Source of the DNA: Alicyclobacillus acidocaldarius subsp. acidocaldarius Tc-4-1
Lineage (GTDB): Bacteria > Bacillota > Bacilli > Alicyclobacillales > Alicyclobacillaceae
DNA: 64,000 nt
Assembly (NCBI RefSeq): GCF_000219875.1
Contig: NC_017167.1
Coordinates: 1,699,572-1,763,571, forward strand
Reading direction: 5' to 3'
The notes beneath the pieces are model-generated. The model saw only the letters and a list, made by a program, of their open reading frames with translations. It was not told the origin of the DNA and ran no database searches. The position numbers were made by a program, and so were the translations under genes. This document shows, piece by piece, positions 1-64,000 of the stretch. The first letter of the stretch is position 1. The number at the start of each line of letters is the position of its first letter.

Positions 1-297
1 GACATCGCAAGGAGTCGTCACAGAACAGAAGAGCGCGCGTACCGCGTGCAACTGCATCCACCACTGCGCCGACGCGATTCCGAAGCCAAGGAGCGGTGCG
101 AACAGCACCATCCACCGATTGTTGGCGAACCAACCGAGGAGCGCCGCGACCAGCAATAGACGCTCCGACCAGCACATCGCACACGCCCGCCAGTGGAGCA
201 GCAAGCTCCAGTATGCGCTCACACTCAGCGCGACCGCCGGAATGAGGATACCGAGCGCACGGCGTGTAGATGCTCGCCATCCGAAGAACCTCACCAT
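1..297 (-). CDS. DsbB/BdbC-like disulfide oxidoreductase (partial, runs off left edge)
   Basis: The first 98 residues of a membrane protein starting at ATG 297, with an RBS-like GGGGTGAT in the tail of the upstream gene. A basic N-terminus is followed by a hydrophobic helix and the motif ACAMCWSERLLL. This matches the CxxC of DsbB-type quinone-linked thiol oxidases, followed by a conserved Arg. A second cysteine pair (FCSVTTPC) is visible near the edge, as in DsbB/BdbC. The family re-oxidises a thioredoxin-like partner outside the membrane. The C-terminus is outside the window. The gene lies 7 bp downstream of the BRO-like gene and is probably cotranscribed with it. The cysteine pattern is visible; the function is inferred. 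Confidence 0.6.
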   Translation of the reverse strand, partial: MVRFFGWRASTRRALGILIPAVALSVSAYWSLLLHWRACAMCWSERLLLVAALLGWFANNRWMVLFAPLLGFGIASAQWWMQLHAVRALFCSVTTPCDV

Positions 298-304
298 CCG
301 AAGA

Positions 305-763
305 TCACCCCTTCTCGTCGCGCAATACATCCGCCACAGCCGTCACAAGGCGCTCAACCGCCTCGTCGGAGAGTCGTTCTTGGAACGTGGTGAGGAGATC
401 GACGAGAAGCGCGGTCTTTTGCGCCCGCAATTTCTCCTCGCCGTACTGAGATTCATCGTGAAGTGCGCTTGGCAGGACCTCGCGCAGCACCCAACGCTGG
501 AACGCGCGCGCGTGCTCGTTCTTCCCCAACAACGTGAGCCTCAGCATGCCCGATTCGCGCACCACGGGGATCTCCTCGCGTCCGCCCGGCCCTTCGATCA
601 CCACCGCGCCCTTCTCATCGTCGTCGAGCTTTCGGAGTGCCTTCTCGACATTGCGCATCCCCACCGCCTCACAGACGCCCGCTGCGTCGAAGAGCGGTTC
701 ACCGTCCACCCAGAAGACACGAACCTGCATACCGTTTGCGAAGACTGCCCAGGTTTGTTGCAT
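305..763 (-). CDS. BRO family N-terminal domain protein (phage antirepressor-like)
   Basis: A 152-residue protein from ATG 763. The upstream in-frame ATG at 811 would translate through the leader hairpin and is not favoured. Residues 1-110 match the BRO-N fold common in phage and plasmid antirepressors: VFWVDGEPLFDAAGVCEAVGM, then NVEKALRKLDDDEKG and ESGMLRLTLLGKNEHARAFQRWVLREVLPS. The C-terminal 40 residues are charged and helical. No ANT or KilA-C domain follows, so the partner or DNA target is unknown. It is preceded by one of the recurrent SD-hairpin leaders and by the terminator of the glycosidase gene, which makes it the first gene of a short unit with the DsbB-like gene. Confidence 0.75.
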   Translation of the reverse strand: MQQTWAVFANGMQVRVFWVDGEPLFDAAGVCEAVGMRNVEKALRKLDDDEKGAVVIEGPGGREEIPVVRESGMLRLTLLGKNEHARAFQRWVLREVLPSALHDESQYGEEKLRAQKTALLVDLLTTFQERLSDEAVERLVTAVADVLRDEKG

Positions 764-806
764 GAGAGATCGCCCCCTCCGAAGAGCGATGTCTGCAGGG
801 CAAAAC
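764..806 (-). promoter_or_regulatory. SD-hairpin leader 1 (box + hairpin) of the BRO gene
   Basis: Read on the minus strand: TTTTGCCCTGCA box, then arm ATCGCTC, the loop with SD GGAG, and arm GGGGCGAT (one bulge), ending 6 nt before ATG 763. The SD is therefore inside the hairpin. One of about 17 copies of this architecture. Confidence 0.6.
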
Positions 807-810
807 GGCA

Positions 811-849
811 TAAAAACAGCCCTGCGCCACCTTTCGACGCAAGGCTGTT
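811..849 (-). terminator. Intrinsic terminator of the glycosidase gene
   Basis: On the minus strand, arm AACAGCC(T)TGCG pairs with CGCA(G)GGCTGTT and is followed by a T-run. It ends only a few bases before leader 1. Its 3' arm contains GCAGGGC, complementary to GCCCTGC in the following box, so the two structures could compete. Confidence 0.8.
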
Positions 850-865
850 AATTGGAGTGCATGTG

Positions 866-1939
866 TTACCTCTCTTCCACCACGATCGCAGTCGCCAAGG
901 CTCGCTGCGGAACCGTCAAGTAGCGCCCCTCATACCACAGTCCTGTTGAACTCCCCCCGTCAAGGTTCATCGCGTATGTCAAACCGAGCGCTTTGGCGAT
1001 CTGAGCTTCCTGGTATACATTCGCGTCGTGAATCGTCAAAAACACCAACTGCCCGGACGAATTGAAGCCGACCACCGAGCGCAGTGTCACCGCGTCCACG
1101 ACTTCGTAGTTATCCAGTCCTTCTTTTGCTGGCTCGATGTCGATGCGGCCATTGTTGAGCAACATGGGGCCAGCACCGATGGCGTTTGGATAAGCACTGA
1201 ACGGTACAGTCTTTCCTGTGTCCAGTGAAACTACAGTATCTCCCCACACTGCCCGATCCCCCACATGGACCCGCTGCATGATGGGGGTTTTCGCCTCTCC
1301 CGCGCCAATCTCGATGTCGTAGCCATTGCTTGGAATTGGTGTGATGCCGTCGTGGATCGCAACGATCTTGTTATTCTCCACTTCCGCCACGACAGACGAC
1401 GAATCGCGAGTGCGCGGCCCGTAGAACGGCGTCAACACGCTGACCCGCATAGGGTTGGTGCTCAAGGTGTTGAGAAACCAGGGCCACATGTTGCTGATCG
1501 GATTCGTAGGATCGTAGACATTCAGCGACAGATCCTCAGTCGCACGTAGCATCGTAAGCTGGCCCTGAGTGCCAATGCCGAGAAGCGTGCCCTTCTCGTT
1601 GTACACGAATTGGCCGTTGATTTCCAAAGCCCCGGCCGGGAAGTTGTCGCCACCCGCGTCGAAGAACGTGCCGTTGATCGCGGCGATCGCGTGATTCTGC
1701 TGGGCAATCTGAGCCAACGTAGCCGTGGTGCCAAGCTCGTGATTCGCGATAGCGGGTTGAACCTCAATGTGCGGATCGCGAACATTGATGATGACCTCAT
1801 TCACGGGCTCTCCGTCCACGACAAGAGAACGCACCTGAATGGCTTGGGAGTTGGGCGCGGAGGAGACGCGATGGACTGCGGAATGTGTGGAATGTACGGG
1901 ATGATGTGAAACGAGATCGACCAGTGGCGCAACGAACAC
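866..1939 (-). CDS. Phosphodiester glycosidase (NAGPA domain) family exported protein
   Basis: A GTG start at 1939 is chosen: SD GGGGGAGA lies 7 nt upstream, whereas the longer reading frame (TTG 2026) would translate the leader. Residues ~60-357 match the NAGPA-type phosphodiester glycosidase domain. Landmarks are HEL..TTATLAQIAQQNHAIAAINGTFFD, IGTQGQ, then SVVGFNSSGQLVFLTIHD and YAMNLDGGSSTGLWYEGRYL. The family cleaves phosphodiester-linked sugars at the cell surface. A short hydrophobic N-terminal stretch (VFVAPLVDLV) could be a weak export signal. A hairpin formed by CCCCCA and TGGGGG places the SD in its 3' arm, although the conserved box is not evident here. Confidence 0.75.
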   Translation of the reverse strand: MFVAPLVDLVSHHPVHSTHSAVHRVSSAPNSQAIQVRSLVVDGEPVNEVIINVRDPHIEVQPAIANHELGTTATLAQIAQQNHAIAAINGTFFDAGGDNFPAGALEINGQFVYNEKGTLLGIGTQGQLTMLRATEDLSLNVYDPTNPISNMWPWFLNTLSTNPMRVSVLTPFYGPRTRDSSSVVAEVENNKIVAIHDGITPIPSNGYDIEIGAGEAKTPIMQRVHVGDRAVWGDTVVSLDTGKTVPFSAYPNAIGAGPMLLNNGRIDIEPAKEGLDNYEVVDAVTLRSVVGFNSSGQLVFLTIHDANVYQEAQIAKALGLTYAMNLDGGSSTGLWYEGRYLTVPQRALATAIVVEER

Positions 1940-2031
1940 GAACCATCTCCCCCAACTTTGGCATGCAACTCCTAGTTTACTGGGGGTTCTCAAACTCGCG
2001 CAACACGAGAAAACGAGAGGAGGCAAGAGAC

Positions 2032-2037
2032 ATTATA
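2032..2037 (-). promoter_or_regulatory. -10 promoter hexamer of the glycosidase gene
   Basis: A perfect TATAAT on the minus strand about 90 nt upstream of GTG 1939. No good -35 at 17 nt; TTGATC lies 21 nt upstream. Assigned on the -10 alone. Confidence 0.4.
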
Positions 2038-2117
2038 CTTGTGGCGGCGTCTTACAGGGATCAATCCTTGGCCATCGTCCACCTCAACGAAGGCCGAACA
2101 CTGGGATTCTCGGTACA

Positions 2118-2160
2118 CGCGAACCGCCTGTCAGAGGTTTTGATGGGCGGTTCGCGTTTT
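2118..2160 (+). terminator. Strong hairpin with T-run
   Basis: An 11-bp perfect stem (CGCGAACCGCC / GGCGGTTCGCG) followed by TTTT on the plus strand and preceded by A-rich sequence. It can act in either direction, so it probably ends the minus-strand methyltransferase transcript (stop at 2166). Confidence 0.6.
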
Positions 2161-2165
2161 GGCGC

Positions 2166-3044
2166 TCAATAGTTGACCCACAGAGCTTCCTGACGCCACC
2201 TCTTCGACGCATGGCACTGTTTTGGCGGCGCGTCGATACACCGCCAATCTCGATACAGCTCGTCCATCAGATCGCAATGATAACCGGAAATCGCAACCTT
2301 GCCCCGAACATTGTGCAAAACCCGCGCAAGTTCCATGTGCTCCTCGTCGCTCATCTCGTAACGATAGGCTCTCGGATCTGTTCGGGTCGCATGGATGTAT
2401 GGCGGGTCGCAGTAAAACAACGTATCAGGACTGTCGTAGGCACGAATCACGTCCATCGCAGGGCGATGTTCGATCTGCACGCGGACCAGACGCGCTGCGA
2501 TCTCGGCCAAATTGGCCGCACTTCCAAGCCAACGGGACACATTGCCTGCCATCCCGCGCTGGCTCGTGTTGCGGCATGCCGCCCAACGCCCCGGTGTAGC
2601 GGTCTGCGCCAGTGCCATGCGAGCCTGTCTTGCTCGGACGTAGAACCGCCTTGCGCGCTCGAGTTCAGTTAGACCACCTGTTGGCTCAACGATGGCCCGG
2701 ACAAACTCTTCTCGACTGAACGGCGTGAGCGCGATCGCCTCAATCAAGGCGTCGCGCTGCTCGCGAAGCACGCGAAAGAAATTGACGACTTCCCCGTCCA
2801 GATCGTTATACGTCTCCACAGGTGAAGGATCCCGATTCAGTAAGACCGCTGCCGAGCCTCCGAACGGCTCGCAATAATGATGCGCTCGCGGCAACAGCGG
2901 CAGGAGCCACGACAAGTGACTGTACTTGCCGCCGTACCAGCCAAACGCGATTCGCTTTCTCCTTGGTTTCTGGCGCGCCGTGCTCACGTGATCGATCATT
3001 AGCGCCGTGAATGGCGGAAGACCTTCTATGAATGACAAAAGCAT
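2166..3044 (-). CDS. D12-class DNA N6-adenine methyltransferase (Dam-like)
   Basis: About 292 residues. Motif I FGWYGGKYSHLSWLLPLLP and the CEPFGGSAAVLLN segment, followed by catalytic motif IV FYCDPPY, are diagnostic of D12-class (Dam/DpnII-type) adenine methyltransferases that transfer a methyl group from SAM to adenine N6. No restriction partner is adjacent. It is paired with the C5 methyltransferase immediately upstream, a phage-like arrangement that protects the element from host restriction. Start is uncertain: ATG 3044 lies in the 3' arm of the leader hairpin, and TTG 3038 is better spaced from the SD GGGGGTG. A second, divergent D12 enzyme is encoded at 25629. Confidence 0.85.
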   Translation of the reverse strand: MLLSFIEGLPPFTALMIDHVSTARQKPRRKRIAFGWYGGKYSHLSWLLPLLPRAHHYCEPFGGSAAVLLNRDPSPVETYNDLDGEVVNFFRVLREQRDALIEAIALTPFSREEFVRAIVEPTGGLTELERARRFYVRARQARMALAQTATPGRWAACRNTSQRGMAGNVSRWLGSAANLAEIAARLVRVQIEHRPAMDVIRAYDSPDTLFYCDPPYIHATRTDPRAYRYEMSDEEHMELARVLHNVRGKVAISGYHCDLMDELYRDWRCIDAPPKQCHASKRWRQEALWVNY

Positions 3045-3076
3045 CACCCCCACTGTGGGGGGCGATGCAGGGCATC
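3041..3076 (-). promoter_or_regulatory. SD-hairpin leader 2 (D12 methyltransferase)
   Basis: Box GATGCCCTGCAT right after the stop of the C5 methyltransferase (3080-3082), then stem GCATC(G)CCCCC / GGGGGTGATGC with loop ACAGT. The SD GGGGGTG is in the 3' arm and the start codon at its foot. Confidence 0.6.
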
Positions 3077-3079
3077 GAA

Positions 3080-4136
3080 CTACTGACCTCGGTGACTTTC
3101 GTGCTCTAACCGAACCAACTCAGCAAAGACCGGAGCAATCTGCGCGGGCACTACGCCATTTCCGAGAGCTTTGAGTCGAGCAACACGGTGACGACGTTTC
3201 GTCGCCGTCCGCGGCGGTTCCCACTCAAACTGCTCCTGCCCAAATCCAGCCGGCCATGGTACACTTCGCAACCGGTCGTTTTCCACATCGATGTCGGTCC
3301 ATCCGATAGGTAATCCCATCAAGCACTCGACCCAGTCCGGATTCAACTGTCCCGGATTATTGGGTTCCATCACTTGAGCTTTTAGGTTGTGTTTCTCGAC
3401 ATCTCGAGCCCACGCTTGAGTTCCATGTGCGGAGGAGCCTTTATACTCGCTAGATTTCGGCGTGCCCCAAAGAACGACGTCATTAAGGTTTGGCGACCAT
3501 CCATCCTTGCGTTTGCGCTTCGCTCTTGCTGAGTCGCAAACGTCACCCGTGCGATAATCACGCGCCTGTGGTGTGGGCCATCGCTGAGCATCCTGAGAAG
3601 ACACGTCCGTGCAGGAAGCATCAAACCTCGTGATGGTAGGCCAGCAAGAATACTCTCTCCCGTCGATGCGGCGCACCCACGTCACATGCCCCATGCACAC
3701 CCCACCGTACATCAAACCCGAGATCGGCCAGGTCATGGAGAACGGCTCCAAAGAACCGTCCAGCATCAGTTGACAGCAGCCCCCGGACATTTTCACCCAC
3801 GAACCATCTGGGCCTAAGCTCGCGAAGCACTCGCCGGAACTCGGGCCAAAGATCCCGTTCGTCCTGAGCGCCCAATCGCTTTCCGGCCAAACTGTGCGGC
3901 TGGCAGGGCCACCCTCCACAAACGATGTCGATCTGGTCAAGTCCCGTCACCTCACGCACCTTCTCCGCAGTCACATCCCGGATGTCCGCGATGATCGGAA
4001 CATCTGGGAAACGCTTCTGAAGCACCTTTTGGCAATAAGGGTCAATCTCACAGAACAATACCGTTCGGATCCCATACCATGAGGCCGCCAAGTCAATGCA
4101 ACCTACTCCGCTGCAAAGACTCACCATGTTCACCAC
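3080..4136 (-). pseudogene. DNA C5-cytosine methyltransferase (Dcm-type), split by a frameshift
   Basis: Two overlapping frames together make a ~350-residue C5 methyltransferase. The first (4136 to 3621, GTG start) carries motif I SLCSGVGCIDLAASWYG, catalytic GGWPCQPHS, ENVRGLL and GAPHRRERVFLLA. The second frame continues with FDASC..WPTPQARDYRTG, the target recognition region, and ALGNGVVPAQ (motif X). The switch is a +1 shift near 3621-3640, where the first frame ends as GAG GTT TGA; dropping one T of GGTTTGATG restores the protein. All catalytic motifs survive, so this may be a recent mutation, a sequencing overcall, or recoding. GTG 4136 is set by the SD AGGAGG 7 nt upstream. Confidence 0.75.
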
Positions 4137-4175
4137 GCATCATCCTCCTGATCGTGCGTGGCTTGCAGGGCAAGT
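4131..4175 (-). promoter_or_regulatory. SD-hairpin leader 3 (C5 methyltransferase)
   Basis: Box ACTTGCCCTGCAA, then a perfect 7-bp stem CCACGCA / TGCGTGG whose loop holds SD AGGAGG and whose 3' arm contains the GTG start codon. A clear case where the helix would hide both signals. Confidence 0.65.
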
Positions 4176-4318
4176 CTCCAAGTCTCCTCTTCGGTCAAGC
4201 CTTCCAGGTATATTGGCCTTATGGTAGACTAAACATGAAAACAGGAGCCGGTGCGGCCAACACCGACTCCCGGGCACCAACGCCTCGGGCGTTGCCTCTG
4301 CCCGTGTGTTTCGGGCAA

Positions 4319-4357
4319 GTGACCGCCCCGTCGGCGCGAACCTCAGGGGGCGGTCAC
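4319..4357. terminator. Bidirectional hairpin at the end of the micropeptide gene
   Basis: An 11-bp stem GTGACCGCCCC / GGGGCGGTCAC overlapping the micropeptide stop codon. Plus-strand sequence just upstream (4243-4316) also folds (GGAGCCGGTG / CACCGACTCC and AACGCC / GGCGTT). This would suit a convergent antisense RNA, but no promoter is proven. Confidence 0.5.
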
Positions 4358-4452
4358 TTGTGTTTACGGACCAGGGTTACGACCAGTGTGACAAGCGACA
4401 CGACAAATGATCCAAACTGGACCATCAGCGCAATCGCATCGGCGACACTCAT
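4354..4452 (-). CDS. Holin-like single-TM micropeptide (candidate type I toxin)
   Basis: A 32-residue peptide beginning MSVADAIALMVQFGSFV, continuing into a Val/Leu-rich helix and ending LVRKHK. This is the layout of the putative holin-like toxin family (short N-terminus, xLMxxFGxFVxxLxTLVxxL helix, basic tail) that forms type I toxin-antitoxin systems in Bacillota. ATG 4452 is preceded by SD GGAGGGGGTG. That SD is locked in a hairpin CACCCCCT.CCC / GGG.AGGGGGTG, as expected for a toxin mRNA kept silent until processed. The downstream structured plus-strand sequence could encode an overlapping antitoxin RNA. Sequence resemblance is from memory and toxicity is inferred. Confidence 0.6.
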   Translation of the reverse strand: MSVADAIALMVQFGSFVVSLVTLVVTLVRKHK

Positions 4453-4529
4453 CGTCCCACCCCCTCCCTCTCGGGCAGGGGGTGCCTCCAAAGGTTCGTG
4501 GTACCCTCAGTTTACCATTTTACGAATAG

Positions 4530-5021
4530 TTAAACCAGAATGTTCCTCTTCTTCAGCATCTTCTTGACAAAGTCGTAGACGCGATCATCGAGCAGCATCT
4601 GCGTAAGCTGTTCGTTATGCGCATCCAGAAAACGTCGAGTCTCGACATCGATCTCGTCAATCTCGTTCTCCAACTGTTCCAACAGCCATCGAATCCGCGA
4701 TAAGTCCCACCCGCGCTCTTCGAACATCGCAAGAAAATCAGAATACAACGGTTCCACATCCGATGGAATGCGATCCTTGTGCTCCAAGTACCACACGATG
4801 TATTCGAGCTCCACCCGCGCGCGTTCCGTCAAACTGCGCATGTACTCCAGTTGCGCATAGCGGGTCAGCGGATCCGCATCCAGCAGTTTGTGAAAGTATT
4901 CGTCCACAAGAGGCTCTCCAAGTTTGGCGATCTCCTCTTCGGTGGCATCAGCATGCGCCCGTACCAACTCATATGCCTTCTGATGGAATTCCAAGATCAC
5001 TGACTCCATGTCTTTGTTCAT
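4530..5021 (-). CDS. Hypothetical acidic protein, 163 aa
   Basis: Start ATG 5021 with SD GGAGGG (GGTCGGAGGGACGAGAA). The product is rich in Glu/Asp, almost entirely helical, with no membrane segment or metal motif (AYELVRAHADATEEEIAKLG, WLLEQLENEIDEIDVETRRF). It follows the 157-residue gene after 22 bp and has no leader box, so it is probably translated from the same message. I do not recognise a family. Composition suggests a small phage- or plasmid-type accessory protein. Confidence 0.65.
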   Translation of the reverse strand: MNKDMESVILEFHQKAYELVRAHADATEEEIAKLGEPLVDEYFHKLLDADPLTRYAQLEYMRSLTERARVELEYIVWYLEHKDRIPSDVEPLYSDFLAMFEERGWDLSRIRWLLEQLENEIDEIDVETRRFLDAHNEQLTQMLLDDRVYDFVKKMLKKRNILV

Positions 5022-5043
5022 TTCTCGTCCCTCCGACCGCGGT

Positions 5044-5517
5044 TTACATCGTTAACGAAACGGGCTGTTGCCCATCCAGCAAATCCGCAATCCTGCCATC
5101 CACCAACACACCCGCGGGCTTGCCGTGCTGGACTTGATAGGCGATCAGGTCGTCAATGTACTTTGCCTCGTCCATGAACGCCGCAATCATCGTCTCCAAA
5201 TACTGCTTCTGCTTGACCAACGTCTCCAAGTCGGCAAACGGCAACGTCGCATGCGCGAACTTCGCCCCTTGTTGCCGATACGGCACCATCGCCCGAACCT
5301 TCCTGCCTAAGACACGTATCCTGCGCAGCGCTGTGCAGTAATAGTCGTTGTAGAACGCGTTCCATCCCTTCTCGGGCGTGAACACCCTGCGTGCATACGG
5401 CTCCACGAGATCGCGGTTCTGCTTCCCGGTCTTCTTGTCAGTGAAGGTGATGCGATAGGACAACTCCTGCAACATCTCCATTGGATACACCAGCATTTGC
5501 TCTTGTCCTTGCGCCAT
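5044..5517 (-). CDS. Hypothetical protein, 157 aa
   Basis: Start ATG 5517 lies in the 3' arm of its leader hairpin, with SD AAAGGGGTG in the loop. The protein is mixed alpha/beta, begins MAQGQEQMLVYPMEMLQEL and has a basic middle (RRIRVLGRKVRAMVPYRQQG). No signal peptide and no family recognised. It is the first gene of a two-gene unit with the acidic protein downstream and is insulated from the ParB-like gene by a strong terminator. Confidence 0.65.
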   Translation of the reverse strand: MAQGQEQMLVYPMEMLQELSYRITFTDKKTGKQNRDLVEPYARRVFTPEKGWNAFYNDYYCTALRRIRVLGRKVRAMVPYRQQGAKFAHATLPFADLETLVKQKQYLETMIAAFMDEAKYIDDLIAYQVQHGKPAGVLVDGRIADLLDGQQPVSLTM

Positions 5518-5563
5518 CTGGCGATCACACCCCTTTCACCAGATGGGGAGTTGCAGGGCAAAA
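5514..5563 (-). promoter_or_regulatory. SD-hairpin leader 4
   Basis: Box TTTTGCCCTGCAA, then a perfect 8-bp stem CCATCTGG / CCAGATGG. The loop contains SD AAAGGGGTG and the 3' arm contains the ATG. The box overlaps the T-tract of the upstream terminator. Confidence 0.7.
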
Positions 5564-5568
5564 CAAAA

Positions 5569-5603
5569 CGGCGACGATCCCGATGCTCACGGGAACGCCG
5601 CCG
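5569..5603 (-). terminator. Intrinsic terminator of the ParB-like gene
   Basis: A 14-position stem (CGGCGGCGTTCCCG / CGGGATCGTCGCCG, one mismatch and one G-T pair) followed by TTTTGTTTT on the minus strand. The T-tract runs straight into leader box 4. Confidence 0.85.
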
Positions 5604-5617
5604 ATATGTCCCATGTG

Positions 5618-6980
5618 CTATTTCAGCAGTCTCGGTCGCTGAATGGCGTGAAGTGCGTCGACAATTTTGGCCAGAAACGCGTTGACCTCCTCAAACCCGT
5701 CCATGCCGTTCGGCCCGACTCGTTGCTGTCGATAGAACTCGTCCACAATCCAGTCCACCTCGCCGCCCGTTTGATGATAGACCGTCCAAATGTCCATAAC
5801 CGCGCGTTCCAGCTTCGTATAGAGCTTGCGACGTTGAGCGCGAGCCTCGTGTTCATCTTCGATCTTTTGCAGCGCGGGTGGCACTTGGAATTGTACGACC
5901 GGCGCGCCTTGGCGCAGCTGCTGGATCTTTTGTTCGTACCTGGCCAGCAACTGCTCAGTCGCTTGATACTTCGATTCGAGTTCGCGTTTTTGTTGCTCGA
6001 TCTCCGCCGCCCGCCGCTTCCACGCCTCGATCTCCTGCTGAACCGAATCCGGCACCACCTCGACGCGCTCCACAGGGCGATTCTTGAGTTCCTCGATCTC
6101 CCGCTCCAAATCGGCAATTCGCTCGCGGTCTTCTTTTCTCCCGCGCTCCCGCAACGCGGTCAGTTCCTGCTCCAGCGTGACCACACGCCAACTCTGAGCC
6201 TGGAGATCCCGGATTCGACGTTCCAACTGCTCGATCTTCTGGCGATCTTCCTCGCGCCCTTGCTCGCGCAACTCTGCGAGTTCCGCCTGCAACCGCGCCG
6301 TTTCCTGGTCGCGACGTTCCGCCTCTTCGAGTCTCCGCCGCAATTCCTTGGTCTCCGCGAACGTGCGATTCGCGATCTCCTCTCCCAACGCTTCATACAA
6401 GGTACGCTGGATTTCCGGGCTTAGGTACGCCAACTGCTCGGCGGCGCTGGTACCAAGTTTGCCGGAGGATACAAGAGTTTGTAACTCCGGAATAAGGTTG
6501 TTAAGTTTAAGCAAGCGTTCCGTGGTTCGTTCGCTTTCTCCCACCACTTCAGCAATATCCTTCAGGGTTTTCAAGTCGCCAATTTGGCGACTTGGTACTT
6601 CGCTACTCGAAGCATTTCGCGTCCCGCCATGCCGTACACCCCAATATTCCGCCAAAAACTTGGCGCGTCGAGCCTTACGCATCGGATCATTGTCTTCGCC
6701 GCGTCGTTCTTCGTTGTCCGCAATCAGAAGGTACTCTGCTTCTTCCGGCGACACATCATAGATCGCCACGGGAACTTGCTCGATCCCCAACTCTCGTGCA
6801 ATGCGATAGCGCTGGTGTCCCGCCAGAATGGTGCCGTCGGGCAGGATCTTCAGAGGATCTCGAATGCCGTGGACTTCGATGCTGCGTTTCAGTTCTTCGT
6901 ACTTCTCACCCGTCAGATCGGCGTAGTAATCCGCGTTCTTCGGGTGCGGCTTCAACCTGTCGATGTGGATCAGGTTCATG
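5618..6980 (-). CDS. ParB/Spo0J-like nuclease-domain protein with long coiled coil (copy 1)
   Basis: A 454-residue protein from ATG 6980 (SD GAGGAGG). Residues 1-95 form the ParB N-terminal domain: HPKNADYYADLTGEKYEELKRSIEVHGIRDPLKI, DGTILAGHQRYRIA and DNEERRGEDNDPMRKARR. A variable linker follows, then HTH residues LKDIAEVVGESERTTERLLKLN. Residues ~190-370 are a Glu/Arg-rich coiled coil, and the rest is a helical C-terminus. Such proteins in phages and plasmids bind DNA and may act in partition or regulation; there is no ParA beside it. The linker residues SRQIGDLK are encoded by a perfect 9-5-9 palindrome (6572-6594). Confidence 0.85.
6572..6594. repeat. 23-nt palindrome inside parB-like copy 1
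   Basis: CAAGTCGCC, loop AATTT, GGCGACTTG. Same geometry and loop as the palindromes at 7512 and 7435, but a different stem. It encodes the hypervariable linker between the ParB domain and the HTH. Confidence 0.8.
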
Positions 6981-7022
6981 GGAATCGCCTCCTCATTTAT
7001 GCGTGGCATGCACGACAAAACA
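6981..7022 (-). promoter_or_regulatory. SD-hairpin leader 5 (ParB-like copy 1)
   Basis: Box TTTTGTCGTGCA, then ATGCCACGC and SD GAGGAGG before ATG 6980. The box is clear; only a weak stem (GCC / GGC) can be drawn, so this is the poorest hairpin of the set. Confidence 0.45.
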
Positions 7023-7128
7023 CGACGCTGATGTTTGATATCTGTGGTGTCCACGACCTTGTGTAGCGCTAGGTATGCTTGCTGATGTCATTCTCCATAC
7101 TTTCACCAATAGTCACGACAACGTCTCA

Positions 7129-7534
7129 ATAGAGGACTTTTCAAATTGAAAAGTCCTCTATCTGACTTTCAAACCGCCAAAATGGCGGTTTGCTCTTTCA
7201 GAATTCGAAACGTTTTTTCTCTCTCCATCCCAGCGAGGACTTCTCAAAGTGAGAAGTCCTCGCTGGAACTTTCGTCGTTTTGACGAAAGTCGCCGCTATC
7301 CTCGTGCCATCAAGGTTCTTAGTTCTTAAATGGCGCAATTTGCTCCATTTTCACGTATGGAAGGGAAACGTCCATACCAACTCCTTCAGTAACCCCCACA
7401 ACCAATTTAGTTTCACCAAATTGGTGATAGTTTTCAAAAGCTCAAATTGAGCTTTTGGACGACGACTTTCTCTAGTCTGATCCCCAATACTCTGCCAAAA
7501 ACGTGGCTCTTCAAAGGAGCAATTTGCTCCTTTG
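7129..7534. repeat. Cluster of eight variable-stem palindromes
   Basis: Palindromes at 7129-7161 (14-5-14), 7170-7192 (9-5-9), 7231-7265 (15-5-15), 7268-7290 (9-5-9), 7328-7350 (9-5-9, one mismatch), 7401-7425 (8-9-8), 7435-7457 (9-5-9) and 7512-7534 (9-5-9). Stems differ completely but are complementary. Loops are A/T-rich (AATTT, AAATT, AAAAT, AAAGT, GTTTT). Apart from the end of the degenerate parB copy, this 400-bp stretch holds no gene. Confidence 0.8.
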
Positions 7535-7922
7535 GTCCTTCGCTTCCCGAAACACTCTTTCTCGCCCCACCTCGGCGAATCACCCAGTACTCTGCCAAAA
7601 ACTTCGCCCTTCTGGCCTTTCGCATTGGATCGCGGTCTTCTCCGCGTCGCTCCTCGTTATCAGCAATCAACAAGTACTCCGCCTCTTGCTCCGAAATGTC
7701 GTAAATCACAACAGGCACGCGCTCCAACCCAAGCTCTTTCGCAACGCGCCAGCGCTGGTGACCCGCGATAATCGTCCCATCCGGCAACACCTTCAGCGGA
7801 TCCCGGATCCCGTGGGCCTCAATGCTACGCCTCAGCTCTTCGTACTTCTCACCCGTCAGGTCCGCGTAGTACTCCGCATTCTTCGGGTGGGGCTTCAGAC
7901 GGTGGATGCTCATCTCGCTCAT
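7434..7922 (-). pseudogene. ParB-like protein copy 2, truncated after the ParB domain
   Basis: ATG 7922 (SD GAGGAGG). Residues 1-90 closely match copy 1: MSIHRLKPHPKNAEYYADLTGEKYEELRRSIEAHGIRDPLKV, GHQRWRVAKEL and ADNEERRGEDRDPMRKARRAKFLAEYW. After the linker (SEGPKEQIAPLKS) the sequence does not go on to the HTH. Instead it repeats, out of frame, the block encoding FLAEYWG plus another palindrome, and stops at 7434. The HTH, coiled coil and C-terminus are missing. This is a decayed paralogue with an internal duplication of the FLAEYW-linker unit. It might still encode a free ParB domain, but nothing proves that. Confidence 0.7.
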
Positions 7923-7966
7923 ATCGTTCGACCTCCTCACCTTGAGGGTGGGATGCAGGACAAAGA
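7923..7966 (-). promoter_or_regulatory. SD-hairpin leader 6 (ParB-like copy 2)
   Basis: Box TTTGTCCTGCA, then TCCCACCCTCAAGGTGAGGAGG. The stem CCTC / GAGG or CACC / GGTG places SD GGTGAGGAGG in the helix or its edge. Confidence 0.5.
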
Positions 7967-8013
7967 CCGGACCAAATCAGTAGCGATTGTACAGCCTGCG
8001 CCTGGCGAAGGAC

Positions 8014-8045
8014 AAAAACCGCCCTGCATCCTTTGCAGAACGGCG
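8014..8045 (-). terminator. Intrinsic terminator after the PIN remnant
   Basis: CCGTTCTGCA / TGCAGGGCGG stem with loop AAGGA and a TTTTT tail on the minus strand. It is followed by GTCCT, a fragment resembling the leader box. Confidence 0.8.
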
Positions 8046-8049
8046 TAGA

Positions 8050-8223
8050 TCATTTAAACGAGCGCAGGAATTCGCCTGGCGCAACGTGACCAACCTGTAA
8101 CCGACGAAAGTGCTTCTGGTTCCAAGTCAAGACCGTCGGACACTTGCTGTGTCGCGCTTTCGCGGCAATGTATGCGCAGGGGGCACCTCTCTCCACATCA
8201 ACAATTGCCCGAATGAAACGTGC
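8050..8223 (-). pseudogene. PIN-domain (VapC-like) ribonuclease, C-terminal remnant
   Basis: An open frame too short for a normal ORF call, reading RFIRAIVDVERGAPCAYIAAKARHSK, then VLTWNQKHFRRLQVGHVAPGEFLRSFK and a stop at 8050. Asp-Ala/Cys-x-x-Ala and the VLTWNxKHF segment are the C-terminal hallmarks of PIN nucleases, usually toxins. The frame is closed by TGA at 8224, and the catalytic N-terminal half is absent, replaced by a low-complexity sequence. It cannot be active. Confidence 0.6.
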
Positions 8224-8383
8224 TCAACGGATTCGCTGGATTGAGCGGGCTGAGTGGACTGGCCGGATTCGTCGGATCAAGCAGGTCAAATCGGTCGCTA
8301 CGTTTCCGTTGATTATGGGTATTTGGCTTGCGCGTGTTTCCGTTGGTCGACTTCCCGTTTGTTGACTTTTGGGTGTTGTCCAT
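8198..8383 (-). CDS. Low-complexity Asn/Pro/Ser/Thr-rich peptide
   Basis: A ~61-residue peptide (ATG 8383 or 8392, SD GTGAGGAGG). The N-terminal half has many Asn, Thr and Lys residues (NTQKSTNGKSTNGNTRKPN). The second half is DLLDPTNPASPLSPLNPANP, a short imprecise repeat. It has its own leader box (8431) and overlaps the PIN remnant out of frame, so it may be an eroded or fused gene rather than a functional one. No family recognised. Confidence 0.35.
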   Translation of the reverse strand: MDNTQKSTNGKSTNGNTRKPNTHNQRKRSDRFDLLDPTNPASPLSPLNPANPLSTFHSGNC

Positions 8384-8392
8384 ATCGAACAT

Positions 8393-8443
8393 GCCTCCTC
8401 ACCGGGTTTTGTTCTACGTATTAAGGCTGTTTGCGGGACAAAA
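8393..8443 (-). promoter_or_regulatory. SD-hairpin leader 7
   Basis: Box TTTTGTCCCGCAA followed by a longer spacer (AACAGCCTTAATACGTAG, then AACAAAACCCGG) and SD GTGAGGAGG. Box and SD are conserved; pairing is weak. Confidence 0.4.
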
Positions 8444-8555
8444 GAGACGCCCCGCTGGCACAGGCGTAAGGGACCAGGTGCGTTTGCGCCCAGTGACTCT
8501 TGCCAGATTGGGCATCGCCAAATGCCACCGTAAATGTTCCACGTGAGTTCGCCAG
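8421..8555 (-). CDS. Possible 44-aa peptide with a CTG start
   Basis: Good SD AGGGAGG lies 7 nt before a CTG codon opening a 44-residue frame (xANSRGTFTVAFGDAQSGK, then SHWAQTHLVPYACASGASLLSRKQP). It has its own leader box (8599-8614) hard against the terminator of the preceding gene. The exotic start and short length make this uncertain; another frame (TTG near 8574) is also open. Confidence 0.25.
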   Translation of the reverse strand: MANSRGTFTVAFGDAQSGKSHWAQTHLVPYACASGASLLSRKQP

Positions 8556-8569
8556 ACGTGTACCTCCCT

Positions 8570-8614
8570 CAAAAAAGTCACTTTCACATAATCGGGACTT
8601 GCACGACAAAAAAA
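8570..8614 (-). promoter_or_regulatory. SD-hairpin leader 8, fused to a terminator
   Basis: The T-run of the terminator at 8615-8641 becomes the TTTT of box TTTTGTCGTGCAA. A CAAGTC / GACTT pairing precedes SD AGGGAGG. No room exists for a separate sigma-A promoter. Confidence 0.45.
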
Positions 8615-8641
8615 GCCGCCCCACCACGCCGGCAGGGCGGC
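8615..8641 (-). terminator. Intrinsic terminator of the exported beta-propeller gene
   Basis: Stem GCCGCCC / GGGCGGC with a T7 tail on the minus strand, 9 nt after the stop region of the gene ending at 8650. Confidence 0.85.
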
Positions 8642-8649
8642 CACTCGTC

Positions 8650-10905
8650 TCACTTGCTGTTGTTCGGCGTCACCGTCGTCTTCGACGGTCCGGGCACCGG
8701 GTAATATTCGTTCCAGCCATTCGTCACCGTTGGCGTCCACACTGTGATCTCCGGATCCGTCCAGTCGCCCCAGTCGCTCAGGGCCTTGACGATGATCTCC
8801 GGCATGTACTCCGCCGCGCCCACACGCCAGTTCGGCGGCCACGCCGCGTACTGCGTTTGGTTTTTCGGCTCGTACAGGATGCCGTTGTTGTGGTTCGCGT
8901 CAAACGGTGCCCACTGCATCTGCGCGCCGGGATACGGCACGCCAAGCGGATACTCCCCGGCAGGCCAACCCGACTCAAGCGGATCATCCGCGTGGCACAC
9001 GCCCGACTGCTGCCACGTCACGCCGTTGATGTAGCCGCTCGTCACGTCCTGAAGGTTGTACGGGTTCATGTGCCACGGCCCGTCATACGCCTGGCTGCAC
9101 GGCACCCACGGCCCGCCTTGATCCGGGATGTAGATGTTCCACGCAAACCGCAGGTGTTGTGTGTCGGCATTGGTCTTGCCACCGTCCCAGTACAACCGCA
9201 CGTCTGGACTTGTCTCCGTGTAAACCTCGGGGACGTTCATGTGCAGCGTGATCGTGCTGTAGACGGGAACCCAGGAGGTCGTGGTGGATGAACACGTCCC
9301 GTCTGCGTTTGTGCCTGAACAAGACGAGACCTTCTGCCAGCCGCTGATGTACGTGTACGGATACGCGATGTTCTTCCACGTCTGCACAATCGCTTCCATA
9401 TGTGCGTCAAACTCGCGCCCGATAAAGTTCCAGTTCGGCGCGATCTGCGCCCACACCGTCACATACCGGCTCGCGTTGTACGGCGACGGCTTGTTCATTG
9501 GATAGGTTGTGAACGCCCCTCCGTGCAAAGCGTCACCTAGCTTGCCGCCCCAAAGCGGAGTCTTCCCTTCGACGGTCTGAAGCACCCACAGGTGGATCGC
9601 GCCGCCTTCCCAGTCCCAGCAACCGTGCAGGTTGGTGCAGACAAAGCCCTGCGTCGCTGCCGGGAACTTCACTGTCACCTGTCCGTAAGGGCTCGGCGAC
9701 CAACCCATGTCCTGTGATTCGAACTCATATCCGAATGTATCCCCAGCCGTCGGCTTGATCCGAATGATAATTGTGTTCGGCTGGCCGTTGGTCCATCCCG
9801 ACGTACCAATGGCCTTATTGAGCATCGACGTGGGAATGGTGATTTGGGTTTGCGGCATACCGTTTTGGTACACTTCGACGCTACCGAGTGTCGTCCACGA
9901 CTTTCCGCCGTTTGCACTCGCCTCGATCGTGAATGTGTCGTTGAAGTTGTTTGGTGCCGGATACAAGATCTTCGGCAAGTCACCGCCTGAGAGCGTCAGT
10001 GTGATCGGCTGGCTGAAAGCCGTCGCGTCCGCCGAAGTGTAATCGTCGCTCGTTTTGTACACCCCCCCGACGTTCTGCAACACCGCCAGCCCGCCACTTG
10101 TCGGCTGGAAAATCGTCGCCGTCTGCGTACCCGTGTACGGGTTCGCCGCGTCGTTTGCCTCGAACAAACTCGTCAGCGTCGCCGCACCTGCACCGTTGAC
10201 GTACTTGACTCCGTACTTCGTTTGCAAGGCTTGAAGAAGATTGATCGCATAGCTTGATGGCGTTTCGCCGTTCGTCAAGCCGCTTGGGCTGTTCGGAAAT
10301 GCGTCAAGCTGCCCCGTGCTGTCGATGACGTAGATGTTGTTCGCCGAGATTTCGGGTGCGCCCACCGCTTCGCCCGCCAACAACGCATCGCCCGATACTC
10401 CTGTCTTAAAGGAGACAAACGCGAGCTCGTCCCGATTCTCGACCGGCAACAAATACGTTCCCGACGGTCCGGCGTACCCCGCCTCCAATGCGGAGTAGGC
10501 ACCGGCACCACCTACGTCCGAGTAGCTCCGCAACAACGTGATCGTTCCGTCGTCGTTGAGCTGCCCGTAGTAGATGTCCGTGTCGTAGTCGTTCCAGGCA
10601 ATATAGCCTTGGGCCGTTTGGATGACGCTGCCGTTCACCGGCGCGTCCGAGGGCGTCTGGAACTTCGACACGATCTTGCCGGTCGTCGGGTCGATCACGT
10701 ACAGGGTGCCGGTGCCGCCCTTGTTGTTCGGCGCGTATGCCGTGCCGATGATGATGTACGGGATCCCGCTCACCGAGTACGCCAGGACCGGCGTACCGTC
10801 GATGCGGCTACCGATCCAAATCTTATAAAGCTGCGACAGGTCGCTCGCGTCGAAGGCGTACAGATAGCCGTTCTGCGAGCCAACCCAGATCGTGTCCTCG
10901 CTCAT
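8650..10905 (-). CDS. Exported PQQ-like beta-propeller protein, C-terminal part after an in-frame stop
   Basis: A 751-residue frame starting MSEDTIWVGSQNGYLYAFDASDL. Repeats such as YLYAFDASDLSQLYKIW and TLYVIDPTTGKIVSKF are PQQ/WD-like propeller blades. The C-terminal half contains Trp/Tyr-rich beta segments of unknown type (GWSPSPYGQVTVKFPAA, TSWVPVYSTITLHMNVPEV). No SD precedes ATG 10905. The frame is continuous with the gene upstream across a single TAA (~10937), with sensible sequence on both sides (DPID*NQVVGYPLYASAQNTG). It is therefore best read as the rest of one ~1,000-residue exported protein, interrupted by CAA-to-TAA. Confidence 0.65.
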   Translation of the reverse strand: MSEDTIWVGSQNGYLYAFDASDLSQLYKIWIGSRIDGTPVLAYSVSGIPYIIIGTAYAPNNKGGTGTLYVIDPTTGKIVSKFQTPSDAPVNGSVIQTAQGYIAWNDYDTDIYYGQLNDDGTITLLRSYSDVGGAGAYSALEAGYAGPSGTYLLPVENRDELAFVSFKTGVSGDALLAGEAVGAPEISANNIYVIDSTGQLDAFPNSPSGLTNGETPSSYAINLLQALQTKYGVKYVNGAGAATLTSLFEANDAANPYTGTQTATIFQPTSGGLAVLQNVGGVYKTSDDYTSADATAFSQPITLTLSGGDLPKILYPAPNNFNDTFTIEASANGGKSWTTLGSVEVYQNGMPQTQITIPTSMLNKAIGTSGWTNGQPNTIIIRIKPTAGDTFGYEFESQDMGWSPSPYGQVTVKFPAATQGFVCTNLHGCWDWEGGAIHLWVLQTVEGKTPLWGGKLGDALHGGAFTTYPMNKPSPYNASRYVTVWAQIAPNWNFIGREFDAHMEAIVQTWKNIAYPYTYISGWQKVSSCSGTNADGTCSSTTTSWVPVYSTITLHMNVPEVYTETSPDVRLYWDGGKTNADTQHLRFAWNIYIPDQGGPWVPCSQAYDGPWHMNPYNLQDVTSGYINGVTWQQSGVCHADDPLESGWPAGEYPLGVPYPGAQMQWAPFDANHNNGILYEPKNQTQYAAWPPNWRVGAAEYMPEIIVKALSDWGDWTDPEITVWTPTVTNGWNEYYPVPGPSKTTVTPNNSK

Positions 10906-10953
10906 GCCCGTGTTCTGCGCCGAGGCGTAGAGCGGGTAGCCGACGACCTGGTT

Positions 10954-11646
10954 TTAGTCAATCGGGTCGCTGGAGTACATGTTGTGTTGGTCGGTGGAAG
11001 TGCCGGATGAATCGAACGGGTTCGATCCGTTGTTGTTCCCGTTTTGCCCAATCGGCGTCCCATCTGGCTGGAAACCGTAAAGATTGTCACCTGCTGCCAG
11101 GTATACATTCCCAGTCGCCTTATCAATGACCGGTGCGCTGTTCGAGACGCCGGTGACGGGTTGCACCCATTTGACGGTGGGTGCGAACGCGCCTGTCTGA
11201 GGATCCTGTTTCCATCCGCTCGGGCTCACGTCCATCGCGATGAGGTAACCGGGCGCGGTCGGGTTGTCCGATGCTCCCTCGTTGTTCGCAGGTACCGCAA
11301 AGTACATTGTGCCGTTGTACTCCACCGGTGTGGAGTTTCCGTATCCGAGATGAAGCGTAATTGTTTGGCCGTCGTGATAGTAGGTGACCGTAGGCAGGAA
11401 GGTTGTAAGTCCCCAACTGTACGGGTCGTAGATCCCGTTCTCGTGCGTGCGCCACACCGAGTCGCCGAACTGCGCCGCCGCGTTGACGCTCGCAATCGCC
11501 AGGGCTTGCCCGTTACCGACATAGGTCAGTAGCGCACTCGCCTTCGGTGCGGGCCACGACACAAACGCACCTGCCGTCGTCAGCACCACTGCAACCGCCA
11601 GCGCCTTCTTCGCCTTGGTGTTCATGCGCACCTTGAACTTGCGCAT
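10954..11646 (-). CDS. Exported PQQ-like protein, N-terminal part with signal peptide
   Basis: ATG 11646 with SD GGAGGTGA. Signal peptide: MRKFKVRMNTKAKKALAV, then a hydrophobic core (AVVLTTAGAFVSW) and a likely cleavage after APKASA. The mature part contains propeller-like strands (YLIAMDVSPSGWKQD, VYLAAGDNLYGFQPDGTPIG) and ends in an Asn/Gly/Ser stretch at TAA. The downstream frame continues in phase. A large propeller protein outside the cell suggests binding or adhesion. If the stop is real, only this 230-residue fragment is secreted. Confidence 0.65.
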   Translation of the reverse strand: MRKFKVRMNTKAKKALAVAVVLTTAGAFVSWPAPKASALLTYVGNGQALAIASVNAAAQFGDSVWRTHENGIYDPYSWGLTTFLPTVTYYHDGQTITLHLGYGNSTPVEYNGTMYFAVPANNEGASDNPTAPGYLIAMDVSPSGWKQDPQTGAFAPTVKWVQPVTGVSNSAPVIDKATGNVYLAAGDNLYGFQPDGTPIGQNGNNNGSNPFDSSGTSTDQHNMYSSDPID

Positions 11647-11691
11647 AAAAAAATCACCTCCACAAACAGTGGGGGTGAGCAGACAAAAAAA
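11647..11691 (-). promoter_or_regulatory. SD-hairpin leader 9
   Basis: Divergent box TTTTGTCTGCTCACC fused to the T-run of the terminator at 11692, then stem CACC.CCAC / GTGG.GGTG with loop TGTTT. SD GGAGGTGA forms the 3' arm. Confidence 0.5.
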
Positions 11692-11718
11692 GAACGCGGC
11701 GAGCGTTTCGTCGCGTTC
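11692..11718 (-). terminator. Intrinsic terminator of the stalk-domain protein gene
   Basis: Stem GAACGCG / CGCGTTC with a T7 tail on the minus strand, just after the stop at 11721. Confidence 0.85.
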
Positions 11719-11720
11719 GG

Positions 11721-12944
11721 TCACGGATTCACCGGGTTGATGCCTGTATGCCAATTCAAATTTGGAACAATGTCAAGTCCATAACCATACGCCCAAGCTC
11801 CGGCCTTTGCGTAAATCGGCGCAGTACCAATGTCAGGGACTCGTGAGAGAGGCGGCTTTGCACCCTGCATATCAGAATTCCCGGCAAGCCAATAGTTCGG
11901 AGCGATCCACTCAACATTACCGGAATTCTGATCGACTAGCTCGTAAATCATGTAAAATCCATAGAACCCCGTACCGTTATTGCCCCTTGCTACAAGTTCT
12001 GCGACCACATCACTTCCGCCCATGCCCGCACCTTTCAAAAACACCACCCACGGCCACTTCTGCAGTACCTGACCACCGTGGAGCTTCTGCACGTCGAAGC
12101 GCCTGTTGAAGAACACATTCTTTGGATCGGGATACCACTGAGCATTGTTTGCGAGCATCCCGAACATGCCCGTGGTGTGGTGCGCCTGCGCTTGCTGGGC
12201 CTGTGCCACCGCCTGCTTGTAGATCTGCGGCGTCACCTTCGTGTAGGTTGGACGCGGTGTCGGCCCAGTCAGCGCGAGCGTGTTCGTCGTCGTGTCATAC
12301 GTTGCGCCGAACCCCATCGCCTTGAACAACGCAATGAGTCGCTGGACGTTCACGAACTGATCCGTGACTCCCGTGTTTGGATCTTTGATCGGGAACATGT
12401 TGATCTCGTCCAGCAGGTTCAGATTCACGGCAATATCCGCAGTAAAGTCTACTCCTTGACCATTGATGGTATAACCATTCATTCCGTCTTCCACTACAGG
12501 CAACGGATTACGGTATAGCAGTGTGTTGAACGTCCAAGTCGTTGCGGGGTCATCTAACAGGTTCACAAGCTGCCCTTCATGCGTCAAATAACTCTGAATG
12601 CCCGCTTGACCGTTCAACGCCGCCGAAACCACATTGAGCGGCACCATGATTTCGCCTGGCGTGTAATTCTGCACAATGTACGGAACACCGCTATCCGAGT
12701 CTGGAGCGGCAATTTTCGTCACGGCATACGTGTTCGCCAACACCTTACCATTTAACGTGATCTGCATCGGCACAAGGGTAGCCGTGTCTTCCGCCATTTT
12801 CGCCGTCATGGTAATCCGATCATACTCTGGGCCGATAAACGTCACCTGCACCGCCCCGCCGCTGTCGGCGAACGTGCTCGCTGGGGCGGCACACACCGCC
12901 AGCGCACTCAGCGCGCCGAGCGTTGCCTTCGTCCACCTCTTCAT
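11721..12944 (-). CDS. Exported copper-amine-oxidase-N-like (stalk domain) protein
   Basis: A 407-residue protein from ATG 12944 (SD AGGAGGAGG). The signal peptide MKRWTKATLGALSALAVC ends near APASTFA. Residues 30-230 contain two stalk-type modules (MQITLNGKVLANTYAVTKI, NGYTINGQGVDFTAD and LIALFKAMGFGATYDTTTNTLALTG). The C-terminal part begins MLANNAQWYPDPKNVFFNRRFDV and is of unknown fold. Stalk modules are common in cell-wall proteins of Bacillales. It has a canonical promoter (13028-13056) rather than the leader box and lies directly upstream of the exported propeller gene, so the two may act together at the surface. Confidence 0.7.
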   Translation of the reverse strand: MKRWTKATLGALSALAVCAAPASTFADSGGAVQVTFIGPEYDRITMTAKMAEDTATLVPMQITLNGKVLANTYAVTKIAAPDSDSGVPYIVQNYTPGEIMVPLNVVSAALNGQAGIQSYLTHEGQLVNLLDDPATTWTFNTLLYRNPLPVVEDGMNGYTINGQGVDFTADIAVNLNLLDEINMFPIKDPNTGVTDQFVNVQRLIALFKAMGFGATYDTTTNTLALTGPTPRPTYTKVTPQIYKQAVAQAQQAQAHHTTGMFGMLANNAQWYPDPKNVFFNRRFDVQKLHGGQVLQKWPWVVFLKGAGMGGSDVVAELVARGNNGTGFYGFYMIYELVDQNSGNVEWIAPNYWLAGNSDMQGAKPPLSRVPDIGTAPIYAKAGAWAYGYGLDIVPNLNWHTGINPVNP

Positions 12945-13027
12945 TGCCCTCGACCTCCTCCTGTCAGGATTCTATGTGAATTCCCTTCGATTTGTGATCG
13001 TTGGATCTATGTTCCTTGGATATGATT

Positions 13028-13056
13028 AGGGTAGCATGGGTTGGAAAGAAAATCAA
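13028..13056 (-). promoter_or_regulatory. Sigma-A promoter of the stalk-domain gene
   Basis: Minus strand TTGATT, 17-nt spacer, TACCCT. It overlaps the last codons of the preceding gene and gives a ~75-nt 5' UTR. Confidence 0.6.
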
Positions 13057-13607
13057 GAGTTTGGTGCATCCGACTGTTGCTCTATTCCTAACTCTCGTCG
13101 AATAATTTCCACTTCCTCGTCCGGCGTCGCTCGTTCCAAGCACGACCGATGAACATGGCAGTCGTACTCAATGCTGAATAGCCAGTCGTTGCCTGTTGTT
13201 CTATGGCATATCCAACAGCCGCCTTCGTTCGGCGACGTTTCTTGCTCCCAACCGTATCGATCGGCGAGTCTGTTCCACGTGACAGACCCCCAACCGTCTC
13301 CCTGGACTTGCGCCCGAGCACGAATGACGCCTCGTATCGGTTGCGCGTGGTAACGGATCCTCCAAGCATCACCGGCAGCGTTGCGAATCGTGAAGTCCCA
13401 GTCCTTCTGATCCAACTCACAAACTGCGGCGATGAGATCTTCCATGTCTTCGCCACTAACCCGATACTCGTAGTAGCGCGGATCGAAGAACTCCGGCATG
13501 GAATATGCAATGTCTCTTGCGCATTCCGCGACGCGCTCCAATCGTTCAAGCCGTTCGCGTTCGATGAGCGCGTATTGATTCGGATCGTATTTGATGACCT
13601 CTTCCAC
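13053..13607 (-). CDS. Hypothetical protein with a C-terminal Cys/His zinc-binding motif
   Basis: A 184-residue protein from GTG 13607 (SD GAGGGGG 8 nt upstream). The N-terminal 40 residues form a charged helix (YALIERERLERLERVAECARDI). The central part is mixed, and the C-terminus has CWICH followed by H-V-H-R-S-C, a plausible Cys2-His-Cys zinc site. No family recognised. The sequence upstream (CACTCTGCAATGC) only weakly resembles the leader box. Confidence 0.6.
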   Translation of the reverse strand: MEEVIKYDPNQYALIERERLERLERVAECARDIAYSMPEFFDPRYYEYRVSGEDMEDLIAAVCELDQKDWDFTIRNAAGDAWRIRYHAQPIRGVIRARAQVQGDGWGSVTWNRLADRYGWEQETSPNEGGCWICHRTTGNDWLFSIEYDCHVHRSCLERATPDEEVEIIRRELGIEQQSDAPNS

Positions 13608-13781
13608 GGAGCTGCCCCCTCATGACCAAAGATCGCGCATTGCAGAGTGTTTCGTCAATAAGAAAGGACACCGTCAGACAACGCCTTCGTCCACGACGCC
13701 ACGTTTACGCACCCGCCCAATGGTCAACACTGAGCCCAAGCGCATGCAGCTTGCCATTCGTCTGAACCGTCTCCACGCCTT

Positions 13782-13810
13782 GCCCCGTGCCGTATGGTTC
13801 GGGGCCTTTT
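13782..13810 (+). terminator. Plus-strand terminator-like hairpin
   Basis: GCCCCG / CGGGGC with a CTTTT tail on the plus strand. The segment 13620-13780 has no convincing gene on either strand, so a small plus-strand RNA is possible. Otherwise I see nothing in 13608-13950 but a drop in GC from about 13840. Confidence 0.45.
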
Positions 13811-13950
13811 CATTCGGCGGTAGACGCCTTCCAACGGCAAAATTATAATTATAACAAAAACAACAGACTTTGTTGTAATTGTTGTTTCTGTTGCAATGGA
13901 GGAGCCTATACGCATCAATCCGTTTAATCCGTACTCCCCGGTTCACGACA

Positions 13951-14310
13951 TCATATCGAACCATGGTTGTTATGGATTGCTTTAAAAATTTCCTTATAAG
14001 GAATCTCAAAACAAACTCGCATGGAAAACAAGAAAGAAAGCGGCACAACGAGAATCCCAACAAGATTAAATAGAGAGGCGCTCCAATAAGTTTGGAACCA
14101 ATAAGTCTTAAATGGTTCTATATACCAACAGATACTGCCTCCCTGATCAGGATTGAATGTCATCGGAGCACAGGCGGTCAAAACGTTTTGTATATATTCT
14201 ATGCGATATATCAACAAACAAGTATCTACCAATCCACAAAGAGAAACACATCCTGAAAAAACCGATAGAAAAATGGCTTCCCAACTTACATTCCATAGTT
14301 TATGGATCAC
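13951..14310 (-). CDS. Small AT-rich membrane protein
   Basis: About 119 residues (GTG 14310, weak SD). Two or three hydrophobic helices: AIFLSVFSGCVSLCGLVDTC, then SASLFNLVGILVVPLSFLFS. Base composition is clearly more AT-rich than its neighbours, which suggests separate acquisition. No family recognised. The stretch 14311-14750 downstream of the next gene holds nothing I can support. Confidence 0.45.
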   Translation of the reverse strand: MIHKLWNVSWEAIFLSVFSGCVSLCGLVDTCLLIYRIEYIQNVLTACAPMTFNPDQGGSICWYIEPFKTYWFQTYWSASLFNLVGILVVPLSFLFSMRVCFEIPYKEIFKAIHNNHGSI

Positions 14311-14750
14311 GAGCGAACCAAAATAAAAACTATTAACCAGAAAAAAACCCTCCGTTCACAAGAAAAGAAAGGATGTAATCAAACCAGACATGAAAACCCT
14401 CCTCGTGTGATCCAGACTTGTTGGCTCATCCTCGCGTTCGTGTCAACTCACACTGACCCCCAGCGCCACTTCATGCAAGCTTTTCGCTATTCAACCGAAT
14501 CTCCAAGGACAAGATTTCGACACTCTAAGACAAGGATCGACACCAGCAGATGGTCTAGCCTGAAGTTAGGCCGACACGCGCTGATCTTCGGCTCCTTTCG
14601 ACGCCCCTGCATCAAGGTGGATGGTGCAGAGGGCATCGTCGTGTTTTGACGTTAGAACAATCTCTTCCACCCACCGCGGAGTTCGGCGTACAATTTCGCG
14701 CAGACCGGGCAGAAATCGAACGCACCCGCCACACACACGGCACAGACACA

Positions 14751-14960
14751 TCAAAATCCACGAAGCATCCTCTTTAGACGTCTCACTAAACTCTCGTATC
14801 CTTCGCTTACAAAAAACCAAACTGCGAACAGGAGAGGTATCGGCCAGCACATCCACATCCAGATGCGTAGGTCGAAGTCCAAATCGTCGAACACAACGTC
14901 GGCAGCGAGCATGACTAGAAATCCTGCGATCGCGTACCCAACAAGGCAAATCCATACCAT
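14751..14960 (-). CDS. Small two-TM protein, 69 aa
   Basis: Starts MVWICLVGYAIAGFLVMLAA, then an acidic loop (DDLDFDLRI), a second helix (MWMCWPIPLLFAVWFFV) and a basic tail (RRLKRMLRGF). It overlaps the end of the upstream gene by 46 bp in another frame, as in tightly packed phage operons. Function unknown. Confidence 0.5.
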   Translation of the reverse strand: MVWICLVGYAIAGFLVMLAADVVFDDLDFDLRIWMWMCWPIPLLFAVWFFVSEGYESLVRRLKRMLRGF

Positions 14961-15459
14961 GATCCGAAATCACCAGCCTCACAACGTCTCCACACCCGAG
15001 ACCATCCAACCGCCGCACGCGTCACCCGATGACGCGAGAGTTCCTCCCTTTCCCACAAAAGCTGTTCCTGCACTGCGCCATAACGCGCCATTTGCGAGAG
15101 CACGTACAACATGTCACGGGCCATGCTCCGCAGAAGAGAGCGATCCATCTCCTCGCCGCGCAGTTCCTCGACCATCCGTCGCACATCTTCGATCGCCGCC
15201 TGCTGCTTAGGCGTCAGCGTCTCCCACACCGCTTGGGCCTGATAAAGGAAGTCCTCGAGATACTGTCGATCTCTGGTCTCCGCATACTGCTCCAGGTCCA
15301 GCCTCATCCACTTCGGCCACGACATCGACCGGATGCGTTGGAAGACCCGCTGCCGCTGCCGCGCCGCTCGATCCAGTTCCCGCAACTGTGTCAAGAGCAG
15401 ACGACGATGCGCACGATACTCCTCGATCAGTTCCTGCATGGTTGTGTCGGCCACATACA
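14915..15459 (-). CDS. Hypothetical helical protein (MYVADTT family of this element)
   Basis: ATG 15459 is chosen because the SD AGAGGGGG of the leader lies 9 nt upstream; the longer TTG frame (15502) translates the hairpin. The protein is Arg/Gln/Glu-rich and helical (MQELIEEYRAHRRLLLTQLR, RDRQYLEDFLYQAQAVWETL). A 21-codon fragment of a paralogue (MYVSDTTRQELLEEYHAH) lies at 17658-17723. Unknown function, third gene after the ParB-like copy 3. Confidence 0.6.
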
Positions 15460-15504
15460 TAACGAAAAACCCCCTCTCAATCAGAGGGGGGTTGCACGAC
15501 AAAA
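15460..15504 (-). promoter_or_regulatory. SD-hairpin leader 10
   Basis: Box TTTTGTCGTGCAA starts 4 nt after the stop of the upstream gene. Stem AACCCCC.TCT / AGA.GGGGGTT with loop GATTG; SD AGAGGGGG is the 3' arm. Confidence 0.7.
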
Positions 15505-15508
15505 TTCT

Positions 15509-16339
15509 TCATCTGGGTGTGCCAATCGCCGGGGTGGTACCACTTCCAATCCTCTCGTGCAATTTACGCAACTCGGCGATAACCAGCGGACGATATCGAA
15601 GCAACAATTGACGTTCGGATTCCGCAGGGTGCGATGCTATGTCGCGCGCCATATTCGCAATCAATTCTCGCTGAGTCTCCCATTCGGCGCGAAGCATCTG
15701 AACTCCTTCGTCAACCTCTCCTTGACGATAGCGCGCCCACAATCTTGCAATATTTTCTTCCATGCTACGCATAAGTTGAAGCAACTGAACGATATGCGCG
15801 GCTGTTGTGCTTCGCAGTGCTTGTTGCCTCCATAACTCGTGGAGAAGATGCCATCCTATAACCGCCACCATGGCTTCGAATGCGTCAGTTTTCAACCGAC
15901 GCGCCTTTTCAGCCGTCTTCCGATCTCGCAACATGCCACCTTCCGATATATGCGACAATTTTTCGGCGGCAAATTGCAGGTAATCCAAGAAGTAACGTCC
16001 ATGCCATCGACCATACTCGTCAAAATGAGACGAATAAATCTCTTGATACATCTCGCAGATCCCTGCTCGACGCACGGGCCGCACTTTCGTCCCCTGCCGT
16101 GTCTCATACCCTGCACGTGAAAACGTACCGAGATAAGACAACAGCGATCGCCCGCTTAACATGGATTCGTCGGATGGAATCAACGTCGTCGGATGCAACG
16201 TGGTGCACCGCTCTGCGAGAAACACTTCCATTGCAATGTCCAACTGTGCCTCATAGTCTGAAAGCATTTCTTTCGCCAAAATGCGATCTGCGATATCATG
16301 ATTTCCAAACGAAGGTAGCATCCACGATTTCTGCTCCAT
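15509..16339 (-). CDS. Hypothetical protein, 276 aa
   Basis: ATG 16339. The SD GGGGAG lies within the last codons of the ParB-like gene, so translation is coupled. A predominantly helical protein with Arg/Glu-rich C-terminal helices (IARLWARYRQGEVDEGVQML, ELIANMARDIASHPAESERQ). The motif YSSHFDEYGRWHGRYFLDYL is distinctive, but I cannot place it in a family. Its linkage to ParB-like copy 3 suggests a shared role. Confidence 0.6.
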   Translation of the reverse strand: MEQKSWMLPSFGNHDIADRILAKEMLSDYEAQLDIAMEVFLAERCTTLHPTTLIPSDESMLSGRSLLSYLGTFSRAGYETRQGTKVRPVRRAGICEMYQEIYSSHFDEYGRWHGRYFLDYLQFAAEKLSHISEGGMLRDRKTAEKARRLKTDAFEAMVAVIGWHLLHELWRQQALRSTTAAHIVQLLQLMRSMEENIARLWARYRQGEVDEGVQMLRAEWETQRELIANMARDIASHPAESERQLLLRYRPLVIAELRKLHERIGSGTTPAIGTPR

Positions 16340-16345
16340 TCGAAC

Positions 16346-17587
16346 TCAACTCCCCGATTTTTCGAGTTCATGTAACTTCGCCTTCAAACGTTCGACATAA
16401 AAGCGAACGGCGTGCAGAAACTTCGGATCTCCTTCTAGAGGACCTTCCCAAAGTTCCCGCGCTGCAACAACAACTTTCTCCCATTCCGCCAGTGCCTGCG
16501 CCATTTGCTGTTCAAACTGATTTCGATAACGCGCACGCTCTAGTTCGCTATGTTCGAAATGAACCAACCGTTGTGCAAGACGCTCGTTTTCTTCTGACAA
16601 CCGCCGATTCTCCTCGTTCAAGGCACGATTCTTCTCGCTTATCTTCTTGAGTTTTTCGTTCAAATCTGCCTGCTTTTGAGTAAGGAACTCCTGTGCTTTG
16701 CGCTCCGCCAACGATTCGATTCCAACCTCCAATGCCTCCCTTTCTGCTTGCAAGCGGGACAACTCCGCTTCTAGATCAGCAATACGCTTACGAAACTCAG
16801 CCATTGTCTTTTCATCAGTCGATTGAGTTTGGCGTTTCCAATCTTCCAACTTCCGACGTTCGGCCTCCAAAGCCAAGAACGCCTGCTGGCGAGCCGCTTC
16901 CGCCTCTTCCCTTGCCTTTCGGAGCGACTCGATTTCGGCGCGAAGCGCTTTGATTTCTACGACGCGTTGCTCACCGATCGCTTCGCCAAACGCACGGTAC
17001 AGAGCTTGCTGTTCGTCACTGTCCAAATATGCTAATTGTTCGGCTGCGGTCGAGGATAGCTTACCCTTATCAACCAACTCTTTTAGTTCAGGAATCAATT
17101 CGTTCAGCTTATCTAATCTACGCACCTGCTTTTCCGACATCCCAATCTCTTCAGCAACAGATTTAGACCATATTCCAATTAAATCCTGGACATTATGTCC
17201 GACATTTTCGGTCCGTGGTCTTCCTCTCCTTTCACCATGCAACTCTTCGATCAATTCACGCTCCCGACGTATTGCACGCGCCAACTCCATCGGCGAAAGC
17301 GTCCTCGTCTTGATATTCGCGGAAATCAACATCCTCGCGGCGCGGTTGTCATCCACCTCGACGACATTGGCTTCGATCTCCGACCATCCTAAACATTTCG
17401 CCGCACGCACTCTCTGGTGGCCGCTCAGGATCTCATATCGACCGTCTTCAACGGCTCGAATCACAATCGGGTGAATCAGCCCATTCTCCTGGATGTCGGC
17501 GGCCAATGCTTGCAGTTCCTCTTCCGTGAGATCACGAAAGAGACGGTTTTCCGGATGGTCTTGCAAAGCGTCAAGCGGCACGCGCAT
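16346..17587 (-). CDS. ParB/Spo0J-like protein with coiled coil (copy 3)
   Basis: 413 residues from ATG 17587 (SD GAGGAGG). ParB domain at 1-95 (HPENRLFRDLTEEELQALAA, EILSGHQRVRAAKCLGW, RAARMLISANIKTRTLSPMELARAIRRE), then an HTH (SVAEEIGMSEKQVRRLDKLNELI), then ~200 residues of coiled coil. It differs strongly from copies 1 and 2 but shares the region after the HTH (IPEL..LVDKGKLSSTAAEQLAYL). The linker before the HTH contains another palindrome (17187-17199). It heads a unit of at least two genes and has no leader box, though a CTATCTT / AAGATAG hairpin precedes its SD. Confidence 0.85.
   Translation of the reverse strand: MRVPLDALQDHPENRLFRDLTEEELQALAADIQENGLIHPIVIRAVEDGRYEILSGHQRVRAAKCLGWSEIEANVVEVDDNRAARMLISANIKTRTLSPMELARAIRRERELIEELHGERRGRPRTENVGHNVQDLIGIWSKSVAEEIGMSEKQVRRLDKLNELIPELKELVDKGKLSSTAAEQLAYLDSDEQQALYRAFGEAIGEQRVVEIKALRAEIESLRKAREEAEAARQQAFLALEAERRKLEDWKRQTQSTDEKTMAEFRKRIADLEAELSRLQAEREALEVGIESLAERKAQEFLTQKQADLNEKLKKISEKNRALNEENRRLSEENERLAQRLVHFEHSELERARYRNQFEQQMAQALAEWEKVVVAARELWEGPLEGDPKFLHAVRFYVERLKAKLHELEKSGS
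17187..17199. repeat. Palindrome in the linker of ParB-like copy 3
   Basis: GGACAT, T, ATGTCC at the position equivalent to the palindromic linkers of copies 1 and 2, but with a 6-1-6 geometry. Confidence 0.5.
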
Positions 17588-17657
17588 CTGGAAGACCTCC
17601 TCTATCTTTATGATTATGGCAAGATAGGGACTTCTAATTCAGAGATTCGCGTAGTAC

Positions 17658-17723
17658 TCAATTCACCGAATGAGCATGGTACTCTTCGAGCAGTTCCTGC
17701 CTCGTGGTGTCGGAAACATACAC
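17658..17723 (-). pseudogene. Truncated copy of the MYVADTT gene
   Basis: GTG 17723 opens 21 codons (MYVSDTTRQELLEEYHAHSVN) closely matching the first 16 residues of the gene at 15459, then diverges and stops. The whole leader is kept. This is a 5' remnant of a duplicated gene. Confidence 0.6.
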
Positions 17724-17770
17724 AAAAGAAAAACCCCCTTTCTACTTAGAGGGGGTTGTAAGACAAAAAC
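17724..17770 (-). promoter_or_regulatory. SD-hairpin leader 11 (truncated gene)
   Basis: Box variant TTTTTGTCTTACAA, stem AACCCCCT / AGGGGGTT, SD AAAGGGGG in the 3' arm. The box differs from the consensus at TGCA (here TACA), as in the other truncated copy (24836-24878). Confidence 0.6.
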
Positions 17771-17811
17771 CGCATTCTGAGATGATACGGTCGCCGCGCA
17801 TGTTCATCGAT

Positions 17812-18195
17812 TCATCGAACGACCGCTTGCTGCGCTTGATGCGCTACCCAGTCCCCATTCTCGACTCTCGCGTACCCATCCACTTTGCGTTTCTCCATGC
17901 AATATACCCATCCCCGCAACCCATTTGCGGTGTCTGAAACGATCGCCCGATCGTAAAAGCTTGGATAGCCCTCCAGTCGATCAAGCCGCGCAAGACCCTC
18001 GTCCGTCACCCTGACCCATTCGCCCGTAACCACGCCGTCCTCCTCGAGCGTCAACGCCGGGAACGGCCCGAGATCGTACATAGTTCCGCGAATCTGGCCT
18101 TCACCCAGGTCCGCCACCAGATAAGGCTCCATCACAGGCCGATTGGGTTGCCCCTTCCTCAATGTGCCGTACACAAACACCGTATGTACACCCAT
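17812..18195 (-). CDS. Gamma-glutamylcyclotransferase (AIG2-like) family protein
   Basis: 127 residues from ATG 18195 (SD GGGAGGTGG). The N-terminal VFVYGTLRKGQPNR is the YGSL/YGTL substrate loop of the BtrG/AIG2 cyclotransferase fold. TLEEDGVVTGEWVRVTDEGLARLDRLEGYPSFYDR contains the conserved acidic residue of the EGYP segment. The family cyclises gamma-glutamyl amides, but short phage/plasmid members are uncharacterised. Driven by its own sigma-A promoter (18231-18259). A truncated homologue is at 31739. Confidence 0.75.
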   Translation of the reverse strand: MGVHTVFVYGTLRKGQPNRPVMEPYLVADLGEGQIRGTMYDLGPFPALTLEEDGVVTGEWVRVTDEGLARLDRLEGYPSFYDRAIVSDTANGLRGWVYCMEKRKVDGYARVENGDWVAHQAQQAVVR

Positions 18196-18230
18196 ACACA
18201 AGCCACCTCCCTAACTCAATCCTAGTTTTG

Positions 18231-18259
18231 ATTCTAATATCAACCTATGTATGGGTCAA
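18231..18259 (-). promoter_or_regulatory. Sigma-A promoter of the cyclotransferase gene
   Basis: Minus strand TTGACC, 17-nt spacer, TAGAAT. It lies back-to-back with the plus-strand promoter of the micropeptide gene. Confidence 0.7.
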
Positions 18260-18282
18260 TAAAACATCCAATCCAAATTCTA

Positions 18283-18311
18283 TTGAAAACCTGAGATCTT
18301 CGTGATAGGCT
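18283..18311 (+). promoter_or_regulatory. Sigma-A promoter of the micropeptide gene
   Basis: TTGAAA, 17-nt spacer, TAGGCT, about 58 nt upstream of ATG 18369. Confidence 0.6.
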
Positions 18312-18338
18312 TGTCTTGGGAGGGAAACCTCTCTTGGG

Positions 18339-18362
18339 CACCCCCTTCGTAGGAAGGGGGTG
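18339..18362 (+). promoter_or_regulatory. SD-sequestering hairpin of the micropeptide gene
   Basis: A perfect 10-bp stem CACCCCCTTC / GAAGGGGGTG with loop GTAG. The SD AAGGGGGTGAGAGGG begins in the 3' arm, as in the micropeptide gene at 4452. Confidence 0.6.
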
Positions 18363-18368
18363 AGAGGG

Positions 18369-18527
18369 ATGTGGCAGCACATTGCTGTGGTGCTCGTAGC
18401 GGTGGGCTGGAGCCTTGCCCGAATCGGGCATGCGCTTGCAGACATCCTGCGGGCCTTAAACGGCAATCCCCGCCCTGGCGCCAACCGTGAGGCGGGGAAG
18501 CCACATCGACCTCGCAGGAGGGGTTAA
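18369..18527 (+). CDS. Amphipathic single-TM micropeptide, 52 aa (candidate toxin)
   Basis: One of the few plus-strand genes in the left half. ATG 18369 follows a GAGAGGG SD. Residues 3-30 (QHIAVVLVAVGWSLARIGHA, continuing LADILRALN) form an amphipathic or membrane helix. The last 20 residues are rich in Arg, Lys, Pro and Gly (GKPHRPRRRG). It has a strong promoter, a 58-nt leader whose SD is inside a 10-bp hairpin, and a terminator overlapping the stop. This genetic layout resembles type I toxins, but I do not recognise the sequence. Confidence 0.5.
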   Translation: MWQHIAVVLVAVGWSLARIGHALADILRALNGNPRPGANREAGKPHRPRRRG

Positions 18528-18534
18528 CCCTCCT
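18517..18534 (+). terminator. Hairpin at the end of the micropeptide gene
   Basis: AGGAGGG / CCCTCCT with loop GTTA, overlapping the stop codon. The following sequence has only a weak T-tract, and the stem is symmetric, so it could serve either direction. Confidence 0.5.
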
Positions 18535-18587
18535 GCATTGTTCATGATTATCTTACCACATGGGGCAATATGCGTCTACAGGCATAA

Positions 18588-18659
18588 GCCCGCGACAGGA
18601 CTCGAACCTGCAACAGGCCGCTTACAAGGCGGCTGCTCTACCTGTTGAGCTCCACGGGC
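18588..18659 (-). tRNA. tRNA-Thr (UGU anticodon)
   Basis: A cloverleaf can be drawn: acceptor GCCCGTG / CGCGGGC (one G-T), D-arm GCTC / GAGC, anticodon stem GCCGC / GCGGC with loop CTTGTAA (anticodon TGT), T-arm GCAGG-TTCGAGT-CCTGT. CCA is not encoded. Position 8 appears to be G instead of the near-universal U, which is unusual. It sits alone among element genes, so it is probably an element-borne tRNA. Confidence 0.8.
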
Positions 18660-18661
18660 AT

Positions 18662-18906
18662 CACAAAGGCCCGGCGCTCGCGAAACACCGGACCAAAACA
18701 AACCGTCCCCTTGCAGGAGATTGACCTCGAACGACACGTAGCAGGGTCTGAACATAACTGCGGAAACTCCGAAAGCATGAGCAAAGCCCAGGCGGACGGT
18801 CGGCGACAACCGGAGCCGACCAGACACCTGAGCCCAACCCATCGCAGAGGAATGAGCAACGTGGTGCGGTGAGTAACACGCACCAAAGATGATCTTGACC
18901 TAGGCA
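18662..18906 (-). ncRNA. Structured non-coding transcript upstream of the tRNA (candidate)
   Basis: No supported protein in 245 nt. An extended -10 (TG, C, TACAAT; hexamer 18913-18918) would start a transcript near 18906. Inside, GGTCGGC / GCCGACC (7 bp) is nested in GCTCAGG / CCTGGGC, and CCGGTG / CGCCGG followed by TTTG just before the tRNA looks like a terminator. It could be a small RNA or the structured 5' part of a tRNA precursor. Confidence 0.4.
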
Positions 18907-18983
18907 ACTCTGATTGTAGCACATCTGTGGAAGAAAGACCATAGGAACACCACACAATCGATGTCAACTTTTGCGATCCACTC

Positions 18984-19337
18984 TTAGATACTACTCATCG
19001 CCAGTTGCCTCCACACAGCATAAACACGTGCTACACCTTGAACTGGATCGTGAACCCAACGACAAGCTGAGCCCACCGTGATTGGCAAATATCGATAGCA
19101 CCAGAGCACCCATCGCACACACAAAACCGCGCGTTGACGACGCTGCACGTTTTGCTCCCGCCACAAAAGCTTGACTCCAACGCTCGGATACCAGAAACAC
19201 GCAATCCAGAAAACCAACGGTGTGTATTTGGCGTATCGTATGTCCCGATACGTCAACTGCAACCTAACCGCGATCCCCACCATCAGCGCGAAGAGAACGA
19301 GCGTTGCGGCCCATGTCGCCACGAAACGAAGTCCCAT
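18984..19337 (-). CDS. Small membrane protein, 117 aa
   Basis: ATG 19337 (SD GAGAGGT). One strong TM helix (FVATWAATLVLFALMVGIAV), probably a second (YTPLVFWIACFWYPSVGVKL), then a basic Arg-rich segment (REQNVQRRQRAVLCVRW). It follows the sigma-factor gene by 15 bp, so it is probably cotranscribed. An anti-sigma role can be imagined but has no sequence support. Confidence 0.5.
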   Translation of the reverse strand: MGLRFVATWAATLVLFALMVGIAVRLQLTYRDIRYAKYTPLVFWIACFWYPSVGVKLLWREQNVQRRQRAVLCVRWVLWCYRYLPITVGSACRWVHDPVQGVARVYAVWRQLAMSSI

Positions 19338-19351
19338 AGTTCCATGACCTC

Positions 19352-19981
19352 TCAGGCCAGAACAGTTTTGGGCTCGAGATTTCTCGCAATTGCCTTTTTC
19401 GCTTTTTTCCTTAGCCTCTGCACTGCATTGTCTACCGTCTTGTACCCGCACCCCAACACCCGCTGGATCTCCTCATACGAATGGCCTTCGATCCGCAATC
19501 GCCACACCTCACGCTCGAGTTCCGACAAGTTCAATTTCCAATTCTGATCGGCCCATTTCACGAGTTCTTGGGGAGAAGCGCCCTGCGGCGGTCCGAACAC
19601 CTCGTCCTCCACACTCGGTGCCGTACGATCAACGAACACGTCCAGCACCGTGCGCTCCGAGTCCTCGATCCATGGGCACTCCGCGTCGAGCGACAGAGCC
19701 GTCAGATGCCAGAAGTGCTTTTGCCGCCGCGCCATCTTGAGCACGGTGACGAGTTCTCGCTTGACGCACATCTTGGCGAAAGCCAGGAACGGCGTTTGCC
19801 CGTCGTACCCACGCACCGCTTTCCAAAACCCAATCAGAGCGTGCTGCATCACGTCGTCGCGTTCTGCTCCGGGGATCCAATATCCATGCGCCCAGCGGCG
19901 CAGTCTGTCGCGAAATTCTTGATAAAGCGCCATGAAAGCGTCTTGGTCACCGGATTTTGCTGCAAGCACCAACGTGTCCAT
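19352..19981 (-). CDS. Sigma-70 family RNA polymerase sigma factor (SigH-like)
   Basis: 209 residues from ATG 19981. Region 2: MALYQEFRDRLRRWAHGYWI, DDVMQHALIGFWKAVRGYDG, then FLAFAKMCVKRELVTVL. Region 4: LNLSELEREVWRLRIEGHSY, then EEIQRVLGCGYKTVDNAVQRLRKKAKK, a clear HTH. No region 1.1 or 3. Similar to SigH/SigI-size sigma factors found on phages and plasmids. It has a leader of the recurrent type (autoregulation is possible if the leader box is promoter-related), and a truncated copy of its 5' end lies at 24776-24835. Confidence 0.85.
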   Translation of the reverse strand: MDTLVLAAKSGDQDAFMALYQEFRDRLRRWAHGYWIPGAERDDVMQHALIGFWKAVRGYDGQTPFLAFAKMCVKRELVTVLKMARRQKHFWHLTALSLDAECPWIEDSERTVLDVFVDRTAPSVEDEVFGPPQGASPQELVKWADQNWKLNLSELEREVWRLRIEGHSYEEIQRVLGCGYKTVDNAVQRLRKKAKKAIARNLEPKTVLA

Positions 19982-20020
19982 AAGAATCGCCCCCAACAGT
20001 GGGGCGGTGCAGGGCAGTTT
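19982..20020 (-). promoter_or_regulatory. SD-hairpin leader 12 (sigma factor)
   Basis: Box AAACTGCCCTGCA, then stem CGCCCC / GGGGCG with loop ACTGTTG; SD GGGGG in the 3' arm, ATG 8 nt later. Confidence 0.65.
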
Positions 20021-20313
20021 TATTCTAATGCTGGCGGCAATTGACGAATGACCTTTAGCGTCTCCACCGCCACACGCACTGCTCGTTTCACCAAGTCCAC
20101 AATGTACCGAGGATCTTGAGCCGTCTCACGAGCCCAGGCGTTCGGATCATTCACGATCCCGCTTGCTCGATCTCGCTTGATTTGATACTGCTCCACAATC
20201 CATTCAATCGGCGACCGTCCATTCACCTGATAGTGGAACGCTTCTTCCGGAATTCCACGAAGCGTTATCCACTCGTTGACAACCAAGTCTCTCTTGTCCC
20301 TAGCAAACCTCAT
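20020..20313 (-). CDS. C-terminal fragment of the type ISP restriction-modification enzyme (frameshifted)
   Basis: 97 residues matching the extreme C-terminus of type ISP enzymes: LVVNEWITLRGIPEEAFHYQ, NGRSPIEWIVEQYQIKRDRA, SGIVNDPNAWARE, DPRYIVDLVKRAVRVAVETL. It begins in another frame 14 nt before the stop of the large gene. The expected junction YRVK-KMRF needs five A residues where GTAAAAGATG has four. It was originally the end of the 1,460-residue protein. Losing it removes part of the target-recognition region. Confidence 0.7.
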   Translation of the reverse strand: MRFARDKRDLVVNEWITLRGIPEEAFHYQVNGRSPIEWIVEQYQIKRDRASGIVNDPNAWARETAQDPRYIVDLVKRAVRVAVETLKVIRQLPPALE

Positions 20314-23300
20314 CTTTTACACGGTAACGTTCCCAAGGATCCTCTGGTGCATTTGATGAAATACTCTCTTCCAATGGAAAAGGGTCAACCTTCTCGTAGC
20401 CTATGTGCAACTCCGCAAGCTTGCGACCAGCTTGACTGAATGCCCAGAAATCTGATGCAAACGGAATTCGCGGTAGTTCACGGCGCAAATCCGAAGCAAA
20501 GCGTTCACGATAGTCTGATGCGTGAAGCACGCCATAGACGTAATAGAAAATATCTTCCTTTGTAATGGAGGTGTCCCCATATTGCTCTTGAAATGCTCTA
20601 AGTGTTTCATCCGTGATTGCATAGTCTTTTGGAGCAATCAAATCAAGCGCAACCTGAACCTCCACATCGCCGTCTTCCCCATCATATACGTAAAGCGGAA
20701 AACATTGAGTGGTCCCTACTACATGAAGATCTGGCAATTCATCCGTCACCAAACATGTGAAGTTCCGATTATCTCCGGGTGCTTGTAGAATAATCACCTT
20801 GTTCTCCGCATCTGGACGCGGGAAAAGACGCAGTTGTTGGTAGATCATATCGTTAAAAGCGCGATCAAAATACAACCAGCGCTTAGAGAACGGACGGTAC
20901 AACGCAATTCGAATCGCATCCGGCCGAAACCTATGAATCGCCCCCCGTGTAGCATCACGCCGCAAGCCACGGCTCCAACTAATTTGGCTGGGGTCGTTTA
21001 GTTGTTCGTTGATACCTCTCCTAACCTGACTGTTGTATACCGCAATCATTCTCTGCATATTATTCGCGACCGTTTCATGAGAAAAATTGTACACCCATGC
21101 GTCACGACTGGTTGCCACACCCCTTGAACGAATGTTAAATATTCGATGCTCACTTTCTGCTTGCTCTCCACCAAGCGGCATAAGCGACACGAATTCATCT
21201 GACCGTTGATGAATCCAATCCCCTGCTTCATTAGGTGTGATGCGAGTCCATGGTACACCTTGTACATCTCCGAACGCCTTGACTTTCGCGAGTTTCTCTT
21301 CACGGCTTAGATAGTCACCAATGTCGTGATAGAAAATCTCTGCGGGCCCAACGTGGGAGTCGTCTTTCACCAGCACAACGAGGCATACGGCAGCACGACT
21401 CCCTTGAGAAAATACATTATCACCCTCCCGTCTCCTGAGTTCGCCTTGCGTTCTAGCATTTCCGCGAAGATTGATTAGATAAATCGCCGCACACTCGTTT
21501 GCGAGTTCCTTGCGCATCCCGTCCATGGCATTGCCGTCGATCCAGCCAGCGTTGGTCACGAACGCGACCACGCCTTGATTCCCCACTCGGTCCATTGCCC
21601 AGCGAATTGCTCGGATATAAGCGTCATAGAGGCTGTTCCTATTTCTTGAAGACGTTTCAGCCGCAAACGTGCTTCGAATTCTCTCATCCAACCGTTCGTA
21701 TTGCAGATTTTGGTTAGCGTCGTTTTCATCTCTTTGTCTTGAACGCCAAGGCGGATTTCCCACCACAACCGTAATCGAAGCATCACGTTGAGTACGCATC
21801 AACTCAGTGTAATCGTCAGCGAAAAACTGCGTACTCCAAGATCCGTGCTCCTCTTGAAGTTGGAATGAGTCAACCCACAGCACTGGCAGATTCCAGCCGG
21901 GGTCTTCGCCGGTCATTTCTCGAATCGTCCAACGCAGGTTCGTCAGAAGCATGTAATAGGCAAACAATTGAACATCGTTCGCCCAAAACTCTCTGGCCTG
22001 TAACTTCCGAAGTATCGTCTCCTTATCCCAGCGTTGCAACATCAGAGCAGGGAACGTTCCAGTGCCCGCAAATGGGTCAATGATCGTCACGCCTGACGAA
22101 GCCGTGGTCTTTCCAAAGTGCTTTTGCAACACGACATCGACGCTCTTCAGAAGAAAATTCACGAGCTCAACCGGCGTGTAAACAATCCCCAAACGACTCG
22201 CTGCTTTCGGAAAGACGGCCTTGAACAGCATTTCAAATAACAGACGCAAGAAATCTTGTCGTTCCTCGGGAGTGCGAATGCCCTGTGCGCGAATACGAAC
22301 ACTTACATAAAACTCCTCTAGCACGTGTCGCTCGCGGTCTAAAAAAGGCGCGAAAAGCCCCTCGGTGACTTGCTCGAAGGACCTCGCGACTGGAGTTTCC
22401 GTGAGATCGTCACCGGGAAACAACGACGAAAACACCGGTGCCATGATCCAATGCTGAACAAGGAAATCCTTAGCATCCTCTTCAGAAATGTTGGGATGTA
22501 GAACTTCCCGCAGTGCCGTAACGTAATTCTGAAAAGCAGCCTGAGCTTCCTGATAATGCTCGATCGGAAGTGCACCCAAAATCGTATCAAGTTGTGTCCG
22601 CAGGCGTCGCGCAACTTCCTCCACAGTCGCAGCAAAGACACCAAAATACGAACGGTTGTTAGCCGGTGCCACCAAGCGCGTCGTAATCGTCTTTCGGATC
22701 TGTTCTTCAAGCTCTTGTGGTAACCCAAGGTCAAATCTTATTTGAACCGTATTTGACGGTTCGCGGTTGCTACCCTCATGCGGAGACAACAACTCACGAA
22801 TATATACATCCACCGCAGTATCGATGGCGCGAAGCGCGTTAATGATTTGGACAAGAGTACGGAAGTTCTCTTCTTGCGGCAGCAAGAGTGCTTCAATCTG
22901 CTCTTCAGAAATCGGTGCATTAGGTTCCAACCTATCAACATTCAAAACGATCGGGACCAAAATTGTTCCGACCTTGTTGGGGCGATGCGGCGGCTTACGC
23001 ACAACTCGACCGATCGCTTGGATCACATCTACCCTGCTCTTTCGTGGCTCCAAAAACACCACGGCGTCCAAGTCGGGAACATCGATACCTTCGGTGAGCA
23101 CTCTGGCATTCGTAATAAGAACGTGATCTACAGAATTCCCTTCGCGATCCGTCAGTGTTTCAAGACAGCGAAGCAACTTTGCTCGCTCACGCATGGACAT
23201 CGTGCCATCCATGTGTGCGACAAAAACTGGGCGTGACATTCCGAAGCGTTTCTCAAGCTTGTTCCAAGTATCCACAATCGCTTGCGATTTCGCTCGCGAA

Positions 23301-24679
23301 TTGACAAAAGTAATGAGCCGTTGTAGAGGCGGCTGAATGTCTTCATCCATGAGCGCTCTGGACAAAGCATACGCCCTGACCAAATCTGGAACTTGAGGAG
23401 CGTCTGTTTCCTGCACCCAATCAACGAACATCTGTTGTACTCTTCGCTCGCTAAAGAACATTACGCGGACGCAATAATTTGCCAAATACCCCTCTTCAAC
23501 GCCTCTACGAAAGCTATATCTGAAAAATTCGGGTCCGAACGTTTCAAGATTGTCCATGCCATAAGTCCGCAGTCCTTCACGTTCAAGTCGATTTCGATGG
23601 GCTTCGGTAAAGAGGCGTGGCGTAGCTGTCAAATACAATCGACGATGTGCATGAATCCGATCATCGTCATGGAACATCAAAAAGTCAGATGGATCTTCCT
23701 CTTCTTCATACGCCACGCCTGTCGTCCGGTGCGCTTCATCCGCAATGGCCACACGAAACTCAGGCAAACCTTGCTGTTGGGCATCTGCTACGACGTGGAG
23801 GGATTGATAAGTGCTTACCACAACGATGATTGCGTCATCTACGGGTTGAGCGGCACGAACCAACTCTTCATGATTCGTAGTTGGTGGGATAATCAGCGAA
23901 ATGTCTCCTGTGTCCTCGTCGCGCCCCACCCCTCGGTCGGAAGTTACGGCAACAAAACGAAGCTGCACCGTCGCGTCGCGCTTCCAAGCTCGTATCGTCT
24001 GATTGACTAAGGCGATTGAAGGTGCGCAGAAGAGAACAAGGTCTCCTGGTTGTGCGAAACGTTCAACAGTTCGAAGCGCCACTAACGTCTTTCCCGTCCC
24101 TGGCGGCATAATGCACTTTCCACGATCGTTTGCTTCCCAGCCAGAGAGAATGGCTGCAACGGCTTCCTCTTGGTATGGACGCAGACTCACCGGCACATGG
24201 CGCGTCATTGCTTCAGACGCTTGCCAGGTGAACTGTTCCCAATCTATATCGGCAGTTTCAAAATCCTCCCCAGTCCAAACAGCGATACCACGTTCTTGAC
24301 AGCGGGCTTCCGCCGTGCGGGTAACGCCACCAACTGCAACTACTAAGAACTTCGTGAACGAAAACCGCGGTGACGTTGCGGACGCAACAAACGTCGAAAG
24401 TTCACGCCAGTCCACCGGGTCACGATGGTCCTTGGATTGGATTGCCCACAAATGGTGCTCAGTGTCTTCAGCCACCAAATCGATACCTTCGTCTTGCTGA
24501 GAACGCTCTGGTTGCGTGTCCATAATCCAATCTCGATATGTCTTAACCCACACAAACCGGGCACCTGGGTAATGCCCGTCGCGCAGGAACGCAAGCAAAA
24601 ATCGTTCGAATAAGCGCCCGCGCTCTTGTGGAGACGACGCCTCATTCTGCAAGTTTTCGTATTGCTCCCAAAACCCCAT
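20300..24679 (-). CDS. Single-polypeptide type ISP restriction-modification enzyme
   Basis: About 1,459 residues (ATG 24679; GTG 24688 also possible). Order: Mrr-like nuclease at ~20-150 (DEGIDLVAEDTEHHLWAIQS); SF2 translocase with Walker A PPGTGKTLVAL, DEAH box ADEAHRTTG, YLTATPRL and QAIGRVVRKP; helical coupler; gamma-class adenine methyltransferase with FAGTGTFPALML and catalytic GNPPW; C-terminal target recognition domain. The translocase drives along DNA and cleaves when two enzymes meet, and methylation marks self. The last ~90 residues are lost to a one-base deletion (see the fragment at 20020). This is one of the largest genes in the window and a plausible defence cargo. Confidence 0.9.
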   Translation of the reverse strand: MGFWEQYENLQNEASSPQERGRLFERFLLAFLRDGHYPGARFVWVKTYRDWIMDTQPERSQQDEGIDLVAEDTEHHLWAIQSKDHRDPVDWRELSTFVASATSPRFSFTKFLVVAVGGVTRTAEARCQERGIAVWTGEDFETADIDWEQFTWQASEAMTRHVPVSLRPYQEEAVAAILSGWEANDRGKCIMPPGTGKTLVALRTVERFAQPGDLVLFCAPSIALVNQTIRAWKRDATVQLRFVAVTSDRGVGRDEDTGDISLIIPPTTNHEELVRAAQPVDDAIIVVVSTYQSLHVVADAQQQGLPEFRVAIADEAHRTTGVAYEEEEDPSDFLMFHDDDRIHAHRRLYLTATPRLFTEAHRNRLEREGLRTYGMDNLETFGPEFFRYSFRRGVEEGYLANYCVRVMFFSERRVQQMFVDWVQETDAPQVPDLVRAYALSRALMDEDIQPPLQRLITFVNSRAKSQAIVDTWNKLEKRFGMSRPVFVAHMDGTMSMRERAKLLRCLETLTDREGNSVDHVLITNARVLTEGIDVPDLDAVVFLEPRKSRVDVIQAIGRVVRKPPHRPNKVGTILVPIVLNVDRLEPNAPISEEQIEALLLPQEENFRTLVQIINALRAIDTAVDVYIRELLSPHEGSNREPSNTVQIRFDLGLPQELEEQIRKTITTRLVAPANNRSYFGVFAATVEEVARRLRTQLDTILGALPIEHYQEAQAAFQNYVTALREVLHPNISEEDAKDFLVQHWIMAPVFSSLFPGDDLTETPVARSFEQVTEGLFAPFLDRERHVLEEFYVSVRIRAQGIRTPEERQDFLRLLFEMLFKAVFPKAASRLGIVYTPVELVNFLLKSVDVVLQKHFGKTTASSGVTIIDPFAGTGTFPALMLQRWDKETILRKLQAREFWANDVQLFAYYMLLTNLRWTIREMTGEDPGWNLPVLWVDSFQLQEEHGSWSTQFFADDYTELMRTQRDASITVVVGNPPWRSRQRDENDANQNLQYERLDERIRSTFAAETSSRNRNSLYDAYIRAIRWAMDRVGNQGVVAFVTNAGWIDGNAMDGMRKELANECAAIYLINLRGNARTQGELRRREGDNVFSQGSRAAVCLVVLVKDDSHVGPAEIFYHDIGDYLSREEKLAKVKAFGDVQGVPWTRITPNEAGDWIHQRSDEFVSLMPLGGEQAESEHRIFNIRSRGVATSRDAWVYNFSHETVANNMQRMIAVYNSQVRRGINEQLNDPSQISWSRGLRRDATRGAIHRFRPDAIRIALYRPFSKRWLYFDRAFNDMIYQQLRLFPRPDAENKVIILQAPGDNRNFTCLVTDELPDLHVVGTTQCFPLYVYDGEDGDVEVQVALDLIAPKDYAITDETLRAFQEQYGDTSITKEDIFYYVYGVLHASDYRERFASDLRRELPRIPFASDFWAFSQAGRKLAELHIGYEKVDPFPLEESISSNAPEDPWERYRVKDEVC

Positions 24680-24775
24680 CTTGATCACCCGTTCAACACC
24701 TTGGATTCCAAGCAAATCTTGTGCTTTCTTCGATATTCGAATGCGAACTTCCTTCTTGATTGGCTAACCTCCGCC

Positions 24776-24835
24776 TCATCCGCGACGCCGGAGTACAAAT
24801 GCACCACGCTTTGCTGCAAACACCAGTGTGTCCAT
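24776..24835 (-). pseudogene. Truncated copy of the sigma-factor gene start
   Basis: ATG 24835 opens 19 codons MDTLVFAAKRGAFVLRRRG. The first nine residues match the sigma factor at 19981 (MDTLVLAAK). The copy is cut off upstream of the restriction enzyme gene. The leader is preserved with an 8-bp stem. Confidence 0.6.
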
Positions 24836-24878
24836 GAGAATCGCCCCTCCGACATAGAGGGGCGGCGTAAGACAAAAT
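24836..24878 (-). promoter_or_regulatory. SD-hairpin leader 13 (truncated sigma copy)
   Basis: Box variant TTTTGTCTTACG, stem CGCCCCTC / GAGGGGCG with loop TATGTCG, SD GGAGGGG in the 3' arm. Confidence 0.6.
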
Positions 24879-25006
24879 GAAGCCACGGATTGATCCCACA
24901 CCTTCTCCGGCAACAAGCATATACATCAATCAGTTAGGCAAAACTGGTGATGGTAAATGATGAGGTGTGGAATGATGAACTTTCACAGGAAGATCGCCAA
25001 GAAACA

Positions 25007-25036
25007 TTGCGTCTCGCCAGCAGACGATACTATGAT
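25007..25036 (+). promoter_or_regulatory. Sigma-A promoter
   Basis: TTGCGT, 18-nt spacer, TATGAT on the plus strand, 34 nt upstream of ATG 25070. Confidence 0.55.
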
Positions 25037-25069
25037 AAGGGCAGCCCTAGCGAAACGGAGGGAAGCGAC

Positions 25070-25240
25070 ATGACGGCGATCCTCAAGGAATTAAATCATC
25101 TTGAACTTCCTCCTTCTGTGGTTCGGGAACTTGGATTGTCGAACGACTGGAAAAGCAAGATCGATCCTTCGTTCGCGAAAAAGGCCATAAAGACAGCTTT
25201 GAAGTACGAAAAGGCTCTCAAGGAGTTGTCGAAGCATTAA
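25070..25240 (+). CDS. Hypothetical small protein, 56 aa
   Basis: ATG 25070 is favoured over the longer frame (24947) because SD GGAGGG lies 9 nt upstream and a promoter lies just before it. Sequence MTAILKELNHLELPPSVVRE, then LGLSNDWKSKIDPSFAKKAI and a Lys-rich helix. No family recognised. Plus-strand orientation sets it apart from neighbours. Confidence 0.5.
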   Translation: MTAILKELNHLELPPSVVRELGLSNDWKSKIDPSFAKKAIKTALKYEKALKELSKH

Positions 25241-25284
25241 AACGATCCGTTATCTGTCAGTCGAGGAACTTGTATTTCTGCATT

Positions 25285-25572
25285 TTATCGCTGCTCATTT
25301 TTATGATAATTACGAATACGGCGGCACAGTCGCCCAACCCGCCTTAGACTTAGCAGTTCTTCCTCCAGATCCACGTCCAGGCCATACGCACGAAGGTCAA
25401 GGCCAAACGCCTCAAGCGTGTTCCGCAGCGAGTTCAGCATTTCGTAGTACGCAATGACAGCGCCACCTTCGTACTCGTTAGATGGCTGTCGCACCCGCTT
25501 GCGCTGATGCTGTCGTGCATTTTCCAACATCTCTCGAATCCATTCTTGCAGAATAGCTTGCTCGATCGACAT
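25285..25572 (-). CDS. Hypothetical helical protein, 95 aa
   Basis: ATG 25572 (SD AAGGGAGGCG). Begins MSIEQAILQEWIREMLENAR, with a basic patch (QHQRKRVRQPSNEYEG) and an acidic C-terminal helix (DLRAYGLDVDLEEELLSLRR). Divergent from the D12 methyltransferase gene, with which it shares a 56-bp intergenic region. Unknown function. Confidence 0.5.
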   Translation of the reverse strand: MSIEQAILQEWIREMLENARQHQRKRVRQPSNEYEGGAVIAYYEMLNSLRNTLEAFGLDLRAYGLDVDLEEELLSLRRVGRLCRRIRNYHKNEQR

Positions 25573-25587
25573 GTGATCGCCTCCCTT

Positions 25588-25628
25588 AACCTTGCCCTCC
25601 ATCCCCCACTGGGATGGAGGTGCACCTT
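25588..25628 (+). promoter_or_regulatory. SD-hairpin leader 14, the only plus-strand copy
   Basis: Box CCTTGCCCTCCA, then a perfect 10-bp stem CCTCCATCCC / GGGATGGAGG with loop CCACT. SD GGAGGTG is the end of the 3' arm and ATG 25629 follows after 9 nt. The leader follows the gene orientation, which argues for an mRNA role. Confidence 0.6.
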
Positions 25629-26468
25629 ATGTCCATCCTGCGTCCCTATCTCCTTTGGCCCGGCGGAAAGTCCCGGCTTGTCCCACTCCTGCGCAAACTT
25701 CTCCCGCCCGGTCGTCGCCTCATCGAACCGTTCGTCGGTGCCGGCGCGGTGTTCCTGAACTTAGATTATCCCGAGCACCTGCTCGGCGACGTCAACCGCG
25801 ACCTGATCCTCGCGCACCAGATGCTCCAAGCGCACGGCGAAGCGTTCATTGAGGCCTGCCGTGAGCTGTTCGTGCCCGAGAACAACACTCCCGAGCGGTA
25901 CTACGAACTGCGCGATGAGTTCAACAGCACGGCGGATCCGTGGCACAGCACGGCGGATCCGTGGCGCAGAGCGGCGCTCTTCGTCTATCTCAACCGTCAC
26001 AGTATCCACGGCTTGATCCGATACAATCGACACGGTCGTTTCAACGCACCGTTCGGGTATCGGAAGAGAATCTACTTCCCTGAAGCGGAGATGCGCCACT
26101 TCGTCGAGCGGTCGAAGCGAGCGGCATTCGTCCACGCCGACTTTCGCGACCTGATGAAGCAAGCGCGCCCGAATGATGTCGTCTACTGCGATCCGCCCTA
26201 CGTACCGCTCTCCGACACGTCGAACTTCGTGGAGTATTCGCCAGGCGGCTTTTCGTGGTGCGATCACGAGGTGTTGGCCGACTACGCTCGGGCACTTGCA
26301 GAGCGCGGCGTCACCGTTGTGATCTCGAATCATCGAACGCCTGCGGTCGAGTCCTTGTATCGGGGCGCGGAAATCCACGTCGTCGAGGTACCAAGAAATA
26401 TCGGGAGTCAGCATCGGCAGACGGCGCGTGTGGTCGAAGAGTTGATCGCGGTCTTTCGAGCATTGTGA
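25629..26468 (+). CDS. D12-class DNA N6-adenine methyltransferase (second)
   Basis: 280 residues from ATG 25629. Motif I LLWPGGKSRLVPLLRKLLP, then IEPFVGAGAVFLN, motif IV VVYCDPPYVPLS. The same enzyme class as the gene at 2166, but clearly divergent, so probably different specificity. A 15-bp tandem duplication (GCACGGCGGATCCGTG-like) encodes STADPWHSTADPW near residue 105, an expansion inside the target-recognition region. No restriction enzyme is adjacent on the same strand. It may be an orphan protective methylase. Confidence 0.85.
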   Translation: MSILRPYLLWPGGKSRLVPLLRKLLPPGRRLIEPFVGAGAVFLNLDYPEHLLGDVNRDLILAHQMLQAHGEAFIEACRELFVPENNTPERYYELRDEFNSTADPWHSTADPWRRAALFVYLNRHSIHGLIRYNRHGRFNAPFGYRKRIYFPEAEMRHFVERSKRAAFVHADFRDLMKQARPNDVVYCDPPYVPLSDTSNFVEYSPGGFSWCDHEVLADYARALAERGVTVVISNHRTPAVESLYRGAEIHVVEVPRNIGSQHRQTARVVEELIAVFRAL

Positions 26469-26551
26469 GTTGCAGAGTGCATGGATATGTTTTACACTCG
26501 CGTTCGAGCGCAAGCTCAATTCCCGCCCGCACACGTGCGTATTCGCAGAAA

Positions 26552-26584
26552 CGCCGCGCCAGTCCCCTAAAGAGTGGCGCGGCG
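26552..26584. terminator. Bidirectional terminator between convergent genes
   Basis: CGCCGCGCCA / TGGCGCGGCG, 10 bp, between the plus-strand methyltransferase and the minus-strand ArdC gene. Confidence 0.6.
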
Positions 26585-26615
26585 GAATCGTTTGATTTAG
26601 AACAACGCCTGTCCG

Positions 26616-28043
26616 TCACGGCCTCGCCGAGGAAACTCGTTCGATCTCCTCGATGATTTGTTGTGCCGTCTTCGTGATCCGTTCGAGGCTCGCACGCAGT
26701 TTGCGCTTGTCACCGTCCGACCAAGCCCATACATAACCGACCGAATAGTCACTCGTGTCGAACCCAAACGCCGACGCCACGCAGTACGCGACCGCCTCCG
26801 CCTCGATCTCCATCTGCTGACGCTCGGGCGATGGTCCGCCTCCCTCAACAACCGTGAACCGATCGTCGAAATCGGCATGCATCAGCGCATGGGCGTATTC
26901 GTGGATCAGCGTCTTCGCCTCCTGATCCGGCGACAACCCGTCGGACAGGCTGATCTTTCGGTCCTCTAGGTGGTAGATACCGTTCGCGCCATGCAGTCGC
27001 TGTCGCGATTCGTAAGAAACCGGGATCCCCTTGCTGCGAATCACACTCATCAGCCGATCCCGGAGCTCCACATGCCGATCGCCTTCGATTCGCTCATCCA
27101 GCACCGGAATCGGTTCGCCATCTGTCTGTGAGATGTCGAACACCGTCACTGTCTTGAACCCAACGAGCTTTTGCTTAAGGACAGGTTCACCATTCTCGTC
27201 CAACACCGGATTGCCGTGTTCGTCCTCTTCCGGCACCTTCTTGATCAGCGGTGCCAGGATGCTGATGCCCCGCTCGCCGCGCATGACGTGGCGCCCGAAC
27301 TCCTGCCACTTCTTGTAGCCCATGACGCACGACGCGTTCGGGCGTTGAGCGTAAATCAGCATGACATTGTGAAAGCTGTACCGCGGCACGCGCGCCGCAA
27401 ACTCCAGGTAGCGCTTGAATTGCTCGCTGTCCTGGAACGTGTCCAACAACGCGTTGAGCCGCTCGAACGCCTCCTGCACCTTCGGGTTCCGGCTGTGCGT
27501 CACAAACGCGCGCTGCTCCGTCGCCTCGCCCTGAGCGTCGTCCGGATTGTCCGCCGTCGCAGGCCCACCGAGTGGAACTTCGTCCTCCGTCTCCACCGAA
27601 GCAGGCGGTGCGCCCGTCTGCGCCCACTGCGCGGCACTGGACTCATTGAGCCCCAGCGCTCGCGCCCGCTGATACAGTTCGCGATTGGGACCGTGATACG
27701 CTTCGTTGACATACTCGGCCGCGAGATGCTTGGGCACCCGCGCTGCGGCCAGCCGAAGCTCATCAGCAGAATACGACTCCAATGGCCTTGCTTGTGGCGC
27801 AATCGCCTCCAGCGCCCCATGCGTGCTGATGATGGGTGCCTGTTCGTCCGGAATGTCCGGAGACACCAACGGGCGCTTCAAAAAACGTTGGACACGCTCG
27901 TCCGACATGACGTTCCAGCCCTTCGGCACACGTCCCGTCCAACCGACCTGACGCAGCAACCACTTGGCGCACACCGGTCCTGCGCCGCGACGAATGCTCG
28001 GTTCCGCCCGCAGTGTGCGCGTGCAACGAACGCAGTTAGTCAT
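26616..28043 (-). CDS. ArdC-like antirestriction protein with N-terminal zinc ribbon
   Basis: 475 residues from ATG 28043. Residues 1-35: CVRCTRTLR...RGAGPVCAKW, a DUF6011-type zinc ribbon. Residues ~215-330: ArdC N-terminal ssDNA-binding domain (RVPRYSFHNVMLIYAQRPNA, GYKKWQEFGRHVMRGERGIS). Residues ~390-470: zinc metallopeptidase-like domain with HEYAHALMHAD and a downstream Glu (EIEAEAVAYCVA). ArdC proteins protect transferred plasmid DNA from host restriction, so this supports a conjugative or phage-like element. The segment after the ribbon (SDERVQRFLKRP) is also found in the shorter paralogue upstream. Confidence 0.85.
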   Translation of the reverse strand: MTNCVRCTRTLRAEPSIRRGAGPVCAKWLLRQVGWTGRVPKGWNVMSDERVQRFLKRPLVSPDIPDEQAPIISTHGALEAIAPQARPLESYSADELRLAAARVPKHLAAEYVNEAYHGPNRELYQRARALGLNESSAAQWAQTGAPPASVETEDEVPLGGPATADNPDDAQGEATEQRAFVTHSRNPKVQEAFERLNALLDTFQDSEQFKRYLEFAARVPRYSFHNVMLIYAQRPNASCVMGYKKWQEFGRHVMRGERGISILAPLIKKVPEEDEHGNPVLDENGEPVLKQKLVGFKTVTVFDISQTDGEPIPVLDERIEGDRHVELRDRLMSVIRSKGIPVSYESRQRLHGANGIYHLEDRKISLSDGLSPDQEAKTLIHEYAHALMHADFDDRFTVVEGGGPSPERQQMEIEAEAVAYCVASAFGFDTSDYSVGYVWAWSDGDKRKLRASLERITKTAQQIIEEIERVSSARP

Positions 28044-28500
28044 GGAAAAACCCCCTTCGACGAGAAAGTGCTCTCGTGAGAAAGGGGCTTGCAGGGCAAA
28101 ATTTGCCCAAAAGTCGTGTCTCCAGTTCCTCGCCTCTATTGCTGAAGCCGTACTCGCGAGTAACGTGAGGCAACCCGGACAGCAGGAATTCCCGATGCCG
28201 AGCAGGAACATCCGCATCCATCATCATTCGCTTGGCCGCCGTGGCGGTAACACGCGCAAACTGCGGCGTGGCAACCACCGCATTGGAAGACGGACTGTGA
28301 GTCAACGTCGGCGCATCAACTCGATCTCCCGCATTAAAGAGACGCTGCACCCGCTCGTCCAATGACGCGGAACATCCCCGTGGCATCCGCCCCTCCCCCC
28401 CGACTTGTCGCAACAACAACTTCGCGCACGCAGGCCCAGCACCGCGGCGAATGCTGGACGGTGAACGAAGATGGCGACCGCAACGCACACACGTGGACAT
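28036..28500 (-). CDS. DUF6011-type zinc-ribbon protein overlapping the ArdC gene
   Basis: 154 residues from ATG 28500 (SD GGGAGGGG). N-terminal CVRCGRHLRSPSSIRRGAGPAC closely resembles the ribbon of ArdC, followed by a similar LDERVQRLFN motif, a paralogue of the ArdC N-terminus. Its frame runs through the whole ArdC leader (residues FCPASPFLTRALSRRRGFFHD) and stops 8 nt inside ArdC. Ribosomes finishing this gene must melt the ArdC hairpin, which suggests translational coupling. Confidence 0.65.
   Translation of the reverse strand: MSTCVRCGRHLRSPSSIRRGAGPACAKLLLRQVGGEGRMPRGCSASLDERVQRLFNAGDRVDAPTLTHSPSSNAVVATPQFARVTATAAKRMMMDADVPARHREFLLSGLPHVTREYGFSNRGEELETRLLGKFCPASPFLTRALSRRRGFFHD
28044..28102 (-). 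promoter_or_regulatory. SD-hairpin leader 15 (ArdC)
   Basis: Box TTTTGCCCTGCAA, outer stem CCCCTT / AAGGGG enclosing an inner GAGA / TCTC hairpin; SD AAGGGGG in the outer 3' arm. The most elaborate copy. Confidence 0.65.
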
Positions 28501-28524
28501 AAAAAATCCCCTCCCACGAGTCGG

Positions 28525-29400
28525 TCATCGATTCATCAACTCCTGCAACACCGTCAGCTTCCACCGAATCGCGTACTTCGTCGTCGATACGTTCTTATCG
28601 GGACGGAACACCTCTACCGGTAACAGTTTCGCATACGGCTTTCCGGCGTCCGTCAGCACCCACGCCCGCGCCGCCTCGTCCCATCGTTGCAATCCGGCTT
28701 CGGCGAGCAACCGATTCATGCGTTGCGCCGACACGGGCGGCGACATCCGCTTGCCGAGTTCCGTCGGCGAAAACGTCTCGTCCAGGTCGTCGTCGCGAAT
28801 GTGCCGCTTGTACTCGCTGAGATCGACACCGAACTCGCGCTCCGTGTGCGACAACGCCAAGAGCGTTGCGGTGCCGTCGGACAACCCAATTAGTTTTCCA
28901 AGCTTCTTCTTGTAATTGACAGTCGAGTAAACCTCACGCCACGAAATGCGCCTGACCGCTCGAGCCACGATGTGCGGTGCTTCAGCGCGCGCCCCCTCTT
29001 CGACGTTCAGCAAGTACGTGCGCACCGTCTTGGCAACCTGGCTGTCCCGAAGAAGCATACCGATGCGGAGAATGGCGCGGCGGGGAATCAGCGTTAAGGT
29101 TCGGATTTTCGACGACAAACCAAAACTTGCCTGGTCCTCAAAGGACCTAGCAAAATCTTTCAACTCCAAACCACTGAGCACCTTCAAACCGTCCGATATC
29201 AACTCGTCTCGATGGTCCTTAATGAGTGACTTGATCGCCTCAACGCCCACCTCGTAGTAATCAGCAACCATCTCAACCGTCGCATGCAGATCATCCGGCA
29301 ACAACACCAGCGCCTTGACCTTCTCCAGCACATCCGTCCTGTCCGCCAGTCGATCCCGCAGTTCGCGAACCTCCAACAGCAGATCCGTGTTCACGTTCAT
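28525..29400 (-). CDS. Phage-type regulatory protein, antirepressor-like
   Basis: 292 residues (ATG 29400; a GTG 6 nt later has better spacing to GGAGG). N-terminal coiled coil (LLLEVRELRDRLADRTDVLE), then a conserved block DLHATVEMVADYYEVGVEAI, KSLIKDHRDELISDGLKVLS and RAILRIGMLLRDSQVAKTVR. This is a DNA-binding/antirepressor-like module frequent in Bacillota phages. The C-terminal ~90 residues (FSPTELGKRMSPPVSAQRMN...YAKLLPVEVF) look like a winged helix. Upstream of the two zinc-ribbon genes; a regulator is likely, target unknown. Confidence 0.6.
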   Translation of the reverse strand: MNVNTDLLLEVRELRDRLADRTDVLEKVKALVLLPDDLHATVEMVADYYEVGVEAIKSLIKDHRDELISDGLKVLSGLELKDFARSFEDQASFGLSSKIRTLTLIPRRAILRIGMLLRDSQVAKTVRTYLLNVEEGARAEAPHIVARAVRRISWREVYSTVNYKKKLGKLIGLSDGTATLLALSHTEREFGVDLSEYKRHIRDDDLDETFSPTELGKRMSPPVSAQRMNRLLAEAGLQRWDEAARAWVLTDAGKPYAKLLPVEVFRPDKNVSTTKYAIRWKLTVLQELMNR

Positions 29401-29452
29401 CGCCTCCACGACGAAAGGGTCTTCGTCTATGGGGCGTTTGTAGGGCAAAAAC
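29401..29452 (-). promoter_or_regulatory. SD-hairpin leader 16
   Basis: Box TTTTTGCCCTACAA, then ACGCCCC, stem GACGAA / TTCGTC with loop GACCC(T), and SD GGAGG right before the start. Confidence 0.5.
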
Positions 29453-29622
29453 GTCATCTGGACCACACGACTGTAACCCGCGTTTCCGAGCCTTGGTCAA
29501 TCTTGAGCTCCTTCGGATGTCGGAACGTCTGGAGGCGCTGTTGAGTGCCCGTCAAACACGGTACCGTGCCATAAAATGAACACCGCCGCGCCCTTGCCTT
29601 CCTTGGAAGCGACGCGGCGAAT

Positions 29623-30198
29623 TCAGCCTTCTTGCGTACCTTCAAATCCCGAATCCTCTGTGCATGGCTCAAAACCTTCCGGCAACCGAAAACCGCCGCG
29701 AAGCAATGCGATCCACGCACCATCCGTCATCGTGCGTTTTTCGCGAAAGACAACCACACGTGTGTTCGACCAAATTGCTAACACATTTGCAAAAACCCAC
29801 ATTGGATTGTGTAACCACAAGAAAATCGACAACCCGTTTGCCAGCAGTCCTCCACGGTACACCCACAGCTTCTGCTTAATGGGAATATCAAAGCAATACG
29901 TTCCTGGGCTTGTACTTCCGCCAGTCGGAATCCATCGGACCTCAAAGCCTTTGATTCGAAATACCAACGGTCCAGAGCCAATGACCATCCGCTTTGTTGG
30001 AACACCAAATATTCGGCGGAATACGTAGTGCCCCAGCTCATGAACAAAAATTAGAATGTGAGATATAAATGGTAACGATACTGCAACAACAATCCAACCT
30101 TGCTGTGTGTGAGGCAACAGATCCGATATCAAACAAATTAGACCTGCTAACAATCCCTTCAGTCCACTGCTCATATCCTCTGCTTCCTCAGCCACCAA
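29623..30198 (-). CDS. M50-family site-2-protease-like membrane metalloprotease
   Basis: About 191 residues with several TM helices. The motif IFVHELGHYVFRRIFG gives the HExxH zinc site of M50 proteases, followed by an M50-like GSGPLVF segment. The second metal ligand region could be the DG in TDGAW, but this is uncertain. It is a minimal M50 protein without PDZ domain. M50 enzymes cleave membrane regulators such as anti-sigma factors. The element encodes a sigma factor and a small membrane protein, so a link is conceivable but unproven. Confidence 0.7.
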   Translation of the reverse strand: MVAEEAEDMSSGLKGLLAGLICLISDLLPHTQQGWIVVAVSLPFISHILIFVHELGHYVFRRIFGVPTKRMVIGSGPLVFRIKGFEVRWIPTGGSTSPGTYCFDIPIKQKLWVYRGGLLANGLSIFLWLHNPMWVFANVLAIWSNTRVVVFREKRTMTDGAWIALLRGGFRLPEGFEPCTEDSGFEGTQEG

Positions 30199-30243
30199 TC
30201 TTCCCAGACGACCACATGCGGAAAGATCACCACAGCCAACATC

Positions 30244-30585
30244 TCAAGTCGGTTGCCCTCCTTTTTTGCGAAACGCAAATCTCCCAGCGTACGAACTGGC
30301 CGCCCATGCCCACAACATGTACCCGATCACAAGGACTTGGATCGGCACGAACACCGAAAACGCCAACCCCAGGCATACGGCTGCCGTGTACCCTGCACCC
30401 ATCAACGCGCCGAACGGGTCGCTGACCGATGGATCGTTGCGGCGTAGCGACAGATACCAGAGATACGACAAAACCAGATAACCCATCCCGGCCAGCACAC
30501 GCCATGCGACTGCCACATGGAAGTAGTGCGAACCGACGATCACGGCACCAATGACGACGTACCAAGCGATCAGTTCGAGCACCAT
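30244..30585 (-). CDS. Four-TM hypothetical membrane protein
   Basis: 114 residues from ATG 30585, with helices LIAWYVVIGAVIVGSHYF, AWRVLAGMGYLVLSYLWYL, AGYTAAVCLGLAFSVFVPI and VLVIGYMLWAWAASSY and a basic C-terminus. SD GGGAGGG sits in the leader hairpin. The frame is open upstream into the small basic protein gene, without a stop codon between. Confidence 0.6.
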   Translation of the reverse strand: MVLELIAWYVVIGAVIVGSHYFHVAVAWRVLAGMGYLVLSYLWYLSLRRNDPSVSDPFGALMGAGYTAAVCLGLAFSVFVPIQVLVIGYMLWAWAASSYAGRFAFRKKGGQPT

Positions 30586-30628
30586 CAAGCAATCCCTCCC
30601 TACAAGGAGGGCGTTGCAGGGCAAAAAA
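30586..30628 (-). promoter_or_regulatory. SD-hairpin leader 17
   Basis: Box TTTTGCCCTGCAA joined to the T-run of the preceding terminator; stem CCCTCC / GGAGGG with loop TTGTAG; SD GGGAGGG is the 3' arm. Confidence 0.7.
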
Positions 30629-30792
30629 TCGCCGCGCCCCTGCCACCTCCGGCAAGCTGCGCGGCGACTCTCCGCTTTCTTATTCGGCACCACCTGCGTC
30701 TGCGGCTTTCGCAACCACATCCCTCGCGAAATCGTCGGATCCAGTCCGCCTTCGCGAACGCGCTTCGCCCGGCGGTTGCGGGCTTTGCTCAT
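30586..30792 (-). CDS. Small basic phage-type protein lacking its own stop codon
   Basis: ATG 30792 (SD GGGAGGCG). Starts MSKARNRRAKRVREGGLDP, TISRGMWLRKPQTQVVPNKK. This resembles the short Lys/Arg-rich proteins common in Bacillota phages. No stop occurs before the membrane gene: the frame reads through the terminator and leader in phase into ATG 30585. Either a stop was lost, or a fusion protein is made, or the terminator makes most of the message non-stop. Confidence 0.5.
30623..30668 (-). terminator. Intrinsic terminator inside an open frame
   Basis: Stem GTCGCCGCGC / GCGCGGCGAT with T6 tail on the minus strand, directly before leader box 17. The loop contains GCAGGG, complementary to CCCTGC of the box. 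Confidence 0.8.
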
Positions 30793-30823
30793 CGTCTTCG
30801 CCTCCCGGCCATCCACTCCTCAT

Positions 30824-31630
30824 TTAGTGAATCTGTTTCTGAATTTCCCGCGCCTCCTCTTCCGACAGCCCGGTCAACTCCACTACGTCGGACACAGAAG
30901 CACCTTTGCGGAACATACGTGCCGCAATTTCCTTGCGCTCTTCTATGCGTGCTTCTTGCTCAATCTCCTTCAACAACTCCGTCATCTCCAACACTTTCCT
31001 CAAACGCGCCTTTTGCTCTTCCGCCAAAACCCGTCCGCTGAACCCCAAAATGAGCGCCGCCAAATAGTCCTGCTCGTTCCGATCTGGTACCTTCTGTACA
31101 GTTTCGACAATCTCCTCAAACGCCTCGCCCCGTGTCCGCCGGTCAAATCGCATGTGGAACGCAAACGCCAGCCGCACTCGGTCTTCCGCAGTCCACTCGT
31201 GTGTGGCCAAGTGCCGTTTCACGGTCTCTAGCACGCCGTCACCGTCCAGCCGGTTCAGGTATACGTTTTCCACAGCATAACGCAAGCTACCTGCGTCCAG
31301 TTCCGACGGCGCTTCCTTGACGTCGCCCGTGTACAGGATGACGGTTCGAACCTGGCGCCTATAGCGCTCCGCGATCGCCAGATCATACGCCGCAAACCGA
31401 TAAAACGCCGGTTCTCGCGTCGTCTGAAACTCAAGATGCAACAACGCCCCGTTCGCCAACTCCAACATGATGTCCGTGAATTCCTGCCGCACTTCGACCT
31501 TCGGAATCTCCGTCGGCAACGCACGCACGACGTGCGCATCATGAATGCCAATCACCGACAACACATCACCCGGCAACGCGTTCGTCAAGTGCTTCGCGAC
31601 AATGTCATTCGCGTTCCGCGCCAGTTTCAT
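30824..31630 (-). CDS. Rpn-family recombination-promoting nuclease
   Basis: 268 residues. A PD-(D/E)xK core at ~45-75: VRQEFTDIMLELANGALLHL, EFQTTREPAFYRFAAYDLAI. The metal-binding D and ExQ are intact. The C-terminal helical part (EQEARIEERKEIAARMFRKG, SVSDVVELTGLSEEEAREIQ) is typical. The Rpn/YadD family cleaves DNA and stimulates RecA-independent recombination; many members are frequent in Bacillota mobile DNA. No leader box upstream. Confidence 0.8.
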   Translation of the reverse strand: MKLARNANDIVAKHLTNALPGDVLSVIGIHDAHVVRALPTEIPKVEVRQEFTDIMLELANGALLHLEFQTTREPAFYRFAAYDLAIAERYRRQVRTVILYTGDVKEAPSELDAGSLRYAVENVYLNRLDGDGVLETVKRHLATHEWTAEDRVRLAFAFHMRFDRRTRGEAFEEIVETVQKVPDRNEQDYLAALILGFSGRVLAEEQKARLRKVLEMTELLKEIEQEARIEERKEIAARMFRKGASVSDVVELTGLSEEEAREIQKQIH

Positions 31631-31738
31631 CGTGACCTCCGTGTGATCTCAGTATACCGCCGTAGCATTAAATTCGCGACGAGGAAACGCCACGCGAAGC
31701 ATCTTATCCCACCAAAGCAGGCGGGAAAGCATCCGTGA

Positions 31739-32022
31739 TCACCTTCTCACTCCGCGCGGTGAATACCGAACATGCTCCACCCAATCGCCGCTTTCGACTC
31801 GCTCGCCATTTTGCTTCGCTTTGGCCGCCGGCATGTGATACACCCACCCGCGCAGGCCGTTCGCCAGGTCCTCGACCATCGCGCGATCGTAGAGATGCGG
31901 GTAGCCCTCCAGTCGATCCAGCGCCTTCATCCCCTCGTCCGTCACTTCGACCCACTCGCCGACGATCTCTCCGTCCTCCTCGAGGCTCACGACCGGATAC
32001 GCGCCCCAGTCGTACCCCGACT
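31739..32022 (-). pseudogene. AIG2-like cyclotransferase, 5' end removed by an IS
   Basis: Residues GYDWGAYPVVSLEEDGEIVG, EWVEVTDEGMKALDRLEGYP, HLYDRAMVEDLANGLRGWVY are homologous to the C-terminal two-thirds of the gene at 17812. The YGTL active loop is missing. The break at ~32022 is the left-end sequence of the IS1634-type element, identical to 57265 onward. Confidence 0.75.
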
Positions 32023-32110
32023 TCGACAGTTGGACATAGCACGTAGACTCATGGATGGATGTGGGAACCTATTGCGGCGCGGCTTGTCGGACTTATCCAC
32101 AGGCATGCGC
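32023..32110. mobile_element. Left-end remnant of an IS1634-type element
   Basis: CCCGACTTCGACAGTTGG and about 80 bp downstream match the left end of the intact element at 57265. No transposase remains here. A right-end remnant in inverted orientation is at 35475. Confidence 0.7.
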
Positions 32111-32127
32111 CGCTTTTGTGGTTACAT

Positions 32128-32409
32128 TCATTCAATGCCGATCACGTCGTCCAATCTCACGACTCGCTCACCGCCCGTGGTTCTGACGCGCAACTCCCGA
32201 CCGTGCACCGGCACCCGGCCGACGAGTACCACGTCACGTTCCGGTGTAAACACCGTTACGCGCACGGCGCGTTCCTCGTGAATTGCTTCGCAGAGCGTGT
32301 ATTGCAGTTCGGCCATGCGCTCCTCAGTGAGCATGGGTGGCTTCCGTCTGGAGCGTTCGCGTTGGAGCTGTGCCATGAGCTCGCGATGCTCAGGCAACAT
32401 CATTCGCAT
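32128..32409 (-). CDS. YolD-like family protein
   Basis: About 93 residues. MLTEERMAELQYTLCEAIHE, ERAVRVTVFTPERDVVLVGR, VRTTGGERVVRLDDVIGIE matches the small beta-barrel YolD-like domain, usually encoded next to UmuC-like Y-family polymerases. No polymerase gene is adjacent. IS debris flanks it on both sides, so the partner has probably been lost. The N-terminal end abuts the MITE at 32433. Confidence 0.65.
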   Translation of the reverse strand: MRMMLPEHRELMAQLQRERSRRKPPMLTEERMAELQYTLCEAIHEERAVRVTVFTPERDVVLVGRVPVHGRELRVRTTGGERVVRLDDVIGIE

Positions 32410-32432
32410 GGTCTCGAAGATGTTTCCGTCTG

Positions 32433-32680
32433 TGTAGCGACACTTAAAAATGCAGAATAGCGGCGTGTCTTATTTTCCAGTTTGATGAGCACTTGACATG
32501 GAGAAGCGGGCATGATAGCCTGCTGACCTCGATTGGAGAAGCGTCCCCTCCGCCCCCAAATGACGCGGAATCATGCTCGCAGAGGCTCCATGTCAAGTGC
32601 TCTAATATTGGCGTTTATTAAATATAATTACTGGGAATTTGAACGTGCCGCTATTCTGCACTTTTAAATGTCGCAATACA
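32433..32680. mobile_element. 248-bp IS21-like MITE
   Basis: Imperfect ~30-bp terminal inverted repeats: left TGTAGCGACACTTAAAAA..GCAGAATAGCGGC, right (reverse complement) TGTATTGCGACATTTAAAAG..GCAGAATAGCGGC. No coding capacity. The centre is one copy of the 112-nt palindromic element. It separates the YolD-like gene from an IS66 tnpC fragment. Confidence 0.6.
32487..32602. repeat. Palindromic ~112-nt element, copy 1
   Basis: Core arms CTTGACATGGAG / CTCCATGTCAAG and GCGGGCATGA / TCATGCTCGC. Outer flank GAGCAC / GTGCTC is also paired. The central ~45 nt differ from the other two copies. Confidence 0.7.
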
Positions 32681-33023
32681 GGGGCAGGCGGTGAGCTATT
32701 GCCTGAAGCAGTGGCCGAAGCTGGTGCGCTATATGGAAGACGGGCATTTGGAGATCGACAACAACCGGTGCGAGCGGTCGCTGAAGCCGTTTGTGATCGG
32801 ACGAAAGAACTGGCTGTTCGCGAACACGCCGCGCGGCGCGCGGGCAAGCGCCATTGCCTATAGCATCGTGGAGACGGCGAAGGAAAACGGCCTGAATCCT
32901 TTTGCCTACTTGGAGTACCTGTTCGAGAAGCTGCCGAACATGGACACGGATGACAAAACCGCCATGGCCGCGTTGTTGCCATGGTCAGAGACGCTACCAG
33001 CTCATATCAGGCGCCGAAAATAA
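32681..33023 (+). pseudogene. IS66 transposase (TnpC), C-terminal fragment
   Basis: SYCLKQWPKLVRYMEDGHLE, IDNNRCERSLKPFVIGRKNW and the NTPRGARAS block are ~90% identical to the TnpC ends at 53600-53950. The N-terminal two-thirds is missing, and the DNA upstream is the MITE. Confidence 0.85.
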
Positions 33024-33114
33024 GACATGCTGACGAGCCCCGCTGCAGTTGTGGCGGGGCTTTCTGCTCCACATGGTCGACGACAGAGCGGATGCCTCGC
33101 AAGGTGTGTTCGTG

Positions 33115-33143
33115 TTGACGCTTACCGTCTTAGTACATATAAT
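33115..33143 (+). promoter_or_regulatory. Sigma-A promoter and CadC/SmtB-type operator
   Basis: TTGACG, 17-nt spacer, TATAAT. Immediately downstream, ATATGAGTAATTGTTCATGTAT (33148-33169) is an imperfect palindrome of the kind bound by ArsR/SmtB repressors, overlapping the transcription start. Confidence 0.8.
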
Positions 33144-33182
33144 GACTATATGAGTAATTGTTCATGTATGAGGTGAAAACTG

Positions 33183-33563
33183 ATGTTGGATACGAACCAT
33201 GAGACGTGTTGTAATGTCGTTCATGAAGACGCTGTGAACGATTGTGTTGAACAGCTTTCCGATTCGGTCGTTGAAAGGCTATCTGAGACGTTCAAGGTAC
33301 TCGCCGACCCGACACGCATTCGCATTTTGTACAACTTATCCAAGCGTGAATTGTGTGTCTGTGATCTCGCTGAGATATTGGGTATGACCCAATCGGCTGT
33401 ATCCCATCAATTGCGTTACCTTAAGGCACTGCGATTGGTCAAAAGTCGCAGAGAGGGCAACACGGTCTATTATCGTCACGACGATGCCCACACGATGGGG
33501 CTTTTGCAAATGGCAATTGATCACGCCACTCACATTGGCGCTGAAAGAGGAAACATCGAATGA
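33183..33563 (+). CDS. ArsR/SmtB-family metal-sensing repressor, CadC-like
   Basis: 126 residues. N-terminal cysteine pair ETCCNVV, winged HTH (LADPTRIRILYNLSKRELCV, CDLAEILGMTQSAVSHQLRY). The ELCVCD motif plus the N-terminal cysteines is the CadC-type alpha-3N Cd/Pb/Zn site, and the C-terminal helix also carries His residues (HDDAHTMGLL, DHATH). It should repress its own operon, which continues into the cation efflux genes, and release DNA when thiophilic metals bind. Confidence 0.85.
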   Translation: MLDTNHETCCNVVHEDAVNDCVEQLSDSVVERLSETFKVLADPTRIRILYNLSKRELCVCDLAEILGMTQSAVSHQLRYLKALRLVKSRREGNTVYYRHDDAHTMGLLQMAIDHATHIGAERGNIE

Positions 33564-34511
33564 GTATGCACAGTCACGATCATAGACATGACCATAGTGA
33601 TGCATTCCATTCCCATGTAGCAGTGGGAAAATGAAAATCGCGTTTTCTTGACGCTAATTATTCTGGTCATCGAAGCTCTTGGTGGCTGGATTTCACACAG
33701 CTTAGCGTTGTGGTCTGATGCAGGACATGTGCTGTCGGACCTTGCAGCCATTGGGCTCTCTTGGTACGCGATGAAGCAGTCCCAAAAGCCAGCGAACGAG
33801 GGTATGACCTTTGGCTATTATCGTGCAGGTATTTTGGCTGCTTTCGTCAATGGTGTGACGCTGATCTTAATAACCCTCTGGATCTTACGGGAAGCGTACG
33901 GCCGTTTTCAGCATCCGGAACATGTGACGCCAACCTGGATGTTTCTCAGCGCAGGCGTGGGTCTCGTTATGAACTTGTACCTGGGACTTGGCATGCGTCA
34001 TGAAGAAAACATCAACGTACAGAGCGCGGTTCTACACATGCTTGGTGATGCAGCGGCGTCCGCAGGCGTTATTATGGGCGGCATCATTATCGCCTTCACG
34101 CGCTGGTACGTGATTGACCCGATTTTAAGCGTCTTGATCGCCTTGTTGATTGCCTTCGGTGCTTGGCGGATCGTTAGACAGACTGTCAATGTCTTAATGG
34201 AAGGCACGCCCGTTGGCATTGAAATTCCGCAAGTCGTCGATGCCATCCTTTCGGTGAAGGGAATTCAACAAGTTCATGATTTGCATGTTTGGACCATTAC
34301 CAGTGGAAGAAACGCCCTGTCTTGTCATGTTGTCGTCGATGGCAAGATGACAGTTCAAGAAACGCAAAACATTTTGCGAGATGTCGAGCACAAACTCATT
34401 CACTTGGGCATCCGTCATGTGACCATCCAACCCGAAGATGCAGCCCATCCGCATGGTGATTCGATATTGTGTAAAAACGATGCCATTCATGACAACCATG
34501 ACGATCATTGA
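33560..34511 (+). pseudogene. CDF cation efflux transporter (CzcD/ZitB type), frameshifted near the N-terminus
   Basis: The start overlaps the repressor stop (ATGA). A His-rich leader (MSMHSHDHRHDHSDAFHSHV) ends at a TGA after AVGK. The transporter continues in another frame (NRVFLTLIILVIEALGGWIS). One extra A in GGGAAAATGAAAATC would rejoin them. The body has six TM helices with metal sites HSLALWSDAGHVLSD (TM2) and HMLGDAAASAG (TM5) and a cytoplasmic ferredoxin-like domain (VHDLHVWTITSGRNALSCHV). It exports Zn/Cd by proton antiport. If the shift is genuine, an N-terminally shorter protein could start at GTG or ATG near 33648. Confidence 0.75.
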
Positions 34512-34526
34512 GGAAGGAGAATATCA

Positions 34527-35180
34527 ATGTCTTCACATGCTGTTTCCGTCGTCAAAAAGGGTGTCAATATCGAATTGGTATCCGTTCTTTGGATGGTCAT
34601 TGAAGCGGCGGTGGCGATTGGCTCGGGCATCATAGCACACTCGTTAGCACTTGTCGCCTTTGGTGCTGATAGCATCATCGAACTGATCGCCGGAGCAGTC
34701 CTTCTCTGGCGTCTGACGATTGAAGCACGCGGAGCTAGTTTGGCGCGAGTGAATCGTGCGGAAAAAATTTCGTCTTGGGTTGTCGGTATTGCCCTGCTGT
34801 TGCTTGCGGTCTATATCGTGGTTGCATCGATCGATAAGCTTTGGACGCATCAAGGAGCCGAGTCCACCTATGTAGGAATTGGCTTAGCCATCGCATCAGG
34901 CATCATTATGCCGATCTTGTCGCGTTTGAAGAAGAAAATTGGTGTAGAAATTGGCAGTAAGGCACTTCGCGCAGATGGGGCATGCAGCATCGTATGTGCG
35001 TACATGGCTTGGACGGTGCTTGCCGGTGTTGTTTTGACTGCTCTGTTTGGTTGGTGGTGGGTTGACTCCATCGCGGCGCTGGCGCTGGTGTATTTCGTCG
35101 TCAAAGAAGGTTGGGAAGCCGTTCAGGAAGCCCGCGGAAAAGAAGGTGCCTGTGGCTGTTGTCACGATGATTGTTGCTGA
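34527..35180 (+). CDS. Cation-efflux-like membrane protein with cysteine-rich tail
   Basis: 217 residues, ATG 34527 (SD GGAAGGAG), 15 bp after the CDF gene. Five or six TM helices with degenerate CDF features (SLALVAFGADSIIELIAGAV, KALRADGACSIVCAYMAWTV). The TM5 His/Asp pair of classic CDFs is replaced by ADG. The C-terminus ends KEGACGCCHDDCC, a soft-metal-binding cluster. It is the third gene of the metal operon and probably handles the same ions. Confidence 0.75.
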   Translation: MSSHAVSVVKKGVNIELVSVLWMVIEAAVAIGSGIIAHSLALVAFGADSIIELIAGAVLLWRLTIEARGASLARVNRAEKISSWVVGIALLLLAVYIVVASIDKLWTHQGAESTYVGIGLAIASGIIMPILSRLKKKIGVEIGSKALRADGACSIVCAYMAWTVLAGVVLTALFGWWWVDSIAALALVYFVVKEGWEAVQEARGKEGACGCCHDDCC

Positions 35181-35474
35181 CTGCTCTCGAAAACGGTAAC
35201 TTCATCGAGGGGCTAATGGTCGTCGGTTTTATTGCACCCGCTATCGTGAAAGGCTGATAGCCGACCCACGCTCTTAGTCAGAGGCAGCCCCGTGACGGAT
35301 GGTATGAAATGCGGTACTCAACCCGCGGATATCAGACTGCTGTAGATGGCCACGATAGAATCGACATGAGTGGCCACGAAATTCCGTCAGGGAGGGGATA
35401 AAAAAGATCCGCACGCCCTTCGTCGAATGTTGTAAGTGCCAACAAACAACACGACGGATAGGAGTGCGGACCTT

Positions 35475-35615
35475 TGCCCCGACTTCGACACTTGGTAGTC
35501 ATACAAAGTCCCACAAACCCATGGCCGATGCGGATTCGTGGGACCTGTGGATAACTCGTGGGTAGTGTCTACAGCCCTGTTGCCCTGGGTTCTACGTTCA
35601 GGACCCTCAACGGTT
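35475..35615. mobile_element. Right-end remnant of an IS1634-type element
   Basis: CCCGACTTCGACACTTGG, then the sequence equivalent to 59202 back to ~59060 (including the end of the transposase frame, GGGCTGTAGACAC) in inverted orientation. It abuts the 3' end of the VOC gene. The stretch 35181-35474 upstream contains no gene I can support. Confidence 0.7.
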
Positions 35616-36026
35616 CCTATCCTGAATCGGCGCCACAACTTCGATTTTGATCCGATCTGGATCCTCAAAAAACACTGCATAGTGGTCCGGCCCTCCTGCA
35701 TATGGATGCCGATCCTCATACAAAATCGGCACGCCGCGCATACGCAGTTGAGTAGTCAGTTCGTCAACTTGAGCTTGCGAATCGGCGTGAAATGCCAGGT
35801 GATTTAGCCCGACTCGCCGGCGATGATACTTCGGCTCTTGAAACCGTTCCTCCGTTTGCACAAATACCAAATATGTAGCGCCCTTTCTCCAACTCCGCCC
35901 GTGCTCCCAGGCTTGATATGGCGAATAACCAAAGAGTTCCAGCAGCCAACCCCAAAACTCCGCTGAACGCTTGAGGTCCGATACGTTGATCTCGATGTGA
36001 TGCAAAGTCCCTGCTACCTGGTTCAA
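35607..36026 (-). CDS. VOC/glyoxalase-bleomycin resistance family protein
   Basis: About 139 residues from TTG 36026 (SD GGGAGGG 7 nt upstream). The single VOC module runs from TLHHIEINVSDLKRSAEFWG to VGLNHLAFHADSQAQVDELT and DHYAVFFEDPDRIKIEVVAP. The metal ligands H, H and E of this fold are present. The substrate cannot be predicted. The last residues (QDRNR) are at the junction with the IS1634 remnant, so the natural C-terminus may be altered. Confidence 0.75.
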   Translation of the reverse strand: MNQVAGTLHHIEINVSDLKRSAEFWGWLLELFGYSPYQAWEHGRSWRKGATYLVFVQTEERFQEPKYHRRRVGLNHLAFHADSQAQVDELTTQLRMRGVPILYEDRHPYAGGPDHYAVFFEDPDRIKIEVVAPIQDRNR

Positions 36027-36146
36027 TGGCAAGCCCTCCCGCGCGAAAATAAGACGGGTTATCCAATTCCACGTGTGCACTCAAAATTTCTGTCGAAAAT
36101 GACGCGCGCCCGAAAGACGGGCGCGAAATGTGGGTCGTAAAGTCCA

Positions 36147-36891
36147 TCACCCCTTGCCACCCAACCCCTGCTCCAGCGCCTCCCTGGCCTCCTCGAGGGC
36201 AGGGAGCCAGTCTTCCTGACGTAGCTCGATCCCAAGACCTTCTGCGATGGGACGAAGCAACGTGCCGACCTCCGGACGCTGAAATAGGAACGTCGCTGGA
36301 CAGCCTCCGGCGAGCATGGTTTCGAGGAGCTTGTCCACGGACTCCTGCGCGTACGTCTCGTGAGCAGCCGCATGAACTTGAAGGACAATGCCAGAGGCAT
36401 GGTCTACACACATCATCATTCTGGGGAACATCGGTCGCTCGCCCTCTTCGACTGCGAACGGCGCATAAAAGATGTCGACTTCCCACTCTCCCCTTCGAGT
36501 CTCTTGGCGACGGATGCGCTTCAAAATGACCTCGTCAACGCGGATCGGCGGGATCTCGGATGCCGAGAGGGTGTACTGCGGTGTTTCGGTCCAGACGTCG
36601 ATCCACTCAAAGGACGTGCCGTCTTTTACCCGCCTGCGGGTCAGGATTTGGTTGGGCTGAGGCGGCTCGAGCAGGTCGGACTGCTGGCGAATGCGAGAAG
36701 CTACGACAGTGGCTTGGGATAGCGCGACCGTCAGGAGTTTCGCTTCGTCCCGCGTCAGATACCATGGCAAGTACCCTGGACGGTGGCTACGAAACACAGG
36801 CCATGCGATCTCGCCCCGGAAGCGGAGGCCGAGCTGTTTCATGACGGCACGGTCCTGCTCAGTGACATCGCGACTGCTCTCAAACTGTGTT
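36147..36891 (-). pseudogene. DUF7309/DUF6930-like gene, 3' part, interrupted by IS21
   Basis: Coding continues upstream of the first ATG (FESSRDVTEQDRAVMKQLGL), showing the gene is cut at the IS end. The remaining ~245 residues include FRSHRPGYLPWYLTRDEAKL, EVDIFYAPFAVEEGERPMFP and MCVDHASGIVLQVHAAAHET. The family is widespread but of unknown function. The 5' part is at 39332-39641. Confidence 0.65.
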
Positions 36892-36983
36892 TGTCAATCG
36901 AAAAGTTGACCACTTTGCTAATTGAAAAGTTGACCACCCCCGGGGCGGTTTCAGCGACCTGGTAGTAGGGCGTTAGCTGTCCG

Positions 36984-37745
36984 TCACTGCTGGGCGACGG
37001 CCCGCCGTTGGCTCTCGCGGAAGCGATAGGATTCGCCTTCGAACAGCAGGATGTGGGAGTGGTGGGTGAGGCGGTCAAGGAGGGCTGTCGTCAGCGTCGC
37101 GTCCTGGAAGACATCCGTCCACCTCGCAAACTCCAGATTGGTCGTTATGAGCAGGCTACCCCTTTCGTACCGCTCCGCGCAGAACTGGAACAACAGCGCC
37201 CCTCCCTGGGTGAGTGACACGTACCCCAGCTCGTCCAGGCACACCAAGTCGTACTTGTCCCAGGTTCGCAGGTACCTGGGGAGCCGATATTCGGATTCCG
37301 CCTGCAGGAGCTCCTGTATCAGCTGCATGACGGTGATGAACCGGACACGGTAACCGGCCGCGATGGCGGACAGTCCTATCGCGATCCCAATGTGGGTCTT
37401 ACCCGTCCCGCTGGCGCCCATGCAAATGACGTTTTCCTTGGCTCGGATGAAGTCGCCCCCTGCCAGGTGCATCACTCGCTGCTTCTGCACCGTCGGTACA
37501 GCGCTGAAATCGAACTCCTGCAGCGTCTTGTGGGCAGGGAAGCGGGCCTGCTGGGTATAGGCCTGGAGTCGGCTTGCCTTTCGCGATTCCATCTCCTCAG
37601 CCAGGCAGGCGGCGAGATACTGGATGGGGGAGTGGCTGTGCACTCCCGCCTCCCTGGCCAGCGCCGCGTACGCCCTGCGTAGACCGGGCATCTTCAGCTC
37701 TTTGCAGTAGATCTCCACCATGGCCGCGTGTACATCGTCGGACAT
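36984..37745 (-). CDS. istB: IstB-like ATP-binding helper of transposition
   Basis: 253 residues. Walker A GASGTGKTHIGIAIGLSAIA, Walker B YDLVCLDELGYVSL, sensor LLITTNLEFARWTDVF. IstB is the AAA+ protein that delivers target DNA to the IstA transposase. The ATG overlaps the istA stop region (37745), so it is translationally coupled. Confidence 0.95.
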   Translation of the reverse strand: MSDDVHAAMVEIYCKELKMPGLRRAYAALAREAGVHSHSPIQYLAACLAEEMESRKASRLQAYTQQARFPAHKTLQEFDFSAVPTVQKQRVMHLAGGDFIRAKENVICMGASGTGKTHIGIAIGLSAIAAGYRVRFITVMQLIQELLQAESEYRLPRYLRTWDKYDLVCLDELGYVSLTQGGALLFQFCAERYERGSLLITTNLEFARWTDVFQDATLTTALLDRLTHHSHILLFEGESYRFRESQRRAVAQQ

Positions 37746-39202
37746 CAGTGGACCACCCCTCTCGTGAGTACATCGTATCTGGACGGGTTGGGCTGTTTGA
37801 GACGATATGCCTGTAGGCCGTCTGGTACGGCGCAGGTCTCTTGAGGTGAGGTTCGTAGCAGGTGTGCCCGAATCTGTTCGGCCGTGACCACGTCGGGGCC
37901 TATCTCCTCTATGGCGTTCAGAATGTCCTCGGCCGGCCAGAGCTGGTGCAACATCAGGATGGCGACGAAATCCTTATACCCATCTGGTCGGCTGTCCGTC
38001 ATCCGGATCCGAATCCGCTGGTATACTTCAGGGAGTTTGCGGACGACCGCCGCGTGAGTGGCAGCGTGCGGTTTACGCGCCAGAACAGGCAGGTAGTGTT
38101 GGAGTTCCATGATGGTCTGCTTCCGCTCATGGCTTCTGCGGTGGCTGGCCACCACCTGGTTCTTGTCCACAACCTCAATCCGTTCCGCATACACGCGCAG
38201 GAGCAGGGTCTTACCCACGTACATGCTGGGGACTGAGTATCGGTTGTGGTCAAAGCTGACCAGGCACAGCTTGTTGACCGTGACCGGTCTGGTCGTGGCA
38301 CAGCAGTGCGGGCGCTTCGGCAGTGCTCGAAGCCCTGCCCGCTCCGCTTCCCAGGCGAGCCACCTTTCGCGGCGTTGTTGTTCGCACCACCGCAGGAGGA
38401 TTACATTGAGCTCCTCCAGATCCTGCACATCGGGCACGGGGACACACGTCTGGCGGCGGACGTAGCCAACGCCATGTTCCACGCTGCCTTTCTCATGCGG
38501 CTCACCGGGGCGGCAGAACTCGCTGTCAAACAGGTAGTGAGCCCGCAGATTCGACAGTAAGACATGCTCGTCGCGGGCGGGGCCGGCCAAGATCTTGGTG
38601 ACCGCGGTCTTCGGGTTGTCGTAGCGGACGCTGCGTGGCACACCTCCGAACCACTCGAAGGCCAGGCGATGCCCCTCGAGGAACGCCTCGATTTTCTCAG
38701 TGTGAAAAGCGGTGGCGAAGATAACACCGCTGTATCGCATCCGCATGACGAACAGACTGACGTCCGTCTTCTTGCCCTTGATCTTGACCGTCACTCGGCC
38801 AAAGTCGGCCTGGGCCAGCTCTCCGGTGTCCGCCGTAAGCGGGACATGGGCTTCCTGCCTGGTACCCCGTATTCTAGCGACCCAGTAGCGAACAGTGGAT
38901 TCAGCGGCGGTGAACTCCTCGCCATACTCCTCCTTCAGCCGCGCGTGGATTCTTGAGGACACATACCGTTGCTTCTTGGGGGCTCCCGCCTTCTCCTCCT
39001 CCCTCAGCCAGGACTCGATGACGGGGATCCATCGTTCCATAGCCGGACGGGAGCGGGGGTTGGACAGTCGATACCTGGGGATATCCGCGTCAGCCAGCAT
39101 CTTGCGGACCGTTTGGCGTGATACACCCAACTGACGGCTGATCTTGCGTATCGACCATCCATCCACGAAGTACCGCTTTCTGATATACTCCTTGTCGACC
39201 AT
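37745..39202 (-). CDS. istA: IstA transposase of the IS21 element
   Basis: 485 residues from ATG 39202; the longer frame reads the terminal repeats. N-terminal HTH (GWSIRKISRQLGVSRQTVRK), DDE core (LAQADFGRVTVKIKGKK, YDNPKTAVTKI, GSVEHGVGYVRR) and a C-terminal beta-barrel domain. Full length and intact. Confidence 0.95.
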   Translation of the reverse strand: MVDKEYIRKRYFVDGWSIRKISRQLGVSRQTVRKMLADADIPRYRLSNPRSRPAMERWIPVIESWLREEEKAGAPKKQRYVSSRIHARLKEEYGEEFTAAESTVRYWVARIRGTRQEAHVPLTADTGELAQADFGRVTVKIKGKKTDVSLFVMRMRYSGVIFATAFHTEKIEAFLEGHRLAFEWFGGVPRSVRYDNPKTAVTKILAGPARDEHVLLSNLRAHYLFDSEFCRPGEPHEKGSVEHGVGYVRRQTCVPVPDVQDLEELNVILLRWCEQQRRERWLAWEAERAGLRALPKRPHCCATTRPVTVNKLCLVSFDHNRYSVPSMYVGKTLLLRVYAERIEVVDKNQVVASHRRSHERKQTIMELQHYLPVLARKPHAATHAAVVRKLPEVYQRIRIRMTDSRPDGYKDFVAILMLHQLWPAEDILNAIEEIGPDVVTAEQIRAHLLRTSPQETCAVPDGLQAYRLKQPNPSRYDVLTRGVVH

Positions 39203-39331
39203 CTCGAGCACGTTCCTTTCCTCCTGCCCACCAGAGTCATTGCCGAACTCTAGGGTACAGGAAAGCGGTGCCGGGGTGGTCAACTTTTCGGTTGTCAATG
39301 TACGCCCACGTGGTCAACTTTTACGTTATCA

Positions 39332-39641
39332 AACACACAAACGACGCGATGAGCGCGAATTGCCCGTACACCCTCTCTTCCTCGGCGGCCGACGATAGCT
39401 CATTGTCTTGCATCAGCCGATGAAGGGACCTCCACCCGGCCTCCCCTGGAAAGACCGCCAATCCATGAAACTCGCCAAGAGCGCCCATGACGGAACAATA
39501 GCCAATCTGGCCGGTGTCAGGATCCTCGATGGCGAACAGGGCATCATCATACATCCATTGCCATGGAGCCAAGTTACGGAACTCGATAGCGGCGTCGTAG
39601 AGCGCCTTCCACTCACCCAACGAAGGTGCGTCGGAAATGAT
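39332..39641 (-). pseudogene. DUF7309-like gene, 5' part, interrupted by IS21
   Basis: ATG 39641, SD GGAGGGG immediately upstream. MIISDAPSLGEWKALYDAAI, EFRNLAPWQWMYDDALFAIE, YCSVMGALGEFHGLAVFPGE is the N-terminal half of the family. The frame ends at the IS boundary. Upstream, ACATTACAACC weakly resembles the leader box of the left half. Confidence 0.65.
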
Positions 39642-39678
39642 CATCCCCTCCTTCGAAAAAGGTTGTAATGTATCCTGC

Positions 39679-39873
39679 TTATGCGTCTTCATCACCGTGC
39701 CTGGACACAAGCGCCGTCAATTGCATTGTAACAGAAAGGTCCGAGACCAGTCTGGAGTCGGCGACGCCGAACACACGCTCAGCGCAGCACTTACAAGAAT
39801 GGCAACATATGTAGTAGAAGGCCGCAATGCGTTGGCGCCAAACTTCACGCTTCTCCCGATGAGACATAGACAT
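39679..39873 (-). pseudogene. IS66 TnpA N-terminal remnant
   Basis: MSMSHREKREVWRQRIAAFY matches the start of the intact TnpA at 51600, then degenerates. The preceding DNA (39875-39935) matches the IS66 left end around 51540. Confidence 0.65.
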
Positions 39874-39959
39874 CTGAAAAACCTCCCGCGGTGCTTGATG
39901 AGCTTATCTTCAAGCACCGGGAGGCCGAATGCCATGTGTGGTTGGCTTTACGCTTCCCT

Positions 39960-40406
39960 CTATCTTATGAATGCAGCACGACTGGTTGTTAATGCATCCA
40001 TCAACCACTGTGGATGCATAGTCAGCATATTGGGAGGGAGAGCCGATGGATTAAAGAACCCGACTTCTGCAGATTCTTGGTTGTCAGCTCGTATCGTCCC
40101 ACCAACAACCCGACAAAGAAAACATGAGGTTATAAAGTGAACAACGTCACCCGACGGATAGCTAAACACTTGCGATGCTGGATCGGAATAGACACCGATA
40201 AGACGTTCCACAGTTACTTCAAGACCGGTTTCCTCCATGATCTCGCGCTTGATAGCTTCTTCGACAGTTTCACCCAGCTCAACATGTCCGGAGGGAAGTC
40301 CCCATAAACCATTGTCCATACGCTTCATCAGAAGCACATCACCTTGCTCATTGAAAACCACTGCTGCGACGCCTGGTTCTACTCTTTCCGGCCAGGGGAA
40401 TGGTGG
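39960..40406 (-). pseudogene. NUDIX hydrolase, 5' end removed by IS3
   Basis: The NUDIX box GHVELGETVEEAIKREIMEETGLEV is complete, so the catalytic residues are present. The body (FPWPERVEPGVAAVVFNEQG, LLMKRMDNGLWGLPSG) starts almost at the IS3 left end, and the native start codon is lost. Translation would need a start inside the IS (40493). The family hydrolyses nucleoside-diphosphate-linked compounds. Confidence 0.75.
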
Positions 40407-40473
40407 TGTTAGGTTAAAACAGTGGACACGGCGAATCGAGAATGTAAGAATAAGTCGATTCGAGGTGAGCCAC

Positions 40474-40761
40474 GTGACACAAAAGTACGACAACGACTTT
40501 AAACTCCATGCTGTTCAACTCGCTTTGGAAGGCCACAAGCCAGCAAGTGAAATCGCACGCGATCTCGGGATATCTGTGAAGAGTTTGTACGGGTGGATCG
40601 CGAAGTATCGCGAAGATCCTGAAACCCCGTTCGTCGGAAGCGGAAACCTGAGACCGGAAGCGAAAGCGATGCGCGATCTGGAGCGGGAAAATCGCCAATT
40701 GCGAGAGGAGAATGAGATCCTAAAAAAAGCCATGCGCATCTTCACCAACGACCGGAAGTAG
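40474..40761 (+). CDS. IS3-family OrfA (HTH protein)
   Basis: 95 residues from GTG 40474 (SD GAGGTG). MTQKYDNDFKLHAVQLALEG, HTH LGISVKSLYGWIAKYREDP, then a leucine zipper (DLERENRQLREENEILKKAM). It binds the IS ends and dimerises. Its TAG overlaps the OrfB start, as expected for a -1 frameshift fusion. Confidence 0.9.
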   Translation: MTQKYDNDFKLHAVQLALEGHKPASEIARDLGISVKSLYGWIAKYREDPETPFVGSGNLRPEAKAMRDLERENRQLREENEILKKAMRIFTNDRK

Positions 40762-41663
40762 TGTATGCCTGGATCCACAAGCACCGCTCCGAATTTCCGG
40801 TTCAGAAGATGTGCAAAGTCCTCGGTGTATCTCGGAGCGGCTACTACGCATGGCGCGGACGGCCCGAAAGTCTTCGCGCCAAGCGCAGGAAGCGACGGAT
40901 CCGTCGCATTCATGAGCTGTTCCTGCAATCTCGTCGACTGTACGGGAGTCCCAAGATCACAGCGCTCCTGCGTCGGGACGGGGAACGGATTGCACAAAAG
41001 ACGGTCGCACGTCTCATGCGAGAGCACGGGCTTCGGAGTCGTACCGTACGCAAGTACAAAGCGACAACGGATTCGAAGCATCGTCATCCCGTGCATGAGA
41101 ACGTCCTCAATCAGCGTTTTGTGGCAGAACGGCCAGGGCAGGTCTATATGGCAGATATCACGTACATCCCCACGGATGAAGGATGGGTGTATCTTGCCAG
41201 CGTTGAGGATCTATACAGCCGTAAGATTGTGGGTTGGAGCGCAGGTGCGAGGATGTCGAAAGAGTTGTGCATCCGCGCCCTGGAGCAAGCGCAAAAACAC
41301 AGGCTGCAACGCGACGGCGTTGTCCTGCACCATTCGGATCGTGGGAGCCAGTATGCGTCGCAAGCGTATCAGGACCGACTCAAAGCCTATGGGATGACGG
41401 CAAGCATGAGTCGAAAAGGAAATTGCTATGACAATGCTTGTATGGAATCGTTCCACAGTGTGCTCAAGCGAGAACTCGTGTACCTCGAGAGATTTCGGAC
41501 GCAGGCTGAGGCGATCCGACGGATCTTCGAGTACATCGAAATCTGGTACAACCGACAACGGATCCACGGTGCAGTTGGGTATCGGACGCCCGATGAGGTC
41601 GAGCGCCAATACTTCGAGGCGAAGTTGAAAGGTGTCGGTGCAGATGGCCAAGTGAGTGCTTGA
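40761..41663 (+). CDS. IS3-family OrfB DDE transposase
   Basis: 300 residues. HTH_21 (RRLYGSPKITALLRRDG), DDE triad in ADITYIPTD, HHSDRGSQYAS and NACMESFHSVLKRE. Intact; made as an OrfAB fusion in this family. The stop codon TGA lies within the first arm of the palindromic element. Confidence 0.95.
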   Translation: MYAWIHKHRSEFPVQKMCKVLGVSRSGYYAWRGRPESLRAKRRKRRIRRIHELFLQSRRLYGSPKITALLRRDGERIAQKTVARLMREHGLRSRTVRKYKATTDSKHRHPVHENVLNQRFVAERPGQVYMADITYIPTDEGWVYLASVEDLYSRKIVGWSAGARMSKELCIRALEQAQKHRLQRDGVVLHHSDRGSQYASQAYQDRLKAYGMTASMSRKGNCYDNACMESFHSVLKRELVYLERFRTQAEAIRRIFEYIEIWYNRQRIHGAVGYRTPDEVERQYFEAKLKGVGADGQVSA

Positions 41664-41767
41664 CGTGGAGAGGCGGGCATGATAGCCTGGCCGGTCTTCC
41701 AAGGGCGAGCGTGGCTCGGCTGCGGTCAAACGCGACATCATGCCCGCGGAGGCTCCATGTCAAGCAC
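41656..41767. repeat. Palindromic ~112-nt element, copy 2
   Basis: GTGCTTGACGTGGAG / CTCCATGTCAAGCAC (15 bp with one G-T) plus GCGGGCATGA / TCATGCCCGC (10 bp). Apical ~45 nt. Located between the OrfB stop and the IS3 right end. Confidence 0.8.
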
Positions 41768-41908
41768 GGCCCAGGCAGCGCATCGGGCAGGAAATCTTGT
41801 ACATTCTCGATTTTGATGTGTCCATTGTATTGACTCAATACCAGTAATACCGAGGAGGCGGCTGGGTATACCGCAGCCAAGCAAAATGATTCAACTCACC
41901 ACGACAAG

Positions 41909-42055
41909 CTAAGGCGCCGTGACGGCGCTCAATAGTGCGAAATTGGCGACCAGCTCCATCTGACGATGGGGCTGGTCGCGTTGTAGTGCAAACTCGCACC
42001 CACGAACCCGCGCCACTGCTGAGGTGCTGTCAAACTTGAGGTTGACAGAAGCCAT
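41909..42055 (-). pseudogene. IS1380-type transposase, N-terminal fragment (copy A)
   Basis: MASVNLKFDSTSAVARVRGC, EFALQRDQPHRQMELVANFA and LLSAVTAP then TAG. ATG 42055 with SD GGAGG. About 185 bp including this fragment recurs inverted at 51236-51422 with few differences. Family assignment is by resemblance of this N-terminus. Confidence 0.5.
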
Positions 42056-42156
42056 CGTGCGTGACCTCCTACTGGTTTGTTTGAGCCACACTCTAGTAGA
42101 CACGCACGGTGGCTTCGTCGTCAATTTCGACGAAATTTACACCACCACTTGAGACT

Positions 42157-42573
42157 TTAACGCAAACCGAGTAGAGGTCCTAGCCGTTCACATCCTTGAT
42201 CGGTGTATTCGATGGCCAATTCTACAACTCGTTGATCGGCTCGAGGCGTACGTCGCTGATACCGCGCGGTGAGATTGGGGATCTGTTCAGAAAAGAACTT
42301 TCGCGGACACGAGTCGTTCCTGCACTGGAAGCAGCGGACAGTAACGACCAGATTTACGACGTATGAACCGGACGGCAAGTCTTGAACAGTCCGGCGGTAA
42401 GTGCAGTGTACGGACCCTGTTGGCACACTGCAAACCGGGCAAGGGACCTGTGCACGGGTGGATTCGACCCAAACCGTGATCGTTGCTTCTTGAATGCGTA
42501 CATCTACTACGTGCACAGAGTCACAATGCGGTATATAGCTTCCACAGGTACGTAGGCGGTCAATGTACAACAT
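42157..42573 (-). pseudogene. ISL3-family transposase, N-terminal fragment
   Basis: Zinc-finger region CPVCSVPTGSVHCTYRRTVQ, DLPSGSYVVNLVVTVRCFQC, then KFFSEQIPNLTARYQRRT, typical of ISL3 N-termini. The DDE domain is absent. Nothing further is visible in 42574-42700. Confidence 0.75.
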
Positions 42574-42702
42574 CTCCCGTGTGTCGGCACGGTAGGATTG
42601 TGCATTGAGCGTCTATTTGTTTACATCAAGTCTACGAATCTTTCAAATTCAGGATGTTCCTGATAGACAAATATTCGATCAAAAAACTGAGGGAGAGCCG
42701 AA

Positions 42703-43476
42703 TCACTCCGTAATCCGCACTTGGGCTATACCTGCTAATTCCCCTCCATCTATAGCAATACTTGCCCCGGTAATATAAGCCGCATCATCCGAAGCCAAAT
42801 ACGCGAATAACCGTGCGATCTCTTCAGGGCGGGCATGGCGTTGCAGAGGAATCTTTTTATTCACTTCGTTCAGCATGTCGGGCGTATATTCAGCTAGTTG
42901 CATTGGAGTTAAAACATACCCAGGACACACCGCGTTCACTCGAATATAAGGGGCCAATTCCAGAGCCATCGTTTTAGCTAGCGAAATTACACCTGCCTTA
43001 GACGCATTGTAATCTGCGTAAAGTGGGTGCCCAATCACGCCATTTGTAGATGCCGTCATGAGGATAATCCCGCTTCGAGCTCGCAGCATTAACCGAGCTG
43101 CAGCTTGTACGGTATAAAATACCCCATTTAAATTAACATTCAGTACGTGATTCCACTGCTCTGGTGATATATCCAGAAACCGGGTTCTGAAGCTTATACC
43201 GGCATTCGCTATACAAACATCGACACCACCAAACTCTCTATCAATCTTTTCGAATACATCTTTAACTTGTTCAGGAGCACTCACGTCCACAACGAAACCC
43301 CTCGCAATAATAGGGTGTTCCTCCAATATACGGCTAAGCCGACAATTATCATTATCCAAGACGATAACTTGAGAGCCATGTTGAGAAAAATGGATAGCAG
43401 TCGCCAATCCAATTCCACTTGCACCGCCTGTTATAACCACACGCTTACCTTTCAAATCAGTAGCCTGCATAGGCAT
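42703..43476 (-). CDS. Short-chain dehydrogenase/reductase (SDR)
   Basis: 257 residues. Rossmann TGGASGIGLATAIHFSQHG, NAG motif CIANAGISFRT, catalytic Ser (ILMTASTNG) and YNASK. Asp at the end of beta-2 (VIVLDNDNCR) predicts NAD preference. The classical SDR family oxidises or reduces alcohol/keto groups; the substrate is unknown. It overlaps the end of the 461-residue gene by 20 bp, third gene of an operon with a permease, so it may act on the imported compound or a derivative. Confidence 0.9.
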   Translation of the reverse strand: MPMQATDLKGKRVVITGGASGIGLATAIHFSQHGSQVIVLDNDNCRLSRILEEHPIIARGFVVDVSAPEQVKDVFEKIDREFGGVDVCIANAGISFRTRFLDISPEQWNHVLNVNLNGVFYTVQAAARLMLRARSGIILMTASTNGVIGHPLYADYNASKAGVISLAKTMALELAPYIRVNAVCPGYVLTPMQLAEYTPDMLNEVNKKIPLQRHARPEEIARLFAYLASDDAAYITGASIAIDGGELAGIAQVRITE

Positions 43477-44842
43477 TCATCCTTTCTGTGTAATGTTCGC
43501 AACTGGGAATGTCGGATGTTTCTAGTATTAAGGAGCTCACAAATTCGTTAATTTTATTTTCATACGACGAAAAGTAATATTCATTAAGGAATTCAGTGAT
43601 CTCTCCTACGCGTGATTTTAAAACACATGACGTCAAAACTTGAGTTAGGTGTAGCATGCCGTTCAGTAAAGTCTGGCTATCAGCACGCAACTTCAAGTCC
43701 TGATCTATAAGAACGTACCTATTCTTGACTAGAAAACTTAACTCCATTAGCGCCGCTGATGAATCAGGAAACCAATAAGGTCCCTTACGCAAATATCGTA
43801 GTAATTCTGCAAGGAACAGACTTGCAAGTACATCCGAACTGCATTTCGATAGGGCAGACCACTCAGCCGAAGTACTCAATAATATTCCATAAGAATCAGC
43901 AATAGCCTCCTGTAATGACATTGAATTCCAACGCCCCACCTGACCAACAACCTTATAAGATGTTGTAGGAAGTACTATACTATGGCCAATGTCATGCCCG
44001 CGTAACCACATCACCAGAGCATCAGTGGCCGTTTCCAAATCGAGCTTCGAAATGTCCGTTAAACCAACGATAAAGCGTCGATACAGTGGGATAGTAACCA
44101 TCTCAAATCGATGTTTATAAAGGTTGGCAAACACGACAGTTTTCTTTATCCTAGCGCGTTTTACATTTTGGTCCTCAGGCAAGAAATAGGAGAAGTGTTT
44201 TGGAAACCGACTCGCCTCTCCTCCACACGCTATTAAATTGCACACTAAATATAAGGGTATGGACGATATCCCTAATTCAGAATGTGTATGTCGACGCAGC
44301 GATGGCAGTATTGAGTCAGAGAAAGCTGCGTCTGCCATAGCTATCATCTGCGTCCTGCGTTCATCGGGTATGGCCGCCAAAAATGAATGGAAGTATTGAG
44401 TCGATTTCTTAATCCATGTCGAGAGCTTCCCCAGCAAGAGAAATAACTCACGTTCCATGTACTCGCTCATTTCCGTATATACTGTCTTTTCGTCATTGAC
44501 CCCGCTTAATGCACCGGCTAGACGTTCTAGTTGCTTGCGGTCGCCCGCATCTTTGATGTGTTGTGCAAGATGCATTATCTCTACCGAAGCACTCAGTCGC
44601 ATCTGATGAATCACTTGTTCACTCAATTCATCTGGCAAATTTTCCAATGCCCGAATTGCGTTTGCCAACCGAGACAACTTCAAGATATACGGAACAATCG
44701 GCTGTAAAGATGAATCTATATGATCTAATCCTAAATCCATGACTGATACGGTAAACCGCTTAGAATTAGCAAGTGGCAAGAAGAATTGTTCGTCAACAAC
44801 ACCCATTACCACATTCGCCGACTGATGGGATTTCACCGACAT
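43457..44842 (-). CDS. Unknown 461-aa protein with HDxxH-type metal motif
   Basis: Start at 44842 (MSVKSHQSANVVMGVVDEQF). Mostly helical. At ~290-330 it has MWLRGHDIGHSIVLPTTSYK followed by SLQEAIADSYGILL. A histidine pair and a downstream Glu-x-x-x-Asp are arranged like the HExxH...E of zinc hydrolases, with Asp in place of Glu. It reminds me of DUF6421-type proteins but I cannot confirm that. Lying between an amino-acid permease and an SDR, it is a good candidate for a new enzyme in a small-molecule pathway. Confidence 0.6.
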   Translation of the reverse strand: MSVKSHQSANVVMGVVDEQFFLPLANSKRFTVSVMDLGLDHIDSSLQPIVPYILKLSRLANAIRALENLPDELSEQVIHQMRLSASVEIMHLAQHIKDAGDRKQLERLAGALSGVNDEKTVYTEMSEYMERELFLLLGKLSTWIKKSTQYFHSFLAAIPDERRTQMIAMADAAFSDSILPSLRRHTHSELGISSIPLYLVCNLIACGGEASRFPKHFSYFLPEDQNVKRARIKKTVVFANLYKHRFEMVTIPLYRRFIVGLTDISKLDLETATDALVMWLRGHDIGHSIVLPTTSYKVVGQVGRWNSMSLQEAIADSYGILLSTSAEWSALSKCSSDVLASLFLAELLRYLRKGPYWFPDSSAALMELSFLVKNRYVLIDQDLKLRADSQTLLNGMLHLTQVLTSCVLKSRVGEITEFLNEYYFSSYENKINEFVSSLILETSDIPSCEHYTERMNAYAGY

Positions 44843-44887
44843 AGTTTTTGAACCCTCCTACATTTCTCCGTAATACTTCGTAGTTTG

Positions 44888-46183
44888 TTATGAGATAGCT
44901 TTCCCCCAAATGCTGTACAACACCAGCCCAATTAAAACCCATAAAACACCATATATTGTTCCTTCTTTGGTGTTGTTCACTAACACAAACAAGGAAAGTA
45001 ACACGCTTAAGACTGTTAGGATTTGATATATGCGTTTCACCCTGATTGGAAAGGATCGGTTGAAAGGCGGTAAACAAAGGAGTGTAAGGATAAATGATAC
45101 TAAATATAGAAATCCAGTTCCCCCGGTGTATAGCCCTAAGTTACCCAGGATAAGAACTATAGTTTTCAGCAAGTTTACGACCAGAATGCTTACCCACGGC
45201 ACTCCAATGTTGCTAGTCCAACTCAAGAACCTTGGAAAACCAGTGTTAGAACTTAGAGCGTGCAGTGTACGAGATGTAACCATAATGAATGAGTTTGTAG
45301 TAGCGACAAGGGCTATCGATACAATGCAACCAACTAAAATGGTCGATATATGATTCCCGAACACTTTAGAGACCGCCATAACCACTGGTGCGGCATTACC
45401 CGTATATGACTGATAGGGATACAATCCGACCATCACAAACACCAATGCAATATAGACAACAGATACCACCATGATAGATGCAAATATTGACAACGGAACA
45501 TTCTTGTTAGCGTTCTTTATCTCCTTACTAGCAACAGCAATCACGTCCCATCCAGTCAGTGATAAAAAACCCAACAGGGAAGCGGATAACATGGGATGTA
45601 AACCGTTAGGTAGAATTGGATGAAAATTACCGATATTTATGTGCGGCAAGCCTGCGCCGAACACCAACACTAAAAGTACAAGCTCAGCTACTATTAGAGC
45701 CGTCTGAAACCAGCCACTGATCTTTACCCCTAACAAATTCATACCAGTCAAGACTACAATCAATGCGACTCCCACCGGTATCGCCGGAAGCCCTGTCATG
45801 GAATGAACGTACTCACCAAACCCTAATGTCACGTATCCACTGGCGATAATCCATGCCCCGAAATAAATCCATCCTGTAAGAAAGCTGTATCGATGACTAT
45901 AGCTTTTAGCCGCATAATAGTAGGCACCACCCTCGCCTGGGAACGCTTTTGACAGGGTAATATATGAAAAACCAATCATTAGAGAGAGAAGAGCGCCAAT
46001 AACAAACGATAAGATAGCCGCTGGACCTGCTTCAGATATCGCAACTCCACTGAGGACAAAAATCCCGGCACCAAGAATACCTCCAATCCCAAGGGAAGTT
46101 GCCGACAACAAACCGAGTTCTCTCTTGAAACTCATACCCGTTAATCGCTCCAATCTATCAAGGATTAGAGGTGCGGCCCTCAT
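44888..46183 (-). CDS. APC-superfamily amino acid/polyamine permease
   Basis: 431 residues, 12 predicted TM helices. The N-terminal LGIGGILGAGIFVLSGVAIS is the conserved substrate-binding unwound helix of APC transporters, and the FPGEGGAYYYAAKSY segment follows. First gene of the operon; the two downstream genes follow at 45 bp and a 20-bp overlap. An IS5-like element lies directly upstream (46208), so the native promoter may be lost or replaced. Confidence 0.9.
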   Translation of the reverse strand: MRAAPLILDRLERLTGMSFKRELGLLSATSLGIGGILGAGIFVLSGVAISEAGPAAILSFVIGALLSLMIGFSYITLSKAFPGEGGAYYYAAKSYSHRYSFLTGWIYFGAWIIASGYVTLGFGEYVHSMTGLPAIPVGVALIVVLTGMNLLGVKISGWFQTALIVAELVLLVLVFGAGLPHINIGNFHPILPNGLHPMLSASLLGFLSLTGWDVIAVASKEIKNANKNVPLSIFASIMVVSVVYIALVFVMVGLYPYQSYTGNAAPVVMAVSKVFGNHISTILVGCIVSIALVATTNSFIMVTSRTLHALSSNTGFPRFLSWTSNIGVPWVSILVVNLLKTIVLILGNLGLYTGGTGFLYLVSFILTLLCLPPFNRSFPIRVKRIYQILTVLSVLLSLFVLVNNTKEGTIYGVLWVLIGLVLYSIWGKAIS

Positions 46184-46207
46184 ATTCTACGGTGGTCCTT
46201 GTTCCTT

Positions 46208-47560
46208 GAAGAGTAATTAGGGTCTGCTGAACGAATCACAGGTCGGCGAATGCGGCAGAGGGCCTGATCGGAAAAGCCATCCGAAAGATATGCACAAAAG
46301 AATGCGCAACCGGCGCTCCAGATTCATCACCAGCAGCTGCAAGGCGATGGCCGTCTCGCTGGTGGTCCGCAGGCGTGCTCGAATCAAGCCAAGCCTGTAC
46401 AGACGCTTGCCTTCGCCGAACTTTCCTTCGATCGCGTTACGTTCTGCGGCGTCCTGCTGTTCCATCCGTGCCTGCACTGCACGCTCCGCCTGCGACGGAC
46501 GGCCCAAGGGAGGACCGCTTAGGCGAATCCCACGTTGCCTGCAGTAACGCCGATTCTCTCGATTTCGATAAGCCTTGTCAGCCAGCACAGCCTCCGGATA
46601 GCAGCCGTACCGGTCTCGATAGGCTTCGACCGCGGCCTGCAAGGTATGACCTTCATGGAACCCGTCCCACCCGAGGTGTTCGATCCGTGCGTACCCCTCC
46701 ACCAGGCTGATCGCCACTTTTGCGCCAAACTCCACATTCGCACGGGCCTTGCCACGGACGATGGGACGGACATGAGGTTGGGAGATGCTGACGATTCGGT
46801 CGTCGGTTCGCCGGGCTCGCTTCCGGTACATCTCTTCCTGCTGACGGTACAACTCGTGAATGACCAACAGATCCCGGTATTGTCGCCGGCTGAGCGCTTC
46901 CAGACCCACCTCGTCTCTCAGGGTGGCGAGAATCCTGAGATCCCGCCCAAAAACGCAGTTGTTTCCCAATGGCCTTACGCAGTGCCCGCAGGCTGACCCG
47001 GCGCTTCTTGGCCACCGCCACGTATGCCCTCCGGGCCTTCCGTCGATACGTGCGCGGCTTGCGCCGGCCCGGTTGGCGCACGGCATGCAAGACATCAATC
47101 ATGGCTTCCAGTTTCTCACGCGCCTCGTTTAACAACGTGAGATCGGTGGGATGTCGGCCGGGGCACACGTGGCATCGAGCAACAGCTTACCATGTTCCGG
47201 ATCGTTCGAGTCATCGAGTTTGTCTTTTTCTGCAACAATCCATTCATTGACTTGCTGGATAACCTCTAGGCCGAGCCGCTTACGAAAATGTGTCATCAGC
47301 GATGGATGAAACGGCGACTCTTCCTGAAAGCGCGGCAACCCGATGAAGTACTGAAGGTACGGGTTCTCGGTGATCTGCTGGACGGTTTCGCGGTCACTCA
47401 GACCCAAGCGTTCCTGAATGTTCAGTGAACCAAGAGCTATCCGAACCGAATAGGCCTTTTGCCCTTTCGTGGCAGACTTGAATCGCTCACCGTAGTGTTC
47501 TTCGACTTTCCACCACAAGATCATCTGGGCGAGCTTCACCCAGCGATTTTCCTTCTTTAA
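46208..47560 (-). mobile_element. IS5-like element with frameshifted transposase
   Basis: Transposase parts occur in three frames (46217-47539). I could not place the exact ends; the left end is near GGGTCTGCTGAACGAATCAC. The flank 47561-48008 contains no supported gene. Confidence 0.6.
46217..47539 (-). pseudogene. IS5/IS1182-type transposase, at least two frameshifts
   Basis: N-terminal DUF772 region KLAQMILWWKVEEHYGERFK, LSDRETVQQITENPYLQYFI is in one frame. The middle (LNEAREKLEAMIDVLHAVRQ) is in a second, and the C-terminal DDE part (VLADKAYRNRENRRYCRQRG, ERNAIEGKFGEGKRLYRLGL) in a third. Inactive. Confidence 0.8.
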
Positions 47561-48008
47561 TTTCCCACCAAACGGTAAGACGAAGTTATGTGGAGCAACA
47601 TCTGCCGTTCGGTCTGTCTATACATGGCAGTCCCTCATGTGCTAGGGTTTTGACGGATTTCAACGGAAATCTCATGTATCAAATTTCGCCACGAAGACAG
47701 TCAAAGCCACGAAACACCGTCAAAGCCTTGTCAAGATTGAGTTTGCGACCCGTGCAGCACGCCCCACGCACATTCACTTTCAGATGGATGCACAGATAGT
47801 AACATAATCCTTGCCCGCATTCTTTGGAACAGTTTGGCTTGCATACGACCTATGCTGTTTGATTCTGTCATAACTGTCCCCTCTCTGCCGTCTAACCTCC
47901 AGATAGAAACTGACGAATCCCCTCAGCATCGCTAGCCCATTCTCAACAACCCCAATGACACTGAACTAGCGCTACGCGTACAGCCGACGCCAGAACATAG
48001 CAGAGGTA

Positions 48009-49082
48009 TTATGTGTGAGCCTTGAAACCGATATTCCAGTTTGATTCTTTCTGACTTTGAACTTGAGGTATTCGAGCAATAATGAAGCACCCGAAATTTC
48101 CCGCAATCTGACCAAGTACCCACGTTGGTATAACAGCCACTAGAGTTGGCAGCTGGTGATTGAGAAGGTACGAAAACAAATAGGACATGAGTATATATAC
48201 ACCTGTAATTACCCCCATAGTAAACGACCACTGTTCAATTCTCTTTGCATCAAGACCGTCTGCCCTGTACCATAGAGATGGACGGAATATTGTCAGAAAT
48301 ACACCGACAATAAACATGCATAGAACGGTTGTTAATGGTATAAGTGACAATGACATTTTATGAAAAGGAGCAATCAAATAAGCAAAACATATAGCAGGTA
48401 TAATTAAAACGACGGACAAAACCGCAATGCTGGGTACGGCTTCTCTTCGGGGAGCTGAATCGCGTATATTAGTGTGAGACCTTCGAAACCTCGGGAAGAC
48501 CATTCCTGTTACCTTCTGATATTCGATATATGGTTTACCAAACGCCTTGGCATAGCGATGATCGTGATGAAATGTACCAAACCATGCATAAAACGAACCC
48601 ACTATGGAAAATAGTAGTGTACTCTCAGTCATAGTCGGTGTTCCCCAAAACATAGGTAGGAAGAACGTATGAACAGGAAACCGGATATAAGCCTTTAAAC
48701 CGTTGGTGGAAAAATCGAACCTAGGAGGCTGGAATCCGCTGATTTTATGGAATAATTGCGACGTCCCAAACACACCCCCAACATCGTAGTAAAAGAGATG
48801 CGAATATGCGTAGCCAATCCACCCAATGAGACCAATTAGTATGAAGATTTCACGCCATATACCAGAGAATGAGTAAACCACTGTGGGAATCGGAACCCAA
48901 AGTGCGCCGGCTACAAGGATGTATAATGCTGCTGTTATGGCATACAATAGACGATACCAGTGATTGGGAATCCACCGATGAAAGAACTTTTTCACGGGAT
49001 TCGCTGCGAGAACAGAATGCTGAATAGGATAACCCAGAAGAAGAATACTGTCCCGCAAAAACGCATGATCAAGCAGGGACAC
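48009..49082 (-). CDS. Polytopic membrane protein, NnrU/ICMT-like region
   Basis: 357 residues from GTG 49082 (SD GAGGAGG). About 9-10 TM helices. The central FPVHTFFLPMFWGTPTMTES and YAKAFGKPYIEYQKVTGMVF, PRFRR resembles the C-terminal signature of NnrU and isoprenylcysteine methyltransferase-like proteins (fG..Y..Y...tp..iPr). The C-terminal third is separate (VLSVVLIIPAICFAYLIAPF). The only chromosomal-type gene between two IS clusters. Function unassigned. Confidence 0.55.
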   Translation of the reverse strand: MSLLDHAFLRDSILLLGYPIQHSVLAANPVKKFFHRWIPNHWYRLLYAITAALYILVAGALWVPIPTVVYSFSGIWREIFILIGLIGWIGYAYSHLFYYDVGGVFGTSQLFHKISGFQPPRFDFSTNGLKAYIRFPVHTFFLPMFWGTPTMTESTLLFSIVGSFYAWFGTFHHDHRYAKAFGKPYIEYQKVTGMVFPRFRRSHTNIRDSAPRREAVPSIAVLSVVLIIPAICFAYLIAPFHKMSLSLIPLTTVLCMFIVGVFLTIFRPSLWYRADGLDAKRIEQWSFTMGVITGVYILMSYLFSYLLNHQLPTLVAVIPTWVLGQIAGNFGCFIIARIPQVQSQKESNWNIGFKAHT

Positions 49083-49390
49083 TTTAGCATTCCTCCTCTC
49101 TCATCGTATGCAATAATACCATTACTCATTGTAAACGATCAATATACAATCGCCTTTATATTCAAGTTATTTACGCATCGAGCCGGTCTTTGTCTCACTT
49201 CTCACTGTATGGGCGTTAGTGAGCCAGACGTTGGTGGCTGTTTACCGAGAGCTCTGAAAAAGTGGGGAATTTCGCGGGATCAGGGGAGCCAATCAGAAAT
49301 CCGTGTGGTCGGATACCTGTGGTTGAAGGCTGAATGAGTGGGGCTGGTTCGTATTTCCGTCGATTTGTTCCGTTGACCATCCTTAGCACA

Positions 49391-50824
49391 TTACGAAGCA
49401 GGGACGGGTTTCGATGCTCGACCCTGGATCAGGTTGACGATCCGTTTCACGTTCACAACCAAAAACGTGAGATACACTTGGATGGCTACACGCCACTTGC
49501 CGCGGTAGCGTGCGCGTCCCAGGCCATGCCATTGTTTCAACTCGCCAAATGTGCGTTCGATGGCCTTCCGGTCGTGCAATGCTCGCCGTAAACTTCGCTG
49601 GCTCTGAAGTGACTCCCGAACCCGGTCGCTGAGATACACTCGCTTCCGGGTTTCCTTCTTTCCCAGACACGCGGTTTTCAATGGGCAGTTTTGGCAATCG
49701 GTTTGCGAAAAGTAGTACAGAAACCCGCCTTTGAAAGGCGTTTTTCCGCTCGTCTCCTTCCGTCCTGGGCACACAAAGGTGTCTTTCCGAGGCCGATAAC
49801 GGAATCGTGTCTTCGCCAGGACACCGGCGTTTCGTGAAGGAATCTCCGGCTTTGCGCCATGGCTGCGAATGGCGTTTCGATTCCCGATCGAGTCATAGCC
49901 TTTGTCGGCCACCACCGAAGTAAACCGATGCCCTTTGCGGACGTCCTGTTCAAGCAGTTCTGGCAGGTGCTCTCCTTCGTGTTCGTTCCCGCTCAATATT
50001 TGAACAGAAGTGACAATCCCAGAGGCATCCATGGACGCGTGGGCTTTGTAACCAAAAAACGGAGTCCGTTTGTTTTTGAATCCCCACCTGCCGTCCGGGT
50101 CGATCAAGTTGGTCACACCCCCTTCCCCCGACAGAATCTGTGCCACCGTGTCCCGCAAAGACTGCAATTCCGTATGGCCCGCAGCATCAACCGCGTCGAG
50201 CAAGTGTTGGGTCAACTTCTCCTCTTTGGCCAGGTCCGGCTCGGATGCATTCGTGTACTCTTCTTGTAGCTGGTTCGCCGTCTCCGCAGCGGTCTTGGCA
50301 TCTATGCGCTCCCAAGCACGGAACAGACGCCGCCGTGCAGCACGGAGTAACTCCTTCCGGTTTTGTACGGCTGCATTCGCCGAAATCACCGTGGCATCCA
50401 CACACTGCCGTTTCCCTTCAAGAAGCCCCTTTTGGCGGGCCTGTTCCACGATGCGGTCCAATAGCCGGGCGCATCGTTCAGGTCCCAGTCGGCGGCGGAA
50501 CACGACCAGGGTGGAGTCGTCAGGGGTATCGTCATCCAGAGAAAAGTGGGCAAAGGCACGATACAACAGGTTGTACCGCAGCTCCTCTGCAACCCGTACG
50601 TCTGACAGGTTGTAGAAGTACGCGAGAAACAGCACACGCAGGAGCTGTTCAGGCGCATAGGCAGGACGGCCATGATGGAGACTATACAGATCGCGGGTTT
50701 CTTCTTCCACGAAAGAAAAGTCGATATGTTGGTCAATGGCAAGAAGAATGTGATTCTCCGGCAACAGCTTTCGAATCAACCAGTCATCCCATAGCGAACG
50801 TGAATCCGGGAAGCGCGTGAGCAT
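49391..50824 (-). CDS. IS1182-family transposase
   Basis: 477 residues. DUF772 N-terminus (LLAIDQHIDFSFVEEETRDL, YNLLYRAFAHFSLDDDTPDD), DDE domain (QCVDATVISANAAVQN, TSVVADKGYDSIGNR, KAIERTFGELKQWHGLGRAR) with an insertion containing cysteines (FSQTDCQNCPLKTACLGKKE). Intact. Confidence 0.95.
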   Translation of the reverse strand: MLTRFPDSRSLWDDWLIRKLLPENHILLAIDQHIDFSFVEEETRDLYSLHHGRPAYAPEQLLRVLFLAYFYNLSDVRVAEELRYNLLYRAFAHFSLDDDTPDDSTLVVFRRRLGPERCARLLDRIVEQARQKGLLEGKRQCVDATVISANAAVQNRKELLRAARRRLFRAWERIDAKTAAETANQLQEEYTNASEPDLAKEEKLTQHLLDAVDAAGHTELQSLRDTVAQILSGEGGVTNLIDPDGRWGFKNKRTPFFGYKAHASMDASGIVTSVQILSGNEHEGEHLPELLEQDVRKGHRFTSVVADKGYDSIGNRNAIRSHGAKPEIPSRNAGVLAKTRFRYRPRKDTFVCPGRKETSGKTPFKGGFLYYFSQTDCQNCPLKTACLGKKETRKRVYLSDRVRESLQSQRSLRRALHDRKAIERTFGELKQWHGLGRARYRGKWRVAIQVYLTFLVVNVKRIVNLIQGRASKPVPAS

Positions 50825-50829
50825 GAGGA

Positions 50830-51162
50830 TCAGTCCTCCAGCATCAGACGGCGATTGTACTCGCCCAGTTTCTGTAGCGCCTCTCGCGCGGCGCGAAAAC
50901 GCTCAACCCCAGTGCGTACGGCATCCACTTTGTCGGCGGGGACGTGGCAGGTACGCGTCCGGCCATTCTCCGACCACGTCAGCAGGTAGTACGGCCCGTG
51001 TTTTTGCCCGGAATGGCAGATGCAATTGGGTTTGCCACAAGTGCGGTAGGTTTCGACAAGTGAGCCAGCGATCGCTCCATCGAGATGAGCGAGCAAGTGT
51101 TGCTGTTGACGATTTCGATGTAGGACGAGGATGCTTCTTTTAGACAAAGGGATCACCACCAA
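50830..51162 (-). CDS. DUF6788 family protein in the IS1182 element
   Basis: 110 residues. CGKPNCICHSGQKHGPYYLL is the signature of this family, probably a zinc-binding CxxxxCxC-H cluster. C-terminal helix DAVRTGVERFRAAREALQKL. Five bp before the transposase gene and inside the IS ends, so an accessory or regulatory transposition protein. Confidence 0.8.
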   Translation of the reverse strand: MVVIPLSKRSILVLHRNRQQQHLLAHLDGAIAGSLVETYRTCGKPNCICHSGQKHGPYYLLTWSENGRTRTCHVPADKVDAVRTGVERFRAAREALQKLGEYNRRLMLED

Positions 51163-51235
51163 TCCGATGTGTTATACACATATAAGAATACCGTGAAATC
51201 GCCCAATGAACAATGACTTTTTCAGAGCTCTCTTA

Positions 51236-51422
51236 CCTCAAGTTTGACAGCACCTCAGCAGTGGCGCGGGTTAGTGGGTGCGAGTTTGTACTACAACGCG
51301 ACCAGCCCCATCGTCAGATGGAGCTGGTCGCCAATTTCGCACTATTGAGCGCCGTCACGGCGCCTTAGCTTGTCGTGGTGAGTTGAATCATTTTGCTTGG
51401 CTGCGGTATGCCCAGCCGCCTC
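51236..51422 (+). pseudogene. IS1380-type N-terminal fragment (copy B)
   Basis: Nearly identical to 41858-42046 in inverted orientation (same residues KFDSTSAVARVSGCEFVLQR with small changes). The original start is cut off by the IS1182 end. Divergence begins right after GCCGCCTC. Confidence 0.5.
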
Positions 51423-51423
51423 A

Positions 51424-51516
51424 TGACTTCCGCGGTGATGGGTGGAGCTCTGGAACTGGACGTACGGCTCAGTGCCGACCATACGCCAGTGGTAATTCAC
51501 GACGAACAGGTGGATC
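51424..51516 (+). pseudogene. Glycerophosphodiester phosphodiesterase-like fragment
   Basis: Residues MTSAVMGGALELDVRLSADH, TPVVIHDEQVDR match the GDPD active-site region (ElDVrlt.D..pVViHDe..dR). Cut by the IS66 left end at 51517. No other part of the gene found. Confidence 0.6.
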
Positions 51517-51599
51517 GTAAGCGTCAAACCAAACCCACATGGTGTTTGCCCTCCTGCTGCTTGAAAATGGGCTCATCAAGCATCGGGAGGGTTCTTGTA

Positions 51600-51931
51600 T
51601 GCGAGAGCACATATCTCACCAGGAGCGTCGTGAACTTTGGCGTGAACGTATCGCTGCCTTCTACGACAGCGGCCAGTCCGCCAGTCAGTTTTGCGCTGAG
51701 CACGGTCTGAAACCCCATCAGTTCTGGTACTGGCTTCGCCGACTACGAAACGAAACCGCACCTGGCACGCATGACGCGACGTTCGTATCGGTCGTGACAG
51801 CCTCATCACCTTCGGATGTAAGCCGTTCGCCCCTGACCCTGCGCATTGGTTCGGTCGAGATTGACGTCCGTCCCGGCTACGACGCCTCGACACTTGCTGA
51901 GCTCATTCGGCTCGTGATGCACGTTTGCTAG
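51600..51931 (+). CDS. tnpA: IS66 accessory protein TnpA
   Basis: 110 residues, ATG 51600 (SD GGGAGG). HTH-like N-terminus (ERRELWRERIAAFYDSGQSA, FCAEHGLKPHQFWYWLRRLR). DNA-binding partner of IS66. Its stop overlaps the tnpB start. Confidence 0.85.
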
Positions 51932-52287
51932 CCTTCGACTGGATTTCGGATCACCGCGTGTATCTCGCCTGCGGCGCCACGGACATGCGCAAATCCATTG
52001 ACGGACTTGCCGCACTCGTTCAGGCGTCGTTTCAACTCGATCCGTTTTCGCCATGCCTGTTTGTCTTCTGCAATCGGCAACGGGACAAACTCAAAATCCT
52101 GCACTGGTCGCACAACGGCTTTTGGCTGTACTATCGGCGCTTAGAGCGCGGTCGATTCGATTGGCCAGAGACTGGCGATGCCAAGACCATGGTGATTACA
52201 CGGCGAGAGCTGAACTGGCTCCTGGATGGCCTTCCACTCGAGCAGCCCAAAGCGCATCGAGCTGTGCCTGCCCGTTCTGCGATTTGA
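51925..52287 (+). CDS. tnpB: IS66 Orf2 protein TnpB
   Basis: 120 residues; [53 protein letters not shown] is the conserved Orf2 core. Required for IS66 transposition; exact role unknown. Confidence 0.95.
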   Translation: MLAFDWISDHRVYLACGATDMRKSIDGLAALVQASFQLDPFSPCLFVFCNRQRDKLKILHWSHNGFWLYYRRLERGRFDWPETGDAKTMVITRRELNWLLDGLPLEQPKAHRAVPARSAI

Positions 52288-52332
52288 ACGGGACAAGGAG
52301 GAATCGGATCCACGTTGTCGAATGCTTAGGGC

Positions 52333-53958
52333 ATGACGCACGAGAACGGCACCATCACCATGACCGAACAAGAATACGAGGCCCTTCAGCGGGAAAAGGA
52401 GCAATTGCGCCAACAGGTGGCCTACTTGGAGGAGCAGATCCATCTGCTCCGTCATCGTCTGTTTGGGCCTTCCAGTGAAAAGCGCCGCAAGACCCAGGCT
52501 GAGTCGGACAGCGTCCAGCTCTCGCTGTTCAACGAAGCCGAAGTCGAGGCGGACGCCACAGCTTCTGAGGAGACCGAGGAAAGCGATACGGACGCGACGT
52601 CAGAAGGCGTGGAGACGGAGACCATCACGTATAAGCGCCGGAAGCCTCGTGCGGCGCGGGAGCGTGACGCCTGGCTGTATCAGGGCGAAGCAGACGAGGT
52701 CGTCGAATACCGACTGTCAGATGACGAGCGAGTCTGCCCGAAATGTGCGGGTGAGCTTCACGAGATGAGCCGTGAGGTCACGCGGCGCGTGAAAATCATC
52801 CCGGCGCAGATGAAAAAAGTCGAGTACGTGCGGTACGTGTACGCCTGCCGGCACTGTGAAGCGCAAGACGTGGAGACCCCCGTAGTGCGCGCGCCGATGC
52901 CGAAGCCGGTGCAGGCGAAAAGTCTCGCGACGCCGGAAGCGGTCGCCTATGTGATGACGAAGAAATTTGTCGACGGGATGCCGCTGTATCGGCAAGAGCA
53001 ACAGTTTGCGCGGCACGGGTATCCGCTGTCCCGCCAGACGCTGGCGAATTGGGTGGTGCACGCGGCGGAGACATGGTTAGAGCCGCTCTATGCGAAATTG
53101 CGCCAAGTGCTCTTGGCTCAGCGCTATCTACATGCGGACGAAACGACCCTGCAAGTGTTACATGAAGCCGGGCGCGCAGCGCAGACCCAGTCGTACATGT
53201 GGGTATATCGCAGCAGTATGAATGGACCGCCCATTGTCCTGTACGATTACCAGGAAACGCGAAGTGCGGACCATCCGCGGCGGTTCTTGGCAGGGTTTCA
53301 AGGGTATCTGCACGTGGATGGATACGCGGGATATGAGGGCTTACCGGATGTCACCCTTGTCGGATGTTGGGCACATGCGCGGCGGAAATTTGACGAAGCC
53401 CTCAAGGCAGTGCCTCCCAAGGAGCGAAAGGGCAAGACGGCGGCGGAAGAAGGACTGTCCTTCTGCAACGCGCTGTATGCGGTGGAGAAGAAGCTGAAGA
53501 ACGCAAGCGCCGAAGAGCGGCAACGTGTGCGGATGGCCAAAAGTAAGCCCATCCTGGACGCGTTTTTGGCATGGCTTGAAAAGCAGGAACAGCAGGTGTT
53601 GCCGAAAAGCGCGTTAGGACGAGCGGTGAGCTATGGCCTGAAGCAGTGGCCCAAGCTGATTCGGTACGTCGAAGATGGGCATTTGGAGATCGACAACAAC
53701 CGATGCGAGCGGTCATTGAAGCCGTTTGTGATCGGACGGAAGAACTGGCTTTTTGCCAATACGCCGCGTGGAGCGCGAGCCAGTGCTGTGACATACAGCA
53801 TCGTGGAGACGTCGAAGGAAAACGGACTGAATCCGACCGCGTATCTCACGTATCTCTTTGAACGGATGCCGAATATGGACATCAAGGATGAAGCGGCGTT
53901 CGAGGCATTGTTGCCCTGGTCAGAAGGGCTTCCGGAAGGGATTCGAGTGAAGAGGTGA
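52333..53958 (+). CDS. tnpC: IS66 transposase TnpC
   Basis: 541 residues. N-terminal leucine-zipper/HTH, zinc finger CPKCAGELH..CRHCEA, catalytic Asp in [14 protein letters not shown] and HVDGYAGYEGLP, Glu in IDNNRCERSLKPF. Intact. Confidence 0.95.
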   Translation: MTHENGTITMTEQEYEALQREKEQLRQQVAYLEEQIHLLRHRLFGPSSEKRRKTQAESDSVQLSLFNEAEVEADATASEETEESDTDATSEGVETETITYKRRKPRAARERDAWLYQGEADEVVEYRLSDDERVCPKCAGELHEMSREVTRRVKIIPAQMKKVEYVRYVYACRHCEAQDVETPVVRAPMPKPVQAKSLATPEAVAYVMTKKFVDGMPLYRQEQQFARHGYPLSRQTLANWVVHAAETWLEPLYAKLRQVLLAQRYLHADETTLQVLHEAGRAAQTQSYMWVYRSSMNGPPIVLYDYQETRSADHPRRFLAGFQGYLHVDGYAGYEGLPDVTLVGCWAHARRKFDEALKAVPPKERKGKTAAEEGLSFCNALYAVEKKLKNASAEERQRVRMAKSKPILDAFLAWLEKQEQQVLPKSALGRAVSYGLKQWPKLIRYVEDGHLEIDNNRCERSLKPFVIGRKNWLFANTPRGARASAVTYSIVETSKENGLNPTAYLTYLFERMPNMDIKDEAAFEALLPWSEGLPEGIRVKR

Positions 53959-54222
53959 AATTTCAAATTCATCAGCGAAGGCCCTGCCGGCGACGGCGGG
54001 CCTTTCGTATGGAAGGACGAGTCCTTGAGCACCCATGCGGAGCCGGGCGGATGCTCAGCCCCACGCCTGACACATGAGTCAAGGTGTAGTTCGGTTGACG
54101 TTTACACTACAGCTTGAGGTGTGAACGTCAAATCCCGCCCACCTTGCATTCCGACCACGGCTGCATCAAACTCATGCATGACGAACAACCCCGCCGGGGA
54201 ACCAGCGGGGCAGTTTCGCATG

Positions 54223-55824
54223 CTATGCTTTTTTCGTCCGTCTGCGGATTCGCTCTGGCAGACGCTCCGACCACGGCAGCAAGTCGTCCATCGTCGGGTC
54301 GTCAGTTCGGATGTTGGGTAGCCGTTCGAACAGGTATTCCAGGTACAAGTATGGATCCAGTCCGTTCTCCTTGGCCGTCTCCACTAGGCTGTACGCGATG
54401 GCGCTCGCCCGCGCGCCCCGTGGCGTGTTCGCGAACAGGAAATTCTTCCGGCCAATCACAAACCGCTTGATCGATCGTTCGCTCCGATTGTTGTCCAACT
54501 CCAGATGCCCGTCCTCCAGAAACGCCGTGAGCTTCGGCCATTGGTTGAGGCAATACGAAACCGCCTGCCCCAAGGCGCTCTTGGGCAGTACCTGTTCACC
54601 CTGCTCCTGAAGCCACGTCAAAAACTCGTCCAGCACCGGTCGGCTTAATCTCTGCCGCTTTGCGTGACGTTCTTCTGGCGGCGCGTCTTTCAGGGCGCGT
54701 TCAATCTTGAACAACCGGTTGCAGTATTCCAATCCTATCCTGGCCGCTGTCGGTTTCTTTCGCTCCTCTGCCGGCAGCGCGGTATGCGCCTCGTGAAACT
54801 TGCGTCTGGCGTGTGCCCAACATCCAACCAGCTTCACATCCGGAATCTCGTTGTACCCGCTGTACCCGTCCACGTGCAGATAACCCTTGAATCCCTTGAG
54901 AAATCGCTTCGGGTGCTCCTTCGAACGAGTCTCCTGATAGTCAAACAGAACAATCGGTGGCCCATCCTGACCGCTTCGGTACAGCCACATGTACGATGTC
55001 GCCTCGGCAGGTCTCCCCGGCTCATGCAGCACCTGCAGTGTCGTCTCGTCCGCATGGAGGTACCGGCGCTTGAGCAACTCCTCATGCAGCCGGTTGTATA
55101 TCCATTCGAGCCACCGCGTCGTCCCCAACACCACCCAGTTCGCCAGGGTCTGCCGGGTCAACCGCAGGCCTTGCCGGGCAAACTGCTCCTCCAGGCGGTA
55201 CAGCGGCAAGCCATCCACGTATTTCTTGTCGATCACGTACGCCAGCATCGAAGCGGACGCCAGGCTGCCCGGTATCGGGGGCTTGGGCATTTGCGCCTTG
55301 ACCATGGGCGTTTCGGTCCGATGCTTGTCACACATCCGGCATGCGTATTGTTGCTGGACATGTTCGCGCACCTTCGTCTGTGCCGGGATGTGGATGAGCT
55401 CGCGACGGATCTCGACACCTGCCTCGTCCATGACCTCGCCGCAGCACGGACAGATCCGTTCTTCCTCCGGCAGACGGTATTCAATCCGCTCCACCGGAAG
55501 GTCTGCCAGCATGGCGTCCCGCTGCCCTGGCTGCTTCTTGCGCCGCTGGTACGTCACCGTTTCGAAGGTGGGTTCCTCTGCCTCTGGCTGCGCCTCCGCC
55601 TCCGCCTCGTTGAATATCAGGTCCAAGCGTATCTGGTCGTCCGTTATGCGTTCGCTGGATTTCCCGAATTGCCGATGGCGGGCCAGACGAAGCTGTTCCA
55701 GCAGCAACTTGACCTGCTTTTTCAGCTCCGCGATTTCCTTCTCTTGTGCTTCGCAGCGCGCCTGCAGGGTTTCCAGTTGGTTCGGGGTCGCTGTTGGGTT
55801 CATCATGCAAAAGGACTTCGACAC
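54223..55824 (-). CDS. tnpC: IS66 transposase TnpC (copy 2)
   Basis: About 527-533 residues ([20 protein letters not shown] start also possible at 55806). Zinc finger CPCCGEV..CRMCDK, catalytic [39 protein letters not shown]. Intact, clearly diverged from copy 1. Confidence 0.95.
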
Positions 55825-55867
55825 GGTCGTCGAAATCCCTTGACAGATACTTCTGTGTTTACCGGCC

Positions 55868-56233
55868 TCACACCACTTTTTTCGCGGTAACCCTTCGGTG
55901 TGCTTTCGGTTGGTTCCATGGCAGTCCGTCCAACAGCCAGTTCAGCTCCCGGTGGCTGATGACGAGGGTCTTGCCGTCGCTTGTGTCCGGCCATTGAAAC
56001 CGGCCCCGCTCCAGCCGCCGATAATACAGCCAGAAGCCGTTGTGCTCCCAGTACAGCAGCTTCAGTTTGTCCCGCCCCCGGTTACAGAACACGAACACCG
56101 CGGGAGAAAACGGGTCCAGGTGAAACGACTCCTGCACCAGAGCCGCCAATCCGTCGATGGACTTGCGCATGTCTGTGCTGCCGCAAGCCAGGTACACGCG
56201 CAACTCTCCCGGTCCAGCACCGATGTTCAGCAT
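55868..56233 (-). CDS. tnpB: IS66 Orf2 protein TnpB (copy 2)
   Basis: 121 residues. [40 protein letters not shown] core. Overlaps the end of tnpA by 7 bp. Confidence 0.95.
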
Positions 56234-56586
56234 AGCGAGGCCAAGGTGCGCACCACATCGCGCAGCAGTTCAGTATCGTAACCGGGCGTGACCTCGATGA
56301 CAGCAGGGCCCACGCGCACGGACAGCGGCTTGTCCGTCACTTCAGGCGCGGATTTCTCCACACGCACCGGGATGAAACGCGGCTCAGCATGATCACGTTG
56401 ACGGCCGCTGTGGTTGGTGTCCGCCTTAAACTTGCCGACCCAATACCACAGCTGGTGTTCCTTGACCTGATGCGCAGCACACCACGCTGCGCCTGTCAAT
56501 CCGCTGGCCCGAAAGTCCGCCACGCGGGCACGCCAAAGCTCGCGAAGTTCCTCCAACTCTGCTTTTGTCAAATGGATCCCTCCCAT
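56227..56586 (-). CDS. tnpA: IS66 accessory protein TnpA (copy 2)
   Basis: 119 residues. LEELRELWRARVADFRASGL, WCAAHQVKEHQLWYWVGKFK. First gene of the element. Confidence 0.85.
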   Translation of the reverse strand: MGGIHLTKAELEELRELWRARVADFRASGLTGAAWCAAHQVKEHQLWYWVGKFKADTNHSGRQRDHAEPRFIPVRVEKSAPEVTDKPLSVRVGPAVIEVTPGYDTELLRDVVRTLASLC

Positions 56587-56654
56587 ATACGGCTCTGGGG
56601 GGATCGTCTCGCAGGAGAGGGCCTGGCGCTAGGTGCGGACTATTTGACGCTCAC

Positions 56655-56877
56655 GGTGATCGGGATCCTCACGATACTTGGCGATCCACCCATACAAGCT
56701 CTTCGGGGAAATCCCGAGATCACGAGCCACTTCGCTCGCCGGTCTGTCACTCTCGAGCGCCAACTCTACTGCGTGCAGTTTAAATTCTTTGTCGTACTTC
56801 TGTGTCACAAGGGCTCACCTCGAATTCAACTTATTTTTACATTCTCGATTCGCCCTGTCCACAGTTTGATCCTAACA
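56655..56877 (-). pseudogene. IS3 left end and orfA fragment, cut by IS66
   Basis: GTG ACA CAG AAG start then KEFKLHAVELALESDRPASE, VARDLGISPKSLYGWIAKYR, matching OrfA at 40474, ending at the IS66 boundary. Left end near 56877. Confidence 0.75.
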
Positions 56878-56881
56878 TCAA

Positions 56882-56994
56882 AGGGCTTGATGTGGAGAAG
56901 CGGGCATGATAGCCTGGCAGGCTTTACGAGGGCGAGCGTCGCTCGGCTGCACAAAACGCGAAGTCATGCCCGCAGAGGCTCCATGTCAAGCCCT
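56882..56994. repeat. Palindromic ~112-nt element, copy 3
   Basis: AGGGCTTGA / TCAAGCCCT, GTGGAG / CTCCAT(G) and GCGGGCATGA / TCATGCCCGC. The apical part is similar to copy 2. Lies between an IS3 left end and an IS3 right end (CTTGACTTAACACC, ~57077). Confidence 0.8.
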
Positions 56995-57077
56995 GACCGC
57001 CAATATCGACGCCGATCCGTGCACATTGAACAACATTCTCGGTTTTGGGGTGTCCACAAACTTGACTTAACACCACG

Positions 57078-57264
57078 GTTCGCTGATGTGTCCCGTCAAG
57101 GGTGTATCCGAACCGGTTCGCATGGTGTTCGAAGTTATCGAACGGACCACGACGGCCGACGGCCAAATCTTATTGGTACCGGACATTGAGGTCAGCGCCT
57201 ACTGGACCTCACTGCCGGATGACCCGGCTGTGATCATTCGCCTGTATCACGACCACGCCGTGAT
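57078..57264 (+). pseudogene. IS1380-type transposase, C-terminal fragment
   Basis: Residues PVRMVFEVIERTTTADGQIL, LVPDIEVSAYWTSLPDDPAV, IIRLYHDHA match the C-terminal catalytic region of IS1380 transposases. Truncated on the right by the IS1634 left end. Confidence 0.6.
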
Positions 57265-59202
57265 CCCGACTTCGACAGTTGGACATAGCACGTAGACTCA
57301 TGGATGGATGTGGGATTCTATTGCGGCGCGGCTTGTCGGACTTATCCACAGGCATCCGCCGTGTTTTCATTTGTATTTTTGTAGGCATGCGTTTGGTTGT
57401 GGATAACTTATTTTGTCGTTTACAAGTTCGTAGTACATGCCGTATCATGTGGGCATGTATATCCGAGTCATTCGCCGAAAAAACAAGAACGGTTCTGTCA
57501 CCGGTTACGTGCAGTTGGCCCATAACTATCGCGATCCCAACACCGGCCAGCCCAAGGCCAAGGTCCTCTACACCTTCGGCCGCGAAGACGAAATCGACCT
57601 CGAGGCCCTCCGGCGCCTTGCCCAGAGCATCCATCGCTTCGTTGGCGACGAGTTTACCGCCGGACGTGGTCAGTCGGAGGGCATCCAAACCACGCTGCTG
57701 GACAGCCGTCCCATGGGAGGGGCGTATCTGCTAGACGAGCTGTGGCGACAGCTTGGATTGGATGAGGTCCTGCGAGAGCGGCTTGCCGACCGGAAGTTTA
57801 AGGCGGCTGTCGAGCGTGTCATCTTCGCCATGGTCGCCAATCGCGCGTTGGCGCCAAGCAGCAAGCTGGCCATGGAAGAATGGGTCGACCGTGAAGTGGC
57901 TCTCCCTGGGATGACCGAGTTGGACGTGTGGCAGGCATATCGGGCTATGGACTTTCTCCTGGATGTGGCGGAAGACCTGCAGTACGAGGTCTTCCGGCGA
58001 GTGAGTGATCTCTTGAACCTGGACGTGGACCTTCTGTTCTTTGACACGACCTCCACGTACTTCGAGACGGAGGACGAGTCTGACGACGGCCTGCGACGCA
58101 AGGGGTATTCCAAAGACCATCGGCCCGATTTGCCTCAGGTGGTGATCGGGCTTGCGGTGACGCGGGAGGGCATCCCCGTGCGCTGCTGGACGTGGCCTGG
58201 CAACACAGCGGACATGAGCGTGGTCGAGGAGGTCAAACAGGACCTCATCGGTTGGCGGCTTGGTCGCGTGATCACGGTCGTGGATCGAGGTTTCGTCTCA
58301 GAGAGCAATTTGCGGATCCTGCAACGCGCCGGGGGTCACTACATCGCTGGGGAGAAGATGACCTCCGGGAAACCAGCGGTGGAAGCGGCGTTGGCGCACC
58401 CTGGACGTTTTCGTGAGGTTCGCCCCAACTTGAAAGTGAAGGAGGTCGTGGTGGGAGACGGAGAGGCCCGGGTCCGTTACGTGTTGGCGTTCAATCCCGA
58501 GGAAGCCAAACGCGATGCGGCGCGCCGAGAGGCGATGTTGCGCGAGCTTCGGATGGAGTTGGAACGCCTCAAAGAGCTTCAGGGCGAAGCGCACACGAAG
58601 GCCCACTGTCGGCTTGCGAGCCATCCAACGTTCAAGCGCTATCTGAAACAGGACCGATGGGGAAACCTGCGGATTGACCCGGAGGCTGTGCGGCAAGCGG
58701 CTCATCTGGACGGGAAGTACCTGATCCGCACCTCAGATGACACGCTGTCCGTGGACGATGTGGCGCTGGGATACAAGCAGCTTTTGATGGTGGAGTCAGC
58801 GTTTCGTACCCTGAAGACGACGTTGGACATCCGTCCCATGTATCACCGGAAGGACGAGCGCATTCGGTCGCATGTGCTGCTTTGCTGGCTGGCCTTGTTG
58901 TTGGTGCGCATCGCGGAGGTCCAAACTGGGCGGACATGGTCAGACATCCGCTCTCACATGCAAGCGATGCACCGGGTGACGAAGAGCACGCTGGAAGGGA
59001 TTGTCGTGCAGCGGACAGAGACGACAGAGGCGCAGCGGGAGATCCTGCGAGCCTTGAGGATCAAGGAACCACCGAGGATCCTGAAGGTAGAACCTCGAGC
59101 AAGAGGGCTGTAGACACTACGCGAGTTATCCACAGGTCCCACGAACCCGCGTCGGCCATGGGTTCGTGGGACTTTGTATGACTACCAAGTGTCGAAGTCG
59201 GG
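57265..59202 (+). mobile_element. Complete IS1634-family element
   Basis: Terminal inverted repeats CCCGACTTCGACAGTTGG / CCCGACTTCGACACTTGG. One intact transposase. Partial copies are at 32023 and 35475. Confidence 0.9.
57455..59113 (+). CDS. IS1634-family transposase
   Basis: 552 residues from ATG 57455. DDE residues in LLFFDTTSTYFETE, VITVVDRGFVSESN and LMVESAFRTLKTTL. N-terminal MYIRVIRRKNKNGSVTGYVQ is typical. Intact. Confidence 0.95.
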   Translation: MYIRVIRRKNKNGSVTGYVQLAHNYRDPNTGQPKAKVLYTFGREDEIDLEALRRLAQSIHRFVGDEFTAGRGQSEGIQTTLLDSRPMGGAYLLDELWRQLGLDEVLRERLADRKFKAAVERVIFAMVANRALAPSSKLAMEEWVDREVALPGMTELDVWQAYRAMDFLLDVAEDLQYEVFRRVSDLLNLDVDLLFFDTTSTYFETEDESDDGLRRKGYSKDHRPDLPQVVIGLAVTREGIPVRCWTWPGNTADMSVVEEVKQDLIGWRLGRVITVVDRGFVSESNLRILQRAGGHYIAGEKMTSGKPAVEAALAHPGRFREVRPNLKVKEVVVGDGEARVRYVLAFNPEEAKRDAARREAMLRELRMELERLKELQGEAHTKAHCRLASHPTFKRYLKQDRWGNLRIDPEAVRQAAHLDGKYLIRTSDDTLSVDDVALGYKQLLMVESAFRTLKTTLDIRPMYHRKDERIRSHVLLCWLALLLVRIAEVQTGRTWSDIRSHMQAMHRVTKSTLEGIVVQRTETTEAQREILRALRIKEPPRILKVEPRARGL

Positions 59203-59757
59203 CCTCGGAAAGACACCTTTGTGTGCCCAGGACGGAAGGAGACGAGCGGAAAAACGCCTTTCAAAGGCGGGTTTCTGTACTACTTTTCGCAAACCGATTG
59301 CCAAAACTGCCCATTGAAAACCGCGTGTCTGGGAAAGAAGGAAACCCGGAAGCGAGTGTATCTCAGCGACCGGGTTCGGGAGTCACTTCAGAGCCAGCGA
59401 AGTTTACGGCGAGCATTGCACGACCGGAAGGCCATCGAACGCACATTTGGCGAGTTGAAACAATGGCATGGCCTGGGACGCGCACGCTACCGCGGCAAGT
59501 GGCGTGTAGCCATCCAAGTGTATCTCACGTTTTTTGGTTGTGAACGTGAAACGGATCGTCAACCTGATCCAGGGTCGAGCATCGAAACCCGTCCCTGCTT
59601 CGTAATGTGCTAAGGATGGTCAACGGAACAAATCGACGGAAATACGAACCAGCCCCACTCATTCAGCCTTCAACCACAGGTATCCGACCACACGGATTTC
59701 TGATTGGCTCCCCTGATCCCGCGAAATTCCCCACTTTTTCAGAGCTCTCGCAGAAGG
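59203..59757 (+). pseudogene. IS1182 transposase 3' fragment
   Basis: CPGRKETSGKTPFKGGFLYY onward and the 3' non-coding end up to CAGAGCTC are nearly identical to 49249-49775, but with a frameshift at a T-run (six Ts versus five). Truncated by the IS1634 right end. The stretch 59758-59965 downstream contains nothing I can support except an unassigned inverted repeat. Confidence 0.85.
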
Positions 59758-59965
59758 TTGCCGATGAAGCCAGAGCCACCGCTTCCTCCGAGTGAGATGG
59801 CCTGTGGATTGGATGGACAACCCTGCGGGTTGCCCACCACTCCACAGGCCCGAAGAGGGGAAGCCGCTTCGCTCCTCCCCTCTGTCCTTCGGCCATTCAC
59901 CCCTCCAATGGCTGCGAAGAATGGAGGGATAATAAGGTTAGGTTTTCGCATGAGTGATCGTTCTG

Positions 59966-60220
59966 TCATTCTTTTGTCGTTTGACACGGATTGGATGCGG
60001 AAAGTTGACCAGCCAGCCACTCGTGATATTCACCAAGCAGGTAGAGTGCTATCACCGCCACACTGTCGCAGACCACAGCCCGAAGCTGATTCGCTGTCTC
60101 GACGTCGACCGGCCCGTCGGACGGCTGCGGCGCGATGTAGAACGACAAGCCGTCGTACACTTTTTCAATGTGATCTGGACGCAACTTGGAGAAAAACTCG
60201 ATGAAAGGCGGCAAATTCAC
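59966..60220 (-). CDS. Hypothetical protein, 84 aa
   Basis: GTG 60220 (SD GGAGGTG 7 nt upstream). MNLPPFIEFFSKLRPDHIEK, VYDGLSFYIAPQPSDG, VCDSVAVIALYLLGEYHEWL. No signal or metal motif; family not recognised. It follows the monooxygenase by 21 bp and may belong to the catabolic operon. Confidence 0.5.
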   Translation of the reverse strand: MNLPPFIEFFSKLRPDHIEKVYDGLSFYIAPQPSDGPVDVETANQLRAVVCDSVAVIALYLLGEYHEWLAGQLSASNPCQTTKE

Positions 60221-60241
60221 ACGCAATCACCTCCGCGTTCT

Positions 60242-61471
60242 TCAATACTTCGTGTCCAACCCCGGCGGTCCAGATTTCGGACCATAGGGTCCTTCATCGA
60301 GCCACCTTCCGAACTCTTGCCAAATCGGCGAAAGGACGGCCCCCGCGTAACGTTTCATCCGCATCCCTATGGACGTGCCCTGTAAGTGCTCCAACGCGAT
60401 CCCAGCCGCGTTTCGGTTGTACAGCGCCGCACGGCGCCTTTCTTCGGCGAATTCCTCCACCGCCCGTCGCGCTTCGCTTGCCGATGCGGTTTCAAGTGCA
60501 CGAGCAATCGCCCTCGCTGCAGAAACAGCGTCTGCAACGCCGGAATTCAAGCCTCGAGCTCCAAAGGGAGCGAACAAATGGGCAGCTTCTCCTACGAGTA
60601 AAACCCTGCGTACCTCGTCCGTAAATGACGCTGCGACTACTTGTAGGAACTGATACGTTGATACCCAAGTAATTCTATCAGCATATTTTTTATCCATGAC
60701 TCGCGGCAACCATGACCGCACGCCATCTACTCCGCTAAACGCTTCTTCATTGTCATCCTCGAATAGTTGGAGGTCGATCCGCCACCCTCCGGAAAATGGA
60801 ACGAAGAGCACATTTCGGCCATCTACAGCCGGATGCTGATAGTGAAACACACGCTCCAGAGGCAGCGGATGATCTAAATCCTCTTGCACGTCGACAACGA
60901 CAAACGCATTCGCCGAGCGTGATCCCTCCATGCGAATGCCGACCGCTCGGCGCACGTCGGAACGGGCGCCGTCCGCCGCCACGACGTAGGGTGCCTCCCA
61001 CGTGACTCCCGAAGACGCAGAGAGCCGCACGCCATCCGCCTTGACCTCAACATCCTCCACGCGCTGAGACCAGGCGAATTCGACCCCAGCTTGCAGGCAA
61101 GCCTCATACAGGTAACGCTCGATCTCGACCTGAGGCAGGCTGGTGAACGGAGGCAGTTGACTTGGATCGACCGGAGGATACCGCCTCACGTACACTTCCC
61201 TTCCTCGGAAAAAGGTCCGTTTAACGGGCCACACAAGGCCGTGCCTCGCCAACGTAAACCCGAGCCCTGTGTACACGGCTTCCAACAGTTGCAACGTGGC
61301 ACGGTGAATAAAGATCGCACGGCTTCCAGGGCGTAATCGCCCTTGCGGCTCTGCTTCTAAGACAACGACGGGAATGTTATACCGGCGCAAAGCCAGAGCC
61401 GCGGTCAATCCCACCGGCCCTGCGCCTACAACCAACACGGGTTTGGAGCGGTCTTCCCCAAAGTATGTCAC
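60242..61471 (-). CDS. Class A FAD-dependent aromatic monooxygenase
   Basis: 409 residues. FAD GxGxxG VLVVGAGPVGLTAALALRR, DG motif APYVVAADGARSDVRRAVGI, and ribose-binding LLVGEAAHLFAPFGARGLNS (GE in place of the usual GD). The PheA/TfdB-type fold hydroxylates aromatic rings with NAD(P)H and O2. In a gentisate operon the likely step is conversion of 3-hydroxybenzoate or salicylate to gentisate, but the substrate is inferred from context. Confidence 0.8.
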   Translation of the reverse strand: MTYFGEDRSKPVLVVGAGPVGLTAALALRRYNIPVVVLEAEPQGRLRPGSRAIFIHRATLQLLEAVYTGLGFTLARHGLVWPVKRTFFRGREVYVRRYPPVDPSQLPPFTSLPQVEIERYLYEACLQAGVEFAWSQRVEDVEVKADGVRLSASSGVTWEAPYVVAADGARSDVRRAVGIRMEGSRSANAFVVVDVQEDLDHPLPLERVFHYQHPAVDGRNVLFVPFSGGWRIDLQLFEDDNEEAFSGVDGVRSWLPRVMDKKYADRITWVSTYQFLQVVAASFTDEVRRVLLVGEAAHLFAPFGARGLNSGVADAVSAARAIARALETASASEARRAVEEFAEERRRAALYNRNAAGIALEHLQGTSIGMRMKRYAGAVLSPIWQEFGRWLDEGPYGPKSGPPGLDTKY

Positions 61472-61502
61472 GATAATCCCCCCCTGTCTTGCACCTTAAA
61501 CA

Positions 61503-61988
61503 TCAATTGTTGTTACAGAAGGCTGCGTACGTACGCCGAATTTGCCCTATATGTTTCTCAAGGTGCTCTATAATGAAGTGATCAATCACCCACGCTATCG
61601 TTCGCCTTCCGAACTTAGGGTTGTCACCTTCGATCTCCAGATCGTCATCTCGCAGTGCGCCTAACATCGACAACACTTCCTGCTTTCCGCGTCGGACGCC
61701 CTCAAGCAGATCTTCCAACGCCTCGTCCCTCGAGAGCGCGACAGCTCGGAGCCGTTCCGGATGGTCTACAGTGCGCCCGAAACGGGCACCAGGGTTTGCT
61801 TTCAAATTCAACACGTCACTGCTGAAGAAATGCTCGAACTCAGACACGTGGGCAAGCACTTGCGCGACCGACCAGGCGTTTTCACTCGGTTTCCAGTGCA
61901 ATGCCTCTGAACTGATATCTTCCACTGCTCTTTCCAGCTCTTCGTGCAACTGAAGGACGCGATTTCGAATGAACGCAACGCTTTCCAA
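61503..61988 (-). CDS. DinB-fold protein, putative maleylpyruvate isomerase
   Basis: 161 residues from TTG 61988 (SD AAGGGGG); the GTG at 62024 overlapping the upstream stop is the alternative. Four-helix DinB fold with His ligands in NAWSVAQVLAHVSEFEHFF and IDHFIIEHLEKHIGQIRR. Thiol-dependent maleylpyruvate isomerases of Gram-positive gentisate pathways use this fold with mycothiol; a Bacillota member would probably use bacillithiol. Position between the hydrolase and monooxygenase genes supports this. Confidence 0.6.
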   Translation of the reverse strand: MESVAFIRNRVLQLHEELERAVEDISSEALHWKPSENAWSVAQVLAHVSEFEHFFSSDVLNLKANPGARFGRTVDHPERLRAVALSRDEALEDLLEGVRRGKQEVLSMLGALRDDDLEIEGDNPKFGRRTIAWVIDHFIIEHLEKHIGQIRRTYAAFCNNN

Positions 61989-62020
61989 CGAGACAGTCCC
62001 CCTTTTTGCAGCACATACTC

Positions 62021-62950
62021 TCACGCTTCACCGATGCAATTTTCCAGAACTCCAATTCGTTCGATTTCCACGCGTACCACATCCCCGACTTTCATAAACC
62101 CCTTGGGATCCATCGCTACACCAACGCCCCCAGGAGTACCAGTCGCAATTACATCTCCAGGTTCGAGCGTCATCACCTGTGAGATAAAGGAGATTAATTG
62201 GGCAACACTAAAGATCATGTTTCGTGTGGTGTCGTCTTGCCGGAGTTCGCCATTGAGCCACAACCGGATCGATAAGTTCTGCGGATCCGGAATGTCCTCA
62301 ACCGTCACCAATGCTGGCCCCATCGGCCCCGTCTTATCAAACGACTTTCCCTGCAACCATTGGGACGTCCTTTGTTGCCAGTCCCGCACCGTGATGTCGT
62401 TATATGCGGTATAACCCGCTATATATTCCAATGCTTTCTCTTGCGAAATGTCTCGGCCACGTTTCCCAATGATCACGGCCAATTCCGCCTCGTAGTCTAG
62501 CTGGTCCGAGACTCGCGGAAATGGAATCACATCTCCGTGCGCACACACAGTGTTTTGTAGCTTTGCGAAAATTACAGGGATTCGTGGCAGATCACGCTTC
62601 ATCTCAGAGACATGGTCATAGTAGTTTCGACCTACGCAGATGATTTTTCCCGGGCGCGGGACAGGCGCAAGTCGTTTAACCGATGAAGCTGGTACCAAGC
62701 AATCTTTCAACTCTTCCCTGTGGTTTGTTACAAAAGCGAGTACCCTTCGAGCTTCGTCCATCGCACGCGCCCCCGCTTGCAAAAAGGAGAGTGGATCTGA
62801 AGGGAGCAACGCGTTTGCCAATCGTTCTGGGGCAGGATCCCCTTGCATTTTTAACATGCAGGCGCACGCCCGGTTGGCATCGATAAACACGTCCCCTAGT
62901 TCCAATCCTAGTCGCACGTCGCCGTTTGCATGAAATGTCACAATGCGCAC
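62021..62950 (-). CDS. FAH-family hydrolase (fumarylpyruvate hydrolase-like)
   Basis: 309 residues. Metal site in DQLDYEAELAVIIGKRGRDI (ExE), GKSFDKTGPMGPALVTVEDI, LEPGDVIATGTPGGVGVAMD. Belongs to the FAA-hydrolase superfamily. In gentisate degradation it would split fumarylpyruvate to fumarate and pyruvate. It lies 22 bp after the dioxygenase. Confidence 0.85.
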   Translation of the reverse strand: MRIVTFHANGDVRLGLELGDVFIDANRACACMLKMQGDPAPERLANALLPSDPLSFLQAGARAMDEARRVLAFVTNHREELKDCLVPASSVKRLAPVPRPGKIICVGRNYYDHVSEMKRDLPRIPVIFAKLQNTVCAHGDVIPFPRVSDQLDYEAELAVIIGKRGRDISQEKALEYIAGYTAYNDITVRDWQQRTSQWLQGKSFDKTGPMGPALVTVEDIPDPQNLSIRLWLNGELRQDDTTRNMIFSVAQLISFISQVMTLEPGDVIATGTPGGVGVAMDPKGFMKVGDVVRVEIERIGVLENCIGEA

Positions 62951-62972
62951 AACGATCTCTCCGTTCTATTCC

Positions 62973-63968
62973 TTATTGGAACTCGGCCGTGACAACTTGA
63001 TGGCCGTTCGGATATTCCTCCCACCGCTCAAGTCTCAGTCGTTCCATGACGGGGCGGTCATTGGTAGAAAACAGATAGGCACTTCGCGATCCCGTGTTGA
63101 CGTGCTCATGCCACGCCCAGTTCGGGATTACAAAGGTATCTCCTTTCTCCCAAGCAAACCGAACTCCCTCGATGACGGTGTAACCACTGCCTTCAAAGAC
63201 ATGGTAAATAGCGCTGTGTACATGCCGGTGTGCACGCGTGTGATGTCCAGGAGGAAGCATTTGCATCATTGCACCGATTGTTTGGCCAGCCGCCTCCCCC
63301 GTGACAGGGTTAATGTATTCCATCGCATACGCATCGTAAGGATCGGGTTCTAATTGGCCCAACCGTTCCAGAGCTTGCTTTGTGAATGACCACTTGAATA
63401 CTGTCTGTGGCGCTACGAGGTTGTTACGGTCTTGAATCGGACGAAGTCCAGGAGCAGAATACCTTAGAAGAGCGTAGTTGTCTGGAAACGTTACAGGCTG
63501 ATTGAATTCAGGAAAATTTTCAAAAAACATTACGCCCAATTTGTAGAGAAGGGGTATATCAAGACAATCTAGCCAGATCATCGGCTCGTCGCCCTCATGC
63601 ACGTGATCGTGCCAAAGCCCTGCGGGCGTAATTAGAAAATCCCCTGCCTCCATCGCGATTCGCTCACCTTCGACGATGGTGAACGCACCAGACCCTTGGA
63701 TGATAAATCGAATCGCCGATTGATTATGCCTATGAGACGGCGCCTTTTCCCCGGGCAGAAGTAACTGGATCCCAGCGTACAACGTGTCAGTTGCAGCCCC
63801 CCAGCCCCACGGCTCCAGGTCAGCAACGCCGGGATTCCTAAAGAACACGACCCGGCGTTCCCCACCGCGGTCCAATGTCACAAGTTCTCCCGCTTCTTTA
63901 ACAAAGGGAGCAACGTCTTTCCACTTCCATAAATAGGGGATCGATTTAGGTTTCGGCTCCTTCGTCAT
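62973..63968 (-). CDS. Gentisate 1,2-dioxygenase
   Basis: 331 residues from ATG 63968. Bicupin: first domain PSHRHNQSAIRFIIQGSGAF with AGLWHDHVHEGDEPMIWLDC, second HTRAHRHVHSAIYHVFEGSG with NWAWHEHVN. His-x-His...His of both cupins visible; the first binds the catalytic iron in this family. It opens gentisate between C1 and C2 to maleylpyruvate. First visible gene of the operon; the promoter may be at the right edge or beyond. Confidence 0.85.
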   Translation of the reverse strand: MTKEPKPKSIPYLWKWKDVAPFVKEAGELVTLDRGGERRVVFFRNPGVADLEPWGWGAATDTLYAGIQLLLPGEKAPSHRHNQSAIRFIIQGSGAFTIVEGERIAMEAGDFLITPAGLWHDHVHEGDEPMIWLDCLDIPLLYKLGVMFFENFPEFNQPVTFPDNYALLRYSAPGLRPIQDRNNLVAPQTVFKWSFTKQALERLGQLEPDPYDAYAMEYINPVTGEAAGQTIGAMMQMLPPGHHTRAHRHVHSAIYHVFEGSGYTVIEGVRFAWEKGDTFVIPNWAWHEHVNTGSRSAYLFSTNDRPVMERLRLERWEEYPNGHQVVTAEFQ

Positions 63969-64000
63969 GATGCTTCCAATCGAATTCCACAAAGGACCCA

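Follow-up and report, generated by a model that had tools for sequence, protein, structure and literature searches.

A short leader, composed of a 12-bp box with the consensus TTTTGYCNTGCA and usually a predicted hairpin that hides the Shine-Dalgarno (SD) sequence, is repeated directly upstream of genes in a conjugative element of an Alicyclobacillus-type genome. On the basis of the box, the average behaviour of the hairpin, stem covariation, predicted upstream stems, distribution and the co-occurrence of a candidate factor, we tentatively regard it as a portable gene header with two parts, used by conjugative elements in thermoacidophilic bacteria of the family Alicyclobacillaceae, in which a DNA box would be combined with a hairpin that silences read-through transcripts, a reading that we hold to be slightly short of evenly balanced.

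The repeated leader and its box

All 17 leader coordinates given in an earlier note on this DNA were located in the window (the whole analysed stretch of 64 kb), and its description of about 17 copies of a leader tied to gene starts was borne out. The exact box, TTTTGYCSTGCA, is present in seven of the 17 leaders; one change separates it from the boxes at 7965, 8443 and 29450 (3/17), two changes from those at 4175 and 17768 (2/17), and three changes from those at 3077, 20019, 24877 and, on the plus strand, 25590 (4/17), while the box at 11688 is only partial, with five changes. With at most one mismatch, the window holds ten boxes, all of them on the minus strand and within the first 31 kb, against a mean of 1.52 in 100 shuffled windows, none of which reached ten. 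The leaders, with their predicted hairpins, are as follows (z, hairpin strength of a 40-nt stretch relative to dinucleotide shuffles):

761..805, minus strand: exact box (805-794), hairpin with SD, ATG; z -2.2
3042..3077, minus strand: degenerate box CGATGCCCTGCA, three changes; hairpin CCCCC/GGGGG; z -1.6
4131..4175, minus strand: box with two changes; stem CCACGCA/TGCGTGG includes the GTG start; z -3.8
5515..5563, minus strand: exact box; stem CCATCTGG/CCAGATGG includes the ATG; z -3.0
6977..7020, minus strand: exact box; hairpin unsupported; z -0.3
7920..7965, minus strand: box with one change; hairpin weak; z -0.3
8385..8443, minus strand: box with one change; hairpin weak; z -0.2
8560..8611, minus strand: exact box; hairpin unsupported; z +0.25
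11646..11688, minus strand: partial box TTTTGTCTGC; strong hairpin, ATG; z -2.8
15458..15504, minus strand: exact box; strong hairpin; precedes the truncated sigma-like gene; z -3.4
17721..17768, minus strand: box with two changes; hairpin, then a T run; GTG; z -1.7
19979..20019, minus strand: leader of the sigma factor gene; degenerate box, three changes; hairpin CGCCCC/GGGGCG; z -2.0
24833..24877, minus strand: box TTTTGTCTTACG, three changes; stem CGCCCCTC/GAGGGGCG; z -2.8
25590..25631, plus strand: weak box CCTTGCCCTCCA, three changes; stem CCTCC/GGAGG; between two divergent genes
28041..28101, minus strand: leader of the ArdC-like gene; exact box; long hairpin and inner stem; z -3.5
29392..29450, minus strand: box with one change; long hairpin; z -5.4
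30583..30626, minus strand: exact box; hairpin; z -1.5

The leader at 3077 recurs at L058:8022, and the 29450 leader has a counterpart in a second element on this chromosome, where the inner stem partly uses other letters.

Across 78 non-redundant copies, the five strongest box positions carry 1.6-1.9 bits, position 5 is C or T (A 0, G 1%), and position 9 is G or A in 83%. The median distance from box to start is 42 nt, in an analysis whose random-position control covered plus strands only, which are antisense in both elements of this chromosome. Box and hairpin are fixed relative to each other in the leader alignment, and in most copies the hairpin begins between the last box base and 4 nt beyond it. 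In the window, 16 of the 17 copies share the minus strand with the genes they precede, and the remaining one is on the plus strand, as is its gene. That this last copy follows the orientation of its gene stands, and a similar arrangement was read by eye in the related elements B1 and B2; its standing as a leader is weakened by the poor box at 25590 and a covariance-model E value of 8.5.

The predicted SD hairpin and its covariation

For 16 window leaders (all except 25590), the hairpin strength of a 40-nt stretch beginning with the last box base was compared with that of 200 dinucleotide shuffles; in three of them the registration was 2 nt off. The predicted hairpin reached a z of -1.5 or below in 12 of the 16; in the other four (7020, 7965, 8443 and 8611; z -0.28 to +0.25) it was no better than in the shuffles, so that the earlier claim of a hairpin in every copy was overstated and applies to most leaders. 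In a set of 85 leaders, 63 have a hairpin of -8 kcal/mol or stronger beginning at the box, compared with 30 of 85 at a control position, and 37 of these 63 hairpins are followed by at least five T within 7 nt (22.4 expected from shuffled tails); hairpin fractions among the relatives are inflated, because the models used to gather them (R1, from 8 hand-picked leaders, and R2, from 74 matches) include the stem. The leader sets of the two own-chromosome elements were chosen by box and start. Non-redundant sets were obtained by greedy cuts at 60-70% identity, which for the conservation analysis reduced 109 leaders to 78 (upstream) and 50 (downstream), and for the hairpin and upstream-stem analysis left 85.

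The stems had also been described as unrelated between copies yet complementary, which is true on average: in the two own-chromosome elements (n = 25), stem halves pair better with their cognate than with swapped halves (1/5000 permutations), and covariation therefore holds. The effect for single leaders is modest, as the cognate pairing exceeds the median swap in 16 of 25 and is the best of all in 4 of 25.

Distribution of the leader

Besides the second element on this chromosome, plasmid NC_013207.1 and further Alicyclobacillaceae carry the leader. Box clusters are confined to genomes of one bacterial family, with two single matches in another family of the order. The leader was absent from 397 other genomes sampled across the phylum, in a search that scored up to 15 candidates per genome and was less sensitive than the family search (13 against 22 matches in the own genome), so that single weak copies elsewhere could be missed. 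At the gathering score Rfam returned only a tRNA for the window, in agreement with the earlier statement that no described RNA family has this layout, and at E values up to 1 the stretch 15300-30800 gave that tRNA and one sub-threshold snoRNA match only. A virus origin was set aside, with no near match in phage records for window positions 1-25000; a relaxed box pattern matched 42 viral contigs, once each, and the box-plus-stem pattern matched none. No TraG/VirD4-type coupling protein (PF02534) was matched in the genome at E ≤ 0.001. VirB4 proteins of distant elements, integrated or plasmid-borne, are only 28-30% alike. Box scores are biased to one strand in most other elements (37 vs 5 in F3, 28 vs 9 in B1), with no bias in B2 (15 vs 16) and a slight one in H8 (10 vs 8).

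Candidate regulator and neighbouring genes

Four genes of the array are relevant here:

19352..19996, minus strand: sigma factor gene with regions 2 and 4, SigH/ECF-like; own leader upstream
14915..15502, minus strand: truncated copy, sigma-like HTH gene
26616..28217, minus strand: ArdC-like anti-restriction gene, served by the 28101 leader
20300..24715, minus strand: type ISP-like restriction-modification enzyme, within the same array

Orphan methyltransferases and ArdC are among the genes of the array. The candidate regulator is an Xpf-like, sigma-like HTH protein that accompanies every element compared, with a region-4-like HTH only, of the DNA-binding type. Xpf is listed as the PBSX positive control factor in the cited part of PMC10141391. 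The candidate resembles its NCBIfam family, 'positive control sigma-like factor' PRK06930, which is the best NCBIfam match in three of four members, at scores (54.7, 54.5, 43.2 and 30 bits in the four) below the cut-off of 136 bits. The sigma-region-4-like family (E < 1e-18) was found in all seven genomes with box clusters and in one of 13 others, in a survey of 20 genomes hand-chosen from those already encountered; VirB4 co-occurs with box clusters likewise, and any gene belonging to this element family would be expected to do so. A good box precedes three of nine tested members, which means that the regulon does not simply exclude the factor. For a sigma factor, a lone 12-bp target without a second block is unusual. 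An RNA polymerase-like recogniser was considered and rejected, as all that the 751-aa window protein yielded were weak beta-propeller-type and SusE matches. The conserved small gene at 13674-14063, which has no Pfam or PHROGs match and which we take to resemble gamma-glutamylcyclotransferase, was likewise dropped as recogniser.

The upstream side of the box

Between -60 and -1, every position carries 0.15 bits or less (78 non-redundant copies), and the leader alignment contains no -35/-10 at fixed upstream spacing. Of 85 leaders, 22 have a predicted stem of -18 kcal/mol or stronger whose end falls between -10 and +2 relative to the box start, whereas none of the 85 has one at -40 to -28; for the two own-chromosome elements taken alone the counts are 8 of 29 and 0 of 29. 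At a threshold of -10 kcal/mol the contrast is weak (41/85 vs 28/85, p 0.06). In the window, a stem of -24 kcal/mol abuts the 5563 leader on its upstream side, and terminator-like stems lie immediately upstream of the leaders at 8611 (-24 kcal/mol) and 30626 (-31 kcal/mol). Over all 85 leaders, whose relatives were gathered by a hairpin-favouring model, upstream-stem strength is anticorrelated with downstream-hairpin strength (Spearman -0.28, p 0.0096); for the 29 leaders of the own elements the anticorrelation is not significant (rho -0.17, p 0.38). A terminator-like stem within 10 nt of the box leaves, in about a quarter of the leaders, little room for a promoter transcribing the box, which in those copies would be transcribed mainly by read-through. 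SigmaA-like sites (at least 9/12) occur within 150 nt upstream of 12 of 73 leaders, twice the background of 224 in 3000 random stretches, and a minority of leaders may therefore be transcribed from upstream, with the box within the RNA.

Alternative explanations

These observations bear on the earlier proposal that the box is an RNA site, recognised by a protein or RNA acting in trans that switches the SD hairpin between open and closed and thereby controls translation of the whole element. The fixed position of box and hairpin, the covarying stems and the sigmaA-like sites would suit such a site, and the degeneracy of box positions 5 and 9 is what pairing with G and U of an RNA partner tolerates. 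However, the step to an RNA recogniser is unsupported, because nothing is conserved in the 60 nt upstream and terminator-like stems lie near the box, and it is partly contradicted by the 22 upstream stems against none at the control. Pairing with 16S rRNA was rejected, as the best complement in the 16S locus scores 7.5, whereas true boxes have a median of 17, and the HTH of the candidate regulator is of the type that binds DNA. We consider this reading unlikely. Alternatively, an element repressor on the asymmetric box might halt initiation or elongation, with the hairpin as a second lock, much as the mycobacteriophage L5 repressor halts transcription at stoperators in the cited part of PMC9283540. 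The 12-bp sites, 16 minus and one plus in the window, are like L5-type stoperators asymmetric, of similar length, oriented with transcription and spread over the element. Against this, the box sequence is different, an unsystematic search found no repressor candidate, and the stoperator account in that part of PMC9283540 mentions no link to an SD hairpin, whereas the box here stands a median of 42 nt before the start; a repressor of this kind thus appears quite unlikely.

A role of box and hairpin on the transferred single strand, as an ssDNA promoter or priming site for early expression of establishment genes, would account for 16 of 17 window copies on one strand and for the bias in most other elements. 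It is hard to reconcile with the missing bias in B2 and the small one in H8, with the reversed copy at the sole reversed window gene, and with stems of about 7-10 bp, as Frpo stems are much longer; by the Frpo/ssi criterion no -35/-10 is found in the stem positions, and the SD linkage is left unexplained. Even though ArdC and orphan methyltransferases are the kind of genes assigned to leading regions in the cited part of PMC11541004, we judge this role very unlikely. The box might also be a cassette junction, a recombination site for gene exchange to which regulation is secondary. Box-preceded genes look like exchangeable modules: 27 of 430 ends of inter-element DNA homology lie within 20 nt of a box (2.0 expected), although the element pairs are not independent, the same elements being reused in several, and for 14 of the 27 genes behind a box, compared with 22 of the 186 others, homology is lost within the 80 nt before the start. 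A box carried along with its gene would yield the same break point without recombination there, however, no recombinase is linked to it, and the SD hairpin is unexplained, which makes a junction highly improbable.

A possible portable header and its relation to known systems

Under the preferred reading of a DNA box joined to a read-through-silencing hairpin, a factor encoded by the element, in all likelihood the Xpf-like protein if the candidates are compared, would read the 12-bp box on the DNA and start or gate transcription at or just inside the 5' arm of the hairpin; we infer the target of the factor, the start site and the direction of control. The 3' arm is predicted to carry the SD in most copies. 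Read-through RNA from the upstream gene would contain the full hairpin and stay untranslated, or would be terminated there, which is possible because many hairpins are followed by a T run, and RNA started at the box would lack part of the 5' arm and be translated. In some copies an upstream terminator would insulate instead. The regulator encoded by the element, rather than transcripts leaking in from neighbours, would probably switch on each gene. It is further possible, if somewhat doubtful, that cargo genes carry the 45-nt unit as a plug-in header and, when shuffled between distant elements, would instantly join the regulon and be insulated. Anti-restriction and other risky genes of conjugative elements are thought to need brief expression. 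With a compact header that recurs and a candidate regulator, it becomes directly testable how Gram-positive elements that lack sigmaA promoters at these genes achieve this. The covariance model may also serve as a marker for this family of conjugative elements.

The header would be a new variation on known principles, with the logic of T4 I-TevI as the nearest parallel; if true, it would extend the T4 read-through lock beyond phages, as a rule of design that holds across a whole element. In sequence the box does not match the T4 late promoter, TATAAATA; host, element type and regulator differ as well, and here each element has many genes with the header in front. In the cited part of PMC2988022, the position of the I-TevI late promoter is such that transcripts starting from it are translated, whereas read-through RNA is silent. 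RBS-sequestering hairpins like those predicted here are described there for T4 late genes (I-TevI, segB, soc and e) and for Aeh1 mobE. EGeRS1 of pLS20-family plasmids is, in the cited sections of PMC8708921, a sequence-conserved stretch of 400-600 bp with several inverted repeats, of which EGeRS1-B blocks read-through, with no constitutive sigmaA promoter found and the mechanism stated as unknown; in contrast, the leader here spans about 45 nt, with 12 conserved bases, free stem sequences and no conservation 1-60 nt upstream. In the cited part of PMC3203893, cluster K mycobacteriophages carry SAS/ESAS, a short asymmetric repeat at translation starts, about half of the copies with an inverted repeat. 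There, SAS is the 13-bp GGGATAGGAGCCC with 17-bp consensus inverted repeats upstream, whereas the box here differs, and its stems follow it on the downstream side and have no fixed sequence.

The box and its position

The leader family is real and compact, belongs to one group of conjugative elements and was found in no library searched. The genome has 16 exact copies of the box TTTTGYCSTGCA, always on the minus strand, with seven in the window element, eight in a second related element at ~2.27-2.37 Mb of the same chromosome, and one elsewhere; the pattern read backwards gives genome-wide counts of 4 and 1. With one mismatch allowed, 10 boxes are found in the window versus 1.52 expected. The single exact box outside both elements (L006, G000:C1:2138698-2138709) has no obvious leader behind it and is probably due to chance. 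From the collected loci, 109 leaders were gathered and reduced to 78 by upstream sequence, yielding the consensus TTTTGYCNTGCA, in which five positions reach at least 95% identity; a C-rich stretch and then the Shine-Dalgarno sequence (SD) follow the box. A start codon with SD lies 20-75 nt downstream of 113 of the 217 boxes scoring at least 12, compared with 851 of 4000 random positions (plus strands only), and of 37 of the 42 boxes scoring at least 18, which upholds the earlier note's placement of the leader before gene starts. The median box-to-start distance is 42 nt. One exact-box leader (window 8560-8611, minus strand) precedes a gene that, read by eye, has no ATG, GTG or TTG where its relative at L058 starts.

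Elements carrying the leader

The first 32 kb of the window (G000:C1:1699572-1763571, on a single contig of 3,124,048 bases) are part of an element that continues leftwards and looks conjugative. Loci upstream of the window part encode a VirB4-type ATPase, a HerA/TrwB-like ATPase, TrbL/VirB6, T2SSE, a T2SSF-like match slightly under the cut-off, and ParA-like and actin-like proteins, while the window part encodes ParB-like proteins, DNA methyltransferases, a type ISP-like restriction enzyme, a sigma factor and an ArdC-like gene. No relaxase was identified. In the transfer region left of the window (L007, L008), VirB4/TrbL-type genes are combined with Tad-pilus-like T2SSE and ParA-like genes, sub-threshold T2SSF and SAF matches, and EAL and HD-domain signalling genes. 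Among related contigs, one is from A. sendaiensis, and G002:C3 (87,298 bases) corresponds to plasmid NC_013207.1 of Alicyclobacillus acidocaldarius DSM 446. Two further features of the window were observed:
18587-18659, minus strand: tRNA gene within the mobile element
20300-24715, minus strand: 1471-aa protein with the domains of a single-chain type ISP restriction-modification enzyme; anti-restriction gene nearby

Searching beyond the leader's own element, as the earlier note had proposed, located box clusters in genomes of one family only, and the viral collection contained no box-plus-stem match. The covariance model (E<=0.01) matched 11 of 41 family genomes (7 of 16 genera; 4 of 15 genomes in the own genus), seven of them with 7 to 22 matches each and four with one or two. 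At order level (0.003), 10 of 59 genomes matched, two of these being single hits in another family, and a less sensitive search of a 398-genome phylum sample at 0.001 gave no match besides the own genome. This patchiness is the pattern of a mobile element.

Of 430 ends of between-element DNA homology, 27 lie no more than 20 nt from a box, versus 2.0 expected, and homology breaks just upstream of 14 of 27 box-preceded genes compared with 22 of 186 other genes. Moreover, the same leaders occur on the plasmid and on one integrated element whose VirB4 is only 28-30% like the others. The header thus appears, from these comparisons, to move between different conjugation machineries together with its gene.

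Hairpin and stem covariation

The hairpin that the earlier note assigned to the leaders was recovered in part, as 12 of 16 tested window copies fold clearly better than shuffles and four do not; the mean fold z is -1.56 over 29 leaders of both own elements. To exclude trivial pairing of the C-rich stretch with the SD, stem halves were swapped between leaders. For 25 own-element leaders chosen by box, with or without hairpin, cognate halves averaged -9.3 kcal/mol versus -7.6 swapped, reached by 1 of 5000 permutations, and for all 50 non-redundant leaders the advantage was reached by 0 of 5000, corroborating, on average, complementary stems with unrelated letters. The cognate half surpassed the median swap in 16/25 and 37/50 leaders, respectively, and was the best partner in only 4/25 and 3/50. 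In 67 distinct hits aligned by fitting to the covariance model, and hence biased towards it, 86.1% of cells are paired versus 78.2% shuffled, with a covariation score of 0.428 versus 0.280 (0/500). Slid registers score lower, although register -2 still pairs 83% of cells (score 0.186), and six pairs changed on both sides versus 4.7 shuffled, a value reached by 43 of 500 shuffles. In the leader at 29450 (minus strand), the inner stem still pairs though its letters partly differ between the two own elements.

DNA or RNA recognition of the box

The earlier note took the box for an RNA site through which a trans-acting recogniser controls an element-wide regulon, which goes further than the evidence. 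A sigmaA-like site does lie within 150 nt upstream of 12 of 73 leaders, twice background, and the Y and R positions of the box would suit RNA pairing. However, conservation has a sharp edge at the 5' side of the box, with nothing common upstream (at most 0.15 bits at every position from -60 to -1 in the 78 non-redundant leaders), and in many copies the end of a strong predicted stem lies at most 10 nt from the box; both features favour recognition as DNA. Predicted stems of at least -18 kcal/mol strength end there in 22 of 85 leaders versus 0 of 85 for a control position set 30 nt farther upstream; looser thresholds gave 29 versus 5 (-15), 36 versus 14 (-12) and 41 versus 28 (-10), the weakest showing little contrast. 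Since such a stem abuts the box, it would leave little space for a promoter in between, and the box's own TTTT could act as the T run of an upstream terminator.

Across 85 leaders, strong upstream stems accompany weaker downstream hairpins (rho -0.28, p 0.0096); the 29 leaders of the own elements by themselves give rho -0.17 (p 0.38). It is as though either one were enough for insulation. A T run follows 37 of 63 hairpins versus 22.4 expected, so that hairpins may terminate read-through besides hiding the SD. A DNA box combined with a read-through lock, resting on predicted terminators and a candidate regulator, fits better than an RNA regulon.

No published description of the leader was found among open-licence papers. 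In T4, a late promoter is so positioned relative to an RBS hairpin that only promoter-born RNA escapes (PMC2988022); the leader would follow the same logic with different parts. Closest in setting is EGeRS1 of pLS20 plasmids, which precedes ardC and further establishment operons and of which a tested copy has no constitutive sigmaA promoter and blocks read-through (PMC8708921), but EGeRS1 is roughly tenfold longer and has a conserved sequence. SAS/ESAS (PMC3203893), L5 stoperators (PMC9283540) and Frpo (PMC11541004) share some features with the leader and differ in others.

Candidate regulator

One small protein encoded by the elements ends in a C-terminal sigma-region-4/LuxR-like HTH. Its gene adjoins VirB4 in the compared elements E1, E2, B1 and K5, lies 2-8 kb from it in two elements of genome G023, and is separated from it by more than 25 kb in those of G029. 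Among 20 genomes searched (E<1e-18), the family was present in 7/7 with box clusters versus 1/13 others (G036); G023 has one hit in or beside each of its three clusters, and no such hit came from G027, which has two box hits. All nine compared elements likewise carry VirB4 and several further genes, so co-occurrence alone does not single out this protein. In three of four members the best NCBIfam match, scoring well under the cut-off, is 'positive control sigma-like factor'; Xpf is listed as the PBSX positive control factor (PMC10141391). The best box in the 400 nt upstream scores no more than 7.4 for six of nine members, whereas P2, B2 and the truncated window copy are preceded by a strong one, which places part of the family inside the regulon. 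The window also holds, behind a leader, the gene of a second sigma factor, SigH/ECF-like, with close relatives in three other elements (B1, B2, P2). Two related window features were observed:
14915-15502, minus strand: sigma-like HTH gene truncated before the HTH, leader intact; longer relatives in other elements
24693-24929, minus strand: short ORF behind the leader at 24877, its first residues by eye like the sigma factor gene start at 19996; judging by this likeness, probably a remnant paralogue
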